Of a DNA stretch of 64,000 bases, positions 1 to 64,000 are shown in pieces. Position 1 is the stretch's first letter. Each line of letters begins with the position of its first letter. The notes under the pieces were generated by a model. That model did no database searches, was not told where the DNA came from, and saw nothing but the letters and a program-made list of their open reading frames with translations. Source of the DNA: Algoriphagus sp. Y33 (GTDB lineage Bacteria > Bacteroidota > Bacteroidia > Cytophagales > Cyclobacteriaceae); NCBI RefSeq assembly GCF_014838715.1, contig NZ_CP061947.1:3038001-3102000 (forward strand), in the 5' to 3' direction. A program made the translations under genes and the position numbers.

Positions 1-669
1 CAGGTCTTTCTTCTTTTGAGAATCATATCCCATGATCACCACTTCTTCCAGAAGAGAATCCTCCCCTTCCAGGGAAACCGTGATCTCGTCAGCGTTGGTT
101 AGGGCTATGGTTTGGGATTTGTATCCCACATAAGACACCACCAACTCTGTGGCCTCATCTTCTACTGTGAGGGTGAATTTGCCGTCCATATCAGTGATCA
201 CTCCCGTAGTAGTTCCTTTCACTAGAATAGAAGCTCCTATAATAGGCTCCCCGTCACTTGCACTGACTACAACTCCACTGATTGTCCTTTCTTCAAAGAT
301 CTTCTCCACCGCAGCTTTGTGATTTTTCACATAGATAATCTGATTGATTCTGTCAAAATCAAATTCGCTCTGCTCCGAAATTTTCTGAAGGGTATGTCTT
401 AGATCTGAATCTATATTCAAGGAAATTCTGGATTTGGAACGGACCAAATCCTGATTATAAGCAAATTCAAAATCAGTCTGCTTTTCCAGTTGCCTGAATA
501 CTTCCACCAGCTTTACTTCAACTACAGCTAATTTCACTTTGTAGCTGGCAAGATCTTGGTGGCCGGCGGAAGTTGCAAATAGACTCTGGGCAAAAAGGAA
601 TTGAAGTAAGGCTAGTAGTATACAGCCCTTACCAAATCCCACTACATTGTTGGGTAAATAATTTTTCAT
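1..669 (-). CDS. SusC-type TonB-dependent receptor with STN signalling domain (N-terminal part, cut by window edge)
   Basis: The first 223 codons are present and the frame is open to base 1. The product starts with a hydrophobic signal peptide ending near FAQSLFATS. An STN (secretin/TonB N-terminal) domain covers roughly residues 42-112, with the typical FEFAYNQDLV stretch, and a CarboxypepD_reg-like beta-sandwich follows at about 125-205 (ISGVVVSASDGEPIIGAS). The plug begins at the edge. In this family the STN domain contacts a FecR anti-sigma factor in the periplasm, and the sigma and fecR genes lie directly upstream on the same strand, so this is probably the transducing receptor of that cassette. 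The substrate cannot be told. The start at 669 overlaps the TGA of an 8-codon mini-ORF (ATGA) that begins at the end of the leader repeat. Confidence 0.9.
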   Translation of the reverse strand, partial: MKNYLPNNVVGFGKGCILLALLQFLFAQSLFATSAGHQDLASYKVKLAVVEVKLVEVFRQLEKQTDFEFAYNQDLVRSKSRISLNIDSDLRHTLQKISEQSEFDFDRINQIIYVKNHKAAVEKIFEERTISGVVVSASDGEPIIGASILVKGTTTGVITDMDGKFTLTVEDEATELVVSYVGYKSQTIALTNADEITVSLEGEDSLLEEVVIMGYDSQKKKDL

Positions 670-689
670 ATTTTTAAATGTTTGATTTT

Positions 690-783
690 CATGTGTTTAT
701 ATTTTATCTTTCAATAGCCACATGGAATCTCGCATGCATTATAATCATTCCAATGTGTGACTTTTGAGTCATGCTCGATTTCA
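690..783 (-). repeat. Leader repeat, copy D (upstream of cut susC)
   Basis: Read on the minus strand this copy starts TGAAATCGAGCATG and ends ATATAAACACATG. It shares TGCGAGATTCCATGTGGC and the TATAAACACATG tail with copies at 35127-35216, 38303-38432 and 38433-38524. The left arm TGAAATCGAGCATG can pair with the internal CATGCGAGATTCCA (11 of 14 positions), giving a stem with a variable loop. The element points the same way as susC and ends about 20 bp before its ATG. Confidence 0.75.
697..735 (-). other. Mini-ORF in leader repeat copy D (12 codons)
   Basis: It translates to MRDSMWLLKDKI and ends with TAA followed by ACAC and an ATG at 692. The other two intact copies carry MRDSIWPLKDKL and MRDSMWPLRIKL in the same place. 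Most differences between copies are synonymous or conservative. Whether it is translated is unknown. Confidence 0.35.
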
Positions 784-878
784 AATAGACCGGGCTAGTC
801 CCCGGTAAGAGTGGTCGGGCTGTTGGCGCAGTTCGACCCTCATTTAATTCTTCAAAAGGATTTTTTCATAGGCTCGAA

Positions 879-1835
879 TTAATTTTTGCAGTTTTTATAG
901 TTAATGATCACATTTCCGTTTTGTAGGATTTCATAGTCAAAATCCGCTAAATGCTGAAGCCCGGAGAGTATATATTCCACTCCACTATTTGCATAAGCTG
1001 CCTTGATTAAGCAGCCATTCTTAGCGTATCCCCTCAACTCAATTTTCACATGATAGCTTTTGGCCAACAGTGCCACCACCTCGTCGAAAGGCAACAAATC
1101 AAACTTCACTTCATTGGATCTCCAGGCAGAAACCGCTTGGCTATTTACCCGGGAAACCTCCAGCTCCAGTGATGGTAATAAAATGGCTTGCTGGTCAGGA
1201 AGTAAAGTCACCTCCTTCTGATTCATGTTTGCCGGCACCACTTGTACCTTCCCTGTATTTACTGTGACCGCAGGAGCGGTTCCATCCATCACTACCATAT
1301 TAAAGCTCGTTCCCAGGACAGTGGTAGTCAGGCTCTCAGTCCGGACGATAAAAGGCTTGTCCGGATTCTTTGTCACTTCGAAAAAAGCTTCCCCTTCCAA
1401 CTCAACCACACGCCTATCCGTATCGAAAAACTCAGGAAAACTCAGGCTGGAGTTTACATTCAAATGAACACGGGTTCCGTCTGGCAATATGACTTTCCCA
1501 CGCTGGGAAGAATTGGTGCTGCGATGAAGAATCGGGATTTCAGGTTCAAAACTATACTCTTGGTATGCCGTGTAACCAGCCACAAAAACCAATACAGATG
1601 CTGCGATTCCAATCAGGTATTTTTTCCAGTCAATAACGAGCTCCCGGGATACAGCTTGTGGCAGCTTACTTTTAATTCTCCGCTTTATTTCCTCTTGTTC
1701 AGCCTCTGTCCAGACCAGGTTTTGATCCTTCTGCTGCAACCGTTCGAAAACCTCCTCTACCTGCTTCAACTCAGAAGCAGTGGCCTTTCCTGATGCCTTT
1801 TTATGAAGGAGTTCTACAAATTGCCTCTTGTCCAT
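879..1835 (-). CDS. FecR-family anti-sigma factor
   Basis: A 318-residue inner-membrane regulator. A short cytoplasmic N-terminal domain (residues 1-70) would bind the ECF sigma factor, one transmembrane helix lies at about 73-91 (KYLIGIAASVLVFVAGY), the periplasmic FecR domain spans about 112-205 (GKVILPDGTRVHLNVNSS, then EGEAFFEV), and a DUF4974-like domain occupies about 243-312 (FDLLPFDEVVALLAKSY). This is the usual Bacteroidetes arrangement and length. It lies between the sigma gene (2259-2804) and the STN-type susC (1-669) on the same strand, so the three probably form one surface-signalling system. The gap to the sigma gene is unusually long for such cassettes (423 bp) and contains a MITE-like repeat. 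Confidence 0.93.
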   Translation of the reverse strand: MDKRQFVELLHKKASGKATASELKQVEEVFERLQQKDQNLVWTEAEQEEIKRRIKSKLPQAVSRELVIDWKKYLIGIAASVLVFVAGYTAYQEYSFEPEIPILHRSTNSSQRGKVILPDGTRVHLNVNSSLSFPEFFDTDRRVVELEGEAFFEVTKNPDKPFIVRTESLTTTVLGTSFNMVVMDGTAPAVTVNTGKVQVVPANMNQKEVTLLPDQQAILLPSLELEVSRVNSQAVSAWRSNEVKFDLLPFDEVVALLAKSYHVKIELRGYAKNGCLIKAAYANSGVEYILSGLQHLADFDYEILQNGNVIINYKNCKN

Positions 1836-1962
1836 TGTATTTCTTTTGAAGAGTAGTCACATGAACTTTAAAAAATACTCGGTCGGATTTTAGATGTAAT
1901 AATTTGATAATACAGGTAATAAAAGGGTAACAGTACCACGTCATAGAATTAATAAGTATGGT

Positions 1963-2102
1963 TATCCGCAACGATGCCAGTATCCTCATTTTCTTTGGTA
2001 TAACAGCAGGAAGACCGATGATAGAAGACCGAAGTGGCCGTGACACTAGTCTTTTCCGAATCCTATAATGCTTTTATTGTTTTTCTGGCAGAAAAGCGGA
2101 TA
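1963..2102 (-). repeat. MITE-like dispersed element, copy 1
   Basis: A 140-bp segment bounded by TATCCGC at 1963-1969 and GCGGATA at 2096-2102, which are inverted repeats of each other. Its reverse complement matches 34958-35090: both begin TATCCGCTTTTCTGCCAG, share AAAAGCAT.TTAGGATTC and GGCCACTTC.GTCTT, and end TTGCGGATA. It fills a third of the 1836-2258 gap between the sigma and fecR genes. I see no gene in that gap. Confidence 0.6.
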
Positions 2103-2258
2103 TACATATTTCCGAAATGATGCCACTTGTATATCCCCTAATTTTCAGGACTCAGCCTGATAAACGCCCATTAGTCTTGATAGGGAGAACCTGCCAAACA
2201 AAGAACTTACAACTGTATTCTCCGCATAATCCTCTATGCATCAGTGGTTAAAAAACTT

Positions 2259-2804
2259 TCAGAAGAACAAAAAAACTTGCGTCAAAGAAGCTTTCAACAG
2301 CTTCATTCCCTTCTGCATATGCCCCTCTACTGTCCGCGTAGAAATCCCCAAGTTTTCAGCTATCTCGCCTGCGGTAAGTCCTTTTTTACCTCTTAGCTCC
2401 ATTACCTCCCTGCACTTAGGAGGCAATTCTGCCAGAGACTTTTCAAGCTGTATCAGCCGTGTTCCCTTCATATCATAAGAAGCTTCCTCCGGATCATGGC
2501 TTTCAACCTCTTCTGTCCACTCAAATTCCAGGTGCCATTTTTTGGTTCTGATCACATTGGCAGTCTGGTACTTGACTGAGTTATACAGGTAAGTGGGGAT
2601 GAATTGTATTTTTCGAGTGGGGGCATTTTCCCACACACTGGTAAACACCTCTTGGATCACATCCTCGCATTGTTGCTTATCTGCCAAGATGTTGTAAGCA
2701 TACTTAAAAAGTTTATCCCAGTATCGGTCAAACAGCCTATCAAATGCAACATAATTCCTCTGTTGGATCAAGGCATACAATTCGCTATCTGACAAGTTTT
2801 CCAT
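2259..2804 (-). CDS. RNA polymerase ECF sigma factor (Bacteroidetes FecI-like)
   Basis: A 181-residue sigma-70 family factor. Region 2 lies at about 20-90 (FDRLFDRYWDKLFKYAYNIL, QCEDVIQEVFTSVWEN) and region 4.2 at about 126-175 (LPPKCREVMELRGKKGLT, then the helix-turn-helix GEIAENLGISTRTVEGHM). It is followed on the same strand by fecR and an STN-containing susC. By analogy with FecI/FecR/FecA it is expected to be held by FecR and released when the receptor binds ligand, then to transcribe the receptor genes. No TAnnTTTG promoter was seen upstream (2805-2988). Confidence 0.93.
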   Translation of the reverse strand: MENLSDSELYALIQQRNYVAFDRLFDRYWDKLFKYAYNILADKQQCEDVIQEVFTSVWENAPTRKIQFIPTYLYNSVKYQTANVIRTKKWHLEFEWTEEVESHDPEEASYDMKGTRLIQLEKSLAELPPKCREVMELRGKKGLTAGEIAENLGISTRTVEGHMQKGMKLLKASLTQVFLFF

Positions 2805-2988
2805 TTCTGAAGTTGCTCAAAGCAAAGTTGTGCGGTCTCTTGCTCAAATGCTAAAAATCCCTGTTAAGTGTAATTTAAGTTTCTAACTCAAAAACAAGCA
2901 GGACACTACCTGGAACGGTTCAAACAAACTGTATGGAATCAGGTCGGTTTACGTACGCAATGAGAAACACCTAAGGTAATATCCAGTA

Positions 2989-4392
2989 TCACCCAACCAA
3001 CTCCTTCTCTATCTCTTCCAAAGACTTGCCCTTGGTCTCAGGCAATACAAAGTAAATCACCAAGAAACCGAACGCACATATTGCTCCATACAACCAAAAA
3101 TTATTCGCCCAACCGAGATTCTCCCGAATCGCGGGAAAGAAATAGGTCAGTGTAAAATTCCCAATCCAATGCGCTAAAGCGCCGATGGAAATAGCGGCGC
3201 CCCGAATCCGGGTAGGGAAAATCTCTGAAAGCACCACCCAAAGCAGCGGTGCCAGTGTGAAAGAATAAAACATCACATTGGTCAAAACAGCCAATACTAC
3301 CAAGTCTCCTCCAAGATCGATAAAGAAAAAATAGCCAATCAATCCATAAAGCATGGCCATCGCAGAAGTACCAATCAATAAGAGTTTCCTCCTTCCAAAT
3401 CTATCTACGGTGAAGATGGTAATAAAAACAGAAAGGACCATCACTCCACCGATTACCACAATATTCAGCATCATTTGCTTCAGATTGTAACCTGCCGCCT
3501 GAAAGATATCTGCGGCATAATAAATCACCACATTGATCCCGCTCCACTGCTGGAGAAAAGCCAAGAAAATACCGATCCCAAGTAGCTTCATGACTCTCAT
3601 CTGAAACAATTCTTTGAGATTTACATGGCCAAAATCACCTTCTCTCAATGTTGTTTTTACTTCAGCAATAGTATCATCCGCATACGCTTCACCTCCGATT
3701 TTTACAAGTATTTGTCTTGCCCTGGCTTCTTTCCTATTCTTAATCAACCAAGGCACGGACTCGGGTACAAAAAACATCAATACGAAAAACAGAAGCGCAG
3801 GAATAGCTTCTGCCGCAAACATCCATCTCCAGCCAATCTGCCCGCTCCAGCTCGCTGCTATCATCTCAAAACTAGCATCATCGGCCAGTTGTGTATCGGC
3901 CAGCGATATTTGCCAGTTGATCAACTGAGCCAAAAGCACTCCGATCATAATCAGCAGCTGATTGATAGTCACCATTTTCCCCCGCTTTTCCGGAGGGGAA
4001 AGTTCAGCAATGTAAAGGGGGGAAAGGTTCAGCGCCACTCCCATGGCCACACCGCCGATGATTCTATAGCAATTGAATTCCCAAAAAGTGCCCGACATGG
4101 CTGTTCCGAACGCAGACAATGAAAAGAGTAATCCGGAGAAGATCAGCAGTCTTTTGCGGCCCAATTTATCGCTGACAAGTATGCAAGCTCCTGCCCCTAT
4201 CATACAGCCAATCAACGCTGAACTCGTTCCCCAACCCTGATCTGCTGCGGATGTAACATTGAAAAACGGCTCATAAAATGGCTTTGCCCCTCCTATCACC
4301 ACCCAATCGTACCCAAATAAAAACCCTCCCAATGCTGCGGTGAAACTGATCAGCCAAATGTACGTTTGATTGTAAGAATAGGTAGGCTTCAT
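2989..4392 (-). CDS. MFS sugar porter (sugar:H+ symporter family)
   Basis: A 467-residue, 12-helix major facilitator of the sugar porter family. Signature features are the loop DKLGRKRLL after TM2, its repeat RFGRRKLL after TM8, PESVPWLIKNRKEARA at the end of the N-terminal half, the QQWSGINVVIYYA stretch in TM7, and the C-terminal PETKGKSLEEIEKEL. It probably imports a monosaccharide across the inner membrane. I chose ATG 4392 (MKPTYSYNQ) over the in-frame 4464 start, because the 24 extra residues are polar or proline-rich and unlike this family. It lies near a sulfatase and a SusC/SusD pair on the same strand, so it may import sugars released by that system. Confidence 0.9.
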   Translation of the reverse strand: MKPTYSYNQTYIWLISFTAALGGFLFGYDWVVIGGAKPFYEPFFNVTSAADQGWGTSSALIGCMIGAGACILVSDKLGRKRLLIFSGLLFSLSAFGTAMSGTFWEFNCYRIIGGVAMGVALNLSPLYIAELSPPEKRGKMVTINQLLIMIGVLLAQLINWQISLADTQLADDASFEMIAASWSGQIGWRWMFAAEAIPALLFFVLMFFVPESVPWLIKNRKEARARQILVKIGGEAYADDTIAEVKTTLREGDFGHVNLKELFQMRVMKLLGIGIFLAFLQQWSGINVVIYYAADIFQAAGYNLKQMMLNIVVIGGVMVLSVFITIFTVDRFGRRKLLLIGTSAMAMLYGLIGYFFFIDLGGDLVVLAVLTNVMFYSFTLAPLLWVVLSEIFPTRIRGAAISIGALAHWIGNFTLTYFFPAIRENLGWANNFWLYGAICAFGFLVIYFVLPETKGKSLEEIEKELVG

Positions 4393-4640
4393 GGGTTCAG
4401 GTTTGGGTTTCGGATAAAGCGTAAAATCGAAGTGATAAAATAGAGTTTTTTCCCACTTCCGCAATCCTGTGCTTACCCTGCGATAGGATTTACAAGAAAC
4501 TTTCAGAAAACAACTTATGAATTAGACCTTTGCCTACGCACATAAAAAACCAAACTGAATCCAGCTTCTGGAGAAGCAGGATAACACACACCGAAAAAAA
4601 ACTCAGTTCCCGGTACCCAACAGTGAGATTGCCGCACTCC

Positions 4641-4706
4641 TACGTCATTCGCAATGACGTAATCCCTACTCTCCCCGTAAACCTCCGTGCTCACAGCGGT
4701 TAAATC
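4641..4706 (-). repeat. Palindrome plus a copy of the TTAACCAC dispersed repeat
   Basis: The 348-bp gap 4393-4740 holds no gene. At 4641-4661 there is a perfect 9-bp inverted repeat, TACGTCATT-CGC-AATGACGTA. At 4673-4706 the minus strand reads GATTTAACCGCTGTGAGCA followed by CGGAGGTTTACGGGG, a member of a family also found at 33449-33483, 50211-50247 and 50641-50677. Confidence 0.55.
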
Positions 4707-4740
4707 AATCGTTCAGAGCCCCCTTGAGGTTTAATACGGC

Positions 4741-6420
4741 TTATTTGTTACGTCTTTCCAGAATTTCCTCTACTTTTTCTTTGCTGGCCCCAAAAATTTT
4801 TCCTTCGGAAGCATCCTCGACAAAGCGATCTACAAACTGTTGGCTGAGCTCTGAATTGTCCTTGTATTTCTCCCGCAGTTTTTCCAACTGCGCATGTAGC
4901 TCCGCTCTTACTTCAGCATATTCCGGATCGTTATAAACATTTTTCAACTCCTTGGGATCTTTTTCCCGATCAATCAATTCCCATTCATCCTCTACAAAAT
5001 AATAGTGGATCAGCTTGTACTCCTTTGTTACGATAGCATAATGCCGATTGACCATATGTTCAGCCGGATATTCATAATAATGGTAGTACACCGCATCACG
5101 GATCCATTGATCCTCATTGCCCGTCAGTAGGGGAAGCATGCTCTCACCCTGCATATCAGCCGGAGCTTCCACTCCTGCCAAATCCAAGAATGTCTGGGCA
5201 AAATCCAGGTTTTGAACCATCGCATCGGACCTGATTCCCGCCTTTGTTTTTCCGGGCCAAGCCATAAGAAGTGGTGTCTTAAATGATTCATCATAGACAA
5301 AACGCTTATCAAACCAACCGTGCTCTCCCAGATAAAACCCCTGATCCGAAGTATAAACGATGATGGTGTTTTCCAAAAGATCATTAGCCTCCAGGTAATC
5401 CAACAAGCGGCCTACATTTTCATCGACTGACTTGATAGTCCCCAAGTAATCCTGCATATACCGCTGATACTTCCATTTCATTTTATCCTCATCGGTCATG
5501 GAAGGATAGCTTTTCTTGAACTCTTCATTGACTTTGGAGTACGCTCTGTCATAGTTTTCCCGCTGGGAAGGAGTCAATCTTTTGTAGTCGTTTTCAAAGC
5601 GGATTTTATCATACCTCACTTCTTCTACTCCCAATTCATCCATTACAGCCGGATAAACTTTATTATCTCCTGCCCAACCCATATCGTTCAAAATGCTCAT
5701 TTCCGCCTCTGCGGCAGCATGTGTTCTGCCCGAGTAATCATCAAACAGCGTAGTAGGCTCAGGAAAAGTTCTAGTAGTAAACTCCTCCAGATGTCTTTCG
5801 GCCATTATCCACGATCTATGGGGAGCTTTGTGCAGATACATCAGCATAAATGGATCCTCTGTATTCCGCTCCTTCTCCAGCCATTCCAAGGTCATGTCGG
5901 TCACGATATCCGTCACATATCCTTCCACTTGGATTTCACCTTCATATTTGGTGATAAAGTCAGGGTTGTAGTACGACCCCTGTCCCGGCAAAATCTTGAA
6001 TTGGTCAAACCCCTTCGGATTGTTACCAAAATGAAGCTTACCAAACATGGCTGTCTGATAGCCTGCGTCTTGGAGGAGTTGGGGAAACGTCACATTAGTC
6101 GTATCAAAAGGATAATGATTATCTATTTTTCCATTGATATGGGAGTGTTTTCCGGTCAAAATAGTAGCTCTTGATGGAGCGCAGATTGAATTCGTAACGG
6201 ATGCATTGGTAAATAAAATGCCCATATCTGCGATTCTGTCGATATTCGGTGTTTCGATCAGGCTATTGTCATAAGCAGAAATTGCCTGATAGGCATGATC
6301 ATCCGACATAATGAAAATTATATTGGGGCGTTCTGCGGTTTTCTCTCCCTCTTCGGTTTTACAGGAAAAAGCAAGGACGGCAAGTGAGCCAAGAAAAATT
6401 GATTTTAATGTATGTTTCAT
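4741..6420 (-). CDS. Lipoprotein sulfatase (family S1, formylglycine type)
   Basis: A 559-residue sulfatase with a lipoprotein signal (LAVLAFSC, lipidated Cys20). The formylglycine motif C-x-P-S-R is present as CAPSRATILTG with Cys80. Metal ligands are likely Asp40/Asp41 (IMSDDHAYQ) and the DQG of YTSDQGFYLGEHGWFDKR. The stretch APHRSWIMAERHLEEF with FDDYSGR resembles heparan/GlcNAc-6-O-sulfatase-like members, but that substrate call is only a resemblance. The C-terminal part after about residue 440 fits a DUF4976-like cap. It needs an anaerobic-type or FGE maturase encoded elsewhere. It sits between a sugar porter and a SusC/SusD pair, suggesting desulfation of a sulfated glycan. The lipid anchor places it in the periplasm or at the cell surface. 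Confidence 0.92.
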   Translation of the reverse strand: MKHTLKSIFLGSLAVLAFSCKTEEGEKTAERPNIIFIMSDDHAYQAISAYDNSLIETPNIDRIADMGILFTNASVTNSICAPSRATILTGKHSHINGKIDNHYPFDTTNVTFPQLLQDAGYQTAMFGKLHFGNNPKGFDQFKILPGQGSYYNPDFITKYEGEIQVEGYVTDIVTDMTLEWLEKERNTEDPFMLMYLHKAPHRSWIMAERHLEEFTTRTFPEPTTLFDDYSGRTHAAAEAEMSILNDMGWAGDNKVYPAVMDELGVEEVRYDKIRFENDYKRLTPSQRENYDRAYSKVNEEFKKSYPSMTDEDKMKWKYQRYMQDYLGTIKSVDENVGRLLDYLEANDLLENTIIVYTSDQGFYLGEHGWFDKRFVYDESFKTPLLMAWPGKTKAGIRSDAMVQNLDFAQTFLDLAGVEAPADMQGESMLPLLTGNEDQWIRDAVYYHYYEYPAEHMVNRHYAIVTKEYKLIHYYFVEDEWELIDREKDPKELKNVYNDPEYAEVRAELHAQLEKLREKYKDNSELSQQFVDRFVEDASEGKIFGASKEKVEEILERRNK

Positions 6421-6606
6421 TCGTTAATTGGTTATTTTGGATTAAGGTTAGTTTTATGCCCTGGAAGAAGCGTATCACTTATTCTATGAGCAGAGGTTAA
6501 AAACCATTAAGAAATGCTTTACTCTAGATTTTAGGCCACTTCTGTCTCCCTTCTTCGATTTTCCGTCAGAGCGCACAGGTTACATAATAAACATCATTAC
6601 CAATAA

Positions 6607-7107
6607 TTACTCCTTAATAAAACTGTCCTCAAATCTCAAGAAATGACAGGTATATCCATTGGGGTTTTTCACCAAATAGTCCTGATGGTAATCCTCTGCA
6701 GGCCAAAAAGGGGAAAATGGCTCCAGAGTGGTCACAACCTTATTAGGCCACTTTCCGGAATCATCTACGATGGCTATCATTTCTTCGGCAATTGCTTTTT
6801 CTTCCTCATCTTGGTAGAAAATCGCAGAGCGATAGCTCGATCCTATATCGTTCCCTTGCTGATCAACGGTAGTGGGATTGTGCATTCTAAAAAAATAATC
6901 CAAGATCTCCTTGAAGGAAGTTTCATTGGGATCATACGTCAGTTCAATGCCTTCCGCATGACCTGGATGATTTCTGTAGGTAGGGTTCTCATTTTGACCT
7001 CCCTGGTAGCCAACTTCAGTATCCACAATCCCCGGACGTGTCCTAAAGAGATCTTCCATCCCCCAGAAACAGCCTCCCGCAATGTATGCTTTTTTAAACT
7101 TGTCCAT
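6607..7107 (-). CDS. msrA: Peptide-methionine (S)-S-oxide reductase
   Basis: A 166-residue MsrA. The catalytic motif [10 protein letters not shown] puts the nucleophilic cysteine at residue 13, and the family blocks [31 protein letters not shown] and [20 protein letters not shown] are complete. Cys154 near the C-terminus (GYTCHF) is a possible resolving residue. It reduces S-sulfoxide methionine in oxidised proteins using thioredoxin. There is no signal peptide, so it is cytoplasmic. It stands alone between the sulfatase and susD on the same strand, with no sign of a functional link to them. Confidence 0.95.
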
Positions 7108-7257
7108 ATTATTTTAATTCCATCATTAACGATACGTTTAGGGATATGATCCAATCCCCAGAATGTTCTTAATGTGAAGGTAAGTTAAGAAGGTACTTGT
7201 ACAAAACCACAGACAACATTTGTTACGGTTTATTAATCAACCAATTAGTCACTTCAA

Positions 7258-7285
7258 AAAAGGACTCCGATTTTGGAGCCCTTTT
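7258..7285 (-). terminator. Rho-independent terminator of the susC/susD operon
   Basis: AAAAGGACTCC-GATTTT-GGAGCCCTTTT forms an 11-bp stem with one mismatch. On the minus strand it lies about 135 bp after the susD stop and is followed by a T-run. The rest of the 7108-7420 gap shows nothing else. Confidence 0.7.
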
Positions 7286-7420
7286 CCTGTGTTTGTATAA
7301 ATTTTAATTGATCATAACTTCCGTGACGAAGGAAGCGGTATAACCGGCACCGAAATTTATTCGGAAAATCCCGCGCGGCATAAAATCATCCCTCCGTGTG
7401 ATTAAATCTTACAATACCTC

Positions 7421-8977
7421 TTAATAACCCGGATTCTGCGGAACAAGATTAGGATTGTTCTGCATTTCCGGAAGTGGGTAAGGCATCAGGTAATGTCTCG
7501 CCTGAAGAGCTTGGTTAGAGCTTGGGTTTACATGTCCTTCAAAATTATCAAATCCATTGGTAGACTCATTATACACTTTGCGCAAGCGAAGCATATCGAA
7601 CCAGGTAATCTGCTCGTAGCAGAGCTCATGCCATCTCTCTCTCAAGACAGCGTCCCGAAATGTATCTGAAGTGAATCCACCCAAAGATGGTGTAGTCAGT
7701 CCAGCCCTGTCCCGAATTCTTTTCAAACTCTCAACTGCCAGGGCATTTGGTCCACCAACTTCATTCTGTGCCTCAGCATAAATCAACAATACCTCTGCAA
7801 ATCTGATCAAAGGTACGTTCAGGTTATTTGCCCTTGTACCGGGTTGATCCTTAGATCCGAGAGCTATCTGATTAAAATGCTTGAAGATATAAGGAGCTCC
7901 CAGATCAAATTCTGCCCCACTGCCATTTTCATAATAAGTCGTATAGAAATATCCTTCCTGATTGACTGCTCTGAGATCACCCGGTTCATAAGAATTGTAG
8001 AATTCCTCTGTAGGCACTGTGCTTCCAGTTCCGGATGGGCCGGCAAAAGTTACCGGCTTGAAGTTCGGAAACATGTCGTTCATCGGATTTCCGGCCACCA
8101 CCACATTGTATTGAAGCATAAAAATATGCTCTAATCTATTGTCATTGTTTTCGTTATGAATTGCTTTGTAAGTAGGGAATAAATTGATCAATGATGGATT
8201 GCTCGCCCCATACTCAATAACTTCTTTGGCCTTATCAGCAGCCAGCTGATAGTGAGATGCTCCCATACTCAAAGGAAAACCTGCCATAGTCAAATACACC
8301 TTGGAAAGCAGTGATTTGGCGGCAGCCAAAGACGCTCTTCCGCTTTCATCCATCCAAGGCAAGCCCGCTGCCTCTGCTGCTTTTAAATCTTCCACAATCA
8401 ATGCATATAGTGCTTCCTGGGTAGCAGGTGACGGCTTAAAATCCTCTGAACTAGCAGTTTGAGGAGTGGTAATCAATGGCGCATCACCCCATAGTCTGAC
8501 TACATAGAAATAGGCCCATGCCCTAAGAAATCTAGCTTCACCGAGAATTTTGGTCTTCTGGGCCTCATCCATAGGGGTAATGCCCGGAACCTTCTCCAAC
8601 ACCAGGTTTGCCTGGGCAATAACCCGGTACAATCCATTCCACCAGTTGATCATGTGCTGGGTTCTTGCATCATAGATCAGCCCATATAAATTGTTTAAAT
8701 CTGAATTTTGGGCTGTTTCAGTTGTAGAAGTTCCTGTGGGAGCTTCAAGCAATTGCCAGTTAGCTGAAAATATCCCTGCCCCTCCTCCGATAAACCGCGT
8801 ATCAGCGTAAACAGCCGCAAGTGCCGCTTCTGCGTGGTCAGGAATCGTGTAGAAGCTTTCAGGTGTCAAATTAGATGGATCCTCTTCTTCCAAGAAGCTC
8901 GAACAACCTACAAATCCTGCTACCAACATTCCAAACAGGAATAATCTGCCTGCTTTGTTATATATGTAATTTTTCAT
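7421..8977 (-). CDS. SusD/RagB-family nutrient-binding lipoprotein
   Basis: A 518-residue outer-membrane lipoprotein (lipobox VAGFVGC, Cys25). Typical SusD features are the N-terminal FLEEEDPSNLTPESFYTIPDHAEAA region, TPR-like helices with ARFLRAWAYFYVVRLWGDAPL at about 150-170, PLIRFAEVLLIYAEAQNEVG at about 395-415, and the C-terminal ERWHELCYEQITWFDMLRLR with a final NPGY. It starts 27 bp after the stop of the susC gene on the same strand, so the two are an operon encoding a lidded outer-membrane importer. The glycan cannot be told. The nearby sulfatase hints at a sulfated polymer. Confidence 0.95.
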   Translation of the reverse strand: MKNYIYNKAGRLFLFGMLVAGFVGCSSFLEEEDPSNLTPESFYTIPDHAEAALAAVYADTRFIGGGAGIFSANWQLLEAPTGTSTTETAQNSDLNNLYGLIYDARTQHMINWWNGLYRVIAQANLVLEKVPGITPMDEAQKTKILGEARFLRAWAYFYVVRLWGDAPLITTPQTASSEDFKPSPATQEALYALIVEDLKAAEAAGLPWMDESGRASLAAAKSLLSKVYLTMAGFPLSMGASHYQLAADKAKEVIEYGASNPSLINLFPTYKAIHNENNDNRLEHIFMLQYNVVVAGNPMNDMFPNFKPVTFAGPSGTGSTVPTEEFYNSYEPGDLRAVNQEGYFYTTYYENGSGAEFDLGAPYIFKHFNQIALGSKDQPGTRANNLNVPLIRFAEVLLIYAEAQNEVGGPNALAVESLKRIRDRAGLTTPSLGGFTSDTFRDAVLRERWHELCYEQITWFDMLRLRKVYNESTNGFDNFEGHVNPSSNQALQARHYLMPYPLPEMQNNPNLVPQNPGY

Positions 8978-9004
8978 TTGTTTATCACTTTAAGTATAAA
9001 AGAA

Positions 9005-12000
9005 TTAAAGAGTTACTTGTAGGCCAAACATGAAGATGGTTGGTTTAGGGTAACTATGCCAGTTCATTCCCTGAGAAAATACGTTACTGGATACATTCCC
9101 GTTGGTCGGAGTAACTTCCGGATCACCGACAATATCCTTACCTGTCAAGAGAAAGAAATTCTGGGCAGAAGCATAAGCCCTCAACCTGCTCAATTTGATG
9201 GCACTGGTCACATTCGATGGAAAATTATAACCCAACAGCAGATTTCTTCCACGCAAAAACGAACCATCTTTTACCCAGCGGGAGTCCACGTTGGTAACGT
9301 ACCCCGCACGTGTATCACGGATTTCGGCAATTTGACTATCCTGATTTTCAGGAGTCCAAGCGTCTAAGACAGATATATAGCTATTCGCAAGGGCTTGACG
9401 GTCTTCACTTGGGTGTAGTGTCATATCCAATACGTCATTTCCAACACTGTATTGAAGCTCTACTGTGAGATCAAAATTGTATAGTCTGAAACTGTTGGAA
9501 ATAGCTCCCCAGAAATCCGGACTACCATTGCCTATAATCATTCTATCCGAATCATTGATTGCTTTATCTCCATTCACATCCAAATACTTGATATCTCCAG
9601 GAAGAATTGTAAGTCCATTTCTATAACTCACAAATTCCGCAGCTTCAGCCCTTTCGGCTTCACTCCAAGTACCTAATCTCACCAAGCCCCAGAAAGACCC
9701 AACCGGCTCTCCTACTCTGATGATATTGGTCTGGTTGGTGAAATTAGGACCACCTACTCCGAAAATATCTGCCGGTGTCGCTAGTGAAAGCACCTTGTTC
9801 CTATTTAGCGATAAGTTAAACGAAGTATTCCAGCTAAAATTCTCCCGATCAATATTCACAGAATTAAGCGTGAACTCAACTCCTTTATTTTCCATTGATC
9901 CTACATTACTTCGGATCGTTGCATAGCCACTTGTTCTTGGAACAGGCGCATCCAGCAACATATCTGTAGTTTTTCTGTAATAGAGATCAACTTCTATATT
10001 CAAGCGATTATTGAACATTCCCAACTCAACTCCAAAATCTGTCTGAGCAGTTTTTTCCCATTTCAAATCAGGGTTAGCCAGTCTATTGATTCCAGTTCCA
10101 CCTACTTGGGTTTCATTGTAAATCGCAGAGTAATTAGAGCTCAGTAGAGAAAGAGAAGAATAAGGAGGGATCTCTGAGTTACCGGTGAGTCCGTAACTAG
10201 TTCTTACTTTTAAGTTGGAAATTGTTTGGTTTCCTTTCAGAAATCCCTCTTCGGAAACTCTCCAAGCCAATGCCGCAGATGGGAAAAAGGCGTATTTATT
10301 ATTGTCTCCGAATTTAGAAGAACCATCCGCACGGCCTGTGAAAGTAAACAGATACTTATCATCCAAAATGTAATTTAATCTGGCAAAGTAGGAATTTAAC
10401 GCTTCACGAGCTGCACCAGACCCTACTCTTGGCAGCTGACTTCCTGCTCCCAGGTTATTATACTCGAAGTAATCTGTTGCAAAGTTCTCGATACTGGCAT
10501 TCATAGCCGTATAATTATTCTCCTGCCAGGAAATCCCAAGAAGCCCCGTGACAGCATGTCTTTCAGCAAAGACTTTATTATACGTCAGGTAATTTTCCAA
10601 GGACCAAAAGGTATCTTTTCTCATACTTTTGGACGCAGTACCATTTTGACCGATAGCCAAAGTTCTTGTCTGCGATTGATTGTTTTCCTGGGTCAGAATA
10701 TTGACGCCCAAGGCTGTTCTCATTTCCAAAGCATCCGAGAATTTGATGTTGGTGTACATACTACCAAGGGTAGTTTGGGTATTCAGAATATACCTTCTTC
10801 CCTGGAGTCTATGCATAGAACTCATCGTACCTTCGGCAAACGGATAATCACGGTTATTGGCAAATGTTCCGTCTTCATACCTTACCGGTAGGAATGGAAA
10901 ATCCTCCACCATCTGACGTGCAACAGCATCATTCACATCTACCAGATTTTCTGACTGATTATTATAGTTAAGACTGCCGCCTACGGTCAACCAGGTTTTC
11001 ACCTTATCTTCTATGGTAAATCTTGTTGAATAACGCTTTAAATAAGAAGTCTGCACCAGGCCTTCATCATCTCTATAACCCAAGGAAAGAGAATAGGACG
11101 TACGCTCATTTCCTCCTGTAAATCCAAGTTGATGATTTTGGGAAAGTTTATTCTGTGTAGTCTCTTTCAACCAGTCTGTATCATAAAGCGGGTTGCCATT
11201 GCTATCAAAAATGCGGGGATCGGTTCTTCTCAGTGCCGGGTTGAGGTAGGCCCATTTGCCATCATTCCACCCTTCAGGATCATATTTTTCCATATTTGCC
11301 CAAGCAAGATCTTCCACCGCGAGATATTGCTTCGCATTCAATACTTCAGGCCTGTTTGGCCCGATGATCGGTACGCTCAAATCCACATTGTATGTTACAC
11401 TTCCTTCACCTGCCCTGCCTTTTTTGGTGGTCACCAAGATCACACCGTTTGCCCCCCTGGAACCATATATCGCTGTAGAAGAAGCATCTTTCAAAACTTC
11501 CACAGAGACAATATCATTAGGGTTTATATAGTCAATAGCATTCGTTGTTTGATCCAAAGTACCCATAGGCATCTGCACACCGTCAATTACATAAAGCGGG
11601 TTATTGGAGGAGTTAATAGAACTAAAGCCTCTGATTCTAACTGTAGTTCTTCCTCCCGGACGTCCCGAGTTATTGTTGACCTGTACACCGGACACCCTAC
11701 CGGCTAAAGCCTGATTTAAAGATGTCGCCGGACGTTCTCTAAGTGCTTCAGCATCCACTGAGCCTACCGAGCCGGTTAAATCGCTTCTTTTAGCCGTACC
11801 ATAACCAATTACAACCACCTCATCTAGAGCGGTTGCATCCGGTCGAAGTGTAACGTTTATGACAGTTTGGGTTCCGACAGTTACACGCTGAGGCTCATAT
11901 CCAATGTAAGAGATAATCAATTCGGCATCATCAGGAACTGTAATGGTAAATTGCCCATCTATATCTGTCACAGTTCCAAGAGTAGTACCTACCACCGAAA

Positions 12001-12295
12001 CTGTAGCACCTGGAAGAGGCAATCCTGTTTCGTCCAGAACTTTTCCTGTGACGGTAACATCTGCCACTTCCATAGCGGATTCACTCGCATCCTTAGAGGA
12101 GATTCCGGTTATATTAAATGCATCTCCTTCAGCGGTCTTTTCAATACCCGCTTGTACTTTCTCTTCCCCACTAATTTCCTGATTCGATCCCCCTTGGCTT
12201 GCGATGAGCAAAGGGGTAAATAACAGCTGAAACAAGAATCCGTAGAGAATTCCTTTAGACTTCTGCAAGAGTCGTCTATGTAAATATATTTTCAT
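9005..12295 (-). CDS. SusC/RagA-family TonB-dependent outer-membrane transporter
   Basis: A 1096-residue TonB-dependent receptor. After a signal sequence ending near IASQ there is an unusual acidic linker (about 35-80), then a CarboxypepD_reg-like domain (VTGKVLDETGLPLPGATVSV, about 82-155), the SusC box DEVVVIGYGTAKRSDLTGSV, and the plug containing LYVIDGVQM and EVLKDASSTAIYGSRGANGV. The remaining ~800 residues are a 22-strand barrel. There is no STN domain, so unlike the receptor at the left edge it is not expected to signal through FecR. It is cotranscribed with the downstream susD. Confidence 0.95.
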   Translation of the reverse strand: MKIYLHRRLLQKSKGILYGFLFQLLFTPLLIASQGGSNQEISGEEKVQAGIEKTAEGDAFNITGISSKDASESAMEVADVTVTGKVLDETGLPLPGATVSVVGTTLGTVTDIDGQFTITVPDDAELIISYIGYEPQRVTVGTQTVINVTLRPDATALDEVVVIGYGTAKRSDLTGSVGSVDAEALRERPATSLNQALAGRVSGVQVNNNSGRPGGRTTVRIRGFSSINSSNNPLYVIDGVQMPMGTLDQTTNAIDYINPNDIVSVEVLKDASSTAIYGSRGANGVILVTTKKGRAGEGSVTYNVDLSVPIIGPNRPEVLNAKQYLAVEDLAWANMEKYDPEGWNDGKWAYLNPALRRTDPRIFDSNGNPLYDTDWLKETTQNKLSQNHQLGFTGGNERTSYSLSLGYRDDEGLVQTSYLKRYSTRFTIEDKVKTWLTVGGSLNYNNQSENLVDVNDAVARQMVEDFPFLPVRYEDGTFANNRDYPFAEGTMSSMHRLQGRRYILNTQTTLGSMYTNIKFSDALEMRTALGVNILTQENNQSQTRTLAIGQNGTASKSMRKDTFWSLENYLTYNKVFAERHAVTGLLGISWQENNYTAMNASIENFATDYFEYNNLGAGSQLPRVGSGAAREALNSYFARLNYILDDKYLFTFTGRADGSSKFGDNNKYAFFPSAALAWRVSEEGFLKGNQTISNLKVRTSYGLTGNSEIPPYSSLSLLSSNYSAIYNETQVGGTGINRLANPDLKWEKTAQTDFGVELGMFNNRLNIEVDLYYRKTTDMLLDAPVPRTSGYATIRSNVGSMENKGVEFTLNSVNIDRENFSWNTSFNLSLNRNKVLSLATPADIFGVGGPNFTNQTNIIRVGEPVGSFWGLVRLGTWSEAERAEAAEFVSYRNGLTILPGDIKYLDVNGDKAINDSDRMIIGNGSPDFWGAISNSFRLYNFDLTVELQYSVGNDVLDMTLHPSEDRQALANSYISVLDAWTPENQDSQIAEIRDTRAGYVTNVDSRWVKDGSFLRGRNLLLGYNFPSNVTSAIKLSRLRAYASAQNFFLLTGKDIVGDPEVTPTNGNVSSNVFSQGMNWHSYPKPTIFMFGLQVTL

Positions 12296-13235
12296 ATTTT
12301 GGGAGGTTTATTATTATAGTTATTGACTTTAATTTAATACTGTACATGGCTCACATAATACAGCCGTAGGTATTGTGCAGCGAGGGATTTCCTGAAATAT
12401 CAACTGCTCCTTACAAAGGTCTTCCGCTATGGACCATAGGCAATTAGTTCTAATTTATCAATCAATTAAAAATCTCTGACTTCTCTTCGAAGTCCTCTTA
12501 TCAGCACTGCTATTCTTTATTCGTTTAAATAAAAACAGGTTGGCAGAATTAAAAAATTCTGCAAATCAACTAGACACACCAAAACTTTTTACTTCAAGAT
12601 TTAAGCAAACTATATTAAAATCAACTTATCTGACCCCATTGCAGGGATTTTACATACAATTAAAAACCTAATTACTATTTCAACACCTTTATGCATTATA
12701 AAAAAACACATCTCACCCACTACTCTATGAGAAAAACCAATTGTATCTTTAAGTGAACTCTTTATTCAAAGAATATCGGTTCATTTTTTCAATAAATTCA
12801 TAAAAACCAAGTAATAGTAAAGATTTTCTTCACACCAAATTAGAGAAATTATTCATCTTTTTAGATCTCTTTAATAAAAAAAATCATAAAACTTAATCCT
12901 TCCTTATCAAAATCCCTATTATTGATACAGTCGGTTTTGTTACAATTGAAGTAAGATCAACTTGCCAAAACTAGCTTGAAAAACAGATCCGGCTAAACTT
13001 CAACTTGTATTAAGCCATAAACCCAGTGGCTATAGAAAGCTTGTCCAGGCGAGATCAAATGCACTACTACCCACTACTCAAGTGCAATGGACCAGAGAAT
13101 TGTATATCGTCCGATATAGGTAGAGATATGTACGATATTGATACATTTTATGACGGCTTATCAGCCTCAGCAATGCCAAAAGCAGACTTTTACATACCGG
13201 AACAGGTATTGTCTATAAAATCGGAAAAATTAAAC
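12296..13235. other. AT-rich intergenic region, 940 bp
   Basis: It holds the upstream region of susC (minus) and of the small membrane protein at 13236 (plus). A perfect 13-bp palindrome CTATGGACCATAG lies at 12427-12439, about 130 bp before susC, and could be an operator or chance. The frame at 13026-13235 is open into the small gene but has no coding character. No other gene or repeat was recognised. Confidence 0.5.
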
Positions 13236-13427
13236 ATGATCAGTTTCCTACTCTGGTGTATTCTTTTTGTGCTCTGCTGGCCCTTGGCGATTATAGGCTT
13301 ACTTCTTTACCCTATCTTCTGGCTACTGCTCCTTCCGTTTAGGCTTTTGGGCTTTGCAATAGATTTGTCGTTTGACCTGATACGAAACCTCTTTATGCTG
13401 CCATTCACATTGCTGGGAAAAAGGTAG
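13236..13427 (+). CDS. Small hydrophobic membrane protein, 63 aa
   Basis: The frame opens further upstream (13026), but those 70 residues are polar and lack family character, so I place the start at ATG 13236 (MISFLLWCILFVLCWPLAII). The product is almost entirely hydrophobic: two or three membrane-spanning stretches (3-20, 20-38 and about 40-58), with single arginines or aspartates between them and a basic end GKR. I do not recognise the function. It converges on the alkaline phosphatase fusion gene, whose stop is 12 bp away, without sharing its strand. Confidence 0.55.
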   Translation: MISFLLWCILFVLCWPLAIIGLLLYPIFWLLLLPFRLLGFAIDLSFDLIRNLFMLPFTLLGKR

Positions 13428-13439
13428 GGTCTGCTGTTT

Positions 13440-15248
13440 TTATTTCCCGTGATATTCTTTGATCAGTTCCATAATCTTATGGAATATGGCAGTATTCTCA
13501 TACACCCCTCTGAAATCTCCGGAATGCGCCCCATAAGCGAATACAGGAACCATTATCCCCGTATGATCATCGCTGTGAAACCCGAGTTCCACTGTGGAAG
13601 AAGCGATATTTCCCTGCGGAATGGATGCTCCCCCTGTCTCGTGATCCGCAGTGACGATCAGCAAGGTATTTGGGTTTGCGTCGACGTATTGGATTACGCT
13701 GCCTATGACTTCATCAAAATCCAACATCTCGGATACGATCATGGAGGTACTGTTGGAATGCCCTCCCGAATCAATATTTGCAGCCTCTATCATCAAGAAA
13801 AAAGGAAGGCTTTTCCGGTCAAAAAACTCAAGCGCAAAAGCGGTGCTTTTCAGCAAATAGTCACCTCTCCCATCCAGCTTTTTAGGCAAGGATTTCGATG
13901 CTGCAAAATAGCCGATACGATCCGCTTCTGTATGGTGTAAACTGTCTTTCACAGTAAATCCCGCACTTTTCAGATTTTCTTTCTGGGTTATAAAATTAGC
14001 TTCGCCTCCACCTATGAATAAGTCTAATTTACTCTTTGGCAAATAAGCGGCAATCTGATCAGAATCATCACGCTCGGGATGATGTGCATAGAACGCCGCC
14101 GGAGTAGCCCCAGTCAGTTGATCAGTAGTGATAATTCCACTTGAGAATCCGTACTCATCCAATATATCCGGTAAATTTCTCAGAGTTCTTCCTTTCGGAT
14201 CCACTCCCAGTGCCCGGTTGTTTGTTTTCTCTCCAGTCGCAAAAGCCGTTGCTCCTGCAGCCGAATCTGTGGTAAAGTCATCCGCAGCTTGAGTTTTGAT
14301 CAATCCCATGTTCTTCAGCAGGGTCAGGTTGAGCTGATTGTCATTAGAAAATAGAGCTGCAGCTATCTGGGTCAATCCATTTCCGTCACCGATCATCAAA
14401 ATCACATTTTTCACCGGAACTTCCGCTCCGTCTACATCGAATTTTGGCTGATAAACTTTATGTTTTGAAGTGTTTTGATAGCTATTTTCCTCCAACTTAC
14501 TTAAGTACTCTGCAGCATCTATCGGATGGTCGGTATTGATGTAGTCTTCCCCCATTTCATGAAATGCTTTCCAGGCAGACTTACTGTCCGGAGAACCCCA
14601 AAATCTCACGGGTCTATCAAAACTATGAACCAAGTCGATAAAGTCCTGAACTTTCTCACGCTCAGTTTCCACCATTCTTCCTTTTCCGTTCCAGACAGAA
14701 AACCGGCTAAAACTCAAACTTACCATTCCTATTTTGCTCCATGGCAAATCCTCGGTCAATTCCGTGCTCTGATAGTCAAAGAGCATCCAGTCAGGGTAGT
14801 TTTTGTACTCCTCAGGTTTTGGTCTATTTCCTGAAATTATCAGTTTCAATCCATCCGGATTATCCGCACTATAGAGTACATCTTTGTAGTTTTTCATGCC
14901 TTCCTCCAGCACCTTCAGGGTAGCATACGCTTCGGTTTTCAGATCTACCAGCAAATGAAAATTGAGGTGGGAAAGCAAACCATTTTTTACCCCCTCAGAA
15001 ATCGGGGCTAAATATAGACTTTCAATTGTCCGCTTTGGATCAATGCTCTCAGCTTCATGAGCAGCCATTAGTTTTCCATCTTTCAAAATCACATCTACTT
15101 CGATGGAAGATGCCCCAGCTGCAAAAGCTGTCCAAAAAGGCACTTTTTGCAAGTAATCGTTGTGCGAGTGGATTTGAAATTGTGTATGGTCCTGTGCCGA
15201 AACACTAAAGGCTGCCAGAAGAAGGAGAAGAAAAAAGGAATTACGCAT
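13440..15248 (-). CDS. Exported fusion: PLC/GDPD-like domain plus alkaline phosphatase
   Basis: A 602-residue protein from ATG 15248 (MRNSFFLLLLLAAFSVSAQ, a clear signal peptide; the in-frame start at 15314 would hide it). The N-terminal half (about 25-250) has the HSHNDY motif (27-32), IEVDV (Glu50, Asp52) and HEAES, as in uncharacterised PLC-like phosphodiesterases of the GDPD superfamily. The C-terminal half (about 278-602) is an alkaline phosphatase: metal ligand Asp288 (MIGDGNG), nucleophile Ser329 (TTDSAAGATAFATG), Glu488/Asp493/His497 (EAANIDSGGH), Asp535-His536 (TADHETGG) and His562. It would hydrolyse phosphodiesters and then phosphomonoesters outside the inner membrane. It neighbours a PI-PLC and a metallophosphoesterase on the opposite strand. 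Confidence 0.9.
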   Translation of the reverse strand: MRNSFFLLLLLAAFSVSAQDHTQFQIHSHNDYLQKVPFWTAFAAGASSIEVDVILKDGKLMAAHEAESIDPKRTIESLYLAPISEGVKNGLLSHLNFHLLVDLKTEAYATLKVLEEGMKNYKDVLYSADNPDGLKLIISGNRPKPEEYKNYPDWMLFDYQSTELTEDLPWSKIGMVSLSFSRFSVWNGKGRMVETEREKVQDFIDLVHSFDRPVRFWGSPDSKSAWKAFHEMGEDYINTDHPIDAAEYLSKLEENSYQNTSKHKVYQPKFDVDGAEVPVKNVILMIGDGNGLTQIAAALFSNDNQLNLTLLKNMGLIKTQAADDFTTDSAAGATAFATGEKTNNRALGVDPKGRTLRNLPDILDEYGFSSGIITTDQLTGATPAAFYAHHPERDDSDQIAAYLPKSKLDLFIGGGEANFITQKENLKSAGFTVKDSLHHTEADRIGYFAASKSLPKKLDGRGDYLLKSTAFALEFFDRKSLPFFLMIEAANIDSGGHSNSTSMIVSEMLDFDEVIGSVIQYVDANPNTLLIVTADHETGGASIPQGNIASSTVELGFHSDDHTGIMVPVFAYGAHSGDFRGVYENTAIFHKIMELIKEYHGK

Positions 15249-15502
15249 TTCCAAAAATAGGTTTTTAATAAGATAAGAAGCCATATCGAAAGCGAAATGC
15301 CCCAGCCTTAACATTTTGATAAAATCAAAAGTCTATTGAAACTTATGCCATTGTGGGTATGGGTGTTGAAACTCCCTTAAAACAAACTAATTACAGGCAG
15401 TCTCCCACTCTTAGGCACCGATGAATTCATAACAAAAAGGTGAAGCACTATTTCGGGATTTACTGTCAAAAAAATTGAATATTGCCAATTAAACCCAGCA
15501 CC

Positions 15503-16582
15503 ATGAAACCCCGTTTCTCCCTCATTCTTAGTACCCTTTGCCTATTCTTTTCACTGCATCTTTCCGCACAAAACCTAAAACTCAATCAGATTCAGGTAAT
15601 CGGTAGCCATAACAGCTACAAAAGTGAAATGGCTCCGGAACTGCTAGAATATTTGACCAAAGTGAACCCATCGGCCTCGCAAAGCCTGGAATATGCGCAT
15701 ATTCCATTGGAAGCACAGCTAGACTTGGGATTAAGGAATCTGGAACTGGATGTATTCCATGATCCGGAAGGGGAAAGATATGCCAATCCCAAAGGACTGG
15801 AAATCATAAAAACCGGCGGAGGAACAATTCCCAACTACGATCCCCGCGCAGCACTCTCCAAGCCCGGATTAAAATTGTTTCATATCCAAGATCTTGATTT
15901 TCAATCCCATTACTTACTCTTTGCAGATGCATTGACAGCACTTAAGAATTGGAGTGATAGCAATCCTGATCATTCTCCTGTCTTTATTTTGATCAATGCA
16001 AAAGATGCAAATATCACAGGCACCCGTCCTACACTTCTATTTACTGCTACAGCGCTCGACAGTATTGACCTGGAAATCAGGATGCATTTGGGAATGGACA
16101 AGCTTATTACCCCCGATCTGGTAAAAGGAAATTACGATGATCTGGAAACAGCCGTCCTCGCCGGAAACTGGCCAAGCGTGGATGAGGTAAAAGGCAAATT
16201 TCTCTTTGTTTTAGATGAAAATGAAGAAAAAATTGACCGGTATCTCAGCGTCAAACCCGGACTGAAAGATGCTGTACTCTTTGTAAATAAGAAGGAGGGA
16301 AATCCCACTGCGGGGTTCAGAATAATAAATAATCCCATAAAAGATGAAGCATACATCTGTGATCTGGTAAGAAAAGGATATATGGTTAGAACCCGCGCAG
16401 ATTCAGATACCAAAGAGGCCCGAGCGGAAGATTACACTACATTCGAACGAGCCAAAGCTTCGGGAGCACAAGTTATCACCACGGACTATTACCACACTTC
16501 AACTTTTTTCAAATCGGATTACAAAGTTAATTTTGAAGGAAACGTGTACGAAAGACCGAATCCGGTTTTGAACAACAACTAA
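15503..16582 (+). CDS. Secreted calcium-dependent-type phosphoinositide phospholipase C
   Basis: A 359-residue exported phosphodiesterase of the PI-PLC fold. ATG 15503 (MKPRFSLILSTLCLFFSLHL, cleavage after SAQ) is preferred to the in-frame TTG 15482. Catalytic features are IGSHNSYK (His36), LELDVFHD (Glu81, Asp83) and KLFHIQDLDF (His127), a pattern typical of the bacterial family annotated as Ca2+-dependent phosphoinositide phospholipase C. The C-terminus GAQVITTDYYHTSTFF closes the barrel. Expected action is cleavage of a phosphatidylinositol-like or glycerophosphodiester substrate. The metallophosphoesterase gene follows after 14 bp on the same strand, so the two are likely cotranscribed. 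Confidence 0.85.
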   Translation: MKPRFSLILSTLCLFFSLHLSAQNLKLNQIQVIGSHNSYKSEMAPELLEYLTKVNPSASQSLEYAHIPLEAQLDLGLRNLELDVFHDPEGERYANPKGLEIIKTGGGTIPNYDPRAALSKPGLKLFHIQDLDFQSHYLLFADALTALKNWSDSNPDHSPVFILINAKDANITGTRPTLLFTATALDSIDLEIRMHLGMDKLITPDLVKGNYDDLETAVLAGNWPSVDEVKGKFLFVLDENEEKIDRYLSVKPGLKDAVLFVNKKEGNPTAGFRIINNPIKDEAYICDLVRKGYMVRTRADSDTKEARAEDYTTFERAKASGAQVITTDYYHTSTFFKSDYKVNFEGNVYERPNPVLNNN

Positions 16583-16596
16583 TACTTCACCCGATT

Positions 16597-18438
16597 TTGA
16601 ATAAAAACCATTTCATTCCCACGATATTAGGAGCGGCATTGCAATTAGTCTGTTTCAATTCTCCATTGCAGGCACAAACGGATGCTACAGAAATCGCTTT
16701 TCTCTCTGATGTGCACCTCCAAGATGTTTATGCAGAACTCCAATCTGATGAATTCAAGGGGGTTTTCAATCCTTTAACCGGCAAATTTGCCACTATCCGG
16801 ACAATGAAAAGCCAGCTAAATTCCACCCGGCTGTTTAACGAAAATTACTTTGCCTTTTTCAGTGCTTTGGAAGACCTGAAAACAAAAGGCATACAAATCG
16901 TCGTACTTCCGGGAGACTTCACTGATGACGGGCAGCCGATGAACGTCTTGGCTCTGAAAAAAATTCTGGATCACTATTCGGAGAATTCAGGAATGCGTTT
17001 CTTTTTGACCACAGGAAATCATGACCCCGTGAAGCCATATGGGGGAGTAGCCGGCAAAACTGACTTTCTCGGAACTGACGGATCACAGCAAACCATTGCG
17101 GGATCGGCAGACTTTTATTCCTCCGGAGATGTTGCTATATCTAGCCAAATCAACTTCTGGGGGTACGGGGAAATCACGCATGCGTTGCAGAATTTTGGTT
17201 TTTTCCCAAGCGAACAAGATCTGTTTTGGGCTCATCCGTTCGAAGAATTCGACTATGATAAGTACGATTTCCATAAGACAAGAAATTCCGCTAATCTAGC
17301 TAGTCGGGTTTATTCCATAGAAGACTCTGAATTAACGTTACCTGATGCCAGCTATGTGGTAGAGCCTGTAGAAGGAATCTGGTTGCTGGCCCTGGACGGG
17401 AATGTATACACCAATTCAGGGGTAGAATCAAATCCCGATTGGAAAGGTTCATCTGTAGGATTCAACCAAGCAATAAGCAATAAAAAACACCAGCTTGACT
17501 GGGTTAGAAAAGTATCATCAGAAGCAGAGAAAAGAGGGAAAACGCTGATTTCCTTTAGCCATTATCCTCTCGTAGAATTCCATGACGGAGCTTCTGATGC
17601 CATGGAATCACTTTTTGGGACAAAAAAATTTCAACTCGAACGTGTTCCGCTTACAGAAACCAGCAAGCTATATGCAGAAGCAGGCATCAAGATTCACTTT
17701 GCCGGGCATATGCATATCAATGACACCGGCCTATACCAAGATCAATCATCCAACAATACCATGTATAATATCCAAGTACCTTCCTTGGCTGCTTTTCCGC
17801 CAGCCTTTAAAACGGCAAAAATCACCAAGCAAAGCAATTTTGAGATTGAAACCATTTCGCTTACCGAAGTAGAACACATGAATGAATTCTTCGACCTATA
17901 CCGGATGGAGCATCGCTGGCTGCTGGAAAATCAGAGTCCGGGCATTTGGGACAGTACAATTTTGGCTTCCAAGAACTACTTGGAGTACACCAGAAACCAT
18001 CTGCTTGAACTGACAAAATCAAGATTTATCCCTTCCGATTGGCCGGAAAATCTCGCCTTGCTATTAGAAGACCTAACTATGCAGGATTTGGTAAAATGGA
18101 GCAAAATGGATGAGAAAGATGGAATAGTTTTTCTCAACAAAAAATTGAAGTTGCTGAATACCAAAGACCATTCCACCCGAAAGAACCGGCATATAATTGA
18201 TGATTTCTACTTGTTAAAAAATGGAGATGAACTTGGCAGAAAGCTAATTCCAACCCATAGGATTGCTTTTTATGAAGAGCTGCTTGCGACAGTTTCCTCC
18301 AAAACCCCTACTACTGAATCCAATCTAAACAATGACCTTCTTCAGTTCTTTGGGATATTTTGCAAACTCTTAAACTCCCTTCCTTCTGATCATTTCCAGA
18401 TTGATCTAAGAAATAACACCATCCAGAGAATAGACTAA
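16597..18438 (+). CDS. Exported calcineurin-like metallophosphoesterase
   Basis: A 613-residue protein with all metallophosphatase blocks: LSDVHLQD (Asp38, His40), PGDFTDDG (Asp107), TGNHDP (Asn141, His142), FSHYP (His322) and AGHMHIND (His371, His373). The first ~26 residues form a signal peptide ending LQAQ. No ATG fits: the signal peptide is preserved only if translation begins at TTG 16597 (or ATT 16594), 14 bp after the PI-PLC stop, which suggests translational coupling. A ~200-residue C-terminal extension (after about 415) is not recognised. With the PI-PLC upstream it would remove phosphate from released phospho-compounds; the exact substrate is unknown. Confidence 0.88.
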   Translation: MNKNHFIPTILGAALQLVCFNSPLQAQTDATEIAFLSDVHLQDVYAELQSDEFKGVFNPLTGKFATIRTMKSQLNSTRLFNENYFAFFSALEDLKTKGIQIVVLPGDFTDDGQPMNVLALKKILDHYSENSGMRFFLTTGNHDPVKPYGGVAGKTDFLGTDGSQQTIAGSADFYSSGDVAISSQINFWGYGEITHALQNFGFFPSEQDLFWAHPFEEFDYDKYDFHKTRNSANLASRVYSIEDSELTLPDASYVVEPVEGIWLLALDGNVYTNSGVESNPDWKGSSVGFNQAISNKKHQLDWVRKVSSEAEKRGKTLISFSHYPLVEFHDGASDAMESLFGTKKFQLERVPLTETSKLYAEAGIKIHFAGHMHINDTGLYQDQSSNNTMYNIQVPSLAAFPPAFKTAKITKQSNFEIETISLTEVEHMNEFFDLYRMEHRWLLENQSPGIWDSTILASKNYLEYTRNHLLELTKSRFIPSDWPENLALLLEDLTMQDLVKWSKMDEKDGIVFLNKKLKLLNTKDHSTRKNRHIIDDFYLLKNGDELGRKLIPTHRIAFYEELLATVSSKTPTTESNLNNDLLQFFGIFCKLLNSLPSDHFQIDLRNNTIQRID

Positions 18439-18507
18439 CTTTCTCTTTATGCACCGTTTGTGCTTTACGGATGCACATACCGCACGTGCCATCGTTCCTG
18501 TCTAACA

Positions 18508-18573
18508 GCCCAAACACCGCCGTTTGTGTCCTATGAACGGACTACATTTCGGTTTGTGAAGACAAAAACCGGG
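18508..18573 (+). repeat. Paired-hairpin repeat, copy 1
   Basis: It contains CCGTTTGTGTCCTATGAACGG followed by ACTACATTTC and CGGTTTGTGAAGACAAAAACCG. Copies: a degenerate half at 18703-18733, a near-perfect one at 18772-18839, an inverted half at 33503-33532 and the first hairpin only at 34609-34630. Confidence 0.65.
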
Positions 18574-18604
18574 ACGATGAGAGGAACTCAAGGCTATAAT
18601 AAAA

Positions 18605-18637
18605 GCCGATGAGAAATAAATCTCATCGGCTTTTTGT
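18605..18637 (+). terminator. Rho-independent terminator after the metallophosphoesterase gene
   Basis: GCCGATGAGA-AATAAA-TCTCATCGGC is a perfect 10-bp stem followed by TTTTTGTTTT. It lies about 165 bp after the stop at 18438. Confidence 0.85.
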
Positions 18638-18771
18638 TTTCAGTCCCAAGGACAGCAGTTTTTAATCCCATCCCTTCTCATTAGTTCTCACCAACAGGCT
18701 ATTTTTCGGTTTGTGAATACTCAAACCAGGGTGAAGAATGAATCCATGCCACATTCTTCTCTTCACGATCA

Positions 18772-18839
18772 GCCCAAATGCCCCCGTTCGTGTCCTCACG
18801 AACGGGTTACATTTCGGTTTGTGGAGACACAAACCGGGG
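18772..18839 (+). repeat. Paired-hairpin repeat, copy 2 (most perfect)
   Basis: Two perfect 9-bp hairpins sit side by side: CCGTTCGTG-TCCT-CACGAACGG (18784-18805) and CGGTTTGTG-GAGA-CACAAACCG (18815-18836). With copy 1, a degenerate half copy at 18703-18733 and the terminator this accounts for most of the 18439-18850 gap, which has no gene. Confidence 0.7.
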
Positions 18840-18850
18840 AAAAAAATGTT

Positions 18851-20596
18851 TTAATACCCCGGATTCTGGACCAAAAAGCCTGTTTCGCTTGACGCTCCGT
18901 CCATAGCTCTTTGGGGAATAGGAAACAACCGCTTATTGACATCGGAATCATTCTTCTCCGTCCAGCTATCCTCATATTTACCAAAGCGTATTTGGTAGTT
19001 TCTTCTGTGTCCTTCCCAATACAGCTCAAATCCGGATTCTCTGAACAACACATCCAGATCAATAGCATTCAATGGAGCCGGTGTCTGCGCCGGACGTGCA
19101 TTTCTGGAAGTTCTTAAGGTATTTATATCTTCTAAAGCCCCCGCATTATCTCCTTTTCTCAACTTGGCTTCAGCACGCATCAAATAAATCTCTCCAAGTC
19201 TGATCAAGACCAAGTCAACACTACTATAGTTACAACAATCGGGAGCAGTGTGGCTAAACTGATACTTTGAGAACCGGTATCCGGCATTATGCAAGCTGCC
19301 CTCATTTGAAAAATCAACTTTGAGTGTATGATCCACATAGCGTATGTCTGCACCGCTGCTTCTTCTGTTGATCACCGGATATATTTTCACCTTTCCATCT
19401 CCGTCAGTCATTATATTTCCACTGCCATCTTTTCTCGGTCCCCATATAATATTCCTGAGAATTCCCCTGTCTATTTCAAATTGTTTTGCGTCAATAGTAT
19501 AGAAATGATTTGCATCATTCGTAGGATTTACTCCGGTCAGATCTTTTAGATTTTCAGGAATTATCGTGTTTTCCTTGAAAAAACGGGCATCAGCATCAGC
19601 TGGATCTACATTACCATAAGCTTCTACCCATGTTTGAAAGAAATCAGGTGTTACCCCTACCGCATCAGTTCCGCGTGTATTTGGGAATTCCGGTCTTGGG
19701 ATCAGGTCTCCGGATATTGGCCAATAAGCCCATCGGCTATGTTCGGTCTGAAGTACTCCTCTTTGATCAAGTGAAAATATGATTTCAGCATTGGTATTGT
19801 TACCGTCATCAAACAATTCAAAGTATTCTGCGGACAATGAATAGGGTCCACTGATAATTTCATTTGTGTATTGTATTACCTTATCCATATCTTCCGACCT
19901 AAAATCAGGTGTACCATATGGATCTCTATACACGGCAGCATTCAGGTATAAGCGCGCCAACAAAGCACTTACTGCATGTTTGTTTAACCTACCGGGCCCC
20001 TTATTGCTATTGATCACATTCACTACTGACAATAACTCGGTCTCGATATAGCTGATTGCTTCTTGCCCTCTGAGAATTTCTGATAGTTGGTCAGAAGCAT
20101 TTTTCTTGAAAACAAGTCCCCAATTGTCCAGTGCCAGCATATTCAGGTAGGCCTTCATGGCAATCATTTCATACAATGCGTCTTGCGCGGCTGAATTGCC
20201 ATTTTCCACTTCCAATCGCAATCTCTCCTCTGCCAATACCGCTCTGGACAACGTCAGGGTGATGGAGGTCCATGTATCTCCGACCAAACTGTTTGTAGGA
20301 GTCATTAGGTGCTGGTGGATTGCAATAAACTTGCCTCCATCAAACCAGTCTGTTCCGCCCCGATAAGGAAGTATACCCTCATCAGAAGCTACCTCTTGCA
20401 GTCCGAAATTGACGGTGTGCAACCATATCTGTCTAAGCATTCCATATACCGGGGCAATGGATCCGCTTATCACTTCCGCTTGACCTGTTCCTGTCAGTGA
20501 CTCATCAAGAACTTCTTCATCCAAGTCAGTACAACCGAGGAAAGCGAATAAGAAAGCAGCAATGGGGAGTACGTTGTAAAATCTGAAATTTTTCAT
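18851..20596 (-). CDS. SusD/RagB-family nutrient-binding lipoprotein
   Basis: A 581-residue outer-membrane lipoprotein (lipobox AFLFAFLGC, Cys22). SusD hallmarks are the helical N-terminal half (LYEMIAMKAYLNMLALDNWG, KHAVSALLARLYLNAAVY), SVDLVLIRLGEIYLMRAEAK at about 465-485, and the C-terminal block LFRESGFELYWEGHRRNYQIRFGK with a final NPGY. It follows the susC gene by 46 bp on the same strand and forms an importer with it. It is only remotely similar to the SusD at 7421-8977. The neighbouring phospho-ester hydrolases suggest a phosphorylated ligand, which is inference from position alone. Confidence 0.94.
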   Translation of the reverse strand: MKNFRFYNVLPIAAFLFAFLGCTDLDEEVLDESLTGTGQAEVISGSIAPVYGMLRQIWLHTVNFGLQEVASDEGILPYRGGTDWFDGGKFIAIHQHLMTPTNSLVGDTWTSITLTLSRAVLAEERLRLEVENGNSAAQDALYEMIAMKAYLNMLALDNWGLVFKKNASDQLSEILRGQEAISYIETELLSVVNVINSNKGPGRLNKHAVSALLARLYLNAAVYRDPYGTPDFRSEDMDKVIQYTNEIISGPYSLSAEYFELFDDGNNTNAEIIFSLDQRGVLQTEHSRWAYWPISGDLIPRPEFPNTRGTDAVGVTPDFFQTWVEAYGNVDPADADARFFKENTIIPENLKDLTGVNPTNDANHFYTIDAKQFEIDRGILRNIIWGPRKDGSGNIMTDGDGKVKIYPVINRRSSGADIRYVDHTLKVDFSNEGSLHNAGYRFSKYQFSHTAPDCCNYSSVDLVLIRLGEIYLMRAEAKLRKGDNAGALEDINTLRTSRNARPAQTPAPLNAIDLDVLFRESGFELYWEGHRRNYQIRFGKYEDSWTEKNDSDVNKRLFPIPQRAMDGASSETGFLVQNPGY

Positions 20597-20642
20597 TTTG
20601 ATTATGATTTTCTAAATGATTTAATAATCATCTACTTTCTTT

Positions 20643-23600
20643 TTAGAAGGTTAAATTCAGGTTGACGGAGAACGTTCTTGCTCTAGGGTAGGTAAAGCGA
20701 TCGATACCAAAGGTTTGAATCCCGGCTGATGTGGAACCTGTATTCACTTCCGGGTCAAAGCCGGAATAATCGGTGATTACAAACAGGTTTTGTCCCGTAA
20801 CAGAAAGTCGGATGTTTTGAAAAGCATCCCCCAATCCGATCATCTCGGATTTCAGATTATATCCTAGCGTAGCATTATTCAATCTGAAAAAGGAGCCGTT
20901 CTCCAAGAATCTGGTAGAGACCGTATTGGAATTATTAAAAGACTCTTCAGGATATTGAGCTGCAAAATCAGTGGTGTTGTTTGATCTGGACAATTGAGCT
21001 TTGGTGAACAGTGACATGGCCGTATGATTGTAAATCTTATTTCCTGCTGTACCGTTGAAATTCAAGCCTAAATCAAAGCCTTTGTATTTAAAGTTTGTGT
21101 GGAATCCGTAAATGAATTTAGGAATAGCACTTCCTACCACACTTCGGTCATTGTCCAAGACTTCACCATCTCCATTGATGTCCCTAAATCTATTCACCCC
21201 ATCTTCGGTGATGCCGTCAAATTGAACCATATAGAATGCGCCGATAGGATGATTATTGATGTATCCATTGATAGTGGCACCTGTTTGGCCCGCACCTTGA
21301 GCTGCTCCGGTAGTCAATACAGAATACGGTGAGTCTTTTACTTCATTCTGGATAAAAGTAACATTACCACCGATGTTATACGAGAAGGCACGCTGCTCAT
21401 CGCTAGTGTAATCCAATGCCAATTCGATCCCGCTGTTATGGATTTTCATATCATCTATATTGTCCCAATAAGTGGATGTAGGCTGGACCGGATCGGCAGG
21501 AACTACTTCCAGTAATATATTGGAAGACACTTTATTGAAGTAATCCAAGGTACCGGTAAGTCTGTAGTCAAAGAACGCAAAATCAATTCCCAAATCTATT
21601 TGGGAAGATACCTCCCATTGCAAATCGGGGTTTGCCAAGCGTGTAAAAACGATCCCATATGGGTAACCATCCAATGAATTGCCATCGGTATCAATAGGAT
21701 AAGTATTGTAACTTTTCGATCCTTCAGAGAGTCTATCTTCCGAATAACTGGCTTTTGTGATCTTGGATGGAATTTCCTGATTTCCTGTTTTGCCCCAGCT
21801 TCCCCGAACTTTTAGGTTGTTGAAGAATGAGTTAGCCATAAAATCTTCCTTACTTACATTCCAGCCCAAAGCCAGTGAAGGGAAGTATCCATATTTGTTG
21901 TTGTCTCCAAACTTGGAGGATCCATCAGCCCGAATTGTAGCCGTAAACAGATATTTGTCGGCATAAGTGTAGTTCAGTCTACCAAAGAATGACTGTAATT
22001 CGTTTTTCACCGCAGATGAATTGACTGTGGTAGGATATTTGGTTGTACTGTTATGGTCTTGATACCTAGGTTCAATATTATTATCTGCAAACCCTTTAGA
22101 TGAGGTTAGTCTGTATTCATCCAGAAATGTCTGGTAAGAATGTCCCGCCAACACAGTCAGCTTGTGGATATTTGTATTCCAATTATAGGTAAGGGTATTC
22201 TCGACAAGCTGATTGGTATTGGCACTTATTCCTTCGTCCAGTGCCCCATCCGAAATATTCGACTCATTGATCACTTCTGTATAGGGTTTGTACTGCTGAT
22301 ATCTGTTTGTACTGGAGTAATCCACGCCAAGATTCGCCTTGTACGTCAGTCCGTCAACAAGTTCAAAAGAAGGGGAAATCGTCGCCAAAATACGGTTGTT
22401 TGAGGCGTTATCACTATATAATTCATTCCTCTTCAGTGGATTCAAAGTATTGGTTTCCAACAAAGTTGGCTCGCCGTTTGTATATGCCGGAATCGTCGGG
22501 TTTAAGCTCAGCATATCACTGATTATGGATGAAATGCTAGGCCGTAAATTTTGGGTGTGTGCGGCAGTCAGGTTATAATCTACGATCAATCTACCGTCGA
22601 ATGCCTTCTGGTTCATATTTAATTTTCCGGAATAACGTTTTAGCTCACTGTTTTTCAGAATACCTTCTTGACCCTGATAGCCCACTGAGGTGAAATAGGA
22701 AAATTTCTCGGTGTTGGCTCCACTCATCGAGAAATTGTAATCCTGGGAAAATCCGACTTGGGTCAGTTCATCTTGCCAATCTGTATCTCCACCGAAATCC
22801 AGCAAAGCTCCACCCGCAGCCACTACTTGGCGACGAAACTCATCTGTATCGAATACATCTATTTTTCTGGCCAAGGATGACCACGCTGAGGAAGCTGAGA
22901 AATTCATTTGAGTAGTTCCTTTTTTCCCTTTTCTAGTAGTGATTACTACTACTCCGTTAGAGGCTCTTGAACCATATAAGGCTGTAGCGCTGGCATCTTT
23001 TAGCACATCGATACTTTCTATATCGTTAGGATTAAGGAAGTTTAGGGGATTTGAGGCAATTCCTGTATCGGAATTATCCAGCAAAAAGCCATCTATTACA
23101 TAAAGAGGCTGAGTACCTGAACGTAAGCTTCCTACACCTCTAATAATCACATTTTGCGCGGCACCGGGCTCACCACTGGTGGAGGCAATGTTTACACCGG
23201 CAATTTTTCCCTGCAAAAGATCTACGGGATTTGAAACCACACCTTTATTGAAGTTTTCACTTTTGACAGAGCCAATAGCTCCTGTGACATCTGACCTTTT
23301 TTGGGTTCCATAGCCTACCACCACCAGCTCATCCAACTGCGTAGCATCAGGCTCCAATTGGACATCAATAGTCGATCGCCCACCCACCGAAATCTCTTGC
23401 AGCATATATCCTACATAAGAAATCTGAATGACGGCATCTTCTCCTACCTCAAGGGAAAACTTCCCATCAAGATCCGTAACCGTACCGTTTACTGATCCTT
23501 TTACCCGAACCGTTGCGCCGGGAAGTGGCTCTCCGGTCTCATCAGTCACCGTACCTGAGATGGATTGCAGTATAAATACTCCATCGGTAATAGGGCTGTT

Positions 23601-23729
23601 CACTTCTAGCCCTCCCATATTTTTGATCTCCCCGGCGACTAGATGAGATGGACCGGTACTCAATCCAGCCCATATAATCATACAGCTGGAAGCACGGATG
23701 ATTTTAGATAATGGTAATTTTGAATGCAT
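20643..23729 (-). CDS. SusC/RagA-family TonB-dependent outer-membrane transporter
   Basis: A 1028-residue receptor with a signal peptide (LSTGPSHLVAG region), a CarboxypepD_reg-like domain at about 58-130 (ISGTVTDETGEPLPGATVRV), the SusC box DELVVVGYGTQKRSDVTGAI, and plug motifs LYVIDGFLL and DVLKDASATALYGSRASNGV. The barrel ends with RARTFSVNLNLTF. It lacks an STN domain. It is transcribed leftward into susD. A possible -7 element TACTTTTG (minus strand, 23822-23815) lies about 85 bp before the start but has no good -33 partner. Confidence 0.95.
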   Translation of the reverse strand: MHSKLPLSKIIRASSCMIIWAGLSTGPSHLVAGEIKNMGGLEVNSPITDGVFILQSISGTVTDETGEPLPGATVRVKGSVNGTVTDLDGKFSLEVGEDAVIQISYVGYMLQEISVGGRSTIDVQLEPDATQLDELVVVGYGTQKRSDVTGAIGSVKSENFNKGVVSNPVDLLQGKIAGVNIASTSGEPGAAQNVIIRGVGSLRSGTQPLYVIDGFLLDNSDTGIASNPLNFLNPNDIESIDVLKDASATALYGSRASNGVVVITTRKGKKGTTQMNFSASSAWSSLARKIDVFDTDEFRRQVVAAGGALLDFGGDTDWQDELTQVGFSQDYNFSMSGANTEKFSYFTSVGYQGQEGILKNSELKRYSGKLNMNQKAFDGRLIVDYNLTAAHTQNLRPSISSIISDMLSLNPTIPAYTNGEPTLLETNTLNPLKRNELYSDNASNNRILATISPSFELVDGLTYKANLGVDYSSTNRYQQYKPYTEVINESNISDGALDEGISANTNQLVENTLTYNWNTNIHKLTVLAGHSYQTFLDEYRLTSSKGFADNNIEPRYQDHNSTTKYPTTVNSSAVKNELQSFFGRLNYTYADKYLFTATIRADGSSKFGDNNKYGYFPSLALGWNVSKEDFMANSFFNNLKVRGSWGKTGNQEIPSKITKASYSEDRLSEGSKSYNTYPIDTDGNSLDGYPYGIVFTRLANPDLQWEVSSQIDLGIDFAFFDYRLTGTLDYFNKVSSNILLEVVPADPVQPTSTYWDNIDDMKIHNSGIELALDYTSDEQRAFSYNIGGNVTFIQNEVKDSPYSVLTTGAAQGAGQTGATINGYINNHPIGAFYMVQFDGITEDGVNRFRDINGDGEVLDNDRSVVGSAIPKFIYGFHTNFKYKGFDLGLNFNGTAGNKIYNHTAMSLFTKAQLSRSNNTTDFAAQYPEESFNNSNTVSTRFLENGSFFRLNNATLGYNLKSEMIGLGDAFQNIRLSVTGQNLFVITDYSGFDPEVNTGSTSAGIQTFGIDRFTYPRARTFSVNLNLTF

Positions 23730-24268
23730 AAAATTTAAATGTTGGGTAACTAAGAATTTTCAATAATTGATCTTGGAAAGCATGTTGTAGCAAACTCCTT
23801 TTTGATTCCAATCTCAAAAGTATTCTATATGTGATACTAGCCTGTTAAGCTATCTTTAGGGTTATATTAAAATATGTTGCATCCAATAATTATCTAAGGA
23901 TGCCTGTTACCTTAAGAACCTAGCTTACCCCTCGTATGATCCAGACAAGCCAAGCATCATAAACATTAAATATCACAAAATATTATATTTATTTTGTTTA
24001 CCAATACAGTACAAACCAAAACAAACACATGCTATATATACAATATTATTTTATAACATTCAAATCGCAGAGTTAGTAGTTTTGACTTTGAATCCTAAGC
24101 TGGGGCTTGTTATTTTCTCTTAATCTGCCAAGTCAAAACCATCTTTTTCTCAAACTCCCGGTAGCTTTGCAAGTATGGCAAAGAAAATGTAATGAATCCA
24201 TAACATTCTTTCACTAACGAAACTTATCCTTTCTAATCAAAAGATCTATCCACACAAATGTGTCAAAT
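23730..24268. other. AT-rich divergent promoter region, 539 bp
   Basis: It separates susC (minus) from the POTRA-barrel gene (plus) and is very AT-rich around 23960-24060. TAGCTTTG at 24162-24169 fits TAnnTTTG for the rightward gene but lies 100 bp from its start. I see no gene and no clear repeat. Confidence 0.4.
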
Positions 24269-26053
24269 ATGACATTTAGAGCACTTTTTGCGTTGTTTGT
24301 AGTTTTCTGCATACATGTAGACATTTTTGCCCAAGATGCGAATGACACTTCAAAAGTTTCGATAACCCAAAGAGCCCTGGACAAAGGAATGGACTTTATT
24401 ACACGATCGAACAGGGACACTGTACTTGTAGAAAAAGCAGAAGAAAAATTTCTTCCATATGAAGGAATGATCATCAGGAATATTTCAGTAGAGAACTTGG
24501 GTTTTGAATTTTCTATCTATGGCCGACAGAAACCAATAGTCCGGAAAGTAGGCAGAATTGCAAATAAACTGCACACCAACACTCGCGAAAAAACAATCCG
24601 CCAACATCTTTTCATCAAACCTAACCAGCGTCTGAATCCCTATAAAATCGGTGACAACGAGCGATTTCTTAGAGATCAGGCTTTTATTTTAGAAAGCAGG
24701 ATCATAGCCACACAAGTTCCCGGTACCGACTCAGTGGATCTGGTAGTAATCAGCCGGGATGTTTTCAGTATAGGAGGGTCTGTGGGAGGAAGCCTGCCTA
24801 CCGCACCCTTATTCAAGGTTTACGATGCCAATGTAGATGGAAGGGCTCAGGGATTCGAGTTTGATTTCCTATATGATATGGACAGAAAGCCAAAGACCGG
24901 GATCGGATTTGCTTACACCAAAAGTAGCGTGATGGGAAGTCTGGCTGATTTCTCAACCTATTACACCCAGTTGAACTCTGGAATTAGCCTGGGCGAAGAA
25001 AAAGAATATGCTATGGGAATTAGTCTGGAAAGGCCTTTGGTCTCACCTTATTCCAAATTAGCAGGAGGAGCCGGATGGAGTCAAAACTGGTCAAAGAATG
25101 TGGATTCCAGACCGGATTCAGTTTTCCTTGACTACAAATACAATGTAAGCAACTTATGGTTGGGGTATAATTTTGGATCCGAAAAAGCACTTCAGGACAG
25201 AAGCAGAAAGTTTGTCGCACTTCGGGCTTTTGACGGGTACTTTCTCAGTTATCCAGACCAAGAAGAGATGGGGTTGGAGAGGAAGTACCGCAACAGTAGA
25301 GGGGTTTTGGCACAGTTTACACTCTATGAGCAGGACTTCTTCAAAACCCAATATGTCTATGGCTTTGGACGTACAGAAGATATTCCTTTTGGGTGTAATC
25401 TCTCAGCTACATTAGGTTATACAAAGACCTTGGAATTTGCAAGACCCTATGCAGATGTCAATCTGAATTACAAAGGAGCGAACAGCAGCGGTAGTTTCTA
25501 CGAAGTCACCTTGAATGCTGCCAGCTATTTTCGCAATGGAAGTTCAGAAGACATTGCAATCCAAACCGGTGGAACCTTCTACACGCAGGCCTATTCTATA
25601 GGCAAGTACAAAATCAGAAGTAATGCATCAGCATTTTATACCCAGCTTTTCGACGGAGTCACCAATGAATGGCTGACGATTCGCGGCAATACCATTCCCG
25701 GTCTTCGGGTAGAGGAAGTAGATGCCACCCAGCGGATCTCCTTTGGATTTGAATCTAGCCTATTCACCCCATGGTCACTTATCGGATTCCGTATAGCGCC
25801 TTTTTCTTCCTTCTACTGGGCAAAGTTAAAATGCCCAACATGCGGAAATAAATACCAGAATTTCACGGGGATAAGTCTTGGAGTGAGAACACGAAATGAA
25901 AACCTTATTTTTGGGACCATGGAAATAAAAGGGACATTTATCCCAACCGATGATGAAGGAAGTTCCAAGTTTGCCGTTAGTTTCCGCAAAAACCTACGGT
26001 TTAGAAAATCGGATGTTTACGTAGAGCAGCCTTCATTGATCAATTACAATTGA
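24269..26053 (+). CDS. Outer-membrane protein with POTRA domain and beta-barrel (Omp85-like)
   Basis: A 594-residue exported protein from ATG 24269 (MTFRALFALFVVFCIHVDIF, cleavage after FAQ); the in-frame 24260 start adds three residues. Residues about 70-165 look like one POTRA module: IIRNISVENLGF, KLHTNTREKTIRQHLFIK, NERFLRDQAFILESRI, DSVDLVVISRDVFS. The rest (about 170-594) alternates aromatic and polar residues as in a 16-strand barrel. With a single POTRA it is shorter than BamA and may belong to the TamA or surface-antigen side of the family, but no patatin domain is attached. It is monocistronic. The role in membrane protein or lipid traffic is inferred from fold only. Confidence 0.75.
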   Translation: MTFRALFALFVVFCIHVDIFAQDANDTSKVSITQRALDKGMDFITRSNRDTVLVEKAEEKFLPYEGMIIRNISVENLGFEFSIYGRQKPIVRKVGRIANKLHTNTREKTIRQHLFIKPNQRLNPYKIGDNERFLRDQAFILESRIIATQVPGTDSVDLVVISRDVFSIGGSVGGSLPTAPLFKVYDANVDGRAQGFEFDFLYDMDRKPKTGIGFAYTKSSVMGSLADFSTYYTQLNSGISLGEEKEYAMGISLERPLVSPYSKLAGGAGWSQNWSKNVDSRPDSVFLDYKYNVSNLWLGYNFGSEKALQDRSRKFVALRAFDGYFLSYPDQEEMGLERKYRNSRGVLAQFTLYEQDFFKTQYVYGFGRTEDIPFGCNLSATLGYTKTLEFARPYADVNLNYKGANSSGSFYEVTLNAASYFRNGSSEDIAIQTGGTFYTQAYSIGKYKIRSNASAFYTQLFDGVTNEWLTIRGNTIPGLRVEEVDATQRISFGFESSLFTPWSLIGFRIAPFSSFYWAKLKCPTCGNKYQNFTGISLGVRTRNENLIFGTMEIKGTFIPTDDEGSSKFAVSFRKNLRFRKSDVYVEQPSLINYN

Positions 26054-26118
26054 TTTTTAAAAGTCAGTAAGCATTGGCATTTTCGACATTCGATGTACAT
26101 GTATTTTGGCCAGAATCG

Positions 26119-26369
26119 GTTCAAATCTCATGACTTGAACCCACTGCATTACAGCCTCCAGACTGCCTTATTTTTCTCACAATCCCGAAAAGCAAACTCA
26201 ATTTAATATAGTTTAAGACCAGAACATTTACACTTTCTTAAAATCAGCAGGATTCTTCTTGCCGAAGCGCAGCCTGTAGGCTGCAGCAAAGCTAGTCCAA
26301 GTCCGAAGAACTTGGACTAGGCCACAGAACCTGTTCAAGTCTCATGACTTGAACCTACCGCATTCCAGT
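26119..26369 (+). repeat. Two direct copies of a hairpin repeat with a third hairpin between
   Basis: Copies at 26119-26155 and 26333-26369 share TTCAA.TCTCATGACTTGAACC and a CATT-containing tail. The second forms a perfect 9-bp hairpin GTTCAAGTC-TCAT-GACTTGAAC. At 26292-26320 CTAGTCCAAGT-CCGAAGA-ACTTGGACTAG is an 11-bp perfect hairpin. They occupy the 323-bp gap between two convergent genes and may also act as terminators. Confidence 0.65.
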
Positions 26370-26376
26370 CTTCTGA

Positions 26377-27762
26377 TTACATCTCTTTCATTTCAGAGAC
26401 TATTTTAGTAATAGTCTGCTTTGCATCTCCGAATAGCATCAGGCAGTTTGGATAGCCGAACAGCTCATTTTCCACACCTGCATAGCCCTTGCCCATACTT
26501 CTCTTACTGACGATTACCGTCCTGGCTTTATCCGCATTTAATATAGGCATACCATAGATCGGGCTTTGAGGATTGTTCCTTGCAGCAGGATTTACCACGT
26601 CATTTGCTCCTACGATCAGCACCAAATCAGTATTTGGGAATTCATCGTTGATGGATTCCATTTCTATCAGCTTGTCGTAAGAGATATTTGCTTCAGCCAG
26701 AAGGACATTCATGTGGCCGGGCATCCTTCCCGCCACCGGGTGAATGGCAAATTTAAAATCGATGTTTCGCTTCTCGCATTGCTCCATCAGCTCACGAATG
26801 ACATGCTGTGCTTGGGCGACGGCCATTCCATAACCGGGAACCACAATGACAGAAGATACTCCATCAAACAACATAGCCGTCTCTTCCACTCCTATTTCTT
26901 TCACCGAAATAGATGGGCCATCACCCTGAGCCTCATTTACCGTTTGCCCAAATCCACCCAAAAGCACATTGATCAACGATCGATTCATGGCTTTACACAT
27001 GATCTGCGTCAGGATAATCCCCGACGCTCCCACTAGAGAACCTGCTACGATCAGCACATTGTTGTTCAGAATAAAACCCGTAGCACAAGCCGCCATTCCT
27101 GAGTAAGAGTTCAATAAGGAAATCACTACCGGCATATCCGCACCTCCGATAGGAATCACAGTCAAGACACCCAGCACCAACGCAATCACTATCAGAATGA
27201 TAATGAGCATAGGGTCAGTTTGGTCAATTACAGTGAAGACTGCTGCTGTCAAAAATCCCAAAAATAAAATCAGGTTTATTGGATGCTGACCTTTGAATGT
27301 AATCGGCGAACCTGAAATATTTCCGTTTAGCTTCAAGTAAGCCACCAAGGAACCGGTAAATGTAAGTCCACCGATAAAGACTGAGACAATGATACTGATC
27401 ACTGTCACCAGTTCGATAGATTCCAAATTGACATCCGTCCTAAGGAAATAGTCTGATAAAGCGACAGAAAATGAGGCCAATCCACCAAACCCGTTGAAAA
27501 CCGCGACCATTTCGGGCATTTTGGTCATTTCGACTTTGTTGGCATAATACAGGCCAATAGCTGATCCCAACACAATACATGCAAAAATCTCTACCAGGGA
27601 GATGGCATCTATCTGAACCATAGTAGCCAATATGGCTATAAACATCCCCAACGCCGAAATACGGTTTCCCTTTCTGGCTGACTGGGTTTTATTCAACATT
27701 TTGATCCCCAGCACAAACAAGATGGAGGCGATCAAATAGGCTAATTCTATTGCTAAACTCAT
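26377..27762 (-). CDS. pntB: Proton-translocating NAD(P)+ transhydrogenase, beta subunit
   Basis: A 461-residue PntB. The N-terminal ~270 residues contain eight to nine membrane helices (LAYLIASILFVLGIKML onward), followed by the NADP(H)-binding domain III from about 285, with VVPGYGMAVAQAQH, the GRMPGHMNVLLAEA motif, VLIVGANDVVNPAA and KRSMGKGYAGVENELF. It couples hydride transfer from NADH to NADP+ with inward proton movement, supplying NADPH. Its ATG overlaps the pntAB stop by 4 bp (ATGA), so the two are translationally coupled. It is the last gene of the pntAA-pntAB-pntB operon. Confidence 0.97.
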   Translation of the reverse strand: MSLAIELAYLIASILFVLGIKMLNKTQSARKGNRISALGMFIAILATMVQIDAISLVEIFACIVLGSAIGLYYANKVEMTKMPEMVAVFNGFGGLASFSVALSDYFLRTDVNLESIELVTVISIIVSVFIGGLTFTGSLVAYLKLNGNISGSPITFKGQHPINLILFLGFLTAAVFTVIDQTDPMLIIILIVIALVLGVLTVIPIGGADMPVVISLLNSYSGMAACATGFILNNNVLIVAGSLVGASGIILTQIMCKAMNRSLINVLLGGFGQTVNEAQGDGPSISVKEIGVEETAMLFDGVSSVIVVPGYGMAVAQAQHVIRELMEQCEKRNIDFKFAIHPVAGRMPGHMNVLLAEANISYDKLIEMESINDEFPNTDLVLIVGANDVVNPAARNNPQSPIYGMPILNADKARTVIVSKRSMGKGYAGVENELFGYPNCLMLFGDAKQTITKIVSEMKEM

Positions 27763-28046
27763 TTTTTCTTGAACATTTTAAGCATACGATCTGTGACTGT
27801 GTAGCCGCCGACTACGTTGATGGTGGCCAGCACCAGGGCTGCCATTCCCAGCCATTTACTCAGGGTAGTATATCCCATTTCATTGCAGGCCAAAAGTGCT
27901 CCCACGATGGTAATCCCGGAAATTGCGTTGGAACCGGACATCAATGGAGTATGCAGCGTGGGGGGAACTTTTGCGATCAGCTCAAATCCCAGGAAACTTG
28001 CAAGAACAAGTATATAAATCAGAATAATCAATGCTTCTGAGCTCAT
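27759..28046 (-). CDS. pntAB: NAD(P) transhydrogenase, alpha subunit 2 (membrane part)
   Basis: A 95-residue protein with three membrane helices (LIILIYILVLASFLGFELI, AISGITIVGALLACNEMGY, WLGMAALVLATINVVGGY) and the conserved KVPPTLHTPLMSGSNAISG loop. It corresponds to the C-terminal membrane part of E. coli PntA, which is a separate gene here, as in many bacteria with three-gene transhydrogenases. It lies 19 bp after pntAA and overlaps pntB by 4 bp. Confidence 0.96.
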   Translation of the reverse strand: MSSEALIILIYILVLASFLGFELIAKVPPTLHTPLMSGSNAISGITIVGALLACNEMGYTTLSKWLGMAALVLATINVVGGYTVTDRMLKMFKKK

Positions 28047-28065
28047 AATTTAAAGAGGTTATTTC

Positions 28066-29190
28066 TTACTTATTTAATATTTTATTTGTGAATTCATGAA
28101 CCACCTGGCCTTTATAAGTGATCAAAACGCCTTTGGTGATTTCTTCCTCACGGTCGAGATTAAATCCGTCTTTGGTAGTCAAGTGAAGCAGCAGCGTACT
28201 GATATTGGTAGCATAAAGCTGACTTGCATTGGTAGACATCAAGGAAGGCAAGTTGGACTCGCCTATGATGGTCACACCATATTTGCGCACCACTTGATCC
28301 TTCTCGGAGATTTCGCAATTCCCCCCGGACTCTACCGCCATATCCACAATCACAGCTCCTTTTTTCATGCTTTTCACCATTTCCTCTGTCACTAGAATTG
28401 GCGATTTTTTCCCCATGACCAATGCAGTGGTAATTACCAGGTCAGCATCCTTGATTTTACTTTGTATTAGCTCCTTCTGTTTTTGTAAAAATTCCGCTGA
28501 AACCTCGGAAGCATATCCTCCCTCTACTTTCACATCTCCGGCTCCTTCAACTGTCAAAAACCGACCGCCCAAAGACTCCACCTGCTCTTTAGTCTCAGGT
28601 CTCACATCAGTGACTTCCACCACTGCGCCAAGTCTCTTGGCAGTAGCGATAGCCTGAAGACCGGCCACACCTGCTCCGAAAATCAAGACCTTCGCCGGAG
28701 TAATCGTACCTGAGGCAGTCATCATAAGCGGAAAAATCTTCTCCAAATAATTGGCTCCCAAAATCACAGATTTATATCCTGCAAGATTTGCCTGCGAACT
28801 CAAGCAATCCATCTTCTGTGCCCGGGAAATCCTAGGTACCGCATCCATAGAGAAAGACATGATGGATTTCTTATTCATTTCATCAAGTATTTCCGGATAG
28901 TTATAGGCATACATAATGGATATACAAGCACTGCCATTTTGCATTTGGGATACCTCTTCCTTTGAAAAAAGATTGACTTTCAGCAACACATCTGAGCCAA
29001 AAACCTCCTGTGTACCGGCGACTGTAGCTCCTGCCTCCTTGTAGTCTTCATCAGAAAAATTGGATCCCAGCCCGGCTCCTTGTTCTATAGTAACTGAAAA
29101 CTCTTTCTTAATTAATTGTTTGATGACATCAGGGCTCAGCGCAACCCTGTGTTCTCCCTCTTTTATCTCTTTTAAAACTCCTATTTTCAT
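28066..29190 (-). CDS. pntAA: NAD(P) transhydrogenase, alpha subunit 1 (NAD-binding)
   Basis: A 374-residue soluble subunit of the AlaDH/PNT family. The N-terminal block MKIGVLKEIKEGEHRVALSP and the NAD-binding Rossmann motif VLIFGAGVAGLQAIATAKRL at about 170-190 are diagnostic. DITTALVMGKKSP-like and VDMAVESGGNCE segments follow. It binds NAD(H) at the cytoplasmic face of the PntAB/PntB membrane domains. It is the first gene of the operon and has a candidate promoter about 25 bp upstream. Alanine dehydrogenase is excluded by the adjacent pntAB and pntB genes. Confidence 0.96.
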   Translation of the reverse strand: MKIGVLKEIKEGEHRVALSPDVIKQLIKKEFSVTIEQGAGLGSNFSDEDYKEAGATVAGTQEVFGSDVLLKVNLFSKEEVSQMQNGSACISIMYAYNYPEILDEMNKKSIMSFSMDAVPRISRAQKMDCLSSQANLAGYKSVILGANYLEKIFPLMMTASGTITPAKVLIFGAGVAGLQAIATAKRLGAVVEVTDVRPETKEQVESLGGRFLTVEGAGDVKVEGGYASEVSAEFLQKQKELIQSKIKDADLVITTALVMGKKSPILVTEEMVKSMKKGAVIVDMAVESGGNCEISEKDQVVRKYGVTIIGESNLPSLMSTNASQLYATNISTLLLHLTTKDGFNLDREEEITKGVLITYKGQVVHEFTNKILNK

Positions 29191-29215
29191 TTTAGGCTTG
29201 TTGAATTGTTTCCCT

Positions 29216-29245
29216 CAAAGCTATTGTGTTTCAATATATTCAAAG
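29216..29245 (-). promoter_or_regulatory. Candidate Bacteroidetes-type promoter of the pnt operon
   Basis: On the minus strand TAGCTTTG (29223-29216) fits the -7 consensus TAnnTTTG, and a CTTTG at 29245-29241 lies 17 bp further upstream as the -33 element. The predicted leader is about 20 nt. The rest of the 29191-29598 gap is AT-rich and shows nothing else. Confidence 0.45.
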
Positions 29246-29598
29246 AAACTAGGATTTATTTGCAAAGGCTACCTGCATTATCCTGATTTTTTACTATTTC
29301 ATGATATTTTATGGTGTCAATTAAAAAAACAACAGCATATGACTCAACCCTAAACCCAAGATATTCTATAAAAATGTTGTTGATTGCACGAAATCCATAA
29401 CCTACCTACAGGATATGTTAACTTTTTTATAATATACACGCCCGACAAACACCCTATCTTGCTTAGAATTTGATTTTTTGACTGATTCAAGGCTCTACCG
29501 CTGATCATTGCATTTGAACAGTTAAAAACAAACAGAAATCATCCATAAAAATAATTCACTATTTTAGAATACTTATTTGACCTTAACTTAATAACCTC

Positions 29599-31059
29599 AT
29601 GCAAAACCCCAAGAAAAATTCTACGGGACAAACCCGGCGGGATTTTATCAAAAATGCAGCAATAGCCTCCTCTTTTATGATTGTTCCCCGGCATGTTCTG
29701 GGTGGAGTAGGATTTATAGCTCCAAGTGATCAATTGAATTTAGCAGCGATAGGAGCCGGCGGAAAAGGTGCCAGCGATATTAGAAACGCATCAGTAAATG
29801 GACGTGAACGTGTCGCTGCACTCTGTGATGTTGATTTTTCGGGATCTGCCAAAGCGTCCGTAGAGAGATTCCCTGACGCCAAGCGCTATGCTGACTTTCG
29901 CGAAATGCTGGACAAAGAAAAGGACATCGATGCAGTGACTATTTCTACTCCTGATCATGTCCATGGTCCGGCAGCCAAGTATGCCATGGAACGTGGAAAG
30001 CATGTATATGTGCAAAAACCCATGACCCATAACATCAAGGAGGCAAGAATGCTGACTGAGATGGCCAGAAGTCAAAAAGTGGTCACTCAAATGGGTAACC
30101 AAGGCGGCTCAAATGAACTGTTAAAAATGGTTCAAAAATGGGTAGACGATGATAAAATCGGCAAAATATCCAAAGTAGAAGTTTGGACCAACAGACCGGT
30201 ATGGCCTCAGGGCGGTGCTTTTCCCAAGCCTCAGCCGGGTGCCAAGCCTGATGCCTTGAATTGGGATCTATGGCTAGGCCCATCTCCCGAGATCCCCTAT
30301 ACTCCTGAACTTCACCCGTTCAGCTGGAGAGGCTGGTGGAATTACGGTACAGGGGCACTAGGCGATGTAGGGTGCCACTTGATCGATATACCTTTTAGAA
30401 CATTAGGCTTACACTACCCTACCGATGCCGAATGCAGCGTAGGATCTGTATACAGTGGAATGTGGACTCCGGATTACCATCCTGATGGTTGCCCTGCTTC
30501 CTCGTTCATCACATTGAATTTTGCGGCTACCTCCAAAAGCAAGTCTCCCATCACTATGACATGGATGGACGGAGGAATCAAGCCTGCTCATCCAGACATC
30601 ATTCCTGCGGATCAGGAAATCGGCGGCGGAGCAAACGGTGTGCTGATCATCGGAGAGAAAGGAATAATATCTACCAATATCAACGACAGTTCTCCGCTGA
30701 TGCCAAAATTGTATCTGAATGATGGCACTCAGGAGTTCGGTCCGGAAACCGAAGAAAACATCGAACCTGAATACGGTCACCAGAGAAAATGGGTGGATGC
30801 GTGCAAAGCAGGTTTTGGAAGCGAAGAACATAAAGGATTGACTTCTTCGTTTGACTATGCAGGGCCAATGACCGAAACTGTATTGATGGGTAATCTTGCT
30901 ATTCGTAGCTATATGCTCCGTAGGGAAAACAGCAAAGGTCAGCCGGAATTCTATGGCCGTAAGAAATTGCTTTGGGATGGCGACAAACTTCTCATTACGA
31001 ACTTCGAAGAAGCCAACCAATTCGTAGGAAGGACGTATAGACAAGGATGGGAAATGTAA
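29599..31059 (+). CDS. Gfo/Idh/MocA-family oxidoreductase with Tat signal
   Basis: A 486-residue dehydrogenase-fold protein. The N-terminus carries a twin-arginine signal (TRRDFIKNAAIASSFMIVP, Arg13-Arg14), so it is probably exported folded with its cofactor. The Rossmann motif LAAIGAGGKGASDI follows at about 50-63. The family motif near 138 reads VQKPMTHN, with Gln in place of the usual Glu of EKP. A large C-terminal domain with GCHLIDIPFRTLG (about 260-272) supplies the substrate site. Such exported Gfo/Idh proteins are common in Bacteroidetes sugar catabolism; the substrate is unknown. A terminator follows at 31083. Confidence 0.9.
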   Translation: MQNPKKNSTGQTRRDFIKNAAIASSFMIVPRHVLGGVGFIAPSDQLNLAAIGAGGKGASDIRNASVNGRERVAALCDVDFSGSAKASVERFPDAKRYADFREMLDKEKDIDAVTISTPDHVHGPAAKYAMERGKHVYVQKPMTHNIKEARMLTEMARSQKVVTQMGNQGGSNELLKMVQKWVDDDKIGKISKVEVWTNRPVWPQGGAFPKPQPGAKPDALNWDLWLGPSPEIPYTPELHPFSWRGWWNYGTGALGDVGCHLIDIPFRTLGLHYPTDAECSVGSVYSGMWTPDYHPDGCPASSFITLNFAATSKSKSPITMTWMDGGIKPAHPDIIPADQEIGGGANGVLIIGEKGIISTNINDSSPLMPKLYLNDGTQEFGPETEENIEPEYGHQRKWVDACKAGFGSEEHKGLTSSFDYAGPMTETVLMGNLAIRSYMLRRENSKGQPEFYGRKKLLWDGDKLLITNFEEANQFVGRTYRQGWEM

Positions 31060-31082
31060 TCTATCCCTAAAAACAAATCATT

Positions 31083-31126
31083 CGAGACCCGTTCAAACTG
31101 ATTTTGAGCGGGTTTCGATATTTTAA
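31083..31126 (+). terminator. Terminator after the Tat-exported oxidoreductase
   Basis: CGAGACCCGTTCAAA-CTGA-TTTTGAGCGGGTTTCG forms a ~15-bp imperfect stem followed by ATATTTTAAT. The rest of the 31060-31363 gap is AT-rich with no gene seen. Confidence 0.65.
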
Positions 31127-31363
31127 TATAGAAGAACAAATTAGCCAATTCAAGAACCTCCGGAACCAAAGGCGTAACGTCTTCTTTAATTTGAAGCGAA
31201 ATTAAGATGACTTTGGGCGGGAAATACAATTTTTTGAGTAAAAAAACAAAAAAAAATTGTAGAGGGAAGTAATAATAAATAGGATTTTATCCATAAATAC
31301 TTTGCTTAGTTTTTTTTTAAACGGCAAGCATTCTTAGATTGGCGAGAATTAAATAATTGATAA

Positions 31364-31597
31364 ATGGCACAAATGATTAAAAAAGGGAAAGAACTAATTC
31401 GTATCTGCCCTACCAATTCGCTTAAAATTGAATATTCTGTAGATGAGGGCGAGACTTGGAATCAACGATATATGGGTAATCCTGCCAGTCCGGGGGAGTT
31501 TACAGACCTTGCTGACGGAGGCAAAGAGTTATTGGGAGAAAGTCCAAAAGGGAGTTTTTACTCCAAGAATAAAGGCAAATCCTGGCATAAGCGATAG
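31364..31597 (+). CDS. Small protein with two Asp-box motifs, 77 aa
   Basis: The product is short, soluble and has no signal peptide. It contains two Asp-box (BNR) motifs of the form S-x-D/N-x-G-x-T/S-W: SVDEGETW at about 25-32 and SKNKGKSWH at about 67-75. Asp-boxes usually occur as beta-hairpins in sialidase-type propellers, so a free two-motif protein is odd. The start is either 31364 or the in-frame ATG 31373 (MIKKGKELIRICPTNSLKIE). Coding character is supported by regular codon use and the two matching motifs. It stands alone; the function is not known. Confidence 0.6.
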   Translation: MAQMIKKGKELIRICPTNSLKIEYSVDEGETWNQRYMGNPASPGEFTDLADGGKELLGESPKGSFYSKNKGKSWHKR

Positions 31598-31873
31598 TGT
31601 TTATTCTGGGTTTCCAGATTATCATGCATGTAAGAAGTTGTCAAGCAGTACTACATCCCATAGTTTGAAGAGTTAATTGTGCTTAAAAATTAAGTGTAAC
31701 CGGAGATTCTAAAGCAAATAATTTAATTGAATTACAATTCAAAAATTGAACACAGGAAAGCTGATTGTAAATACTACTCAGCCCCAAGTCTCAAAACATA
31801 TTGTCTTTCAATGAATTATTTGCTTCTTTAAGCCAATCAAGCTCCGGGATTCTAACTAGCAAATATCCAAACC

Positions 31874-32383
31874 ATGCTGAAAAAAATCGGGTTAGTTATT
31901 TTGGTTGTCCTACTTGCAATCCAGTTTATTCCTTATGAGAAAAATGAGGGTAAGCCTGCTGGGCACCCTATCTCCGGTAGCTACGATATTCCGGGTAATG
32001 TGAATAAGCTTCTTGTAAACGCCTGTAATAACTGTCACTCCAATACCTCCCAATATCCATGGTATGCAAGTGTGGAACCCATAGGTTATTGGCTAAACAG
32101 CCACATACAAGAGGGAAAAGGTGATTTGAACTTTGATGAATTCACTGGGAGACCGTTGGCTTGGCAAAACCATAAATTGGAAGAAATTGCTGAACTGGTG
32201 GAAAATAAAGAGATGCCCTTGAAGTCTTACACTTACTTTGGACTTCATCCTGAAGCAAATCTTTCTGATGCGGACCGTCAAGTGATTGTTGATTGGGCAA
32301 AAGACCAAATGGCTTACTTGGTGGCGACTTATCCGCCGGACAGCCTGGTTATGAAAAGAAGGAATCCTCCTCCGGCAGAATAA
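31874..32383 (+). CDS. Haem-binding domain protein (cytochrome c-like), membrane-anchored
   Basis: A 169-residue protein with an N-terminal helix (KKIGLVILVVLLAIQFIPYE) acting as signal or anchor, then a haem-binding domain with CNNCHSNTSQYPWYASVEP: Cys51, Cys54 and His55 form a c-type CxxCH site. The rest (PLAWQNHKLEEIAELVENKEMPLKSY, then ADRQVIVDWAKDQMAYL) matches the Bacteroidetes haem_bd family. Covalent haem attachment outside the inner membrane and an electron-transfer role are expected. It stands between two Gfo/Idh-type oxidoreductase genes on the same strand. Confidence 0.85.
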   Translation: MLKKIGLVILVVLLAIQFIPYEKNEGKPAGHPISGSYDIPGNVNKLLVNACNNCHSNTSQYPWYASVEPIGYWLNSHIQEGKGDLNFDEFTGRPLAWQNHKLEEIAELVENKEMPLKSYTYFGLHPEANLSDADRQVIVDWAKDQMAYLVATYPPDSLVMKRRNPPPAE

Positions 32384-32446
32384 ACAATCTTAAAATTTAA
32401 GACATTAAATAGTTTTGGTTTAAACCGCATGCCCTATTTTTAGGTT

Positions 32447-33448
32447 ATGAGCAAAATCCAAGGTAACGAAGTAAGGTGGGGAATTCTAGGCGTGGGCAAT
32501 GTCTGCGAAGTCAAATCCGCACCGGCAATAAATCTCATTCCCAACAGTAAGATAGTGGCAGTCATGCGCCGCTCAGAAGAAAAAGTAAAAGACTACGCCA
32601 AGCGACACGGAATTGCCAAATGGTATACTTCAGCAAGTGACCTTGTCAATGATCCTGAAGTAAACGCAATCTACATTGCCACCCCTCCAAATGCCCATTT
32701 GGATCTTGCTACACTTGCGGCATCGGCAGGCAAACCTGTATATGTGGAGAAACCCATGGCGAGGACTTATGCCGAATGTCTGCAGATGATAGATGTCTGC
32801 AAGAAAGCGAATGTTCCACTGTACGTCGCCTATTACCGAAGAGAACTACCGCACTTTCGCAAAATCAAAGAGCTGATTTCGGAAGGAATACTTGGAGATA
32901 TCCGTACAGTTCACATCAATCTCAAGCAAAAGCTGAATGCTTCTCTGATCACAAAAGTGGAAACCAATTGGCGTGTAGACCCCGAGCTAGCCGGCGGTGG
33001 ATACTTCTTTGACCTAGCCTCTCATCAGCTAGACTTGTTGGATTTCTTCTTTGGGAAAATCATCCATGCAAATGGATTTTCCTCGAATCAAGCAAACACT
33101 TATAAAGCTGAAGATATCGTTGTTGGAAGTTTTGTTTTCGAAAGCGGAGTTCTGGGTAGTGGAAATTGGTGCTTCACTACCGCTGCAAATGCTGAGATCG
33201 ACGAAACTACAATCTATGGAAGTAAAGGAACCATCCAGTTTGAGACCTTCGGAAAGGGAGAATTCACCCTCATTACAGATGAAAGAGGAATTGAAAGTTT
33301 CAACTTTGAACTTCCTAAACATATTCAGGAGCCGTTGATCAAAACCATTGTAGGCGATCTACTGGGGACCGAAACTTGCAAAAGTACAGGAATCAGTGGA
33401 GCAAGAGCAAACTGGGTGATGGATCAACTGGTAAAGGAAAGAGTTTAA
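32447..33448 (+). CDS. Gfo/Idh/MocA-family oxidoreductase (cytoplasmic)
   Basis: A 333-residue NAD(P)-dependent dehydrogenase without a signal peptide. The Rossmann motif WGILGVGNVCEVKSAPAI (about 11-28), the IATPPNAHLDL block and the signature VEKPMARTYAEC (about 98-109) are all intact, and GGGYFFDLASHQLDLLDFF gives the C-terminal catalytic segment with its conserved Asp/His. A possible -7 element TAGTTTTG at 32410-32417 precedes the start by 30 bp. It probably oxidises or epimerises a sugar or inositol. It could be cotranscribed with the haem-binding gene 63 bp upstream. Confidence 0.92.
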   Translation: MSKIQGNEVRWGILGVGNVCEVKSAPAINLIPNSKIVAVMRRSEEKVKDYAKRHGIAKWYTSASDLVNDPEVNAIYIATPPNAHLDLATLAASAGKPVYVEKPMARTYAECLQMIDVCKKANVPLYVAYYRRELPHFRKIKELISEGILGDIRTVHINLKQKLNASLITKVETNWRVDPELAGGGYFFDLASHQLDLLDFFFGKIIHANGFSSNQANTYKAEDIVVGSFVFESGVLGSGNWCFTTAANAEIDETTIYGSKGTIQFETFGKGEFTLITDERGIESFNFELPKHIQEPLIKTIVGDLLGTETCKSTGISGARANWVMDQLVKERV

Positions 33449-33483
33449 TTAACCACGGTGAGCGCAGAGTTTTACGCAGAGGG
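33449..33483 (+). repeat. TTAACCAC dispersed repeat, plus-strand copy
   Basis: TTAACCACGGTGAGCGCAG followed by AGTTTTACGCAGAGG begins at the stop codon of the preceding gene. Related minus-strand copies lie at 4673-4706, 50211-50247 and 50641-50677. Shortly after, 33503-33532 is an inverted half copy of the paired-hairpin repeat (CCCCGGTTTATGGCTCCAC...). Confidence 0.5.
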
Positions 33484-33687
33484 CACACAAGCTAATCTTC
33501 CGCCCCGGTTTATGGCTCCACAAACAGAAATGCTGTTGGTGGACACCTACCCTCCTGAATGCATAAAGGCCATCTTTGAATATTCCTTGCCATCATCCGA
33601 ATTTTCTTACCCTCACTTGAGTTTACTCTAGCAGGTAGCATTTTGCTACTTTTCAGCTAACCATTTTTAACAACTATAAGTAAAGTA

Positions 33688-34482
33688 ATGGATTTAAAAT
33701 TAGAAGACAAAAAAGCATTTATCAGCGGATCTACCGCAGGGATTGGGTTTGCTATCGCAAAGAGATTCTTAGTAGAAGGAGCCTCAGTAGTTATTAACGG
33801 CAGATCACAAGAAAGTGTGGACAAGGCTATAGCCGCGCTCAAATCAGAAACCGGCAGTGATAAAGTTAGTGGAATCCCCGCTGATTTCTCTAAAGTGGAA
33901 GAGATAGATCATTTGCTGAGCACTCTTCCAGAAGTGGATATTTTGATCAATAATGCAGGGATTTTTGAGCCAAAAGCCTTTGCAGAAATTCCTGATGAAG
34001 ATTGGTTTAGATTCTTTGAGATGAACGTCATGAGTGGAATCCGCCTTTCTAGACAATATTTTCCGAAAATGCTTGCTAAAAACTGGGGAAGAATAATCTT
34101 CATTTCCAGTGAGTCAGGCGTTTTCATACCGGACGAAATGATCCATTACGGCATGACCAAAACAGCCCAATTGGCAGTGGCAAGGGGATTGGCTGAGCTC
34201 ACCAAAGGAAGCAATGTCACGGTAAACTCAATCCTTCCCGGCCCGACCAAGTCAAAAGGTGTGGGCAAATTCTTAGAAGACTTATCTGAATCCACCGGTA
34301 AATCAATACAGAAAGTCGAGGAAGAATTCTTTCAGGATATGCGTCCTACTTCATTGATTCAGCGATTTGCATCGGTGGAAGAAGTGGCGGACACGGTGGT
34401 CTATTATTCCAGCCCTCTGGCTTCCGCCACCAACGGAGCTTCTATCAGGGTAGAAGGAGGACTGGTAAGATCCATACTGTAA
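33688..34482 (+). CDS. SDR-family oxidoreductase
   Basis: A 264-residue classical short-chain dehydrogenase. The cofactor motif is FISGSTAGIGFAI (residues 11-23), with NNAG at about 88-91 (DILINNAGIF), the catalytic Ser in IFISSESG and Tyr154-x3-Lys158 (HYGMTKTAQ). Arg37 in INGRSQESVD favours NADP(H). The C-terminal GASIRVEGGLVRSI is typical. The substrate is unknown. It follows the Gfo/Idh gene by 239 bp on the same strand, with a repeat between them, so cotranscription is uncertain. Confidence 0.92.
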   Translation: MDLKLEDKKAFISGSTAGIGFAIAKRFLVEGASVVINGRSQESVDKAIAALKSETGSDKVSGIPADFSKVEEIDHLLSTLPEVDILINNAGIFEPKAFAEIPDEDWFRFFEMNVMSGIRLSRQYFPKMLAKNWGRIIFISSESGVFIPDEMIHYGMTKTAQLAVARGLAELTKGSNVTVNSILPGPTKSKGVGKFLEDLSESTGKSIQKVEEEFFQDMRPTSLIQRFASVEEVADTVVYYSSPLASATNGASIRVEGGLVRSIL

Positions 34483-34563
34483 TCAGAATTTGGCGTGAAA
34501 CTCCGATGCCGCCGTTCATGTCACCACTTCTTCGAAGCTTGTGTCAACAGCGCTCTGCCACTA

Positions 34564-34630
34564 TTCCTTTCATCAGCTCCGCCGCCGTTCCTTTCATCAG
34601 CTCTGCCGCCGTTCGTGTCCTCACGAACGG
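34564..34630 (+). repeat. Short tandem repeat ending in a perfect hairpin
   Basis: The unit TCCTTTCATCAGCTCCGCCG (24 bp with CCGT) occurs twice with one difference and a partial third, ending in CCGTTCGTG-TCCT-CACGAACGG (34609-34630), the hairpin also seen at 18784-18805. No gene was found in the 734-bp gap 34483-35216, which also holds a MITE-like element and a leader repeat. Confidence 0.6.
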
Positions 34631-34957
34631 CCTTCAACAACCTTTTTCCCATCAAAAACACTCACAAAGGTTCAGCTCCAAAAGCTAGTTTGCCCTGTGG
34701 TGATTGGCAGGTATAGTGAAAAATCCCATACTGACTTGCCTAAAACTGCCTGTCGGTAAGGTCCCTCGTTAATAGCAAATGCCAAAAAAAAATTGGCTCA
34801 ACTTTATAATTTTTCAATTTGACACAATATATTTAACATTAAGGCACCTTATCCCAAGTAAATACCGCAAAGCAACTTATAACTTGTTTTATCTGTGTCT
34901 TTTAGCAGATATTAGATGAAAGTCAAAAAAAGCAGGTAACCTTATTCCATGTATAGC

Positions 34958-35090
34958 TATCCGCTTTTCTGCCAGTAAAAGCATCTTAGGATTCAGAAAA
35001 CGTAAGTGTTGAGGCCACTTCCGTCTTCCTGACTGGCAGGCGTCATCCATCTTCCAACAAGGAAAATGGATGATGACTCCATTGCGGATA
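34958..35090 (+). repeat. MITE-like dispersed element, copy 2
   Basis: A 133-bp segment bounded by TATCCGC (34958-34964) and GCGGATA (35084-35090). It is the inverted counterpart of 1963-2102. Compared with that copy it lacks a few bases after TCTGCCAG and differs mostly in the middle, where CATCCAT and ATGGATG could form an internal hairpin. Confidence 0.6.
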
Positions 35091-35126
35091 ATCATATTGC
35101 TTTAACTATACCCAACCCAATAACCG

Positions 35127-35216
35127 ATGAAATCGAGCATGTCTTGTAAAACACACATTCAGATGATTTAACTATGCGAGATTCCATATGGCCTTTAAAA
35201 GACAAATTATAACCAT
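35127..35216 (+). repeat. Leader repeat, copy A (upstream of the sorbosone-dehydrogenase-like gene)
   Basis: It starts ATGAAATCGAGCATGTC, contains TATGCGAGATTCCATATGGC and ends AAATTATAACCAT, running directly into the ATG at 35217, so the start codon of the gene occupies the position of the terminal ATG of the element. Orientation is the same as the gene. Confidence 0.75.
35174..35212 (+). other. Mini-ORF in leader repeat copy A (12 codons)
   Basis: It translates to MRDSIWPLKDKL, with its TAA ending exactly 4 nt before the ATG of the gene at 35217. The same spacing and nearly the same peptide occur in copies C and D. Confidence 0.35.
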
Positions 35217-38024
35217 ATGAAACAAACTTACCGATCAATTACAGTGCTGAGCCTAGCCCTGTTGCTGGGATTCCTTTCCTGTTCGGAACCCGAAAAAAAA
35301 GAATCAATCGAGAAACCTGAAGATAACCGCTTCACAAAAGTAGTCCTTACCGAAGGAATGGATGAGCCTATGGAAATGACTTTTCTGCCTGACAAAAAAA
35401 TCCTATTTGTAGAGCGAAAAGGCGGAGTGAAAATTCTGGATGAAAACACCGGCGAAGTCACCCTCGTAGCCACTATCCCTGTCAATACCAAATATACCAA
35501 TAAAGAAGGGGTAGTCCGTGAGGCAGAGGAAGGACTGATGGGAGTCATTGCTCATCCCGACTTTTCGAAAAATCATTGGATCTATCTCTACTATGCTGAT
35601 CCTGAAGACAAGCAACACGTACTCGCTAGATGGGAATTGGACGGGCACACGTTGGTCGAATCATCCAAAAAAGTCATTTTAAGCGTTCCTACACAGAGGG
35701 AAGAATGCTGCCATACAGGCGGCGGGATGGTCTTTGACCAAGAAGGCAACTTGTACTTAACTGTAGGAAACAACACGGTGAATCCGAGTTCCGGAACTTC
35801 AAATCTGGACGAGCGTCCGGGACATGAAAATTCCGATGATCAGCGCGCTCCCGGAAACACCAATGATTTGAGAGGAAAAATCCTTCGAATCCACCCGGAA
35901 GATGACGGCAGCTATACTATTCCTAAAGGCAATCTTTTTCCTGAAGGAACAGAAAAAACAAAGCCTGAGATCTACACCATGGGACACAGAAATCCCTGGA
36001 GACCCACGCTGGACAGTAAAACCGGCTATTTATACTGGGGGGAAGTAGGTCCTGATGCTGCAAAAGACTCCATTTGGGGTCCTCGCGGGTATGATGAATT
36101 CAACCAAGCCAAGGGACCCGGCTTCTTCGGCTGGCCCTATTTCATCGGTGATAATATCCCTTATACACGTCATGATTTAGAAACTGATACCTATGGGGAG
36201 CCATACGATGTGAATAAGCCTGTAAATGAATCCGTAAACAATACGGGACTACGTGACTTGCCAACCCCTGTAGTTCCGGCCATGATCTGGTACCCTTATG
36301 GGGTTTCTGAAGAATTCCCACTTCTGGGAAGCTCCGGGAGAAGTGCTACAGGAGGACCGGTATTTAGAAAAGCAGATTTCAAATCAAATGCCCCTTATGT
36401 TTTCCCAGCTTACTATGAAGGCAAATGGCTAATAGTAGACTTTATGAGAGGTTGGATCATGTCGGTGACCATGAATGACAATGGTGACTATGAATCCATG
36501 GAGCGATTCCTACCACATGACACATTCAGTTCGGCAATTGACATGGATTTTGGCCCGGATGGCGCATTATACATTTTAGAATATGGTAGTGCTTGGTTCC
36601 GTGGAAATGCCAATTCCCGAATCGTAAAAATCGAATACAATGCAGGCAACCGTAAACCTAACGTGGTCGCCACTTCTGATAAATTGTCCGGAGCAATTCC
36701 ATTTACTGCCAATTTCTCTTCAGAAGGCTCAAACGACTTCGATGAGTATGACCAAGGTAAACTTGATTACACGTGGAAAATAAATGGTGCGGATGGAGCG
36801 ACTACCGAATTGAAAGGAGCTGACGCAACTTATACTTTTGAAACAGCGGGAAAACATCAGGTAACCTTGACTGTGACCGATACCAAGGGTGAGTCCAACA
36901 CTTCCTCCTTCGATGTAATAGCGGGAAATGACAGGCCTCAAGTCACTATAGACTTCAAAGGAGCCAATAAATCATTCTATTTCGGGGAGAATCCTCTTCC
37001 ATACAGCATTACTGTAAATGACGATGAGGATGGAAGTACTGATGACAGTAGAATACATGCAAATGAAGTGGCAGTAACCTTTGACTATGTCCCTTCCGGA
37101 TTTGACCCGATCGAGATCGCTTCCAAACAAAGTGGCGTGGAATCCGAAGCTTTGGAAAACATCGGCAAAAATCTGATCGAAGCCAGCGACTGTAAATCTT
37201 GTCACCAATATGCTGAAACATCCATCGGACCAAGCTATCAAGCCGTAGCGACCAAGTACGAAAATACTGCCGAAACTGTCGATATGTTGGTAGACAAGAT
37301 CATCAACGGTGGAGCCGGAATCTGGGGAGAGCATGCGATGAGCGCACATCCCCAGCTATCCAAAGCTGATGCAAAACGTATGGTGGACTATATCATGAAT
37401 ATGAATACGGTGAAGGCAACAGTTAGATCACTGCCTTTGTCCGGATCGGTAAAAACTACAATCCCGGAAGGAGAGGACGGTCAAGGAAGTTTCCTTTTAC
37501 AGGCATCCTATACAGATAAAGGCAACGGAGACGTGCCTGCCTTATCAGGAAGTGATTTTATAGCTTTGAGAAATCCCTATTTGGATCCGCAAAGTGCTGA
37601 ACTAAGAAAAGGCGTAAATCTGATGACCACCCCCAGTGTGAATTTCTTTATGGTGGGTGATCAGTCATACATAGGTTTCAAAAACTTGGATCTAAGCGGT
37701 ATCAGGGAAATCATAGTATATGCCGGCATTAGCGAAAGAGTAGATGCCAAAGGCGGGTCTATAGAAATCAGAATTGACTCACCTACCGGAGAAGTAATCG
37801 GGCAGACAGAACGGCTGATAGCAAAACAAGTAGTAGGTTTCAGACCGCCGCCTAATATGAACTTTATAGATTGGAGAAGGCAAAACTCCAGTCTGGGAAA
37901 AGTAACACTTTCGCCCGTCAGCGGCAGACATGATGTATACATTATTTTCAAAAACCCTGAAGCAAAAGACGAAGAGATTCTGATGAGTGTGAACGAGGTG
38001 CAGTTCTCGAATACACTCAGGTAA
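35217..38024 (+). CDS. Multidomain lipoprotein: sorbosone/glucose dehydrogenase-like propeller, PKD domain, cytochrome c
   Basis: A 935-residue lipoprotein (LLLGFLSC, Cys22). Residues about 40-480 form a GSDH-type beta-propeller of the soluble PQQ glucose/sorbosone dehydrogenase family (GLMGVIAHPDFSKNHWIYLY, YTMGHRNPWRPTLD, FGPDGALYILEYGSAWF). A PKD-like domain follows (about 490-585: YTFETAGKHQVTLTVTDTKG). A class I cytochrome c lies at about 645-735, with Cys659, Cys662, His663 (CKSCH) and probable sixth ligand Met708. The last ~180 residues look like a CBM6-type beta-sandwich. Electrons from sugar oxidation could pass internally from PQQ to haem and on to the periplasmic chain. A terminator follows at 38041. 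Confidence 0.88.
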   Translation: MKQTYRSITVLSLALLLGFLSCSEPEKKESIEKPEDNRFTKVVLTEGMDEPMEMTFLPDKKILFVERKGGVKILDENTGEVTLVATIPVNTKYTNKEGVVREAEEGLMGVIAHPDFSKNHWIYLYYADPEDKQHVLARWELDGHTLVESSKKVILSVPTQREECCHTGGGMVFDQEGNLYLTVGNNTVNPSSGTSNLDERPGHENSDDQRAPGNTNDLRGKILRIHPEDDGSYTIPKGNLFPEGTEKTKPEIYTMGHRNPWRPTLDSKTGYLYWGEVGPDAAKDSIWGPRGYDEFNQAKGPGFFGWPYFIGDNIPYTRHDLETDTYGEPYDVNKPVNESVNNTGLRDLPTPVVPAMIWYPYGVSEEFPLLGSSGRSATGGPVFRKADFKSNAPYVFPAYYEGKWLIVDFMRGWIMSVTMNDNGDYESMERFLPHDTFSSAIDMDFGPDGALYILEYGSAWFRGNANSRIVKIEYNAGNRKPNVVATSDKLSGAIPFTANFSSEGSNDFDEYDQGKLDYTWKINGADGATTELKGADATYTFETAGKHQVTLTVTDTKGESNTSSFDVIAGNDRPQVTIDFKGANKSFYFGENPLPYSITVNDDEDGSTDDSRIHANEVAVTFDYVPSGFDPIEIASKQSGVESEALENIGKNLIEASDCKSCHQYAETSIGPSYQAVATKYENTAETVDMLVDKIINGGAGIWGEHAMSAHPQLSKADAKRMVDYIMNMNTVKATVRSLPLSGSVKTTIPEGEDGQGSFLLQASYTDKGNGDVPALSGSDFIALRNPYLDPQSAELRKGVNLMTTPSVNFFMVGDQSYIGFKNLDLSGIREIIVYAGISERVDAKGGSIEIRIDSPTGEVIGQTERLIAKQVVGFRPPPNMNFIDWRRQNSSLGKVTLSPVSGRHDVYIIFKNPEAKDEEILMSVNEVQFSNTLR

Positions 38025-38040
38025 ATCTTGATTATCAATC

Positions 38041-38077
38041 AAAAGCCCTGTTTTTCATTGGAGAACAGGGCTTTTTT
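38041..38077 (+). terminator. Rho-independent terminator after the sorbosone-dehydrogenase-like gene
   Basis: AAAAGCCCTGTT-(11 nt)-AACAGGGCTTTT is a perfect 12-bp stem followed by TT, starting 16 bp after the stop codon. Confidence 0.9.
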
Positions 38078-38302
38078 AAACCGAAAAGGATCCCGGAGTT
38101 TTTCATGGAAAGCCTGGTTATCCTGCTTCTGGAGAAGCCGGATTTAGCTCCCTTTTTCATAATTAGGGCTGAAAGCCTGTTATAACAAAGCTCAGCTCGA
38201 CAGCGCTGGGCATAAAAAATATATAAAGTCTCCAATTTCTGAGAGTTGAATTAATTATTTGGAAATCTAAATTAATATTTAGATGTTTGTCTAAATACCT
38301 AA

Positions 38303-38432
38303 ATGAAATCGAGCCTACCTGCCACAGGCAGGCATAACTCCAGAATCCCCCACAGGGATGATTATAACCTTGCGAGATTCCATAGCCTGTCCCGACTTTT
38401 CGGGATGGCAATTAAAAGACTATTATAAACAC
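38303..38432 (+). repeat. Leader repeat, copy B (first of a tandem pair)
   Basis: It starts ATGAAATCGAGC, contains TTGCGAGATTCCATAG and ends TATTATAAACAC, where copy C begins at once. It is longer than the others because of extra segments, one of them a hairpin around TCCCGACTTTTCGGGA. The 12-codon mini-ORF is disrupted and its start is TTG. The 505-bp gap 38025-38529 is explained by the terminator and this tandem pair. Confidence 0.7.
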
Positions 38433-38524
38433 ATGAAATCGAGCATGTCGAGATCGAAACACAGAGGCATGACAATAATGCATGCGAGATTCCATGTGGC
38501 CGCTAAGAATCAAATTATAAACAC
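38433..38524 (+). repeat. Leader repeat, copy C (abuts the sdpR-like gene)
   Basis: It starts ATGAAATCGAGCATGTCG, contains CATGCGAGATTCCATGTGGC and ends AAATTATAAACAC. The next bases are ATGAAATGAATTC: the terminal ATG opens a two-codon frame whose TGA overlaps the ATG of the regulator gene at 38530. Confidence 0.75.
38482..38520 (+). other. Mini-ORF in leader repeat copy C (12 codons)
   Basis: It translates to MRDSMWPLRIKL, with TAA ending 4 nt before the ATG at 38525. Confidence 0.35.
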
Positions 38525-38529
38525 ATGAA

Positions 38530-38784
38530 ATGAATTCTCTTTTCAAAGCTTTAAATGATGAAACCCGGAGGCAAATTGTCGATCTATTAAAGGAAAGGGA
38601 TATGAATGCCGGTGAAATCGCAGAGGAATTTAATATATCCAAACCAAGTATTTCACATCATCTTGATATTCTCAAAAGAGCCGACCTGGTGACCAGCGAA
38701 AAAAAAGGGCAGTTCATTGTCTATTCTCTGAACACAACAATTCTAGAAGATTTAATAGCATGGATTTTAACCTTAAAAAAATAA
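38530..38784 (+). CDS. ArsR/SmtB-type repressor, SdpR-like
   Basis: An 84-residue winged-helix regulator: LFKALNDETRRQIVDLLKER (helices 1-2), then GEIAEEFNISKPSISHHLDILKRADLV (recognition helix) and a wing EKKGQFIVYSLNTT. No metal-binding cysteines are present. The gene ends 3 bp before an SdpI-family membrane protein, matching the autorepressor SdpR and immunity protein SdpI of Bacillus subtilis, where SdpI binds toxin and sequesters SdpR at the membrane. The start ATG overlaps the TGA of a two-codon frame from the leader repeat. Confidence 0.88.
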   Translation: MNSLFKALNDETRRQIVDLLKERDMNAGEIAEEFNISKPSISHHLDILKRADLVTSEKKGQFIVYSLNTTILEDLIAWILTLKK

Positions 38785-38787
38785 GTC

Positions 38788-39441
38788 ATGAGCCCTACCC
38801 TTAAAAGTGAATTGCCAATTATTGCGATAGTGCTACTCCCCTTTATTTACTTGGCTTGTATCTGGAATAATTTACCGGCAGAAGTCCCTATTCATTGGAA
38901 TATAGATGGGGAGATTGATGGATATGCAAATAAAGCCATGCTCATTACCATCCCGATATTGCTACCATTGCTAGTGTATGTGATATTCTTAGTTATCCCA
39001 AAAATTGACCCGAAGAACAGGCTAAATCAAATGGGAGGTAAACTTCAAAACATAAAAGTACTGTTGACAATTTTCATGTCAGCGTTGGCTTTGTTTATCA
39101 TTTACTCATCAAAAAACCAATCCTTGACTAACCCAAACTACCCCATATTAGGCATAGGCATCTTATTTAGTATAATCGGGAATTATTTTAAAACCATAAA
39201 GCCTAATTACTTCTTTGGCATCAGAACCCCTTGGACCTTGGAAAGTGAGAACGTTTGGAAAGAAACGCATAAGATCGCGGGGAAAATGTGGCTTGCCGGC
39301 GGAATAATAGTCGTACTAGCGAGTTTGATTTTGGAGAAACGCACCAACGTAACTGTGTTTTTGATAATTACAGGAATAATTACACTGATCCCTGTGATTT
39401 ATTCTTATGTCAAATTCAGCAAAGAAAAGAATTTGATATAA
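38788..39441 (+). CDS. SdpI-family membrane protein (DUF1648 plus SdpI domain)
   Basis: A 217-residue integral membrane protein with about six helices. The DUF1648 block is LPAEVPIHWNIDGEIDGYANK (about 28-48), with a helix on each side; the SdpI block is IKPNYFFGIRTPWTLESENVWKETHKIAG (about 136-164), followed by two helices. In B. subtilis SdpI gives immunity to the SdpC killing factor and senses it for SdpR. No SdpC-like gene is visible here, so this may be a stand-alone sensor or immunity pair. It is tightly coupled to the regulator (3-bp gap). Confidence 0.88.
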   Translation: MSPTLKSELPIIAIVLLPFIYLACIWNNLPAEVPIHWNIDGEIDGYANKAMLITIPILLPLLVYVIFLVIPKIDPKNRLNQMGGKLQNIKVLLTIFMSALALFIIYSSKNQSLTNPNYPILGIGILFSIIGNYFKTIKPNYFFGIRTPWTLESENVWKETHKIAGKMWLAGGIIVVLASLILEKRTNVTVFLIITGIITLIPVIYSYVKFSKEKNLI

Positions 39442-39550
39442 GAAGGCGAAGTGTGTATTTCGTTTGGACAGTTCTAATTGCTCATATACGGTAATTGGCT
39501 CTTGAATAAAACTATTAGATTCAAAAACTAAATCTCACAATCATTGACTT

Positions 39551-39836
39551 ATGAAAACCATCAAGCCCCTATTCCTACCAGTATTATTTCTCATCCCATT
39601 ATTGGGCTTTGGCCAAAGTGAGAAAGAAAGCTACAAGAAGAAAACAAGGCGAGTTATTAGGTCTTTGTGGTAACTCAGGCAATTCTTCAGAAGCTCATTT
39701 GCATTTTCATATACAGAATATAGAGGGCATAACTAAAGCTACCGGAACGAAAGCCTATTTTGACAAGATTCTGGTGAATGGAGAACTGAAAACGGATTAT
39801 TCACCAATAAAAGGGGAGAAAATTAAAAATCCCTAA
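39551..39836 (+). pseudogene. Remnant of an exported M23 (LytM-type) metallopeptidase
   Basis: ATG 39551 opens a frame with a good signal peptide (MKTIKPLFLPVLFLIPLLGF, then GQSEKESYKKKTRR) that stops at 39670. In the next frame, 39645-39836, lies the end of an M23 domain: GELLGLCGNSGNSSEAHLHF(H), where HLHF is the HxH zinc motif, followed by about 45 residues. The zinc-binding H-x(3)-D part and the rest of the domain (expected >150 residues) are missing, and the two pieces are out of frame by one base. An internal deletion plus frameshift best explains this. The 39837-40178 stretch downstream shows no gene. Confidence 0.7.
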
Positions 39837-40178
39837 TGAGTCTAGACAAGGCATAATTCCCTATAGCAGTCGGATGTACTTACACCTTTCTATTTCGTCC
39901 AACTTCCAATTGGTAATCTGGATCAAAATAAATCACCAATTGAAAAGAACATTCGGGTGAAGTTGCAAAAAACGACAAACTCTCTACTAAACCCAGACAC
40001 TTCTTATCCTCGAAAGACAAGTAGCGATCTCCCCTCTCTACTCCTAAAAACTGAAGAACAAAGGAACATTGTCACCCTGCTATTGAGACAGTTGAAAGGA
40101 AGCACAATGCTTCCCATTCTTCTTTTCTCCGTTAGTTGTACCCACTCTACCTATGAAGCCCCCCATTTATGGTAAAAT

Positions 40179-40302
40179 GTTCGACCCAGTCAGGGTCGGG
40201 CCAGATGATTTTTATGACGTCTTTTTCCATGGGTTGCACCCGCGGTTCCGCCACGGCGGACGCAGTATTGAGAAGTTTGACGCCGTTCGGGGTCGGGATT
40301 TT
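40179..40302 (+). repeat. REP-like hairpin cluster left of the transposase
   Basis: Three hairpins follow each other: TTCGACCCAGTCAGGGTCGG (40180-40199), GGGTTGCACCC with CCGCCACGGCGG (40232-40262), and TTTGACGCCGTTCGGGGTCG (from 40278). The TTYGACC...GGTCGGG form recurs on the right side at 40986 and 41063. Confidence 0.65.
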
Positions 40303-40361
40303 GGTGAATTTAAAAATTGAAGCACCAGTAAGAATTGATGATAATTTGTGCTTAGAGAAAG

Positions 40362-40455
40362 GATCCTGAAAGGATCGAACCTCTCAATAACCCTAGGTGC
40401 ACCCTAGGGAAATGGTGGACAAGATGGTGGTGGACAACCCCGAAGGCGGTTGAAC
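40362..40455 (+). repeat. 94-bp direct repeat, left copy
   Basis: It starts GATCCTGAAAGGATCGAACC and ends GAAGGCGGTTGAAC. It differs from 41243-41336 at only two positions. It contains three potential hairpins: GATCC-TGAAA-GGATC, CCCTAGG-TGCAC-CCTAGGG and a CAACC...GGTTG stem. It abuts the stop codon of the transposase gene. Confidence 0.85.
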
Positions 40456-40902
40456 CTATAACAAATATTTCTCTTCAAAATCAATTTCATATTCCCTCAA
40501 CAATACCTTGTATTCGTCTATAAACGATTTTTTTTTATGATGTCCCTCTTGGTTTTTGACATAATTCATCAATCGTTCCTTTGATTTTATCGACTCTGAA
40601 AAAGCACCATAACCATCTTGCCAACCTTTGAATTTTGGAAAAATCCCTTCTCGCCTTATGAAATCATCACTTGCCAATTTGATGTCTTTCACCAAGGATG
40701 AAATAGCAATCGTAGGATGCACATGCGTCAATATATGAACATGATCTTCCACGCCATTGATTCTGTAGAGATGGCAATTTTTATTGGTCAGCAGGTGGTG
40801 GATAAATCCGAACATCCTCTTTTTCTCATCGCGGACGATTGTTGGTTCGCGGTGTTTGGTGGAGTAGACAATGTGGTAAATCAATTGAGTGTGGGTTCCC
40901 AT
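40456..40902 (-). CDS. RAYT / IS200-type Y1 transposase (REP-associated tyrosine transposase)
   Basis: A 148-residue Y1_Tnp protein from ATG 40902 (MGTHTQLIYHIVYSTKHREP). Catalytic features are the HuH pair His54-x-His56 (VEDHVHILTH) and Tyr114 (LMNYVKNQEGHHKKKSF), with the conserved FKGWQDGYGAFS before it. The frame runs upstream to 41097, but those 65 residues read through repeat DNA and are not part of the enzyme. The gene is enclosed by REP-like hairpins and two 94-bp direct repeats, and no tnpB is present. This is the layout of a domesticated RAYT with its REPs, or an IS200-like element. The enzyme would cut and join single-stranded DNA at hairpins. Confidence 0.88.
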   Translation of the reverse strand: MGTHTQLIYHIVYSTKHREPTIVRDEKKRMFGFIHHLLTNKNCHLYRINGVEDHVHILTHVHPTIAISSLVKDIKLASDDFIRREGIFPKFKGWQDGYGAFSESIKSKERLMNYVKNQEGHHKKKSFIDEYKVLLREYEIDFEEKYLL

Positions 40903-40984
40903 AAAAATCAGGTTTCGGTGGAAAAATGAGGTGAATGAATTTCGGAATTTTGGATGATTTTGACAAATGGCCTTAGGAAGAGTT

Positions 40985-41160
40985 CGACACCCTTTGGGGT
41001 CGTTGGGTCGTTGGGATAGCACCTTAGTCCACCCACGGGTTTCACCCGCGGTTACTAAAAGGTTTGACCACTTCGTGGTCGGGATTGGATACATCATCGG
41101 TCAAAAATCATGATCCTGAAATGCCTGTCCCGATGAGCGCCGCGATTTCGGGGATCAAAC
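40985..41160 (+). repeat. REP-like hairpin cluster right of the transposase
   Basis: Hairpins include TTCGACACCCTTTGGGGTCG (from 40985), CCCACGGGTTTCACCCGCGG (about 41032-41051), TTTGACCACTTCGTGGTCGG (from 41063, perfect GACCAC/GTGGTC) and CCCGA...TCGGG near 41128-41153. They share motifs with the left cluster. Confidence 0.65.
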
Positions 41161-41242
41161 TTCTCGATAATCCTAGGTAAAACCGGGTGATTTAAGGCTG
41201 ATGACTCGTCTTGGCAAGGCTCAATCCTGAAGGAGAATCAAC

Positions 41243-41336
41243 GATCCTGAAAGGATCGAACCTCTCAATAACCCTAGGTGCAACCTAGGGAAATGGCGGA
41301 CAAGATGGTGGTGGACAACCCCGAAGGCGGTTGAAC
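41243..41336 (+). repeat. 94-bp direct repeat, right copy
   Basis: It matches 40362-40455 except for A instead of C in the CTAGGTGCAACCTAGGG hairpin and C instead of T in ATGGCGGAC. The two copies enclose the transposase gene and 340 bp of its upstream DNA. Nothing else was recognised between 41337 and 41805, which is AT-rich. Confidence 0.85.
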
Positions 41337-41805
41337 ATTTTGAAAATGGAATTACAAATTCCGGGAAATATTAGACTGTAATTACAAACTCATCCAACCG
41401 GAATTCCCCTACTTTTTCGATCTCCGGTCATAATTTGCCGGCGAGACGTTTATTTTTTTGAAAATTTCTTACAGCACCTCACACTCATTTTTCTGGCAAA
41501 AGCTAAGATCCATCCTGAAAATAATCGCCTTGCTCAAAATAACTTAAAATATATTTTTATATAAGTATGAAAATTTTACAACATTATTAAGTAGATCTTA
41601 AGATAAATCCCAACCATTGATCTAATTTTTAACGTAAACTAACCCAACAAAAGGCTCATTTTAAAGAAGACTGAAAAATTGGCTTGATTTTGGTTTTAGT
41701 ATGCATACATCCTTTTTACAGAAAACTGCATCTACCTAACAGGAGGCAAAAAAGAAACCAACTAGTAATTACCAGTCTTTAATTTAATCACTAAACCCAC
41801 ATGCA

Positions 41806-43191
41806 ATGAAAACTCCGCAAGTACCACGATGGATAAAAAATCTGATGATGGGAATCTTGGCAATTGTCTGGATTAATCCCAAAGATGCGAAAGCCGATAC
41901 TCCGGCGGGCGTATCCTTTCAGGTTTTCTATGATGAATTAATGCCCTATGGTGACTGGGTTAAAGATGCCCGATATGGCTATGTGTGGCTGCCGGCAGTC
42001 TATGATGACTTCCACCCTTATGGAACAAACGGACATTGGGTCATGACCTCTTATGGCAACACCTGGGTTTCTGATTACGATTGGGGATGGGCAACTTTCC
42101 ACTATGGAAGATGGTATTTTGACGATAATTACCGAAGCTGGGCATGGATACCTGACTACGATTGGGGACCGGCATGGGTAGACTGGAGAACAGGGGGCGG
42201 ATATTATGGATGGGCACCTATGGGGCCAGGCTTCAATTTGAGCGTAAGAGTCAATATACCTTCTGCTTATTGGGTATTCGTACCACAAAACAGATTTGTT
42301 TACCACAATGTGTATAACTATTGTGTCCCTAGAGCAAATCGTGTCAGAATCTATAATAATACAACTATCATAAACAACACGGTGGTCTACAACAATAACC
42401 GCTACTATGCAGGACCGGCTCGAAGAGACATAGAACGGGTAACCAGAAGATCCTACCCAGAGCGTAGAATAGAAAGCAGCAAAACTCCAGGAAGAACAGT
42501 TGCCTCTAAAAACACTGTAAGAGCTTACAGACCTGATTTGCAAAGCGCAAGAGGAAGTACTACCGCAGCGAGACCTTCTAGAGTTTTGTCTTCCGGAGAA
42601 GCCAGAACACAGCCTGCAAATACTCCTTCAAGAGTAAATAGCAGATCAGAAACTGTATCCGGAAGATATGTAAGTACCCCTGCAGGATCCTCCAGATCAT
42701 CTGAAAGAGCTACTGTACCAAGCAGATCTGACAATTCCGGAAGATCAAGCACTCCTGCTACCAGAAAGAGTGACTTCGATACTAAGCCTTATCACGGTTC
42801 TCAAACCCGGACTACAACTCCCAATGCTACGAGGAACAGCGAAACTAGAACTTCTGTGCCAAGTACTAGACAGGAAAATGGACGACAGTCCCGGACTAGC
42901 CCCGCTCAGCCAAGAACACAGAGCTCAAGTCCAAGACAATCCAAAACTCAAAGTGCGCCAGCGCAGCGGTCAAGCCAGCCTAGAACTCAGCCGGCAACTT
43001 CAAGATCGCAGTCTCCTAGTCCAGCGGTAAAAAATGCTCCTAGCCGCTCTACACAAACCAGACAAGCGCAACCGGCTTCTCCCCGTTCTACTTCGGAGGT
43101 TAAGAGTTCTTCTTCCAGATCTTCGACTCCTGCCAGAAGCTCTACCACACCATCCCGTAGTTCTTCATCTAGAAGTAGAGGAAATAATTAA
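41806..43191 (+). CDS. Exported W/Y-rich protein with long Ser/Arg/Thr/Pro-rich tail
   Basis: A 461-residue protein with a signal-like N-terminus (LMMGILAIVWINPKDAKA). Residues about 35-185 are rich in Trp, Tyr, Gly and Asp in repeating blocks (YGDWVKDARYGYVWLP, YGNTWVSDYDWGWATFHYGR, YRSWAWIPDYDWGPAWVDWR), like Bacteroidetes DUF6600-type proteins. A short Asn/Val stretch is followed by about 250 residues of low-complexity Ser/Arg/Thr/Pro/Gln sequence with no hydrophobic core, very basic and probably disordered. It may bind envelope polymers or nucleic acid. No function is known to me. A bidirectional terminator follows. Confidence 0.8.
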   Translation: MKTPQVPRWIKNLMMGILAIVWINPKDAKADTPAGVSFQVFYDELMPYGDWVKDARYGYVWLPAVYDDFHPYGTNGHWVMTSYGNTWVSDYDWGWATFHYGRWYFDDNYRSWAWIPDYDWGPAWVDWRTGGGYYGWAPMGPGFNLSVRVNIPSAYWVFVPQNRFVYHNVYNYCVPRANRVRIYNNTTIINNTVVYNNNRYYAGPARRDIERVTRRSYPERRIESSKTPGRTVASKNTVRAYRPDLQSARGSTTAARPSRVLSSGEARTQPANTPSRVNSRSETVSGRYVSTPAGSSRSSERATVPSRSDNSGRSSTPATRKSDFDTKPYHGSQTRTTTPNATRNSETRTSVPSTRQENGRQSRTSPAQPRTQSSSPRQSKTQSAPAQRSSQPRTQPATSRSQSPSPAVKNAPSRSTQTRQAQPASPRSTSEVKSSSSRSSTPARSSTTPSRSSSSRSRGNN

Positions 43192-43212
43192 TTTTAACCA
43201 TTTAACTTTAAA

Positions 43213-43247
43213 AAGAGGCTGTCTCAGATTTGACAGCCTCTTTTTTA
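43213..43247. terminator. Bidirectional terminator between convergent genes
   Basis: AAGAGGCTGTC-TCAGATTT-GACAGCCTCTT is a perfect 11-bp stem, with a T-run on the right for the rightward gene and an A-run on the left for the leftward one. It overlaps the end of the serine hydrolase gene. Confidence 0.88.
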
Positions 43248-44537
43248 TTCTATTGCTGAAAAAACCATCTGTCGAAACTTCCATCCGGATTCATCCCCTG
43301 TACCACCTTGAGTCTGCTTCATGACAATCCCGATCGTGTTAGTCACCGGATCGGCGAAGTATTGGGTGTTGAAATAGCCTCCCCAATCGAAGGTGCCCAA
43401 GCTTCCGATTCCCCCTTGAGCAACTCCTTTTTCATCTACAAGTCCAAACGCCAATCCATAGTCCTTCCCTCCATCACCGAGCAAATCTCCAACTTGATTA
43501 CTCATAATTGCCTGCACTGTAGTTGGACTCAGAAATCTTGTGCCGTTATACACTCCGCCATTAAGATACATCTGAAGAAATTTGGCATAATCCTCCGTAG
43601 TCGAAGAAAGTCCCGCCCCTCCGGAAAAAAAAGTTCTAGCGCCGGTCTTAGGATAATCAGGATCATAAAAGGTAACAGGGAAAGGCTCCCACTCCCCATT
43701 TACTTTGTGATGGATAGTAACCAATTTTTCACCTTGCTTATCTGTCAGATAGAAGCCGGTGTTGCTCATGCCCATAGGATCAAAAATCCGGGTTTTGAGA
43801 AATTGGTCAAAGGGCATTCCAGACACCACTTCAATAAAATAGCCCAGCACATCCAGCCCCTCGCTGTAGGTGAATTTTGTTCCCGGCTCATGATGGAGGG
43901 GCAGTTTCGCCAGCTTTTTGATATTATCGCTGATTGTAACTTCCTCTGTGGTGAATAGATCCACTATTCCGGCTTTTTGATAAATCATTTTCATCTGCTC
44001 ATTACCGTCGATCACCCCATACCCCAGCCCGGACGTATGGGTAAGCAAATGCCTGATGGTAATCTCCCGAGGTGAAGGTGAGGTAGAATAAGAGGAATCT
44101 CCATAACGGAATCCGGTCAAAATCTGTGGATCCGCAAACTCGGGGATGTACTTGGAAATAGGATCATCCAACCTGAACTTCCCTTCTTCCCAGAGCATCA
44201 TTACCGCTGTGGAAGTAATTGCTTTTGACTGGGATGCTATTCTGAAAATTTGGTCTTTCGCCATTGCTGTTTTTGACCGAACATCCGCCAGGCCTTTGGC
44301 TTCATGATAGACAATCTTGCCGTCTTTTACGATTAATGCTACCAATCCTGGGACTTGATTAGAACGGACTGTCTCATTCAGCATTTGATCTATCCTGTCC
44401 AGACGTTCAGCAGAAATCCCTACCAAGGGCTGCTTTCCCTGTGGAGAAATAGTGGTCAGGAAACTTTGAGCGAAGCTATCCGTGCTCATTATAATAAGGC
44501 AAAAAAAGCAGCTTAAAATGGCTATGTGTTGTTTCAT
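43245..44537 (-). CDS. Serine hydrolase of the beta-lactamase class C / esterase family
   Basis: A 430-residue exported protein (signal MKQHIAILSCFFCLIIMSTD, cleavage after SFAQ). The serine nucleophile sits in Ser102-x-x-Lys105 (RIASQSKAITST). The second motif is YSEG at about 207 in place of YxN, and the HTSGLGYG block (about 155-162) is typical of the family. The KTG-like motif near the C-terminus is replaced by a GSLGTFDWGG segment, common in the D-aminopeptidase and esterase members. It probably hydrolyses an ester or peptide in the periplasm. A penicillin-hydrolysing role is not supported by the sequence. Confidence 0.88.
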   Translation of the reverse strand: MKQHIAILSCFFCLIIMSTDSFAQSFLTTISPQGKQPLVGISAERLDRIDQMLNETVRSNQVPGLVALIVKDGKIVYHEAKGLADVRSKTAMAKDQIFRIASQSKAITSTAVMMLWEEGKFRLDDPISKYIPEFADPQILTGFRYGDSSYSTSPSPREITIRHLLTHTSGLGYGVIDGNEQMKMIYQKAGIVDLFTTEEVTISDNIKKLAKLPLHHEPGTKFTYSEGLDVLGYFIEVVSGMPFDQFLKTRIFDPMGMSNTGFYLTDKQGEKLVTIHHKVNGEWEPFPVTFYDPDYPKTGARTFFSGGAGLSSTTEDYAKFLQMYLNGGVYNGTRFLSPTTVQAIMSNQVGDLLGDGGKDYGLAFGLVDEKGVAQGGIGSLGTFDWGGYFNTQYFADPVTNTIGIVMKQTQGGTGDESGWKFRQMVFSAIE

Positions 44538-44608
44538 CGGTTAAGGGTTTGATTTTAAGAAGTAAAATAGGGAATCCCATTCAAATAATTATCCCGCTAA
44601 AGAAAATG

Positions 44609-44646
44609 GCAAAAAAACAGGCCGATGACTTATCACCGGCCTGTTT
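44609..44646 (-). terminator. Rho-independent terminator of the Deg protease gene
   Basis: On the minus strand AAACAGGCCGGTGA-TAAG-TCATCGGCCTGTTT (one mismatch) is followed by a run of T. It lies about 20 bp after the stop at 44667. Confidence 0.88.
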
Positions 44647-44666
44647 AATTTAATTTTTAAAATCAA

Positions 44667-46166
44667 TTAATCTACCTCGAAATAATATTCTGTTCCATCT
44701 TGAAACATCCCCAGAACGACTATTGATTCACCGCTGACAGCTTCCAATACCTCAAGCAGATTTTCCACATTTGATATTTTCACCCGTCCCGTTTCGGTAA
44801 TTACAGAAGTGATAATAAAACCCGGTTTTGCGCCTGATTTTCTCCATTTGTCACTGTTGACGCCTGCTATTACTGCTCCGCCGTTAATCTTAAGATAATC
44901 TTTTACCTTATCGTTAACATCCTCAAATGCCACTCCTTCAAACTCATAGGTTTTTGGTATTTCCCTTTTTACTATATCTGTATCCCCGGCAAAATTTTTC
45001 AAAGTAGCTTGGGTTTTAAATGTTTTGCCACCTCTGATATATTCCACTTCTACTTTATCTCCAGGACGTTTTCTTGCCACCATTTCCTGAAGATGTGCTA
45101 CGTTGTTCGTTATACGTCCATCCACACTGATGATAATATCTCCCTTTTTGAGACCAGCCTCTTCTCCACCGCTATTTTCATTCACTCCTCCTACATACAC
45201 ACCTCGCTCTACAGGAAATTCCTCCTCTAAATAATCAGCAAGCTCAGGACTTACATTTTGGATGCTAACTCCGAGCAGACCTCTCTGTACTGTACCGTAT
45301 TTCATCAGGTCATCCATCACCTTTTTCACCAATGTGCTTGGTACGGCAAATGAATAGCCATTGAAAGTCCCTGTCTGGGAGGCTATCGCAGTATTAATAC
45401 CAATCAGCTCACCGGCCAGATTCACCAATGCTCCACCGGAATTACCGGGATTCACCACCGCATCAGTTTGAAGAAACGATTCCACTGACAAGTTGTTTTC
45501 TACATCTCTGAGTATACCTATATTTCTTGCTTTTGCCGAAATAATCCCGGCGGTCACCGTGGAATTTAAGTCAAAGGGATTCCCTACCGCCAATACCCAT
45601 TCACCAATTCTAGTATTATCAGAATCACCAAATCTCACGAACGGAAGTCCGGTATCTTCGATTTTCAGCAAAGCAAGATCTGTAGTGGGATCTGTCCCTA
45701 CGACTTTAGCCGTATATCTTTTGTTGTTTTCGAGAGAAATCTCTACTTCCGTCGCTTTATCCACCACATGATTATTAGTGACTATATAACCATCTGAGGA
45801 GATAATTACACCTGATCCCGAACTAATAGGCATAGCCCTTTGGGTCGGCCCCCCTCCTCCCTGAGGTGGAATCCCGAAAAATTCCTGCAATGGATCCCGT
45901 TGCGTTCTCCCTGCACCGGTATATGCTACTTTGCTTTTCACATGGACAACCGCCGGAGTGACTGTCTCAGCAGACGCAACAAAATTGATCCCATCAGGGA
46001 TAGTGAAATTCTCCCCCGATAATAAATTCACAAAACTGGCTTGCTGCTTCTCATCAAAGGTGGTTGCATTTTGCGGTTGGGAAAGAAAACTCACGCCCGC
46101 CAAAGCGACAATTCCGCCAATCAACGAGGCAAGAATCATTCCCAGAAAGAATTGTTTTTTGCTCAT
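44667..46166 (-). CDS. Periplasmic Deg/HtrA serine protease
   Basis: A 499-residue trypsin-fold protease with an N-terminal signal anchor (FLGMILASLIGGIVALAGVS). The catalytic triad is His133 (VTNNHVVDKATE), Asp163 (DPTTDLALLK) and Ser243 (VNPGNSGGALVN). A flexible Gly/Pro-rich insert precedes the domain at about 100-110 (loop LA). PDZ1 lies at about 295-385 (LLGVSIQNVSPELADYLEE) and a degenerate PDZ2 at about 400-499. It degrades or refolds misfolded envelope proteins and is normally induced by envelope stress. Its own transcription unit is closed by a strong terminator. Confidence 0.95.
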   Translation of the reverse strand: MSKKQFFLGMILASLIGGIVALAGVSFLSQPQNATTFDEKQQASFVNLLSGENFTIPDGINFVASAETVTPAVVHVKSKVAYTGAGRTQRDPLQEFFGIPPQGGGGPTQRAMPISSGSGVIISSDGYIVTNNHVVDKATEVEISLENNKRYTAKVVGTDPTTDLALLKIEDTGLPFVRFGDSDNTRIGEWVLAVGNPFDLNSTVTAGIISAKARNIGILRDVENNLSVESFLQTDAVVNPGNSGGALVNLAGELIGINTAIASQTGTFNGYSFAVPSTLVKKVMDDLMKYGTVQRGLLGVSIQNVSPELADYLEEEFPVERGVYVGGVNENSGGEEAGLKKGDIIISVDGRITNNVAHLQEMVARKRPGDKVEVEYIRGGKTFKTQATLKNFAGDTDIVKREIPKTYEFEGVAFEDVNDKVKDYLKINGGAVIAGVNSDKWRKSGAKPGFIITSVITETGRVKISNVENLLEVLEAVSGESIVVLGMFQDGTEYYFEVD

Positions 46167-46344
46167 ATTTCTTAAGGTTTATTTTATAAGTATTTAAACA
46201 GGATGGAGCTGAAATAGATCCAAATATTACACCTGAAAAAGAGGCTACAGCACCAAATTAACATGATTTAACCGCTTTTCCAGCAGATCCAACATACAAA
46301 TCAAAGTTACCACTCCGTAATAGACAATCTCTACCCTTAACAAG

Positions 46345-46590
46345 CTATACGTCCCGATGTTTTCTATGGTTTAATCCGGATTTTGCATTAGGTTTCGTTA
46401 AGAGACCATTAATTGCACTAAAATCAGGCTGTTTGGAGACTAAGTCCGCCGCGGCGGATATGGTGAAGTCGAAAATTGCAACGCGGTGACTGATTTTGAA
46501 GCAATTATTGGTCGCAATAACTTGTACGCCGTGGCGTAGAAATGCTAATGCATAATGCGGGTTTAATACCCGACAATATAGAACACGCAT
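46345..46590. repeat. Structured intergenic element with palindromes (possible dispersed repeat)
   Basis: Palindromes are TCCGCCGCGGCGGA (46445-46458), TACGCCGTGGCGTA (46525-46538) and CGGGT-TTAAT-ACCCG (46558-46572). Between them TGATTTTGAAGCAATTATTG and flanking bases keep an 81-codon frame open on the minus strand, but its product has no recognisable motif. It lies in the 541-bp gap 46167-46707, otherwise empty. It looks like a repetitive or RNA-structured element rather than a gene. Confidence 0.4.
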
Positions 46591-46707
46591 CCTTGTAAAG
46601 AAAAGAATTGACTTCAGCAGGATGAGTTACTCCATTCTACCTAGCTTGATACCCCACGGCTGCTCATTTAGATCGATTTTCCATATATTAAGCCCAAATT
46701 TGATTTT

Positions 46708-49266
46708 ATGAAGTGCTTTTTAACATTATTGGTTCTTATTCTCGCTGTTCCCTCCTTTTCGCTAGCCCAAGGGGAAGGGGACAACTCAAATAACACCACA
46801 GCAGACCCGATTGCCGAAACTTTTGATACCCTTTTTAATTACACCGATTCTGTAAATATACCTGCTAAAACAAGTAAATCCGCCGGAACGATACTTCACC
46901 AAGTCATAAGTAAGGTGCAACGCTACGCTTTTGACCTGAATGGACTAAACCTAGTACTCTCTGACCAATTGGATACTGCAGAAATGTCTGAAAAGCTGCC
47001 GGAAATCCATCTAGCGGCTAAAATGATAAAGAATAAGACTGAAGCGGACTCACAATACCTCAATCATCGCTACTTGGTAGGCATGGAGAACCTGGTATCT
47101 ACTATTGGGGACTTAAATAACACCTACCAAAAAAAAATCCAAGAAAGAGTCGATAAGCTCTCTGAAGTAGGCAATAGGTTGAATGCCATAAAGTCTGACT
47201 CTGTTTTTGCCATGACCCTTCGGGATACTACGCTGGTCCCGGCTATCAACAGCGAGCTCAACATGTTAAAAAAATCTTTGCGGACAGTTGATAGTATTTA
47301 TCTGGAGCAGGAAATTGTTACCGCACGATTTCAAGCCAGAGTTTCCGAAAACACCTTAGTATTTCTGACTTTGAACCAATACCTGTCCCAGAGCAAGAAG
47401 AGGCTCGACAGACTCTATTGGACCAAGGAGATCAATTACCCTTGGGAACCTATTAATTATCCTGAACTAACCAATCTGTCTTCTGTAGCCATAGACTCAG
47501 TTGGGCTCAATGCAAAACTGATGAAAGCGTATATGGTACGGAGCGGGTACGTTTTTTTAATATGCAGCATTATACTGATTCTTATATATCTCAAAATCAA
47601 ATCCACAATCAACGAGATAGGCAAGCAAAAAGAGTTTGCCTCCCTTATTCTTGACCGTGTCAAATATTTCAAAAGACATACATTCTCCTCCACCTTACTA
47701 ATTCTGCTTCCTATATTTTTGATTATATTCAACAGACCGCCCTTGGTTTTTATTTCAATCCTCTCGTTTTCCATGGTGGTGGCTTCAAGCCTTCTTGTCA
47801 AAGAGCAGTTTGGTGAATATTTCAATAAAATCTGGTTTGCCTTTCTTCTCCCCTACTTACTATTGGCACTTACCAGTTTGAATTGGAAAGTAGTTTACCA
47901 AGAAAGATGGTACATACTTTTATCTTCCTTGCTTTTTCTGGGAATGGGGGTTTTACTTTTAAGGCATACCATTGCCGGTAAAGAGAAATACCATACGCTG
48001 ATAAAGTACCTCGCTGTATTTCTGATAGCGATAGAAGGATTTGCATTCATAGCCAATGTTATGGGGAGGTTTAACCTATCAAAGACCTACTCTGTCACAG
48101 GAGCCATCCTATTCTATCGTGGTATAGGGTTATTCCTTTTTGTCAATGTATTTCTAGAAGCCATCTATCTTTTTATAGAACACAGCAAGAAAGAGAATGA
48201 TGTATTTACCTCCTATTTTGACTTTCAGGACTTGCAGAAGCGAATGAAAGGTTTTCTATACATATTTGCTACTGCGACATGGGTATATGGAGTAATCTGG
48301 CACCTGGGGTATTTTGACGAAATCTATAATTGGTTCTCGGAATTTCTGCGTCAAGACCGTACACTTGGAGACACTGTATTCCAGTTCGGAAGTATTCTTC
48401 TTTTCATTATTATACTCTATGTGTCTACATTTTTGGCAAATAACATCGCCTACTTTGCTTCAGTCAAAGATCAGAAAACGGCAACTTCAAGAAAACAACG
48501 ATTGGGAAGTTCCATCCTTCTAATCCGTCTGGCGGTGTTGGTTACAGGTTTTTTTATAGGGATGACCGCCGCCAAAATCCCTCTCGACAAAATAGCAATC
48601 GTGTTGGGAGCTTTGTCGGTAGGTATTGGTTTTGGCTTGCAGACAATTATAAACAACCTGGTGTCAGGGGTGATCCTAGCTTTCGAACGTCCCATTCAGA
48701 TCGGGGATGAAATCCAAGTAGGCGTAAATGCAGGTACGGTCAAAGATGTAGGAATACGGGCAAGTAAAATCCAAGCATACGACGGTTCCGAAATAGTGGT
48801 CCCCAATGGTGACTTGCTATCACAAAGCTTGATTAATTGGACACTTTCGGATAAAAAGCGAAGAGTAGAACTGATTATTGGAGTAGGATACGGATCTGAC
48901 ATGAAGCTGGTGAAATCCGTGTTAGAAGAAGTGTTGACAAGGGACCGAATACTTAAAGCCCCTTCACCACGTGTCTATATGCAAACTTTCAACGATAGTT
49001 CTGTGGACTTTCGAGTGCTATTTTGGGTAGAAAGTATAGATATCTGGATAGATGTGAGGGGCGAGGTAATGAATGCTATTTTCGAGAAATTCGCTGAAAG
49101 CAACATTGAAATTCCATTTCCAAAAAGGGATCTTTATCTAAAAAGTGTCCCTTCCAATTGGCAGGAAAAAATCTCAAAACCCGGAGAAGACATAAGTCCG
49201 ACAACTCCTGATTCTAAGCTAAAAAGCAATTCTGATGATGAGAATAAAAAATCCTCTGAAGATTAG
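46708..49266 (+). CDS. Large mechanosensitive channel of the MscS family
   Basis: An 852-residue MscS-type channel. A signal peptide (FLTLLVLILAVPSFSLAQ) leads into a ~250-residue periplasmic, coiled-coil-prone domain (KKIQERVDKLSEVGNRLNAI). Around eight to ten membrane helices follow from about residue 270. The pore helix and beta domain, at about 630-740, include KIPLDKIAIVLGALSVGIGF, GLQTIINNLVSGVILAFERP and the ligand-facing IGDEIQVG. The MscS C-terminal cage domain follows, then a charged tail. It would open on membrane tension to release solutes in hypo-osmotic shock. Length and topology resemble MscK/MscM-type channels. Confidence 0.93.
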   Translation: MKCFLTLLVLILAVPSFSLAQGEGDNSNNTTADPIAETFDTLFNYTDSVNIPAKTSKSAGTILHQVISKVQRYAFDLNGLNLVLSDQLDTAEMSEKLPEIHLAAKMIKNKTEADSQYLNHRYLVGMENLVSTIGDLNNTYQKKIQERVDKLSEVGNRLNAIKSDSVFAMTLRDTTLVPAINSELNMLKKSLRTVDSIYLEQEIVTARFQARVSENTLVFLTLNQYLSQSKKRLDRLYWTKEINYPWEPINYPELTNLSSVAIDSVGLNAKLMKAYMVRSGYVFLICSIILILIYLKIKSTINEIGKQKEFASLILDRVKYFKRHTFSSTLLILLPIFLIIFNRPPLVFISILSFSMVVASSLLVKEQFGEYFNKIWFAFLLPYLLLALTSLNWKVVYQERWYILLSSLLFLGMGVLLLRHTIAGKEKYHTLIKYLAVFLIAIEGFAFIANVMGRFNLSKTYSVTGAILFYRGIGLFLFVNVFLEAIYLFIEHSKKENDVFTSYFDFQDLQKRMKGFLYIFATATWVYGVIWHLGYFDEIYNWFSEFLRQDRTLGDTVFQFGSILLFIIILYVSTFLANNIAYFASVKDQKTATSRKQRLGSSILLIRLAVLVTGFFIGMTAAKIPLDKIAIVLGALSVGIGFGLQTIINNLVSGVILAFERPIQIGDEIQVGVNAGTVKDVGIRASKIQAYDGSEIVVPNGDLLSQSLINWTLSDKKRRVELIIGVGYGSDMKLVKSVLEEVLTRDRILKAPSPRVYMQTFNDSSVDFRVLFWVESIDIWIDVRGEVMNAIFEKFAESNIEIPFPKRDLYLKSVPSNWQEKISKPGEDISPTTPDSKLKSNSDDENKKSSED

Positions 49267-49279
49267 TCTCCAGAGGATT
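49239..49279 (-). terminator. Terminator of the cold-shock gene, overlapping the mscS-like gene end
   Basis: On the minus strand AATCCTCTG-(12 nt)-CAGAGGATT is followed by TTTTTATTCTC. It lies inside the last codons of the opposite gene. Confidence 0.75.
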
Positions 49280-49305
49280 GATTCTCGCAAACAAAAAAGA
49301 TTTTA

Positions 49306-49497
49306 TTAAGCTCTTTTTACATTGACAGCATTTGGTCCTTTTTTGCCATCCTTGATGTCATAAGTAACTTTGTCATTCTGTGCGACTTGATCCACCAAAC
49401 CGGTTGCGTGTACGAATACTTCGCTTTGAGACTCATCGTCAACGATAAATCCAAACCCCTTGGCTTCATTGTAAAATTTTACTGTTCCGGTAAACAT
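49306..49497 (-). CDS. cspA: Cold-shock domain protein
   Basis: A 63-residue CSD protein. It keeps both RNA-binding motifs: RNP1 as KGFGFIVD (about 13-20) and RNP2 as VFVHATGL (about 27-34), within the five-stranded barrel pattern MFTGTVKFYNEAKGFGFIVD ... GKKGPNAVNVK. Such proteins bind single-stranded RNA or DNA and melt secondary structure, often induced by cold. It is divergent from the sixA-like gene with an 88-bp AT-rich region between them. Confidence 0.95.
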   Translation of the reverse strand: MFTGTVKFYNEAKGFGFIVDDESQSEVFVHATGLVDQVAQNDKVTYDIKDGKKGPNAVNVKRA

Positions 49498-49585
49498 AAT
49501 AAATTGTGATAAATTGGAATTGAAAGAGAGTTAAATGTAAATATTCGATTAAAAAAAACAAAATAATCATTCCTGTTTTCAGAAA

Positions 49586-50074
49586 ATGAAGAAAATAATA
49601 TTGGTCAGACACGGAAAATCCGCCTGGAACAACTCTAATTTGAGCGATCACGACAGACCTTTGGCGGTTAGGGGCTTGAATGATGTGCCTAAAATAGGGT
49701 CTCGATTAAGGGAAAAAGAAATTTTCCCCGACTTGATCTTAAGCTCCACCGCCACAAGAGCTTCCCAAACAGCCGAAATACTCGCTAAAGTATTGGCTGT
49801 GCCTAAATCTAACGTGGTATATGATACTAATCTCTACCATGCATCTTACAGTGTTTTGCTGAAATGCATTCAAAAACAAGACGATTCCCATGAATTGATC
49901 TTTTTGGTAGGACACAATCCCGGAATGAATGATTTCATAGCGTATTTCGGAGGAAACTTGGACAATCTCCCCACCTCAGGACAATACGGGTTGCTCCTGC
50001 ATACAGACCATTGGAAAAACCTACGTCCTGAAAACTCAACATTCTGGTTTGTTGATTACCCTAAGAAAGGGTGA
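49586..50074 (+). CDS. sixA: SixA-type histidine phosphatase
   Basis: A 162-residue member of the RHG histidine phosphatase superfamily: KKIILVRHGKSAWN gives the nucleophile His9, STATRASQTAEIL the second arginine, and FLVGHNPGMN (about 106-115) the second catalytic histidine. It lacks the cap domain of phosphoglycerate mutases, as in SixA, which removes phosphate from phosphohistidine on HPt or PTS proteins. No partner phosphotransfer gene is nearby, so the target is unknown. Confidence 0.9.
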   Translation: MKKIILVRHGKSAWNNSNLSDHDRPLAVRGLNDVPKIGSRLREKEIFPDLILSSTATRASQTAEILAKVLAVPKSNVVYDTNLYHASYSVLLKCIQKQDDSHELIFLVGHNPGMNDFIAYFGGNLDNLPTSGQYGLLLHTDHWKNLRPENSTFWFVDYPKKG

Positions 50075-50151
50075 TAAAGTAGGGTATGGTGGAAAGCAAG
50101 TAGTAAAATATGGTGAGAAGCGAGAAGGAATTAGTGGTCTGGTCAGTTGCA

Positions 50152-50247
50152 CTTTTCCAAAGTTTCGAACTTTGGAAAAGCCATAAGGATACAAGATTGT
50201 AATAGCATACACCTGCGAAAAACTCAGCATACACCTGTGGTTAAATC
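50152..50247. repeat. Perfect 13-bp hairpin and a TTAACCAC repeat copy
   Basis: CTTTTCCAAAGTT-TCG-AACTTTGGAAAAG is perfect (50152-50180) and could terminate sixA, although the following T-run is missing. A TTAACCAC-family copy is at 50211-50247 on the minus strand. Between 50432 and 50510 a REP-like stretch starts GTCAGTCCGAGCGAAATCGA and ends GCTCAGGGTGAC, whose ends can pair. The 616-bp gap 50075-50690 has no gene. Confidence 0.55.
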
Positions 50248-50640
50248 TGATGAGAACTGATCAGTTGCAGTGTGTCAGTCTTGAGCATCGATGTTCGGGA
50301 CATAACATCCAGACCAACAAAAAACTAAATGCCACCTCTGTAAAAAAACTTGGCTACTCAAAAAAAGGCTTCGACTTTCATGCCTTCGGCAGACTGGCTG
50401 CTACCGATGACAGAATTTAAATAAGTATGCAAATGTTGTGTCAGTCCGAGCGAAATCGAGGCCCCTTCGTACTTCCCGACTCTCGTCGGTCAGGTGCTCA
50501 GGGTGACCCCAACTTTGTTCCTAAATCCCTTACAGTCATTATTCTTTAGTGAGTTCTAAATTTATTTTTGTTACTCAACCAGACACTTCACGTTCCATCA
50601 AAATAGTAGCAGACGAATGGTTAAAACCAGCTAGTTGCGA

Positions 50641-50677
50641 CCTCCGCGAAAAACGCTGTACCCACTGTGGTTAAATC
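50641..50677 (-). repeat. TTAACCAC dispersed repeat, copy near 50.65 kb
   Basis: The minus strand reads GATTTAACCACAGTGGGTAC followed by AGCGTTTTTCGCGGAGG, just after the stop of the SDR gene. Confidence 0.5.
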
Positions 50678-50690
50678 GCAGTCCCAGTAG

Positions 50691-51422
50691 CTACATCGGC
50701 AATTCAAAGCTCCTGACATCCTGGATTACTTCCTGAAACCCGCTTTCATTTTCCAGCATGTACTTGATCTTTGACGCTACTGATTCCGGTGAAGCAAGAT
50801 CCCCATTCTCCTTGTAGTTTTTGAATCGCTCTATTTGGGGAAAATCCAATCCATCAGCCTGTCTGATTTCACCCTGCATCCGTGTATCTACTATTCCCGG
50901 GGCAACACTAAAAAACCGTATCTCTTCATTTTCTTTAGCCGCTACTTGGGTAAACATTGCCAACGCAGCTTTGGTACTACAATATCCTCCCCAGCCTTCT
51001 ACCGGTTTGGAAGCAGCCCCGGAACTGATATTGCAAATAATCCTTTGTGCTGCAGAATTCTTGAAAGTCGACACAAAAGCATTCATCAGATACATGGGAG
51101 CCAGCACGTTGACATTGAGTTGAATTCTCAGACTGTCCAATTGAAGCTTACCAACAGGCTTGATCTCCCCTATCAATCCCGCGTTATTAACCAGTATAAT
51201 TTCCTTGTAATCTCCTGAAGGGAACAACTTAGGAAGTTCAGTTTCCAATAAATCAATCTCACCAAAATCAATGCTGATTTCGGTGAGATTGGGATTAGCC
51301 AGTCCAAGTTTGGTTCTGGAAATGCCTATGATTTCAAACTCATCATGTTGCAGATAAGCATCTAGAATAGCTCTCCCAAGTCCCTTGCTATGACCAGTAA
51401 GTATAAGAAGTGATTTCTGCAT
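50691..51422 (-). CDS. SDR-family oxidoreductase (sepiapterin reductase-like)
   Basis: A 243-residue short-chain dehydrogenase. Motifs are ILTGHSKGLGRAI (cofactor loop, 8-20), VNNAGLIG (79-86), the active Ser in CNISSGAAS (130-138) and Tyr147-x3-Lys151 (GGYCSTKAALA). The acidic tail and RMQGEIRQ segment resemble bacterial sepiapterin/benzil reductase-like SDRs, but the substrate cannot be assigned. It starts 11 bp after the hslU stop on the same strand and is probably cotranscribed with it. Confidence 0.9.
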   Translation of the reverse strand: MQKSLLILTGHSKGLGRAILDAYLQHDEFEIIGISRTKLGLANPNLTEISIDFGEIDLLETELPKLFPSGDYKEIILVNNAGLIGEIKPVGKLQLDSLRIQLNVNVLAPMYLMNAFVSTFKNSAAQRIICNISSGAASKPVEGWGGYCSTKAALAMFTQVAAKENEEIRFFSVAPGIVDTRMQGEIRQADGLDFPQIERFKNYKENGDLASPESVASKIKYMLENESGFQEVIQDVRSFELPM

Positions 51423-51433
51423 GATATTGAATT

Positions 51434-52831
51434 TTATAGAATGTACTGGGACAGATCTCTGTTTTGTACAAGGGAATTCAATCGTTCTGCTACCATTTCC
51501 TTGGTTACCATAATTTTGGAATTGGCAGTAATGGTATCAGGCACATCAAACAAGAAATCATTGAGCAGATGACTCATGACTGTGTGAAGTCTTCTTGCCC
51601 CGATATTCTCCACTTCCTGATTGATCAGGAATGCCAATCGGGCGATCTCCTCGATAGATTCGTCATTGAATTCAAGATACACTTCCTCTGACTCAAACAG
51701 TGCTTGATATTGCTTGGTAAGAGCATTTTTGGGCTCTCTCAAAATCCTTGAAAAATCCTCCTGTGTCAAGCTTTGCAACTCTACCCTGATAGGAAATCTT
51801 CCTTGTAATTCCGGAATCAAATCCGAAGGTTTTGCCACATGGAATGCTCCTGCTGCGATAAATAACACATGGTCAGTATTAATCACACCGTATTTGGTAT
51901 TGACCGCCGATCCTTCTACAATAGGAAGCAAATCCCGCTGCACACCTTCACGGCTCACATCAGGGCCACCGCCATTTTTACCGGACTTGGATGCGATCTT
52001 ATCTATCTCATCTATGAAAATGATTCCGTTATTTTCGGCAAGTTGGATCGCTTCCTCCTTCACTTCTTCGAAGTCAACCAACTTGGACATTTCCTCTTCA
52101 AGCAAAATCTTTCTTGCTTCAGAAATACTAACCTTTCGCTTTTTGGTTTTTTTAGGCATCATGTTGGAAATCATATCCTGAAGACCTGCCATACTGGCAT
52201 CATCCATCATACCGTTTCCAATCATCCCTACGCCCATCGGCGAACCGGCTTTGACGTTTATTTCAATTTTGCGATCATCCAATTCTCCGTCACGAAGCTT
52301 CTCTCTGAATCGCTCACGAGTTCTTTCGTTTAATTCCGCATCATTGCTTGGCTCAGCATTCTCATCGGTATCTACAGAAATAGCACGTGTAAAACCGGCA
52401 CTTTTCACCGGTGGAATCAAAATATCCAAGATTATTTCCTCCACAGCTTCAGTAGCTTTCGCTTTCACCGACTCATTTTTCTGCTCTCTCACCAATGCTA
52501 CCGACTGCTCCACAAGATCCCGTACCATACTCTCCACATCACGCCCTACATAACCAACTTCTGTGAATTTGGAAGCTTCCACCTTTGTAAAGGGTGCATT
52601 GGCTATTTTTGCCAATCTTCTGGCAATTTCAGTCTTACCTACTCCGGTAGATCCGATCATAAGGATATTGTTCGGTACGATATCTTTTTGGATATCGGAC
52701 TTCACCATCAGTCGGCGAATTCTGTTTCTCAGGGCAATAGCAACGTTCCGTTTTGCGTCATTTTGCCCAATAATATATTTATCCAACTCGGCGACGATTT
52801 GTCTCGGAGTCAGCGAAAGTATTTTTTCCAT
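51434..52831 (-). CDS. hslU: ATP-dependent protease ATPase subunit HslU
   Basis: A 465-residue AAA+ unfoldase of the HslUV (ClpYQ) protease. The N-terminal MEKILSLTPRQIVAELDKYI and IGQNDAKRNVAIALRNR are the HslU signature. Walker A is GSTGVGKT (60-67), Walker B IIFIDEIDKIA, and the C-terminus ends DLSQYIL, the tail that inserts into HslV. An I domain with low-complexity Gly/Met content lies between about 150 and 240. hslV is not adjacent, unlike the proteobacterial hslVU operon, so its partner must be elsewhere. It follows lon on the same strand after 106 bp. Confidence 0.96.
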   Translation of the reverse strand: MEKILSLTPRQIVAELDKYIIGQNDAKRNVAIALRNRIRRLMVKSDIQKDIVPNNILMIGSTGVGKTEIARRLAKIANAPFTKVEASKFTEVGYVGRDVESMVRDLVEQSVALVREQKNESVKAKATEAVEEIILDILIPPVKSAGFTRAISVDTDENAEPSNDAELNERTRERFREKLRDGELDDRKIEINVKAGSPMGVGMIGNGMMDDASMAGLQDMISNMMPKKTKKRKVSISEARKILLEEEMSKLVDFEEVKEEAIQLAENNGIIFIDEIDKIASKSGKNGGGPDVSREGVQRDLLPIVEGSAVNTKYGVINTDHVLFIAAGAFHVAKPSDLIPELQGRFPIRVELQSLTQEDFSRILREPKNALTKQYQALFESEEVYLEFNDESIEEIARLAFLINQEVENIGARRLHTVMSHLLNDFLFDVPDTITANSKIMVTKEMVAERLNSLVQNRDLSQYIL

Positions 52832-52851
52832 GATGTTAGGTTAAAATGTAC

Positions 52852-52882
52852 CCAGACCGTGGTGGTCACTCTAGGTCTGGGC
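52852..52882. terminator. Hairpin between lon and hslU
   Basis: CCCAGACC-(15 nt)-GGTCTGGG is perfect and lies 20 bp upstream of hslU and 55 bp after lon. The T-run is poor on both strands, so it may be a weak terminator or a processing site. Confidence 0.45.
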
Positions 52883-52937
52883 TTTAATTAGGTATGTTAT
52901 TTAAAGGAAAGTATCTCCCAAAAAGGAAGCATGTATC

Positions 52938-55418
52938 CTATTTGTTATCTTTTCCGTTTTCTGACTGCAGATTGAAATGCAGTGGATTTTCGACCTTAGT
53001 CTTGAGCAAGGCAATCTCCAACACCTCTTCCACCTTATTCACAAAATGGAATTCCACACCTTTCACATATTGCTCATCGATTTCCTCAATATCCCGTTTG
53101 TTTTTACTGCAAAGGATGATTTCTTTGATTCCTGCTCTCTTGGCAGCAAGTATTTTTTCCTTTATCCCGCCCACCGGCATTACTTTTCCGATCAAACTGA
53201 TCTCACCGGTCATGGCCACTTTGGCTTTCACCTTTCGCTGGGTAAACACCGAAGCCATCGCAGTGAGCATGGTGATGCCGGCTGAAGGCCCGTCTTTTGG
53301 AACAGCTCCCGCAGGGACATGTATATGAAGGTCATATTGGTCAAACACTCTATGATCGATCCCCAATCTGTCAGCTTTGGATTTCAGGTAGGATAACGCC
53401 GTCATCGCCGATTCTTTCATCACATCGCCCAACTGCCCCGAAAGTGTAAGTTTTCCTTTTCCTTTGCTCAGGCTAGTTTCAATAAACAAAATCTCACCAC
53501 CCACACTTGTCCATGCCAAGCCTGTAACTACTCCCGCGATACTATTATCCGTGTATGATTCCTTGTCGAATATTTCAGAGCCCAATATTTTCCTGACAGC
53601 AGCAGCAGTGATTTTGGGACTGTACTCCTCTTCCATGGCAATGGATTTGGCAATATTTCTCACTACTTTTCCTATCGCTCTTTCCAAACTTCTCACGCCG
53701 GACTCTCTGGTATAATCTTCGATCAATTTTACCAAGGCAGCCTTGTCAAAGGTGATTTGCTTGGATTTCAACCCATGTTCTTTTCTCTGCTTAGGCACCA
53801 AGTGACGCTTGGCAATTTCTACTTTCTCTTCTTGGGTGTAGCCGGTAACCTCGATGATTTCCATACGGTCACGCAATGCAGGCTGAATCGTATCCAGTGA
53901 ATTGGCCGTAGCAATGAAAAGCACTTTGCTCAAGTCATATTCCACTTCCAGATAGTTATCCAAAAAAGCGTTGTTTTGCTCCGGATCCAGCACTTCCAAA
54001 AACGCAGAAGAAGGATCTCCCCGAAAATCAGAGGAAAGCTTATCAATCTCATCCAGCACATACACCGGATTGGAGATTTTTACCTTTTTCATATTTTGGA
54101 TGATCTTCCCCGGCATTGCACCCACGTAGGTCTTACGGTGACCACGGATCTCCGCTTCGTCGTGCATGCCCCCAAGGGACATTCTGATATATTTTCTTCC
54201 CAGCGCAGCTGCAATGGATTTCCCCAGAGAAGTCTTACCTACACCCGGAGGTCCGTACAAGCAGAGAATCGGACCTTTAAGGTCATTTTTCAATTTCAAT
54301 ACTGCCAAGTATTCAATGATTCTTTCCTTGACTTTTTCTAACCCGAAGTGGTCGCCATCCAAGACTTTCTTGGCATGGTTCAGATCAAAATTATCTTGGG
54401 TATACTCGTTCCAAGGCAATTCCACCATGGTTTCTGCATAATTGAGCGCTATGGGATATTCAGCTGCAGAAGGGTTGATTCTAAGGATTTTATCCAGCTC
54501 TTTTTCAAAGTGTTTTTTCACTTCAGCCGGCCAGTTTTTCATAGCTCCGCGAACTCTCAAATCTTCCACTTCTTTCTCGGGTCCCTCATCACCAAGCTCG
54601 GTCTGTAGGACTTTCATCTGCTGACGAAGGAAATAATCCCGCTGCTGCTGATCAATGTCAGTATGGACTTTCTTCTGAATCTCGGATTTCAGTTCCAGCA
54701 TCTGGATATCCTTCATCATAAATTCAAGCAAAAGTGTCGCCCGCTCTACTCCATCATTTATTTCCAGCAGACGCTGTTTTGCTTCTACCGGAGCATTGAT
54801 ATTGGAGGAGAGAAAATGGGTAAGGAAAGGAGTATTGTCGATGTTATCCAAAGCAACCTGGGCTTCGCGTGGAATCTCCGGGTTAAGGTGAAGGATACGT
54901 GTGGCAGACTCCTTTAGGGATTCTTCAAGTGCCTGGATTTTCTTGGAGCTCTTGGGAAAATTCTCTTCCAAATACTCCGCCTTCGCTATGAAATACGGGT
55001 CGTCAGTGATCTGTTCACTGATTTTGAAACGCTTTTTACCCTGAATAATAATCGTGGTATTTCCGTCCGGAAGCACGATCATTTTGATAATCTTGGCAAC
55101 TGTACCGAATTGGTAGATGTCCTCCCATCCCGGATCGTCAATATTAGGATTGATCTGAGCACACACTCCTATCATTTTGTTTCCTTTTTGCGCTTTCTTG
55201 ACCAGACGGATGGACCGTTGTCTACCGACTGTAATAGGGATTACTACCCCGGGAAAAAGGACTGTGTTTCGTACTGAAAGGATAGGAATCTCTTCATCCA
55301 TGATCTCCTTTCCTTGTGCATCATCCTCTTCGTCGGTAATCAGCTGGATCAGATCTCCCTCACCGGCAAACTCACCGACCATCAAGTTTTGAAACACAGA
55401 ATTTTCGAATTGGCTCAT
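52938..55418 (-). CDS. lon: ATP-dependent Lon protease
   Basis: An 826-residue Lon of type A. The N-terminal substrate-binding LAN domain spans about 42-240 (IPILSVRNTVLFPGVVIPIT), followed by a coiled-coil helical region (YFLRQQMKVLQTELG), the AAA+ module with Walker A GPPGVGKT at 389-396 and Walker B YVLDEIDKL, and the protease domain with the Ser-Lys dyad Ser712 (KDGPSAGITM) and Lys755 (GGIKEK). It degrades damaged and short-lived regulatory proteins in the cytoplasm. It lies upstream of hslU, forming a neighbourhood of two AAA+ proteases. Confidence 0.97.
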   Translation of the reverse strand: MSQFENSVFQNLMVGEFAGEGDLIQLITDEEDDAQGKEIMDEEIPILSVRNTVLFPGVVIPITVGRQRSIRLVKKAQKGNKMIGVCAQINPNIDDPGWEDIYQFGTVAKIIKMIVLPDGNTTIIIQGKKRFKISEQITDDPYFIAKAEYLEENFPKSSKKIQALEESLKESATRILHLNPEIPREAQVALDNIDNTPFLTHFLSSNINAPVEAKQRLLEINDGVERATLLLEFMMKDIQMLELKSEIQKKVHTDIDQQQRDYFLRQQMKVLQTELGDEGPEKEVEDLRVRGAMKNWPAEVKKHFEKELDKILRINPSAAEYPIALNYAETMVELPWNEYTQDNFDLNHAKKVLDGDHFGLEKVKERIIEYLAVLKLKNDLKGPILCLYGPPGVGKTSLGKSIAAALGRKYIRMSLGGMHDEAEIRGHRKTYVGAMPGKIIQNMKKVKISNPVYVLDEIDKLSSDFRGDPSSAFLEVLDPEQNNAFLDNYLEVEYDLSKVLFIATANSLDTIQPALRDRMEIIEVTGYTQEEKVEIAKRHLVPKQRKEHGLKSKQITFDKAALVKLIEDYTRESGVRSLERAIGKVVRNIAKSIAMEEEYSPKITAAAVRKILGSEIFDKESYTDNSIAGVVTGLAWTSVGGEILFIETSLSKGKGKLTLSGQLGDVMKESAMTALSYLKSKADRLGIDHRVFDQYDLHIHVPAGAVPKDGPSAGITMLTAMASVFTQRKVKAKVAMTGEISLIGKVMPVGGIKEKILAAKRAGIKEIILCSKNKRDIEEIDEQYVKGVEFHFVNKVEEVLEIALLKTKVENPLHFNLQSENGKDNK

Positions 55419-55454
55419 ATAGACAGAATGACAGCCGGGCTGTCTGTTTTATGC

Positions 55455-55493
55455 TAAAATAAAAGAAGAACCTTCAAAATACGAAGGTTCTTC
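55455..55493 (-). terminator. Rho-independent terminator between the permease gene and lon
   Basis: GAAGAACCTTC-(7 nt)-GAAGGTTCTTC is a perfect 11-bp stem; on the minus strand it is followed by TTTTATTTTAG. It separates the PadR/permease unit from lon. The rest of the 55419-55746 gap shows nothing. Confidence 0.85.
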
Positions 55494-55746
55494 CTAAAAG
55501 GTCAAGGTGCATGCCAAAGGGGGAAGTGGTCAGAATGGCAGACGTATTCCCTGAATTATGCTGGATTTATCCAGTAGATCATCATAATTGAAGAAGTCAT
55601 GTACAGTTTATCTTCGGAAACAGACAAATTGAAGAGACCATCTTAATGGCTGTCCTGAAGGGATATTACGGATATCATGTAATGTATGTTTTGTTTAGCA
55701 CTCATTAGTTAATGCCGAAAGATGCATTTCCCATGCTCGCGAGTTC

Positions 55747-58353
55747 CTACTCTGCTTTCAAAATCGCGGCTGGGTTTGCCTTCACTATTTTCCAAATCTG
55801 TGTACTAACCGTCACGGCAATTACCAAAAGCAGAATTAACAATCCTAAACCGACAGGAATTACTCCAACCCCGGCATGGAAAGCAAAAAAGCTGTTTAAA
55901 AAGGCAGAAATCAGTACAATTGATATCCCCGTACCCAAAACGGAAGCTATCCCCCAAATAATTAGGTATCGCTTGGCAACCTTTATGGATAAATCACCCA
56001 TAGCGGCACCAAAAACCTTTCTTACACAGAAATCCTTGATACGTGAGCCCATATTCAGCGACACCAAGCCAAACAGACCCAATGCAGCCAGGATAACGGC
56101 CAGGATAGCTGAAAACAGGATAATAGTACTTACTCCTTGTACATCTTTTTTCTCTCGATTAAATACTTCTGTCTGCAATCCCCCTGTGAATAATCCTTTT
56201 GGGACAGTTTCATGCCATATTTTTTTGACTGCTTCTATAGATGATGCAGCAGTCCCGGCGCTCATTTTTAAGGTGAGGTAGTTGAAAGTGGTGTCCTGAG
56301 AAGCCCGAATCACCATGGGCTCAATTCCATTTTGGAAGAAAACAGTATGAAAATCCTCCACCACTCCTACTACAGTATAGCTAGAACTATCCAACTCAAT
56401 CTTTTTCCGGACAGGAAACTCCAATCCAAGCTGATCGAGAAATGTCTGATTTACAATGACCGACTCTTGCGTATCCGAAATCAGCTCCGGATTAAACATC
56501 CGACCTTCCTTCAGTTTCAAATCCATTACATCAGGATAGGTAGCTTCTGCATTCAACAGCATGATTTCATACGTTTCTTCCTCATAAACCAACTCATCTT
56601 CCCGGATCCAACTACCTATGTAATCCTGGCTTCCACTGATTTCATTGACTGATGCAAGTACTGAAAGTTTGTTTTTGAGAGGCAAATAATCCTCCACGCT
56701 AGGTACATTCACAAAAATCTTATCCCCACTGTCATATCCCCAGTCCCGGTTTGCATTGATGTAATTTGTCTGGACAAAAGCCACTCCGGCCACAATACTG
56801 ATGATCGCAAGGGTAAACTGGAAAGTCAGCAATACGCTGGTAAAGAAACTTTTGCTTCCAATCTTCTGGTTGCCTTTAAGGATGCTGATTGGCTTGAAAG
56901 AGGAAACATAGATAGCAGGATACAATCCGGAAACTAGCGTAGTAAATAGAAGCATCCCTCCCAAAAACATCCAGACATACCGATCATTAAGCAAATCAAT
57001 TTTGAGGTTCTTAGAAGCGATATCGTTGAATCCCGGAAGGAAAATAAAACCTGCAAAAAGACATCCCAGCAAAATGGCAAAAAAGCAGACCATAAGGTTT
57101 TCGCTCAGAAACTGAAATACAAGCTGACTTTTCCTGCTTCCGATCACCTTTCGTACCCCTATTTCTTTCAGCCTTCTCGAAGCCATCAACACGGATATAT
57201 TGATGTAGTTAAATATTGCCAAAATCAGAATAAAGAGCCCTATAGCTCCAAGAAGAATCTGCGGAGCCAATCCCAAAAAATCCCTTACTCCATTTTCAAT
57301 TTCACCTATTTTATAGACTAAATCCGTGTAGGCAACTACTTCCAATTTTTGGTAAGGCTTCTCAGGATTAATCTGGTTTTGCTGCTTTTTCAGTACGGCT
57401 AAGCCGGAATTCAGTACGCTTGGATTGGTACCTTTTTCCAATTGGACAAACGTCCACAACTCTGATTCCCAAGCATCTTTAAGCGATAAATTAGCACTAG
57501 AAGATGGATGTGTCTCAATATTTACCAAAAGGTCAAAATTGAACATATCCATATCTTTCAGATCAGCCAAGACACCACCAACTTTATAGAGTTTTTCTTG
57601 CCCATTGACCACCAAAGAAAGTTCCTGGCCTATGGGATGTGTATCTCCAAAGAGCTTTTCAGATAGCCCTTTCGTTAAAATCACCTGATTTGGCTCCCTC
57701 AAAGCTCCCGGATATCCGTATTCCATCCGGTAAACAAACATGTCCATAAATGCAGGATCTACAAATAAGGAACGTCCCCTGTAGCTCTCATTATTTTGAA
57801 TCAAAATGGGGAACTCCCTAGAGACTCGTGTATGCTTTTTCACGTGGCTCAGTTCCTCAGGGATAAACTCAGAAATCGGTTCTGCAACAGCTCCATACGT
57901 CACCAAGCCATTTTCACCCTCAGCAGTATAGGTCAGCTGATAGATCTCATTTTTATTCGGTTGAAGCATACCCTTGAACCAAATCTGGGCAATAAACAAG
58001 TAGGCTACCATACAACAACCGACCGCACAGGCCAGTCCAAACACAGAAATGAACGTCGTGCCTTTTTGCTTAACGAGATTCCTCCAGCCGATTTTAAAAT
58101 AATTCTTTAACATAGCTCCTTGGTTAAATGACTGATAAGTGGTTTTTGTACGTCTGATATTGCCCCACCTGAAAAAACTGAACACATGGATAAGAAATCG
58201 GAACTTGGCGTACCTTAAGCCTTTTTCTTCCAGATCCAGATAGAAAAGTTCATGCGCATCTCCCTGTATCTGCTCCAATCGGTCGGGATTGCAGTAGAAT
58301 TCCAGAAAGCGATCCGGCCATCTGGGAGGTAAATGTTTGGATTTAGTATCCAT
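55747..58353 (-). CDS. FtsX/MacB-type ABC transporter permease
   Basis: An 868-residue protein from ATG 58353 (MDTKSKHLPPRWPDRFLEFY); the alternative ATG 58389 would overlap the regulator by 47 bp. The first ~75 residues are the soluble prefix domain often found in permeases next to PadR (CNPDRLEQIQGDAHELFYLD). Then come a first helix, a MacB_PCD periplasmic domain, an FtsX domain with three helices (about 375-500), and a second MacB_PCD/FtsX unit ending GLLILLLVIAVTVSTQIWKI. No ATPase gene is adjacent, so it must use an ATPase from elsewhere or act otherwise. It is cotranscribed with the PadR gene and probably controlled by it. Confidence 0.9.
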   Translation of the reverse strand: MDTKSKHLPPRWPDRFLEFYCNPDRLEQIQGDAHELFYLDLEEKGLRYAKFRFLIHVFSFFRWGNIRRTKTTYQSFNQGAMLKNYFKIGWRNLVKQKGTTFISVFGLACAVGCCMVAYLFIAQIWFKGMLQPNKNEIYQLTYTAEGENGLVTYGAVAEPISEFIPEELSHVKKHTRVSREFPILIQNNESYRGRSLFVDPAFMDMFVYRMEYGYPGALREPNQVILTKGLSEKLFGDTHPIGQELSLVVNGQEKLYKVGGVLADLKDMDMFNFDLLVNIETHPSSSANLSLKDAWESELWTFVQLEKGTNPSVLNSGLAVLKKQQNQINPEKPYQKLEVVAYTDLVYKIGEIENGVRDFLGLAPQILLGAIGLFILILAIFNYINISVLMASRRLKEIGVRKVIGSRKSQLVFQFLSENLMVCFFAILLGCLFAGFIFLPGFNDIASKNLKIDLLNDRYVWMFLGGMLLFTTLVSGLYPAIYVSSFKPISILKGNQKIGSKSFFTSVLLTFQFTLAIISIVAGVAFVQTNYINANRDWGYDSGDKIFVNVPSVEDYLPLKNKLSVLASVNEISGSQDYIGSWIREDELVYEEETYEIMLLNAEATYPDVMDLKLKEGRMFNPELISDTQESVIVNQTFLDQLGLEFPVRKKIELDSSSYTVVGVVEDFHTVFFQNGIEPMVIRASQDTTFNYLTLKMSAGTAASSIEAVKKIWHETVPKGLFTGGLQTEVFNREKKDVQGVSTIILFSAILAVILAALGLFGLVSLNMGSRIKDFCVRKVFGAAMGDLSIKVAKRYLIIWGIASVLGTGISIVLISAFLNSFFAFHAGVGVIPVGLGLLILLLVIAVTVSTQIWKIVKANPAAILKAE

Positions 58354-58684
58354 GGGAAAAGTCCAAAGCCAATGGAGGAAGTTGATCAAAAAGTTTATTT
58401 CTCAGATTTTTGACTTCTTCGATAGCCGATCTGCCTGTAGCCGAAAGTGTAAATAACCGCTTTCGCCTTCCACCCCTCTCTTCGGTAGCACCTCCCATAT
58501 AGGATTTCAAAAAACCCTTTTCTTCCAATCTGTTCAAAACTGTATGAATTGCAGAAATATTGACTTTCCTACCCGTTTGATTTTTGATCTCTTCCAATAC
58601 AGCGACTCCATAAGCCTCTTGATCCAAGATCCCTACTGTCAGTAGAATCAATTCTTCTAATTCTCCCAAATGATACCCTTTCAT
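58343..58684 (-). CDS. PadR-family transcriptional regulator
   Basis: A 113-residue winged-helix repressor: LGELEELILLTVGILDQEAYG, then VAVLEEIKNQTGRKVNISAI, HTVLNRLEEKGFLKSYM and a wing with GGRRKRLFTLSATG, matching the PadR N-terminal domain. Its 3' end overlaps the permease start by 11 bp. In Bacteroidetes such PadR genes typically precede FtsX-type permeases and repress them until an inducer, often an antimicrobial, binds. The operator candidate lies just upstream. Confidence 0.93.
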   Translation of the reverse strand: MKGYHLGELEELILLTVGILDQEAYGVAVLEEIKNQTGRKVNISAIHTVLNRLEEKGFLKSYMGGATEERGGRRKRLFTLSATGRSAIEEVKNLRNKLFDQLPPLALDFSHGY

Positions 58685-58703
58685 AAGTCCCTTTATTATA
58701 TTT

Positions 58704-58739
58704 ACAAATATAAATGTAATACATTATTTTCATATTTGT
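58704..58739 (-). promoter_or_regulatory. Candidate promoter with PadR operator
   Basis: Outer arms ACAAATAT (58704-58711) and ATATTTGT (58732-58739) are perfect inverted repeats, with a second palindrome ATGTAATACAT (58714-58724) inside. On the minus strand TATATTTG (58712-58705) fits the -7 consensus TAnnTTTG, about 20 nt before the padR ATG. Overlap of palindrome and -7 element suggests autorepression. No clear -33 was found. Confidence 0.45.
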
Positions 58740-58998
58740 AAAACAAATGAAAGGCAAAATTTCAAGGCTATTTTCTTTGAGCCTGACTGGCAACAAAAGT
58801 TCCTCCATCGAAGATCTAATCCGGATCATACCCGCCAGCAGTTTTACACTCACCACCAAAGATTAATAGAAGGATAAACAAACACGGGAAAAATTTCATA
58901 GTGAATAACCTATCTTGGGGAATTGAATGTTGACTTTTCAAAAGTCATATACTCAAAATAATGTAGTTTATCCACGTTTGCCTATCAATCCATTTCCC

Positions 58999-59922
58999 AT
59001 GTCAGTCCATACCATCCTCGGTGCCAATGGCAACATAGCCAAAATCGTATCTGCAGAACTCGGCAGTTCAGGAATAGCCATACGTCAGTTCAGCCGAACT
59101 CCCAAAAAAGTAAACCCAACAGATGAACTGATTTCCGGTGACTTGTTGGATGCTAGTGCTGTGGCTGAAGCAGTAAAAGGCTCAGCCATAGTATTTCTAT
59201 TGGCTGGTATTCAATACAAATCAGCTGTTTGGGAAAGAGACTGGCCTATTATCATGAGGAATACGCTGGATGCATGCATTGTTCACGGAGCCAAACTGGT
59301 ATTTTTTGATAATATGTACGCCTGCGATCCCGACCATATTAGTCATCTTACCGAAGAAACCCCGCTCAATCCAAAAAGCAGAAAGGGGAAAGCAAGAAAG
59401 CAAATCTTGGATATGCTATGGGCTGAGGTGAAAAGCGGAAAAATTTCCGCTATTGTGGCCAGAGCCCCGGATTTTTATGGCCCCGATGCCAGCAATTCCG
59501 TGTTGGATGAACTGGTAATCAAACGAATGAAAGCCGGTAAAAACGCACAATGGCTCTATTCAGGAGATAAAAAACATTCCTTCATCTATATACCTGATGC
59601 AGGTAAAGCTACGGCATTTTTGGCCTTGCAGGAAGATTCCTGGAACCAAACATGGAATTTGCCCACCGATGATTCCTATCCTTCGGTAAAAGAAATTGTA
59701 GAAATGACCAATCAACAACTTGGCACCAAGCTCAAATTGCAAGTGATGCCGGCTTGGCTAGTCAGTATCCTTGGGCTTTTTATGCCGGTGATGAAAGAAA
59801 TCGCCGAACTTCGCTACCAAACAGATTCAGACTACTGCTTTGATTCTTCGAAAATTGATAAAGCCTACGGACTCAAGCCTACAAAGATGAAGGAGGGATT
59901 AAGGGAGTGCTTGAAAAGCTAG
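58999..59922 (+). CDS. NAD(P)-binding epimerase-like protein
   Basis: A 307-residue Rossmann protein of the extended/atypical SDR group. ATG 58999 (MSVHTILGANGNIAKIVSAE) is preferred to the in-frame 58927, whose 24 residues precede the first beta-strand without any signal character. The cofactor loop is GANGNIA. ISGDLLDASAV and VFFDNMYACDP follow, and the usual YxxxK is not obvious: the region near 140 reads NPKSRKGKARKQI. It resembles NAD-dependent epimerase/dehydratase-like proteins with an unknown substrate and may be non-catalytic or reduced in activity. Confidence 0.8.
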   Translation: MSVHTILGANGNIAKIVSAELGSSGIAIRQFSRTPKKVNPTDELISGDLLDASAVAEAVKGSAIVFLLAGIQYKSAVWERDWPIIMRNTLDACIVHGAKLVFFDNMYACDPDHISHLTEETPLNPKSRKGKARKQILDMLWAEVKSGKISAIVARAPDFYGPDASNSVLDELVIKRMKAGKNAQWLYSGDKKHSFIYIPDAGKATAFLALQEDSWNQTWNLPTDDSYPSVKEIVEMTNQQLGTKLKLQVMPAWLVSILGLFMPVMKEIAELRYQTDSDYCFDSSKIDKAYGLKPTKMKEGLRECLKS

Positions 59923-59924
59923 TG

Positions 59925-61079
59925 CTATTCATTCGTTAATTTCAATTTATATAGAATGATCCCATCGTCCTCTGTTTCAGATAAGCCGGCGACTTTGGAC
60001 ACGACCAATTCTCTTTCATTATTCACTACCATCGGGTAATTGCTGGTAATAGGAAAAGGTACATTTGTGGCTAATTGATTAAAGTCCTTGTCGAAAATTG
60101 CGGCGTAATAAGGATCTTTTTTGAGTGCCCCCACCCCATATCTGGTGGATGGATCAAGCTGAGCTAACTCTTCTTCTGAAATTCCGCTGTGATAGATAAC
60201 TAAATAATAGTCTCCTACTGCAAATATATTACCCAGATTTCCAGGTCTAATTTTCCTGATTTCTTCAAAAAACTTCTCAGGCTTATCCATTGGCACAGGT
60301 GTATAGCCTACCCAATCCGGGATAGTAACCTCTACAGTCTTTGAATAGACAAACTGATCTTCTTCCTTATTGTACACATAAAATTTTGGCTCAATTCCGA
60401 TACTGAGAAGCAACTTATCCTTATCAATAGTATAAACAGGCATAAGAAACCCGTGAACTTGATTATCGAATACTTCGGAGGTTTCAGGTAATCTGAGTGC
60501 GCTTAAGGTATCTCCGGTGGTTTTATCCTGAGATTCAATGATCGGAAGATCATACATAAGCTGAAACATATTTTCTTCTGCATGATTGGCCATCAATGAA
60601 TTTGGAACTGGCTTTGGATAATAGATTTTATTACCCGATTCGAACAAGCCCAGCTTTGGATTGGGAAGAAAAACATCATAGTCATAGGGCAAAGTGATTT
60701 CGCCAATTTTGGTAGAATCCTGAAATCTGAAGTAGCCCTTTTGAAAATCAAAGATAGTCACGTCTCCATTAAAATACCCAAGACTTACTGCACGGCCCAC
60801 TACATCTATTCCGTCCCGATTGAATTCATTGTGATTTAAAATCTTACCCTGCCAATCTACTTCAAGATATTCCCTAGGCTCTTCTGTAGCAAGCAAATAC
60901 TTCTCGGTCTTTGGTTCATAGTCCAGCAATTTCATTTCCCCAAGATGATCTATCTCCACCGAATCAGTGATTTTTAAAGAAAAAGTGATTGGTGCGTTCC
61001 CCGATTGAGTTTTTTCTGCGCAGGAAAAAAAGCTACATAACAGAACAAGGATTGTTATTTGGTTGAAAGGACTTTTCAT
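59925..61079 (-). CDS. Lipoprotein of the DUF4221-like type, paralogue 1
   Basis: A 384-residue lipoprotein (LVLLCSFFSC, Cys20) with no recognised catalytic motif. The sequence is beta-rich with repeated turns (LKITDSVEIDHLGEMKLLDY, KILNHNEFNRDGIDVVGRAV) and may fold as a propeller; the DUF4221 label is a resemblance from memory. It is a paralogue of the next gene: both end YPMVVN.E.ELVVSKVAG.SETEDDG and share the DSVEID.LGEM opening. Distance from the neighbouring paralogue is 73 bp, so the two are a tandem duplication in one probable transcript. Confidence 0.8.
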   Translation of the reverse strand: MKSPFNQITILVLLCSFFSCAEKTQSGNAPITFSLKITDSVEIDHLGEMKLLDYEPKTEKYLLATEEPREYLEVDWQGKILNHNEFNRDGIDVVGRAVSLGYFNGDVTIFDFQKGYFRFQDSTKIGEITLPYDYDVFLPNPKLGLFESGNKIYYPKPVPNSLMANHAEENMFQLMYDLPIIESQDKTTGDTLSALRLPETSEVFDNQVHGFLMPVYTIDKDKLLLSIGIEPKFYVYNKEEDQFVYSKTVEVTIPDWVGYTPVPMDKPEKFFEEIRKIRPGNLGNIFAVGDYYLVIYHSGISEEELAQLDPSTRYGVGALKKDPYYAAIFDKDFNQLATNVPFPITSNYPMVVNNERELVVSKVAGLSETEDDGIILYKLKLTNE

Positions 61080-61152
61080 ATGGGAGTTTGGGTTAAAGTA
61101 AAAATCTGATTTAATATGCTAATAATAAATTACTTAAAAACATATCAATCCA

Positions 61153-62310
61153 CTATTTCTGCGTCAATTTCAATTTGTAAAGAATAACCCCATCATCTTC
61201 TGTCTCGGACATACCTGCGACTTTGGAGACGACCAATTCTCCCTCCTTATTGACCACCATCGGGTAATTGCTTGTGCCGGGAAATGGGACATTTGTAGCC
61301 AACTGGTTGAAGTCCTTATCAAAAATCGCGGCATAGTTTGGATTCTTTTTCCGTCGGGCAAGCCCACCGTCATTTGGTTGGCCAAGTTCAGACATCTGCT
61401 CTGCTGAAATTCCTTTGTTATAGACAACCACATAATTATCTCCCACCTTAAAGAAGTTGGTCAAATTGCCTGACAATTTCTTTGAAAAACCTTCAAAAAA
61501 TTGCTCTGCCTTATCCGCAGGGACTGGATCATAGTGAACCCAGCCGGGAATATCCACTTCAACAGTCCTTTCATAATCAAATTTATCACCTGACTGTTTG
61601 TAAACATAAAACCTCGGCTCAAGCCACATGCTCAACAGGAGGGTATTTTCAATTTTGGTATATACCGGTATAGGGAATCCATGTACTTGTCCATCTAATA
61701 GTTTGGAAGTTTCCGGTAATCTCACCACTCCTATGGTGTCCCGGGTAGTTTCATCAAGCGAACTGAGTACAGGAAGTCTGTACAACTTTCTATAAAAGTC
61801 TCCTTCATCCATATTCACCGCAAATGTCTCTGGCCAAAGTGATGGAAAATAAGTTTTGTCCTTATCTCTAAAAACTCCAAGCTTTGGGTAAAACATGAAT
61901 ATTTGGTAATTATATGGAATAGGGATTTCACCAACTTTGGAAGAATCCACAAATTGATAGTACCCACTGGTTTGCGTCAAAACTGTGACCATTCCATCTA
62001 CATATCCTAAGCCCAAGGATGTCTCAACAGCGTCTATTCCTTCAGGATTGAATTTATTATGATTCAGGATTTTCCCCTTATCATCCACTTCGAGATATTC
62101 ATAATATACATCCGTAGTCAACAGATATTTGTCTTCATCAGGATCATAGTCGATCAACATCATTTCCCCGAGATAGTCGATCTCAACAGAATCAGTGATT
62201 TCCAGAGTAAAGTTTTTAGGAGTGGAGTTACTTTCGGTGCTTTTAGAACAGGAAAAAAGGCTGCAACCTACCCATGTGGAAATTGCCAGTGGGACTATGA
62301 AGCGTTTCAT
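61153..62310 (-). CDS. Lipoprotein of the DUF4221-like type, paralogue 2
   Basis: A 385-residue lipoprotein (VGCSLFSC, Cys21). It shares with its downstream neighbour DSVEIDYLGEM, KILNHNKFNPEGIDAVE, RLPETSKLLDGQVHGF, NYAAIFDKDFNQLATNVPFP and the C-terminal ELVVSKVAGMSETEDDGVIL, but the middle regions (190-300) have diverged. No function is known. The lipid anchor places it at the outer membrane or surface. Confidence 0.8.
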   Translation of the reverse strand: MKRFIVPLAISTWVGCSLFSCSKSTESNSTPKNFTLEITDSVEIDYLGEMMLIDYDPDEDKYLLTTDVYYEYLEVDDKGKILNHNKFNPEGIDAVETSLGLGYVDGMVTVLTQTSGYYQFVDSSKVGEIPIPYNYQIFMFYPKLGVFRDKDKTYFPSLWPETFAVNMDEGDFYRKLYRLPVLSSLDETTRDTIGVVRLPETSKLLDGQVHGFPIPVYTKIENTLLLSMWLEPRFYVYKQSGDKFDYERTVEVDIPGWVHYDPVPADKAEQFFEGFSKKLSGNLTNFFKVGDNYVVVYNKGISAEQMSELGQPNDGGLARRKKNPNYAAIFDKDFNQLATNVPFPGTSNYPMVVNKEGELVVSKVAGMSETEDDGVILYKLKLTQK

Positions 62311-62573
62311 AAGGAAAACTTAGAGTTGAAAAATCTTAAAGTCAGCGGAGTACACTTTTCAAAATCATTCTTAAAAAACTACATATCAGACAAATATCCA
62401 ACTAATTCCTATGCAGCTTAACCCATTTTAACAGAAGGGAATTACGTTTTTTTCTGCGCTATTCAGCGGGAACTATTTCTAAGGCATCAAAAAAACTTTA
62501 AAAAAGATTTCGATTTTGTCCAGATCCGAAAATTTGATTGTCATAGAGGTATAACAATCAAAATTCTAATATT

Positions 62574-63026
62574 ATGGAAAAGCGAATTAATTTATTTGAA
62601 AAAGCAACAGATGGTCTTAAACCAATCTTTGCAATGGGAGCCTATTTGAAAAAATCAAGCATCGAAAAATCATTACAGGAGTTGGTGGTCTTTCGGGTTT
62701 CCCAAATCAATGGCTGTGCGTTTTGTCTGGATATGCATTCCAAGGATGCCCGGGCAGCGGGAGAAACTGAGCAGCGACTGTATGGTCTAAGTGCATGGAG
62801 AGAAACTCCTTATTACACAGATCGTGAAAGAGCTGCCTTGGCCTGGGCAGAAGCGATTACCGCAGCCAAAGTTAGTGATGAAGTCTACGCGAAAGTAAGT
62901 GGACATTTCACTGAAGAGGAATTGATTGATCTTACACTCATCGCTACTTCCATCAACACCTGGAACCGGTTGCAATCAGCTTTTCCCGTAAAACCAGGCT
63001 CTTATACAGTGGGCCAATTCGGTTGA
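62574..63026 (+). CDS. Carboxymuconolactone decarboxylase / AhpD-like protein
   Basis: A 150-residue all-helical protein with the AhpD-type redox motif Cys48-Ala-Phe-Cys51 followed by His55 (INGCAFCLDMHSKDAR). The helix ELVVFRVSQ precedes it and the helix ERAALAWAEAIT follows, the usual CMD core. It could reduce peroxides or aldehydes using the cysteine pair, or act as a decarboxylase-like enzyme. It heads a three-gene group with a YCII protein and an ECF sigma factor (gaps of 24 and 78 bp). Confidence 0.88.
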   Translation: MEKRINLFEKATDGLKPIFAMGAYLKKSSIEKSLQELVVFRVSQINGCAFCLDMHSKDARAAGETEQRLYGLSAWRETPYYTDRERAALAWAEAITAAKVSDEVYAKVSGHFTEEELIDLTLIATSINTWNRLQSAFPVKPGSYTVGQFG

Positions 63027-63050
63027 TTCAGTAACTTTAAAAAAAATGCT

Positions 63051-63404
63051 ATGGAAGAGTTCTTATTGATATTCAGGAGAGATTTTGGTTCAAAAGAAAG
63101 TCAGCCATCTGCAGAAGGTTTACAAAATCATCTGAAGCAGTGGCAGGATTGGTTTGCAAAGTTATCCGCAGAAGACAAACTTTCCCGTCCGGTTCAGCGC
63201 TGGGACCGAGAAGGACGAGTTATAAAATCGAAGAATCAGATTCTCAATGGCCCTTATGTTGAGATCAAAGAAGCGATTGGAGGTATGATATTCATCAAAG
63301 CCTCCAGCTATGATGAAGCCGCCGAAATTGCCAATGGATGTCCGGTTTTGGAACTTGGCGGCAATGTGGAAATCAGAAAAGCAGTGACACCTGCAGATCA
63401 TTAA
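63051..63404 (+). CDS. YCII/DGPF-domain protein
   Basis: A 117-residue protein of the YCII-related (DGPF) family: EEFLLIFRRDFG opening strand, helix LKQWQDWFAKL, and NGPYVEIKEAIGGMIFIKAS as the core motif (NGPY in place of DGPF), then a helix with EIANGCPVLELGG. Proteins of this family are the hallmark neighbours of ECF42 sigma factors, which matches the sigma gene 78 bp downstream. Function is probably enzymatic or ligand-binding but not established. Confidence 0.9.
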   Translation: MEEFLLIFRRDFGSKESQPSAEGLQNHLKQWQDWFAKLSAEDKLSRPVQRWDREGRVIKSKNQILNGPYVEIKEAIGGMIFIKASSYDEAAEIANGCPVLELGGNVEIRKAVTPADH

Positions 63405-63411
63405 TTGTATT

Positions 63412-63444
63412 GGGGAAAGCGACTTTTAGTAATCGCTTTTCCCC
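63412..63444 (+). terminator. Hairpin between the YCII gene and the sigma gene
   Basis: GGGGAAAGCGA-(10 nt)-TCGCTTTTCCCC forms an 11-bp stem with one bulge, followed by TCTAATTTTATAG. It may attenuate read-through into the sigma gene. Confidence 0.5.
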
Positions 63445-63482
63445 TCTAATTTTATAGAAACTTTATTGTTTAGCCCCAAATC

Positions 63483-64000
63483 ATGTCGGACAAAGAAGAC
63501 TTACTCCCCCATATATTCCGAAATGAGTATCAGAAGATCGTCTCTGTCTTAATTAATCTTTTTGGAATAGCCCATGTGGAGGAGGCAGAAGATATTGTAA
63601 GTGATACTTTTCTATCAGCCACTGAGAACTGGAGCCATCATGGATTACCCGACAATCCTACGGCCTGGCTTTATACCGTGGCTAAAAACAAAACAAAAAA
63701 TCATCTTAAACGAAGCCTGTTATTTGATTCAAAACTTTCCCCTCAACTAAAAAGGGATTCGCCCTTAAGTGAGGAAGTCGAGCTGGATCTATCTTATCAG
63801 AATATCACCGACAGCCAATTGGCAATGATATTCGCAGTCTGTAACCCCATCATCCCGCCTGCATCCCAGATTGCTTTAGCCCTAAATTTACTTTGTGGCT
63901 TTGGCGCACAGGAGATCGCCGATGCTTTTGTAACCAATGTAGAAGTTATCTATAAGCGCATTAAGCGGGCAAAAGAAACACTGAAAAAAGCTAATCTTCC
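63483..64000 (+). CDS. ECF sigma factor, ECF42-like (cut by window edge)
   Basis: The first 172 codons are present and the frame is open to the edge. Region 2 is at about 10-70 (NEYQKIVSVLINLFGIAHVE, EDIVSDTFLSATENW, NPTAWLYTVAKNKTKNHLKR). Region 4 is at about 125-170 (ASQIALALNLLCGFGAQEIA, NVEVIYKRIKRAKETLKK). The region-2 pattern with NPTAWLYTVAKN and the adjoining YCII gene match ECF42-type factors, which carry a long C-terminal helical extension (total about 400 residues) instead of a membrane anti-sigma. The extension would lie beyond the window. Confidence 0.88.
   Translation, partial: MSDKEDLLPHIFRNEYQKIVSVLINLFGIAHVEEAEDIVSDTFLSATENWSHHGLPDNPTAWLYTVAKNKTKNHLKRSLLFDSKLSPQLKRDSPLSEEVELDLSYQNITDSQLAMIFAVCNPIIPPASQIALALNLLCGFGAQEIADAFVTNVEVIYKRIKRAKETLKKANL

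What the first reader, a model, noticed from the sequence alone, without database searches (positions are those of the whole stretch)
690..38524. Four-copy leader repeat abutting gene starts with a shared orientation
Copies at 690-783 (minus), 35127-35216, 38303-38432 and 38433-38524 (plus) share a left arm TGAAATCGAGCATG, a right arm CATGCGAGATTCCATGTGGC and a tail TTATAAACACATGAA. They lie at three loci and at each locus end within about 0-20 bp of a gene ATG, pointing with it: cut susC, the sorbosone-dehydrogenase-like gene and sdpRI. Random REP-like insertion would not favour one orientation and a start-codon border. The arms can pair into a stem, so the element could be a mobile 5'-leader or riboregulator.
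Basis: partly seen in the sequence, partly recalled or inferred. Interest (0 to 1): 0.78.

Follow-up and report, generated by a model that had tools for sequence, protein, structure and literature searches.

The report
Mobile element that rebuilds start codons
A 91-base mobile DNA element, present in more than a hundred copies in this bacterium and found in many genera of its family, sits mostly at the start codons of genes and carries a replacement start codon on its own end, so the gene stays readable.

Summary
The repeat is a ~91-bp element with 123 pattern matches genome-wide. Of 110 complete copies located in 1.66 Mb, 23 run into another copy; of the other 87, 67 end in an ATG that opens an ORF of at least 60 codons. 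ATGAAA sites outside coding DNA predict only 37-38%. Fifteen filled/empty comparisons between species, all at start codons, show near base-exact insertion: target NTGAA, then A-TCGAG...CANATGAA, then the gene. In one, a TTG start became ATG, so the right-end ATG most likely belongs to the element. Three stems are supported by compensatory changes. A covariance model matches 70 of 148 family genomes. No mobiliser was identified: a genome with 120 model matches has no PF01797 match and only a partial RAYT-like one. Best reading: a non-autonomous, strand-specific element moved in trans, working like IS200/IS605-type elements, that survives best where it rebuilds a start codon. A riboregulator role is not supported. 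Eight library searches listed no description of it.

The parts
688..784 (-). Copy 1 (left flank TTGAAA, right end CACATGAAA); its terminal ATG opens an 8-codon ORF that overlaps the start of the susC-like gene, 23 nt further on
   Evidence: R1, 105.7 bits
35127..35221 (+). Copy 2; the terminal ATGAA is the start of the 935-codon sorbosone-dehydrogenase-like gene; the site is empty in relative G028
38303..38432 (+). Copy 3, a longer variant with two extra hairpins (left arm and between P1 and P4), directly followed by copy 4
   Evidence: not reported by R1
38433..38529 (+). Copy 4; terminal ATGAA immediately before the sdpR-like start (ATG at 38530)
35217..38024 (+). Sorbosone-dehydrogenase-like ORF whose start codon is the right end of copy 2
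38530..38784 (+). sdpR-like 84-codon ORF next to copy 4

Best explanation
The repeat is a non-autonomous mobile element of about 91 bp. It integrates in one orientation directly 3' of NTGAA (mostly ATGAA), leaving that site on its left; its own right end, CANATGAA, joins the downstream DNA. At a gene start this rebuilds ATGAA(A), so the ORF is intact and the element becomes the last 90 or so bases of the 5' leader. Shown: mobility, precise borders, orientation, conserved fold, high copy number, spread through the family, start enrichment above the target's own share. Inferred: the folded element is moved as a unit by a protein supplied in trans, in the manner of IS200/IS605-type single-strand transposition (target kept on the left, right end element-borne, no duplication; recalled); the nearly invariant TTCCAT, which pairs with its own right-end ATGAA in stem P4 and would also pair with the target, acts as the recognition guide; start-codon copies are over-represented partly by insertion preference and partly because they are kept longer.
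For: Copies and ends. Filled/empty pairs: 9 loci filled here and empty in G028 (one, eight), 3 filled in G028 and empty here, 3 filled in named species and empty here. Right end element-borne: at 2885695 left TTGAAA, empty TTGAAA, right ATGAAA; in L240 left ATGAAA, right ATGAAT, empty ATGAAT. Fold: 90.7% of 1199 cells paired against 17.2-43.8% when slid, covariation 0.184 vs 0.065, 0 of 500 shuffles; the P1 stem changes as a whole between subfamilies, e.g. AATGCCC/GGGCATT, AATACCC/GGGTATT, AATAGCC/GGCTATT. Start enrichment: 67/87 vs 37-38%. Young copies 19/31, old 48/56 at starts, Fisher p 0.016. Spread: 70 of 148 genomes, 46 of 84 genera in the family.
Against: No mobiliser found. PF01797 (Y1_Tnp) counts do not visibly follow copy number; G014 has 120 R1 matches and no PF01797 match, though a protein search gives it one partial RAYT-like match. 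The RAYT genes of this genome that I looked at stand among repeats of other sequence, judged by eye. No replication-strand bias of the kind recalled for IS608: 40/67 start copies co-oriented with the fork vs 103/156 ATGAAA genes. In 2 of the 9 own/G028 sites the relative reads ATGCGA or ATGGAA, which ordinary divergence can explain but which blurs the target. G-U 15 vs A-C 13 in the stems does not say which strand folds. Three of four single sequences fold no better than shuffles.
Confidence: 0.5

Rival explanations
1. The element is mobile as described but is moved by a different machinery (a DDE transposase, a tyrosine recombinase or an unknown enzyme), with a short duplication such as GAA or ATGAA that looks like an element-borne end.
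For: No PF01797 match in G014 with 120 R1 matches; ATGAAA stands on both sides in most copies: left 92 of 110, right 103 of 110.
Against: Left TTGAAA / empty TTGAAA / right ATGAAA, and left ATGAAA / right ATGAAT / empty ATGAAT; the copy inside the RAYT gene has AAGAA on the left and TTGAA on the right. Each alone could be a later point change. By eye the ends show no terminal inverted repeats.
Confidence: 0.27
2. Cis-acting regulatory RNA: the element is kept at gene starts because its fold, with the start codon inside stem P4, controls translation of the downstream gene.
For: P4 includes the start codon and has compensatory changes next to it (columns 72/100: GC 24, CG 16, AU 12; the three pairs of the ATG itself never vary); older copies are more often at starts.
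Against: 151 downstream proteins with no dominant class; no Rfam match; P4 is about as intact in non-start copies (mean 5.2 of 6 pairs, n=20) as in start copies (5.4, n=65; two start copies could not be scored); in the insertion present in both species each copy has lost one Watson-Crick pair of P4; a TTGAA right end has its matching partner in a copy inside a broken gene.
Confidence: 0.13
3. RNA-mediated insertion: a transcript of the element is copied into DNA at start codons by a reverse transcriptase, a bacterial analogue of a SINE.
For: Start-codon share exceeds what the DNA target predicts; structured, and in the sense orientation at starts.
Against: G-U not in excess over A-C in the stems; a copy inside a gene, away from its start, exists. 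Not tested: reverse transcriptases were not searched and 5'-truncated copies were not counted.
Confidence: 0.06
4. Target preference and purifying selection alone: the element inserts at any ATGAA and copies inside genes are lost; nothing special about starts.
For: About 37-38% of ATGAAA sites outside coding DNA are starts, so much of the pattern comes for free; young copies are less often at starts than old ones.
Against: 67/87 vs 0.37-0.38, p about 1e-13 to 1e-14; young copies, one per right flank, 19/29, p 0.0025. My gene caller is home-made and detection requires a recognisable right end, which favours start copies.
Confidence: 0.2

Closest known systems
IS200/IS605-type non-autonomous elements, including palindrome-associated elements (traits recalled)
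   Same: One orientation, insertion 3' of a short fixed sequence that stays on the left, right end with a similar sequence belonging to the element, folds near the ends
   Different: About 91 bp with a branched fold; target coincides with start codons; no partner transposase found; no replication-strand bias
REP/REPIN elements moved by RAYT (TnpA-REP) (traits recalled)
   Same: Short, folded, many dispersed copies, no coding capacity
   Different: Located at gene starts in the sense orientation; RAYTs of this genome that I looked at stand among other repeats
MITEs
   Same: Short non-autonomous mobile DNA
   Different: No terminal inverted repeats seen, no demonstrated target duplication
HEARO RNA / IscB-type mobile elements (recalled: reported to integrate after ATGA or GTGA)
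   Same: Structured element with an ATGA-like integration site, if the recollection is right
   Different: HEARO RNAs are longer and tied to IscB (recalled); no match to RF02033 or any Rfam family in the window. The original paper is not held; the passages of PMC9755519 that I saw do not state the site
Rickettsia palindromic elements (passage seen in review PMC10969869)
   Same: Mobile palindromic elements that keep genes readable
   Different: They are described as inserted in ORFs in frame; this one sits before the ORF and supplies the start codon

Membership tests
IS200/IS605-type element | Strand-specific insertion 3' of a fixed short target, no duplication | tested here: met
   15 filled/empty pairs; TTG/ATG and ATGAAA/ATGAAT cases separate the target from the element end; a later point change cannot be wholly excluded
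IS200/IS605-type element | Moved by a Y1 HUH transposase (PF01797) | tested here: inconclusive
   PF01797 in 52 of 59 genus genomes, but none in G014 with 120 R1 matches; G014 has one partial RAYT-like match, query residues 60-160; the mobiliser may have been lost there
IS200/IS605-type element | Preference for the lagging-strand template (a trait of some members, recalled) | tested here: not met
   start copies 40/67 co-oriented with the fork, ATGAAA genes 103/156; non-start copies 15/20
REP/REPIN of a RAYT | Copies flank the cognate RAYT gene | tested here: not met
   66 Y1/RAYT loci scanned for the two arms: a complete copy lies beside one Y1 gene (L117, about 120 bp away), one copy interrupts a RAYT gene (L014 = L325) and a variant right end lies in another (L341); RAYTs looked at stand among other repeats, by eye
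REP/REPIN of a RAYT | GTAG or CGTC tag at one end | tested here: not met
   No such tag at the ends of the 60-sequence alignment, by eye; definition from the title and start of the abstract of PMC3733652
MITE | Terminal inverted repeats | tested here: not met
   Ends A-TCGAG and CANATGAA are not inverted copies, by eye
MITE | Target-site duplication | tested here: inconclusive
   ATGAA on both sides in most copies, but unequal in informative sites
HEARO / IscB | Match to RF02033 | tested here: not met
   No Rfam match in the window at gathering score nor for 38280-38560 up to E 1
HEARO / IscB | IscB protein nearby or in genome | not tested
Cis-regulatory RNA / riboswitch | Coherent set of regulated genes | tested here: not met
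   151 downstream proteins, some cut by the locus end; largest similarity cluster 4

The most novel reading that the evidence does not exclude
A start-codon-homing element: insertion is aimed at translation starts beyond the ATGAA sequence itself, through the element's nearly invariant TTCCAT guide together with some feature of active gene starts, and the element's own ATG takes over as start codon (in one case replacing TTG by ATG). This would be a safe-site strategy not known to me for any bacterial mobile element.
Probability: 0.3. Interest if true: 0.9.

Novelty: new variant of a known kind. Interest (0 to 1): 0.74.

Why it matters
If right, at least 67 genes in one genome, and genes in many genera of a bacterial family, have had their translation start rewritten by one small mobile element without loss of the gene. 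It would be a natural way to exchange 5' leaders, it warns that annotated leaders and starts in these genomes are partly mobile DNA, and it offers a compact system (one target, one guide-like motif, covarying folds) for finding an unknown mobiliser.

Tried and rejected
Upstream ORF coupled to the gene (element ATG to overlapping TGA): rejected, 19 of 110 copies end at the overlap, and the spacing leaves remainder 1, 2, 0 on division by three in 55, 33 and 22 copies. RAYT as partner: suggested by a copy inside a RAYT gene, not supported for the RAYTs seen because they sit among other repeats and I see no clean correlation; one own partial RAYT match (4342979-4343230) was not examined. TnpB partner: matches in 4 of 71 genomes, none in own. 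An autonomous longer version: 31 right ends without a near main-type left arm were listed in 3.07 Mb; many are other subfamilies with their own left arm; 12 have a main-type left arm 206-2659 bp upstream, and in the 10 of these that I translated the ORFs of at least 100 codons look by eye like ordinary host genes, or there is none (no family search was run). Replication-strand bias: none beyond gene orientation. Phages and plasmids: no match; 54 viral contigs with a 16-mer were not confirmed by the model, 0 of 54.

Mistakes corrected: the alignment used the wrong strand for L136 and L137 and is meaningless; the empty site was read from the other strand and confirmed (a 3-mismatch hit to the short right-arm pattern lies about 150 nt upstream in L136, too far off to be a copy at this site). 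My notebook counts 95260 as empty in G028 and G028 copy 8 as a clear reciprocal; the first site holds about 90 bp in G028 that look by eye like a decayed copy of another subfamily, and the second has unclear spacing, so neither is counted. Site 4981249 is filled in both species. L233 (array filled, own without copy) is not counted because the upstream side does not align. In L238 the own site reads ATGATGAAA, so that border is exact only to 3 nt.

Limits: the gene caller is home-made and% coding, so the background share was recomputed with four coding masks (0.366 to 0.381). The 1.66 Mb was chosen around known copies. Finding empty sites by their coding flank favours start-codon sites. One search found 124 R1 matches in the same DNA; start tests were not redone on that set. 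Literature: searches are search listings (searches show only 20 of 1,087, 15 of 19 and 15 of 2,747); passages only were seen. None described this element.

Full report
The four copies are real, with small differences from the description. The genome is a single 6.38 Mb contig. An 18-base piece of the right arm with up to 3 mismatches occurs 123 times (68 +, 55 -) against 2 for the reversed control.

I fetched 80 stretches of 20 kb: most around the 100 matches that one search listed of its 123, three around transposase matches, seven elsewhere. With the window they make 73 segments, 1.664 Mb. A rule requiring left arm, right arm and right end gave 194 candidates, of which 110 were kept as complete; the 84 dropped lacked an end or had too many mismatches, and 32 unmatched left arms were listed, many of them variants with an extra hairpin. 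Of the 110, 23 run directly into another copy and 87 are terminal. In 67 of the 87 the right-end ATG opens an ORF of at least 60 codons (65 of at least 100). The left six bases are ATGAAA in 92 of 110 and the right six in 103 of 110.

Other sets agree: 50 of 68 terminal copies in loci of named species (107 complete copies, 35 followed by another copy, 4 too near a locus end; ten incomplete ones dropped), and 23 of 30 copies cut out of 63 matches in five other genera, strongly diverged.

Is this just the target sequence? With a home-made gene caller, and with three wider coding masks, 36.6-38.1% of ATGAAA sites outside coding DNA and outside the element are called starts or open an ORF of at least 60 codons. 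67 of 87 is far above this (p 1.7e-13 to 1.7e-14). Copies with a near twin (nearest-neighbour identity of at least 0.93) are at starts in 19 of 31 cases, older ones in 48 of 56 (Fisher p 0.016); 19 of 29 young copies, one per right flank, still exceed 0.38 (p 0.0025). So both insertion and retention seem to favour starts. Detection needs a recognisable right end, which biases towards start copies by an amount I could not measure.

Mobility and borders: the sorbosone-dehydrogenase-like gene has an 81%-identical homologue in G028 without the element at its start; the leader there runs CCAATAACCAATGAAACAAACTTACCG against CCAATAACCG-ATGAAATCGAG...CATATGAAACAAACTTACCG here. From 793 kb of G028, eight more sites filled here are empty there (2885695, 4790220, 5480776 as part of an array, 5684594, 5887879, 6111979, 6119440, 6120097) and three filled there are empty here; no right arm lies within 150 nt upstream at any of these eleven. 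Three further sites, filled in named species (L206, L238 array, L240 array), are empty here. All 15 are at start codons, but the method favours sites next to conserved genes. Not counted: 95260, where G028 holds about 90 bp that look like a decayed copy; G028 copy 8, spacing unclear; L233, upstream side not aligned; 4981249, filled in both.

Which bases belong to the element? At 2885695 the left side and the empty site read TTGAAA while the right end reads ATGAAA, so the element most likely brought the ATG and turned a TTG start into ATG. In the L240 array the left side reads ATGAAA, the right ATGAAT and the empty site ATGAAT, which puts the insertion point after ATGAA and the next A in the element. 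The copy inside a RAYT gene has AAGAA on the left and TTGAA on the right. I therefore write target NTGAA, element A-TCGAG...CANATGAA. Each case alone could be a later point change.

Fold: the 60-sequence alignment A1 (60 picked by me from the 133 listed) supports P1 (columns 5-14/58-67), P2 (15-18/31-34) and P4 (69-74/98-103). Over 21 pairs 90.7% of 1199 cells pair, against 17.2-43.8% when slid; covariation 0.184 against 0.065 shuffled, 0 of 500. I wrote the structure after looking at copies, which favours it against the slid versions. The number of pairs with a double change (7) is not above shuffles (6.9), the three pairs of the ATG never vary, and helix P3 is weak (62.9%). RNAalifold recovers only P2 and P4. 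Three of four single sequences fold no better than shuffles (z -0.77, -0.88, -1.08; the fourth -3.55). Across subfamilies P1 changes as a block: AATCGAGC/GCGAGATT, AATGCCC/GGGCATT, AATACCC/GGGTATT, AATAGCC/GGCTATT, AACATCC/GGATGTT. The TTCCAT beside P1 is nearly invariant and pairs with the right-end ATGAA; that it is a guide for the target is inference.

Spread: model R1 matches 70 of 148 family genomes, 46 of 84 genera, with stricter filters and 28 candidates scored per genome. It finds 124 matches in the 1.664 Mb already held; in the seven stretches taken elsewhere it finds two weak ones.

Mobiliser: not found. PF01797 matches do not visibly follow copy number (no statistic computed). G014 has 120 R1 matches, no PF01797 match and one partial RAYT-like match. 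RAYT matches are common (50 of 71 genomes), but two RAYTs of this genome and the interrupted one stand among repeats of other sequence, judged by eye. Of 66 Y1/RAYT loci scanned, one (L117) has a complete copy beside the gene. TnpB is in 4 of 71. The 151 downstream proteins show similarity clusters of four, three, three and eight pairs only, so there is neither an obvious regulon nor an element-borne gene.

How it most likely works: a folded single copy is excised and inserted by a protein made elsewhere, recognising NTGAA on one strand and keeping it on the left, as IS200/IS605-type elements do (recalled). At a gene start the element's own ATGAA then serves as start. The missing replication-strand bias and the G014 result speak against a simple IS608-like case. 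A regulatory role for P4 is possible but nothing here supports it.

Noticed in passing
window 38303-38432; other copies listed: Some copies carry extra GC-rich hairpins at two recurring places (left arm after CGAG; between P1 and P4), as if another small palindromic repeat inserts into this element.
   Followed up: no
L014:1372-1460 (own genome 154.3 kb): A copy lies inside a RAYT transposase gene, which it interrupts; a variant right end also lies inside a RAYT gene of G016 (L341). Intact relatives of the gene exist in other genomes.
   Followed up: partly
own genome 2920599-2921021 and 4199177-4199632: Two intact-looking RAYT genes, each among its own distinct palindromic repeats (by eye).
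   Followed up: partly
window 40456-41097 (-): IS200-like Y1 transposase ORF about 1 kb beyond the sdpRI-like genes.
   Followed up: partly
own genome, about 1.75 and 4.85 Mb: GC skew of the fetched stretches changes sign near there, although the dnaA match is at base 397: the origin may be away from dnaA.
   Followed up: no
G062: One relative has 15 TnpB-type matches while 67 of 71 genomes searched have none.
   Followed up: no
own 3305043 and L225; own 2054838 and L242: The same gene carries elements at its start in two species, with different element copies: repeated hits or turnover at one site.
   Followed up: partly
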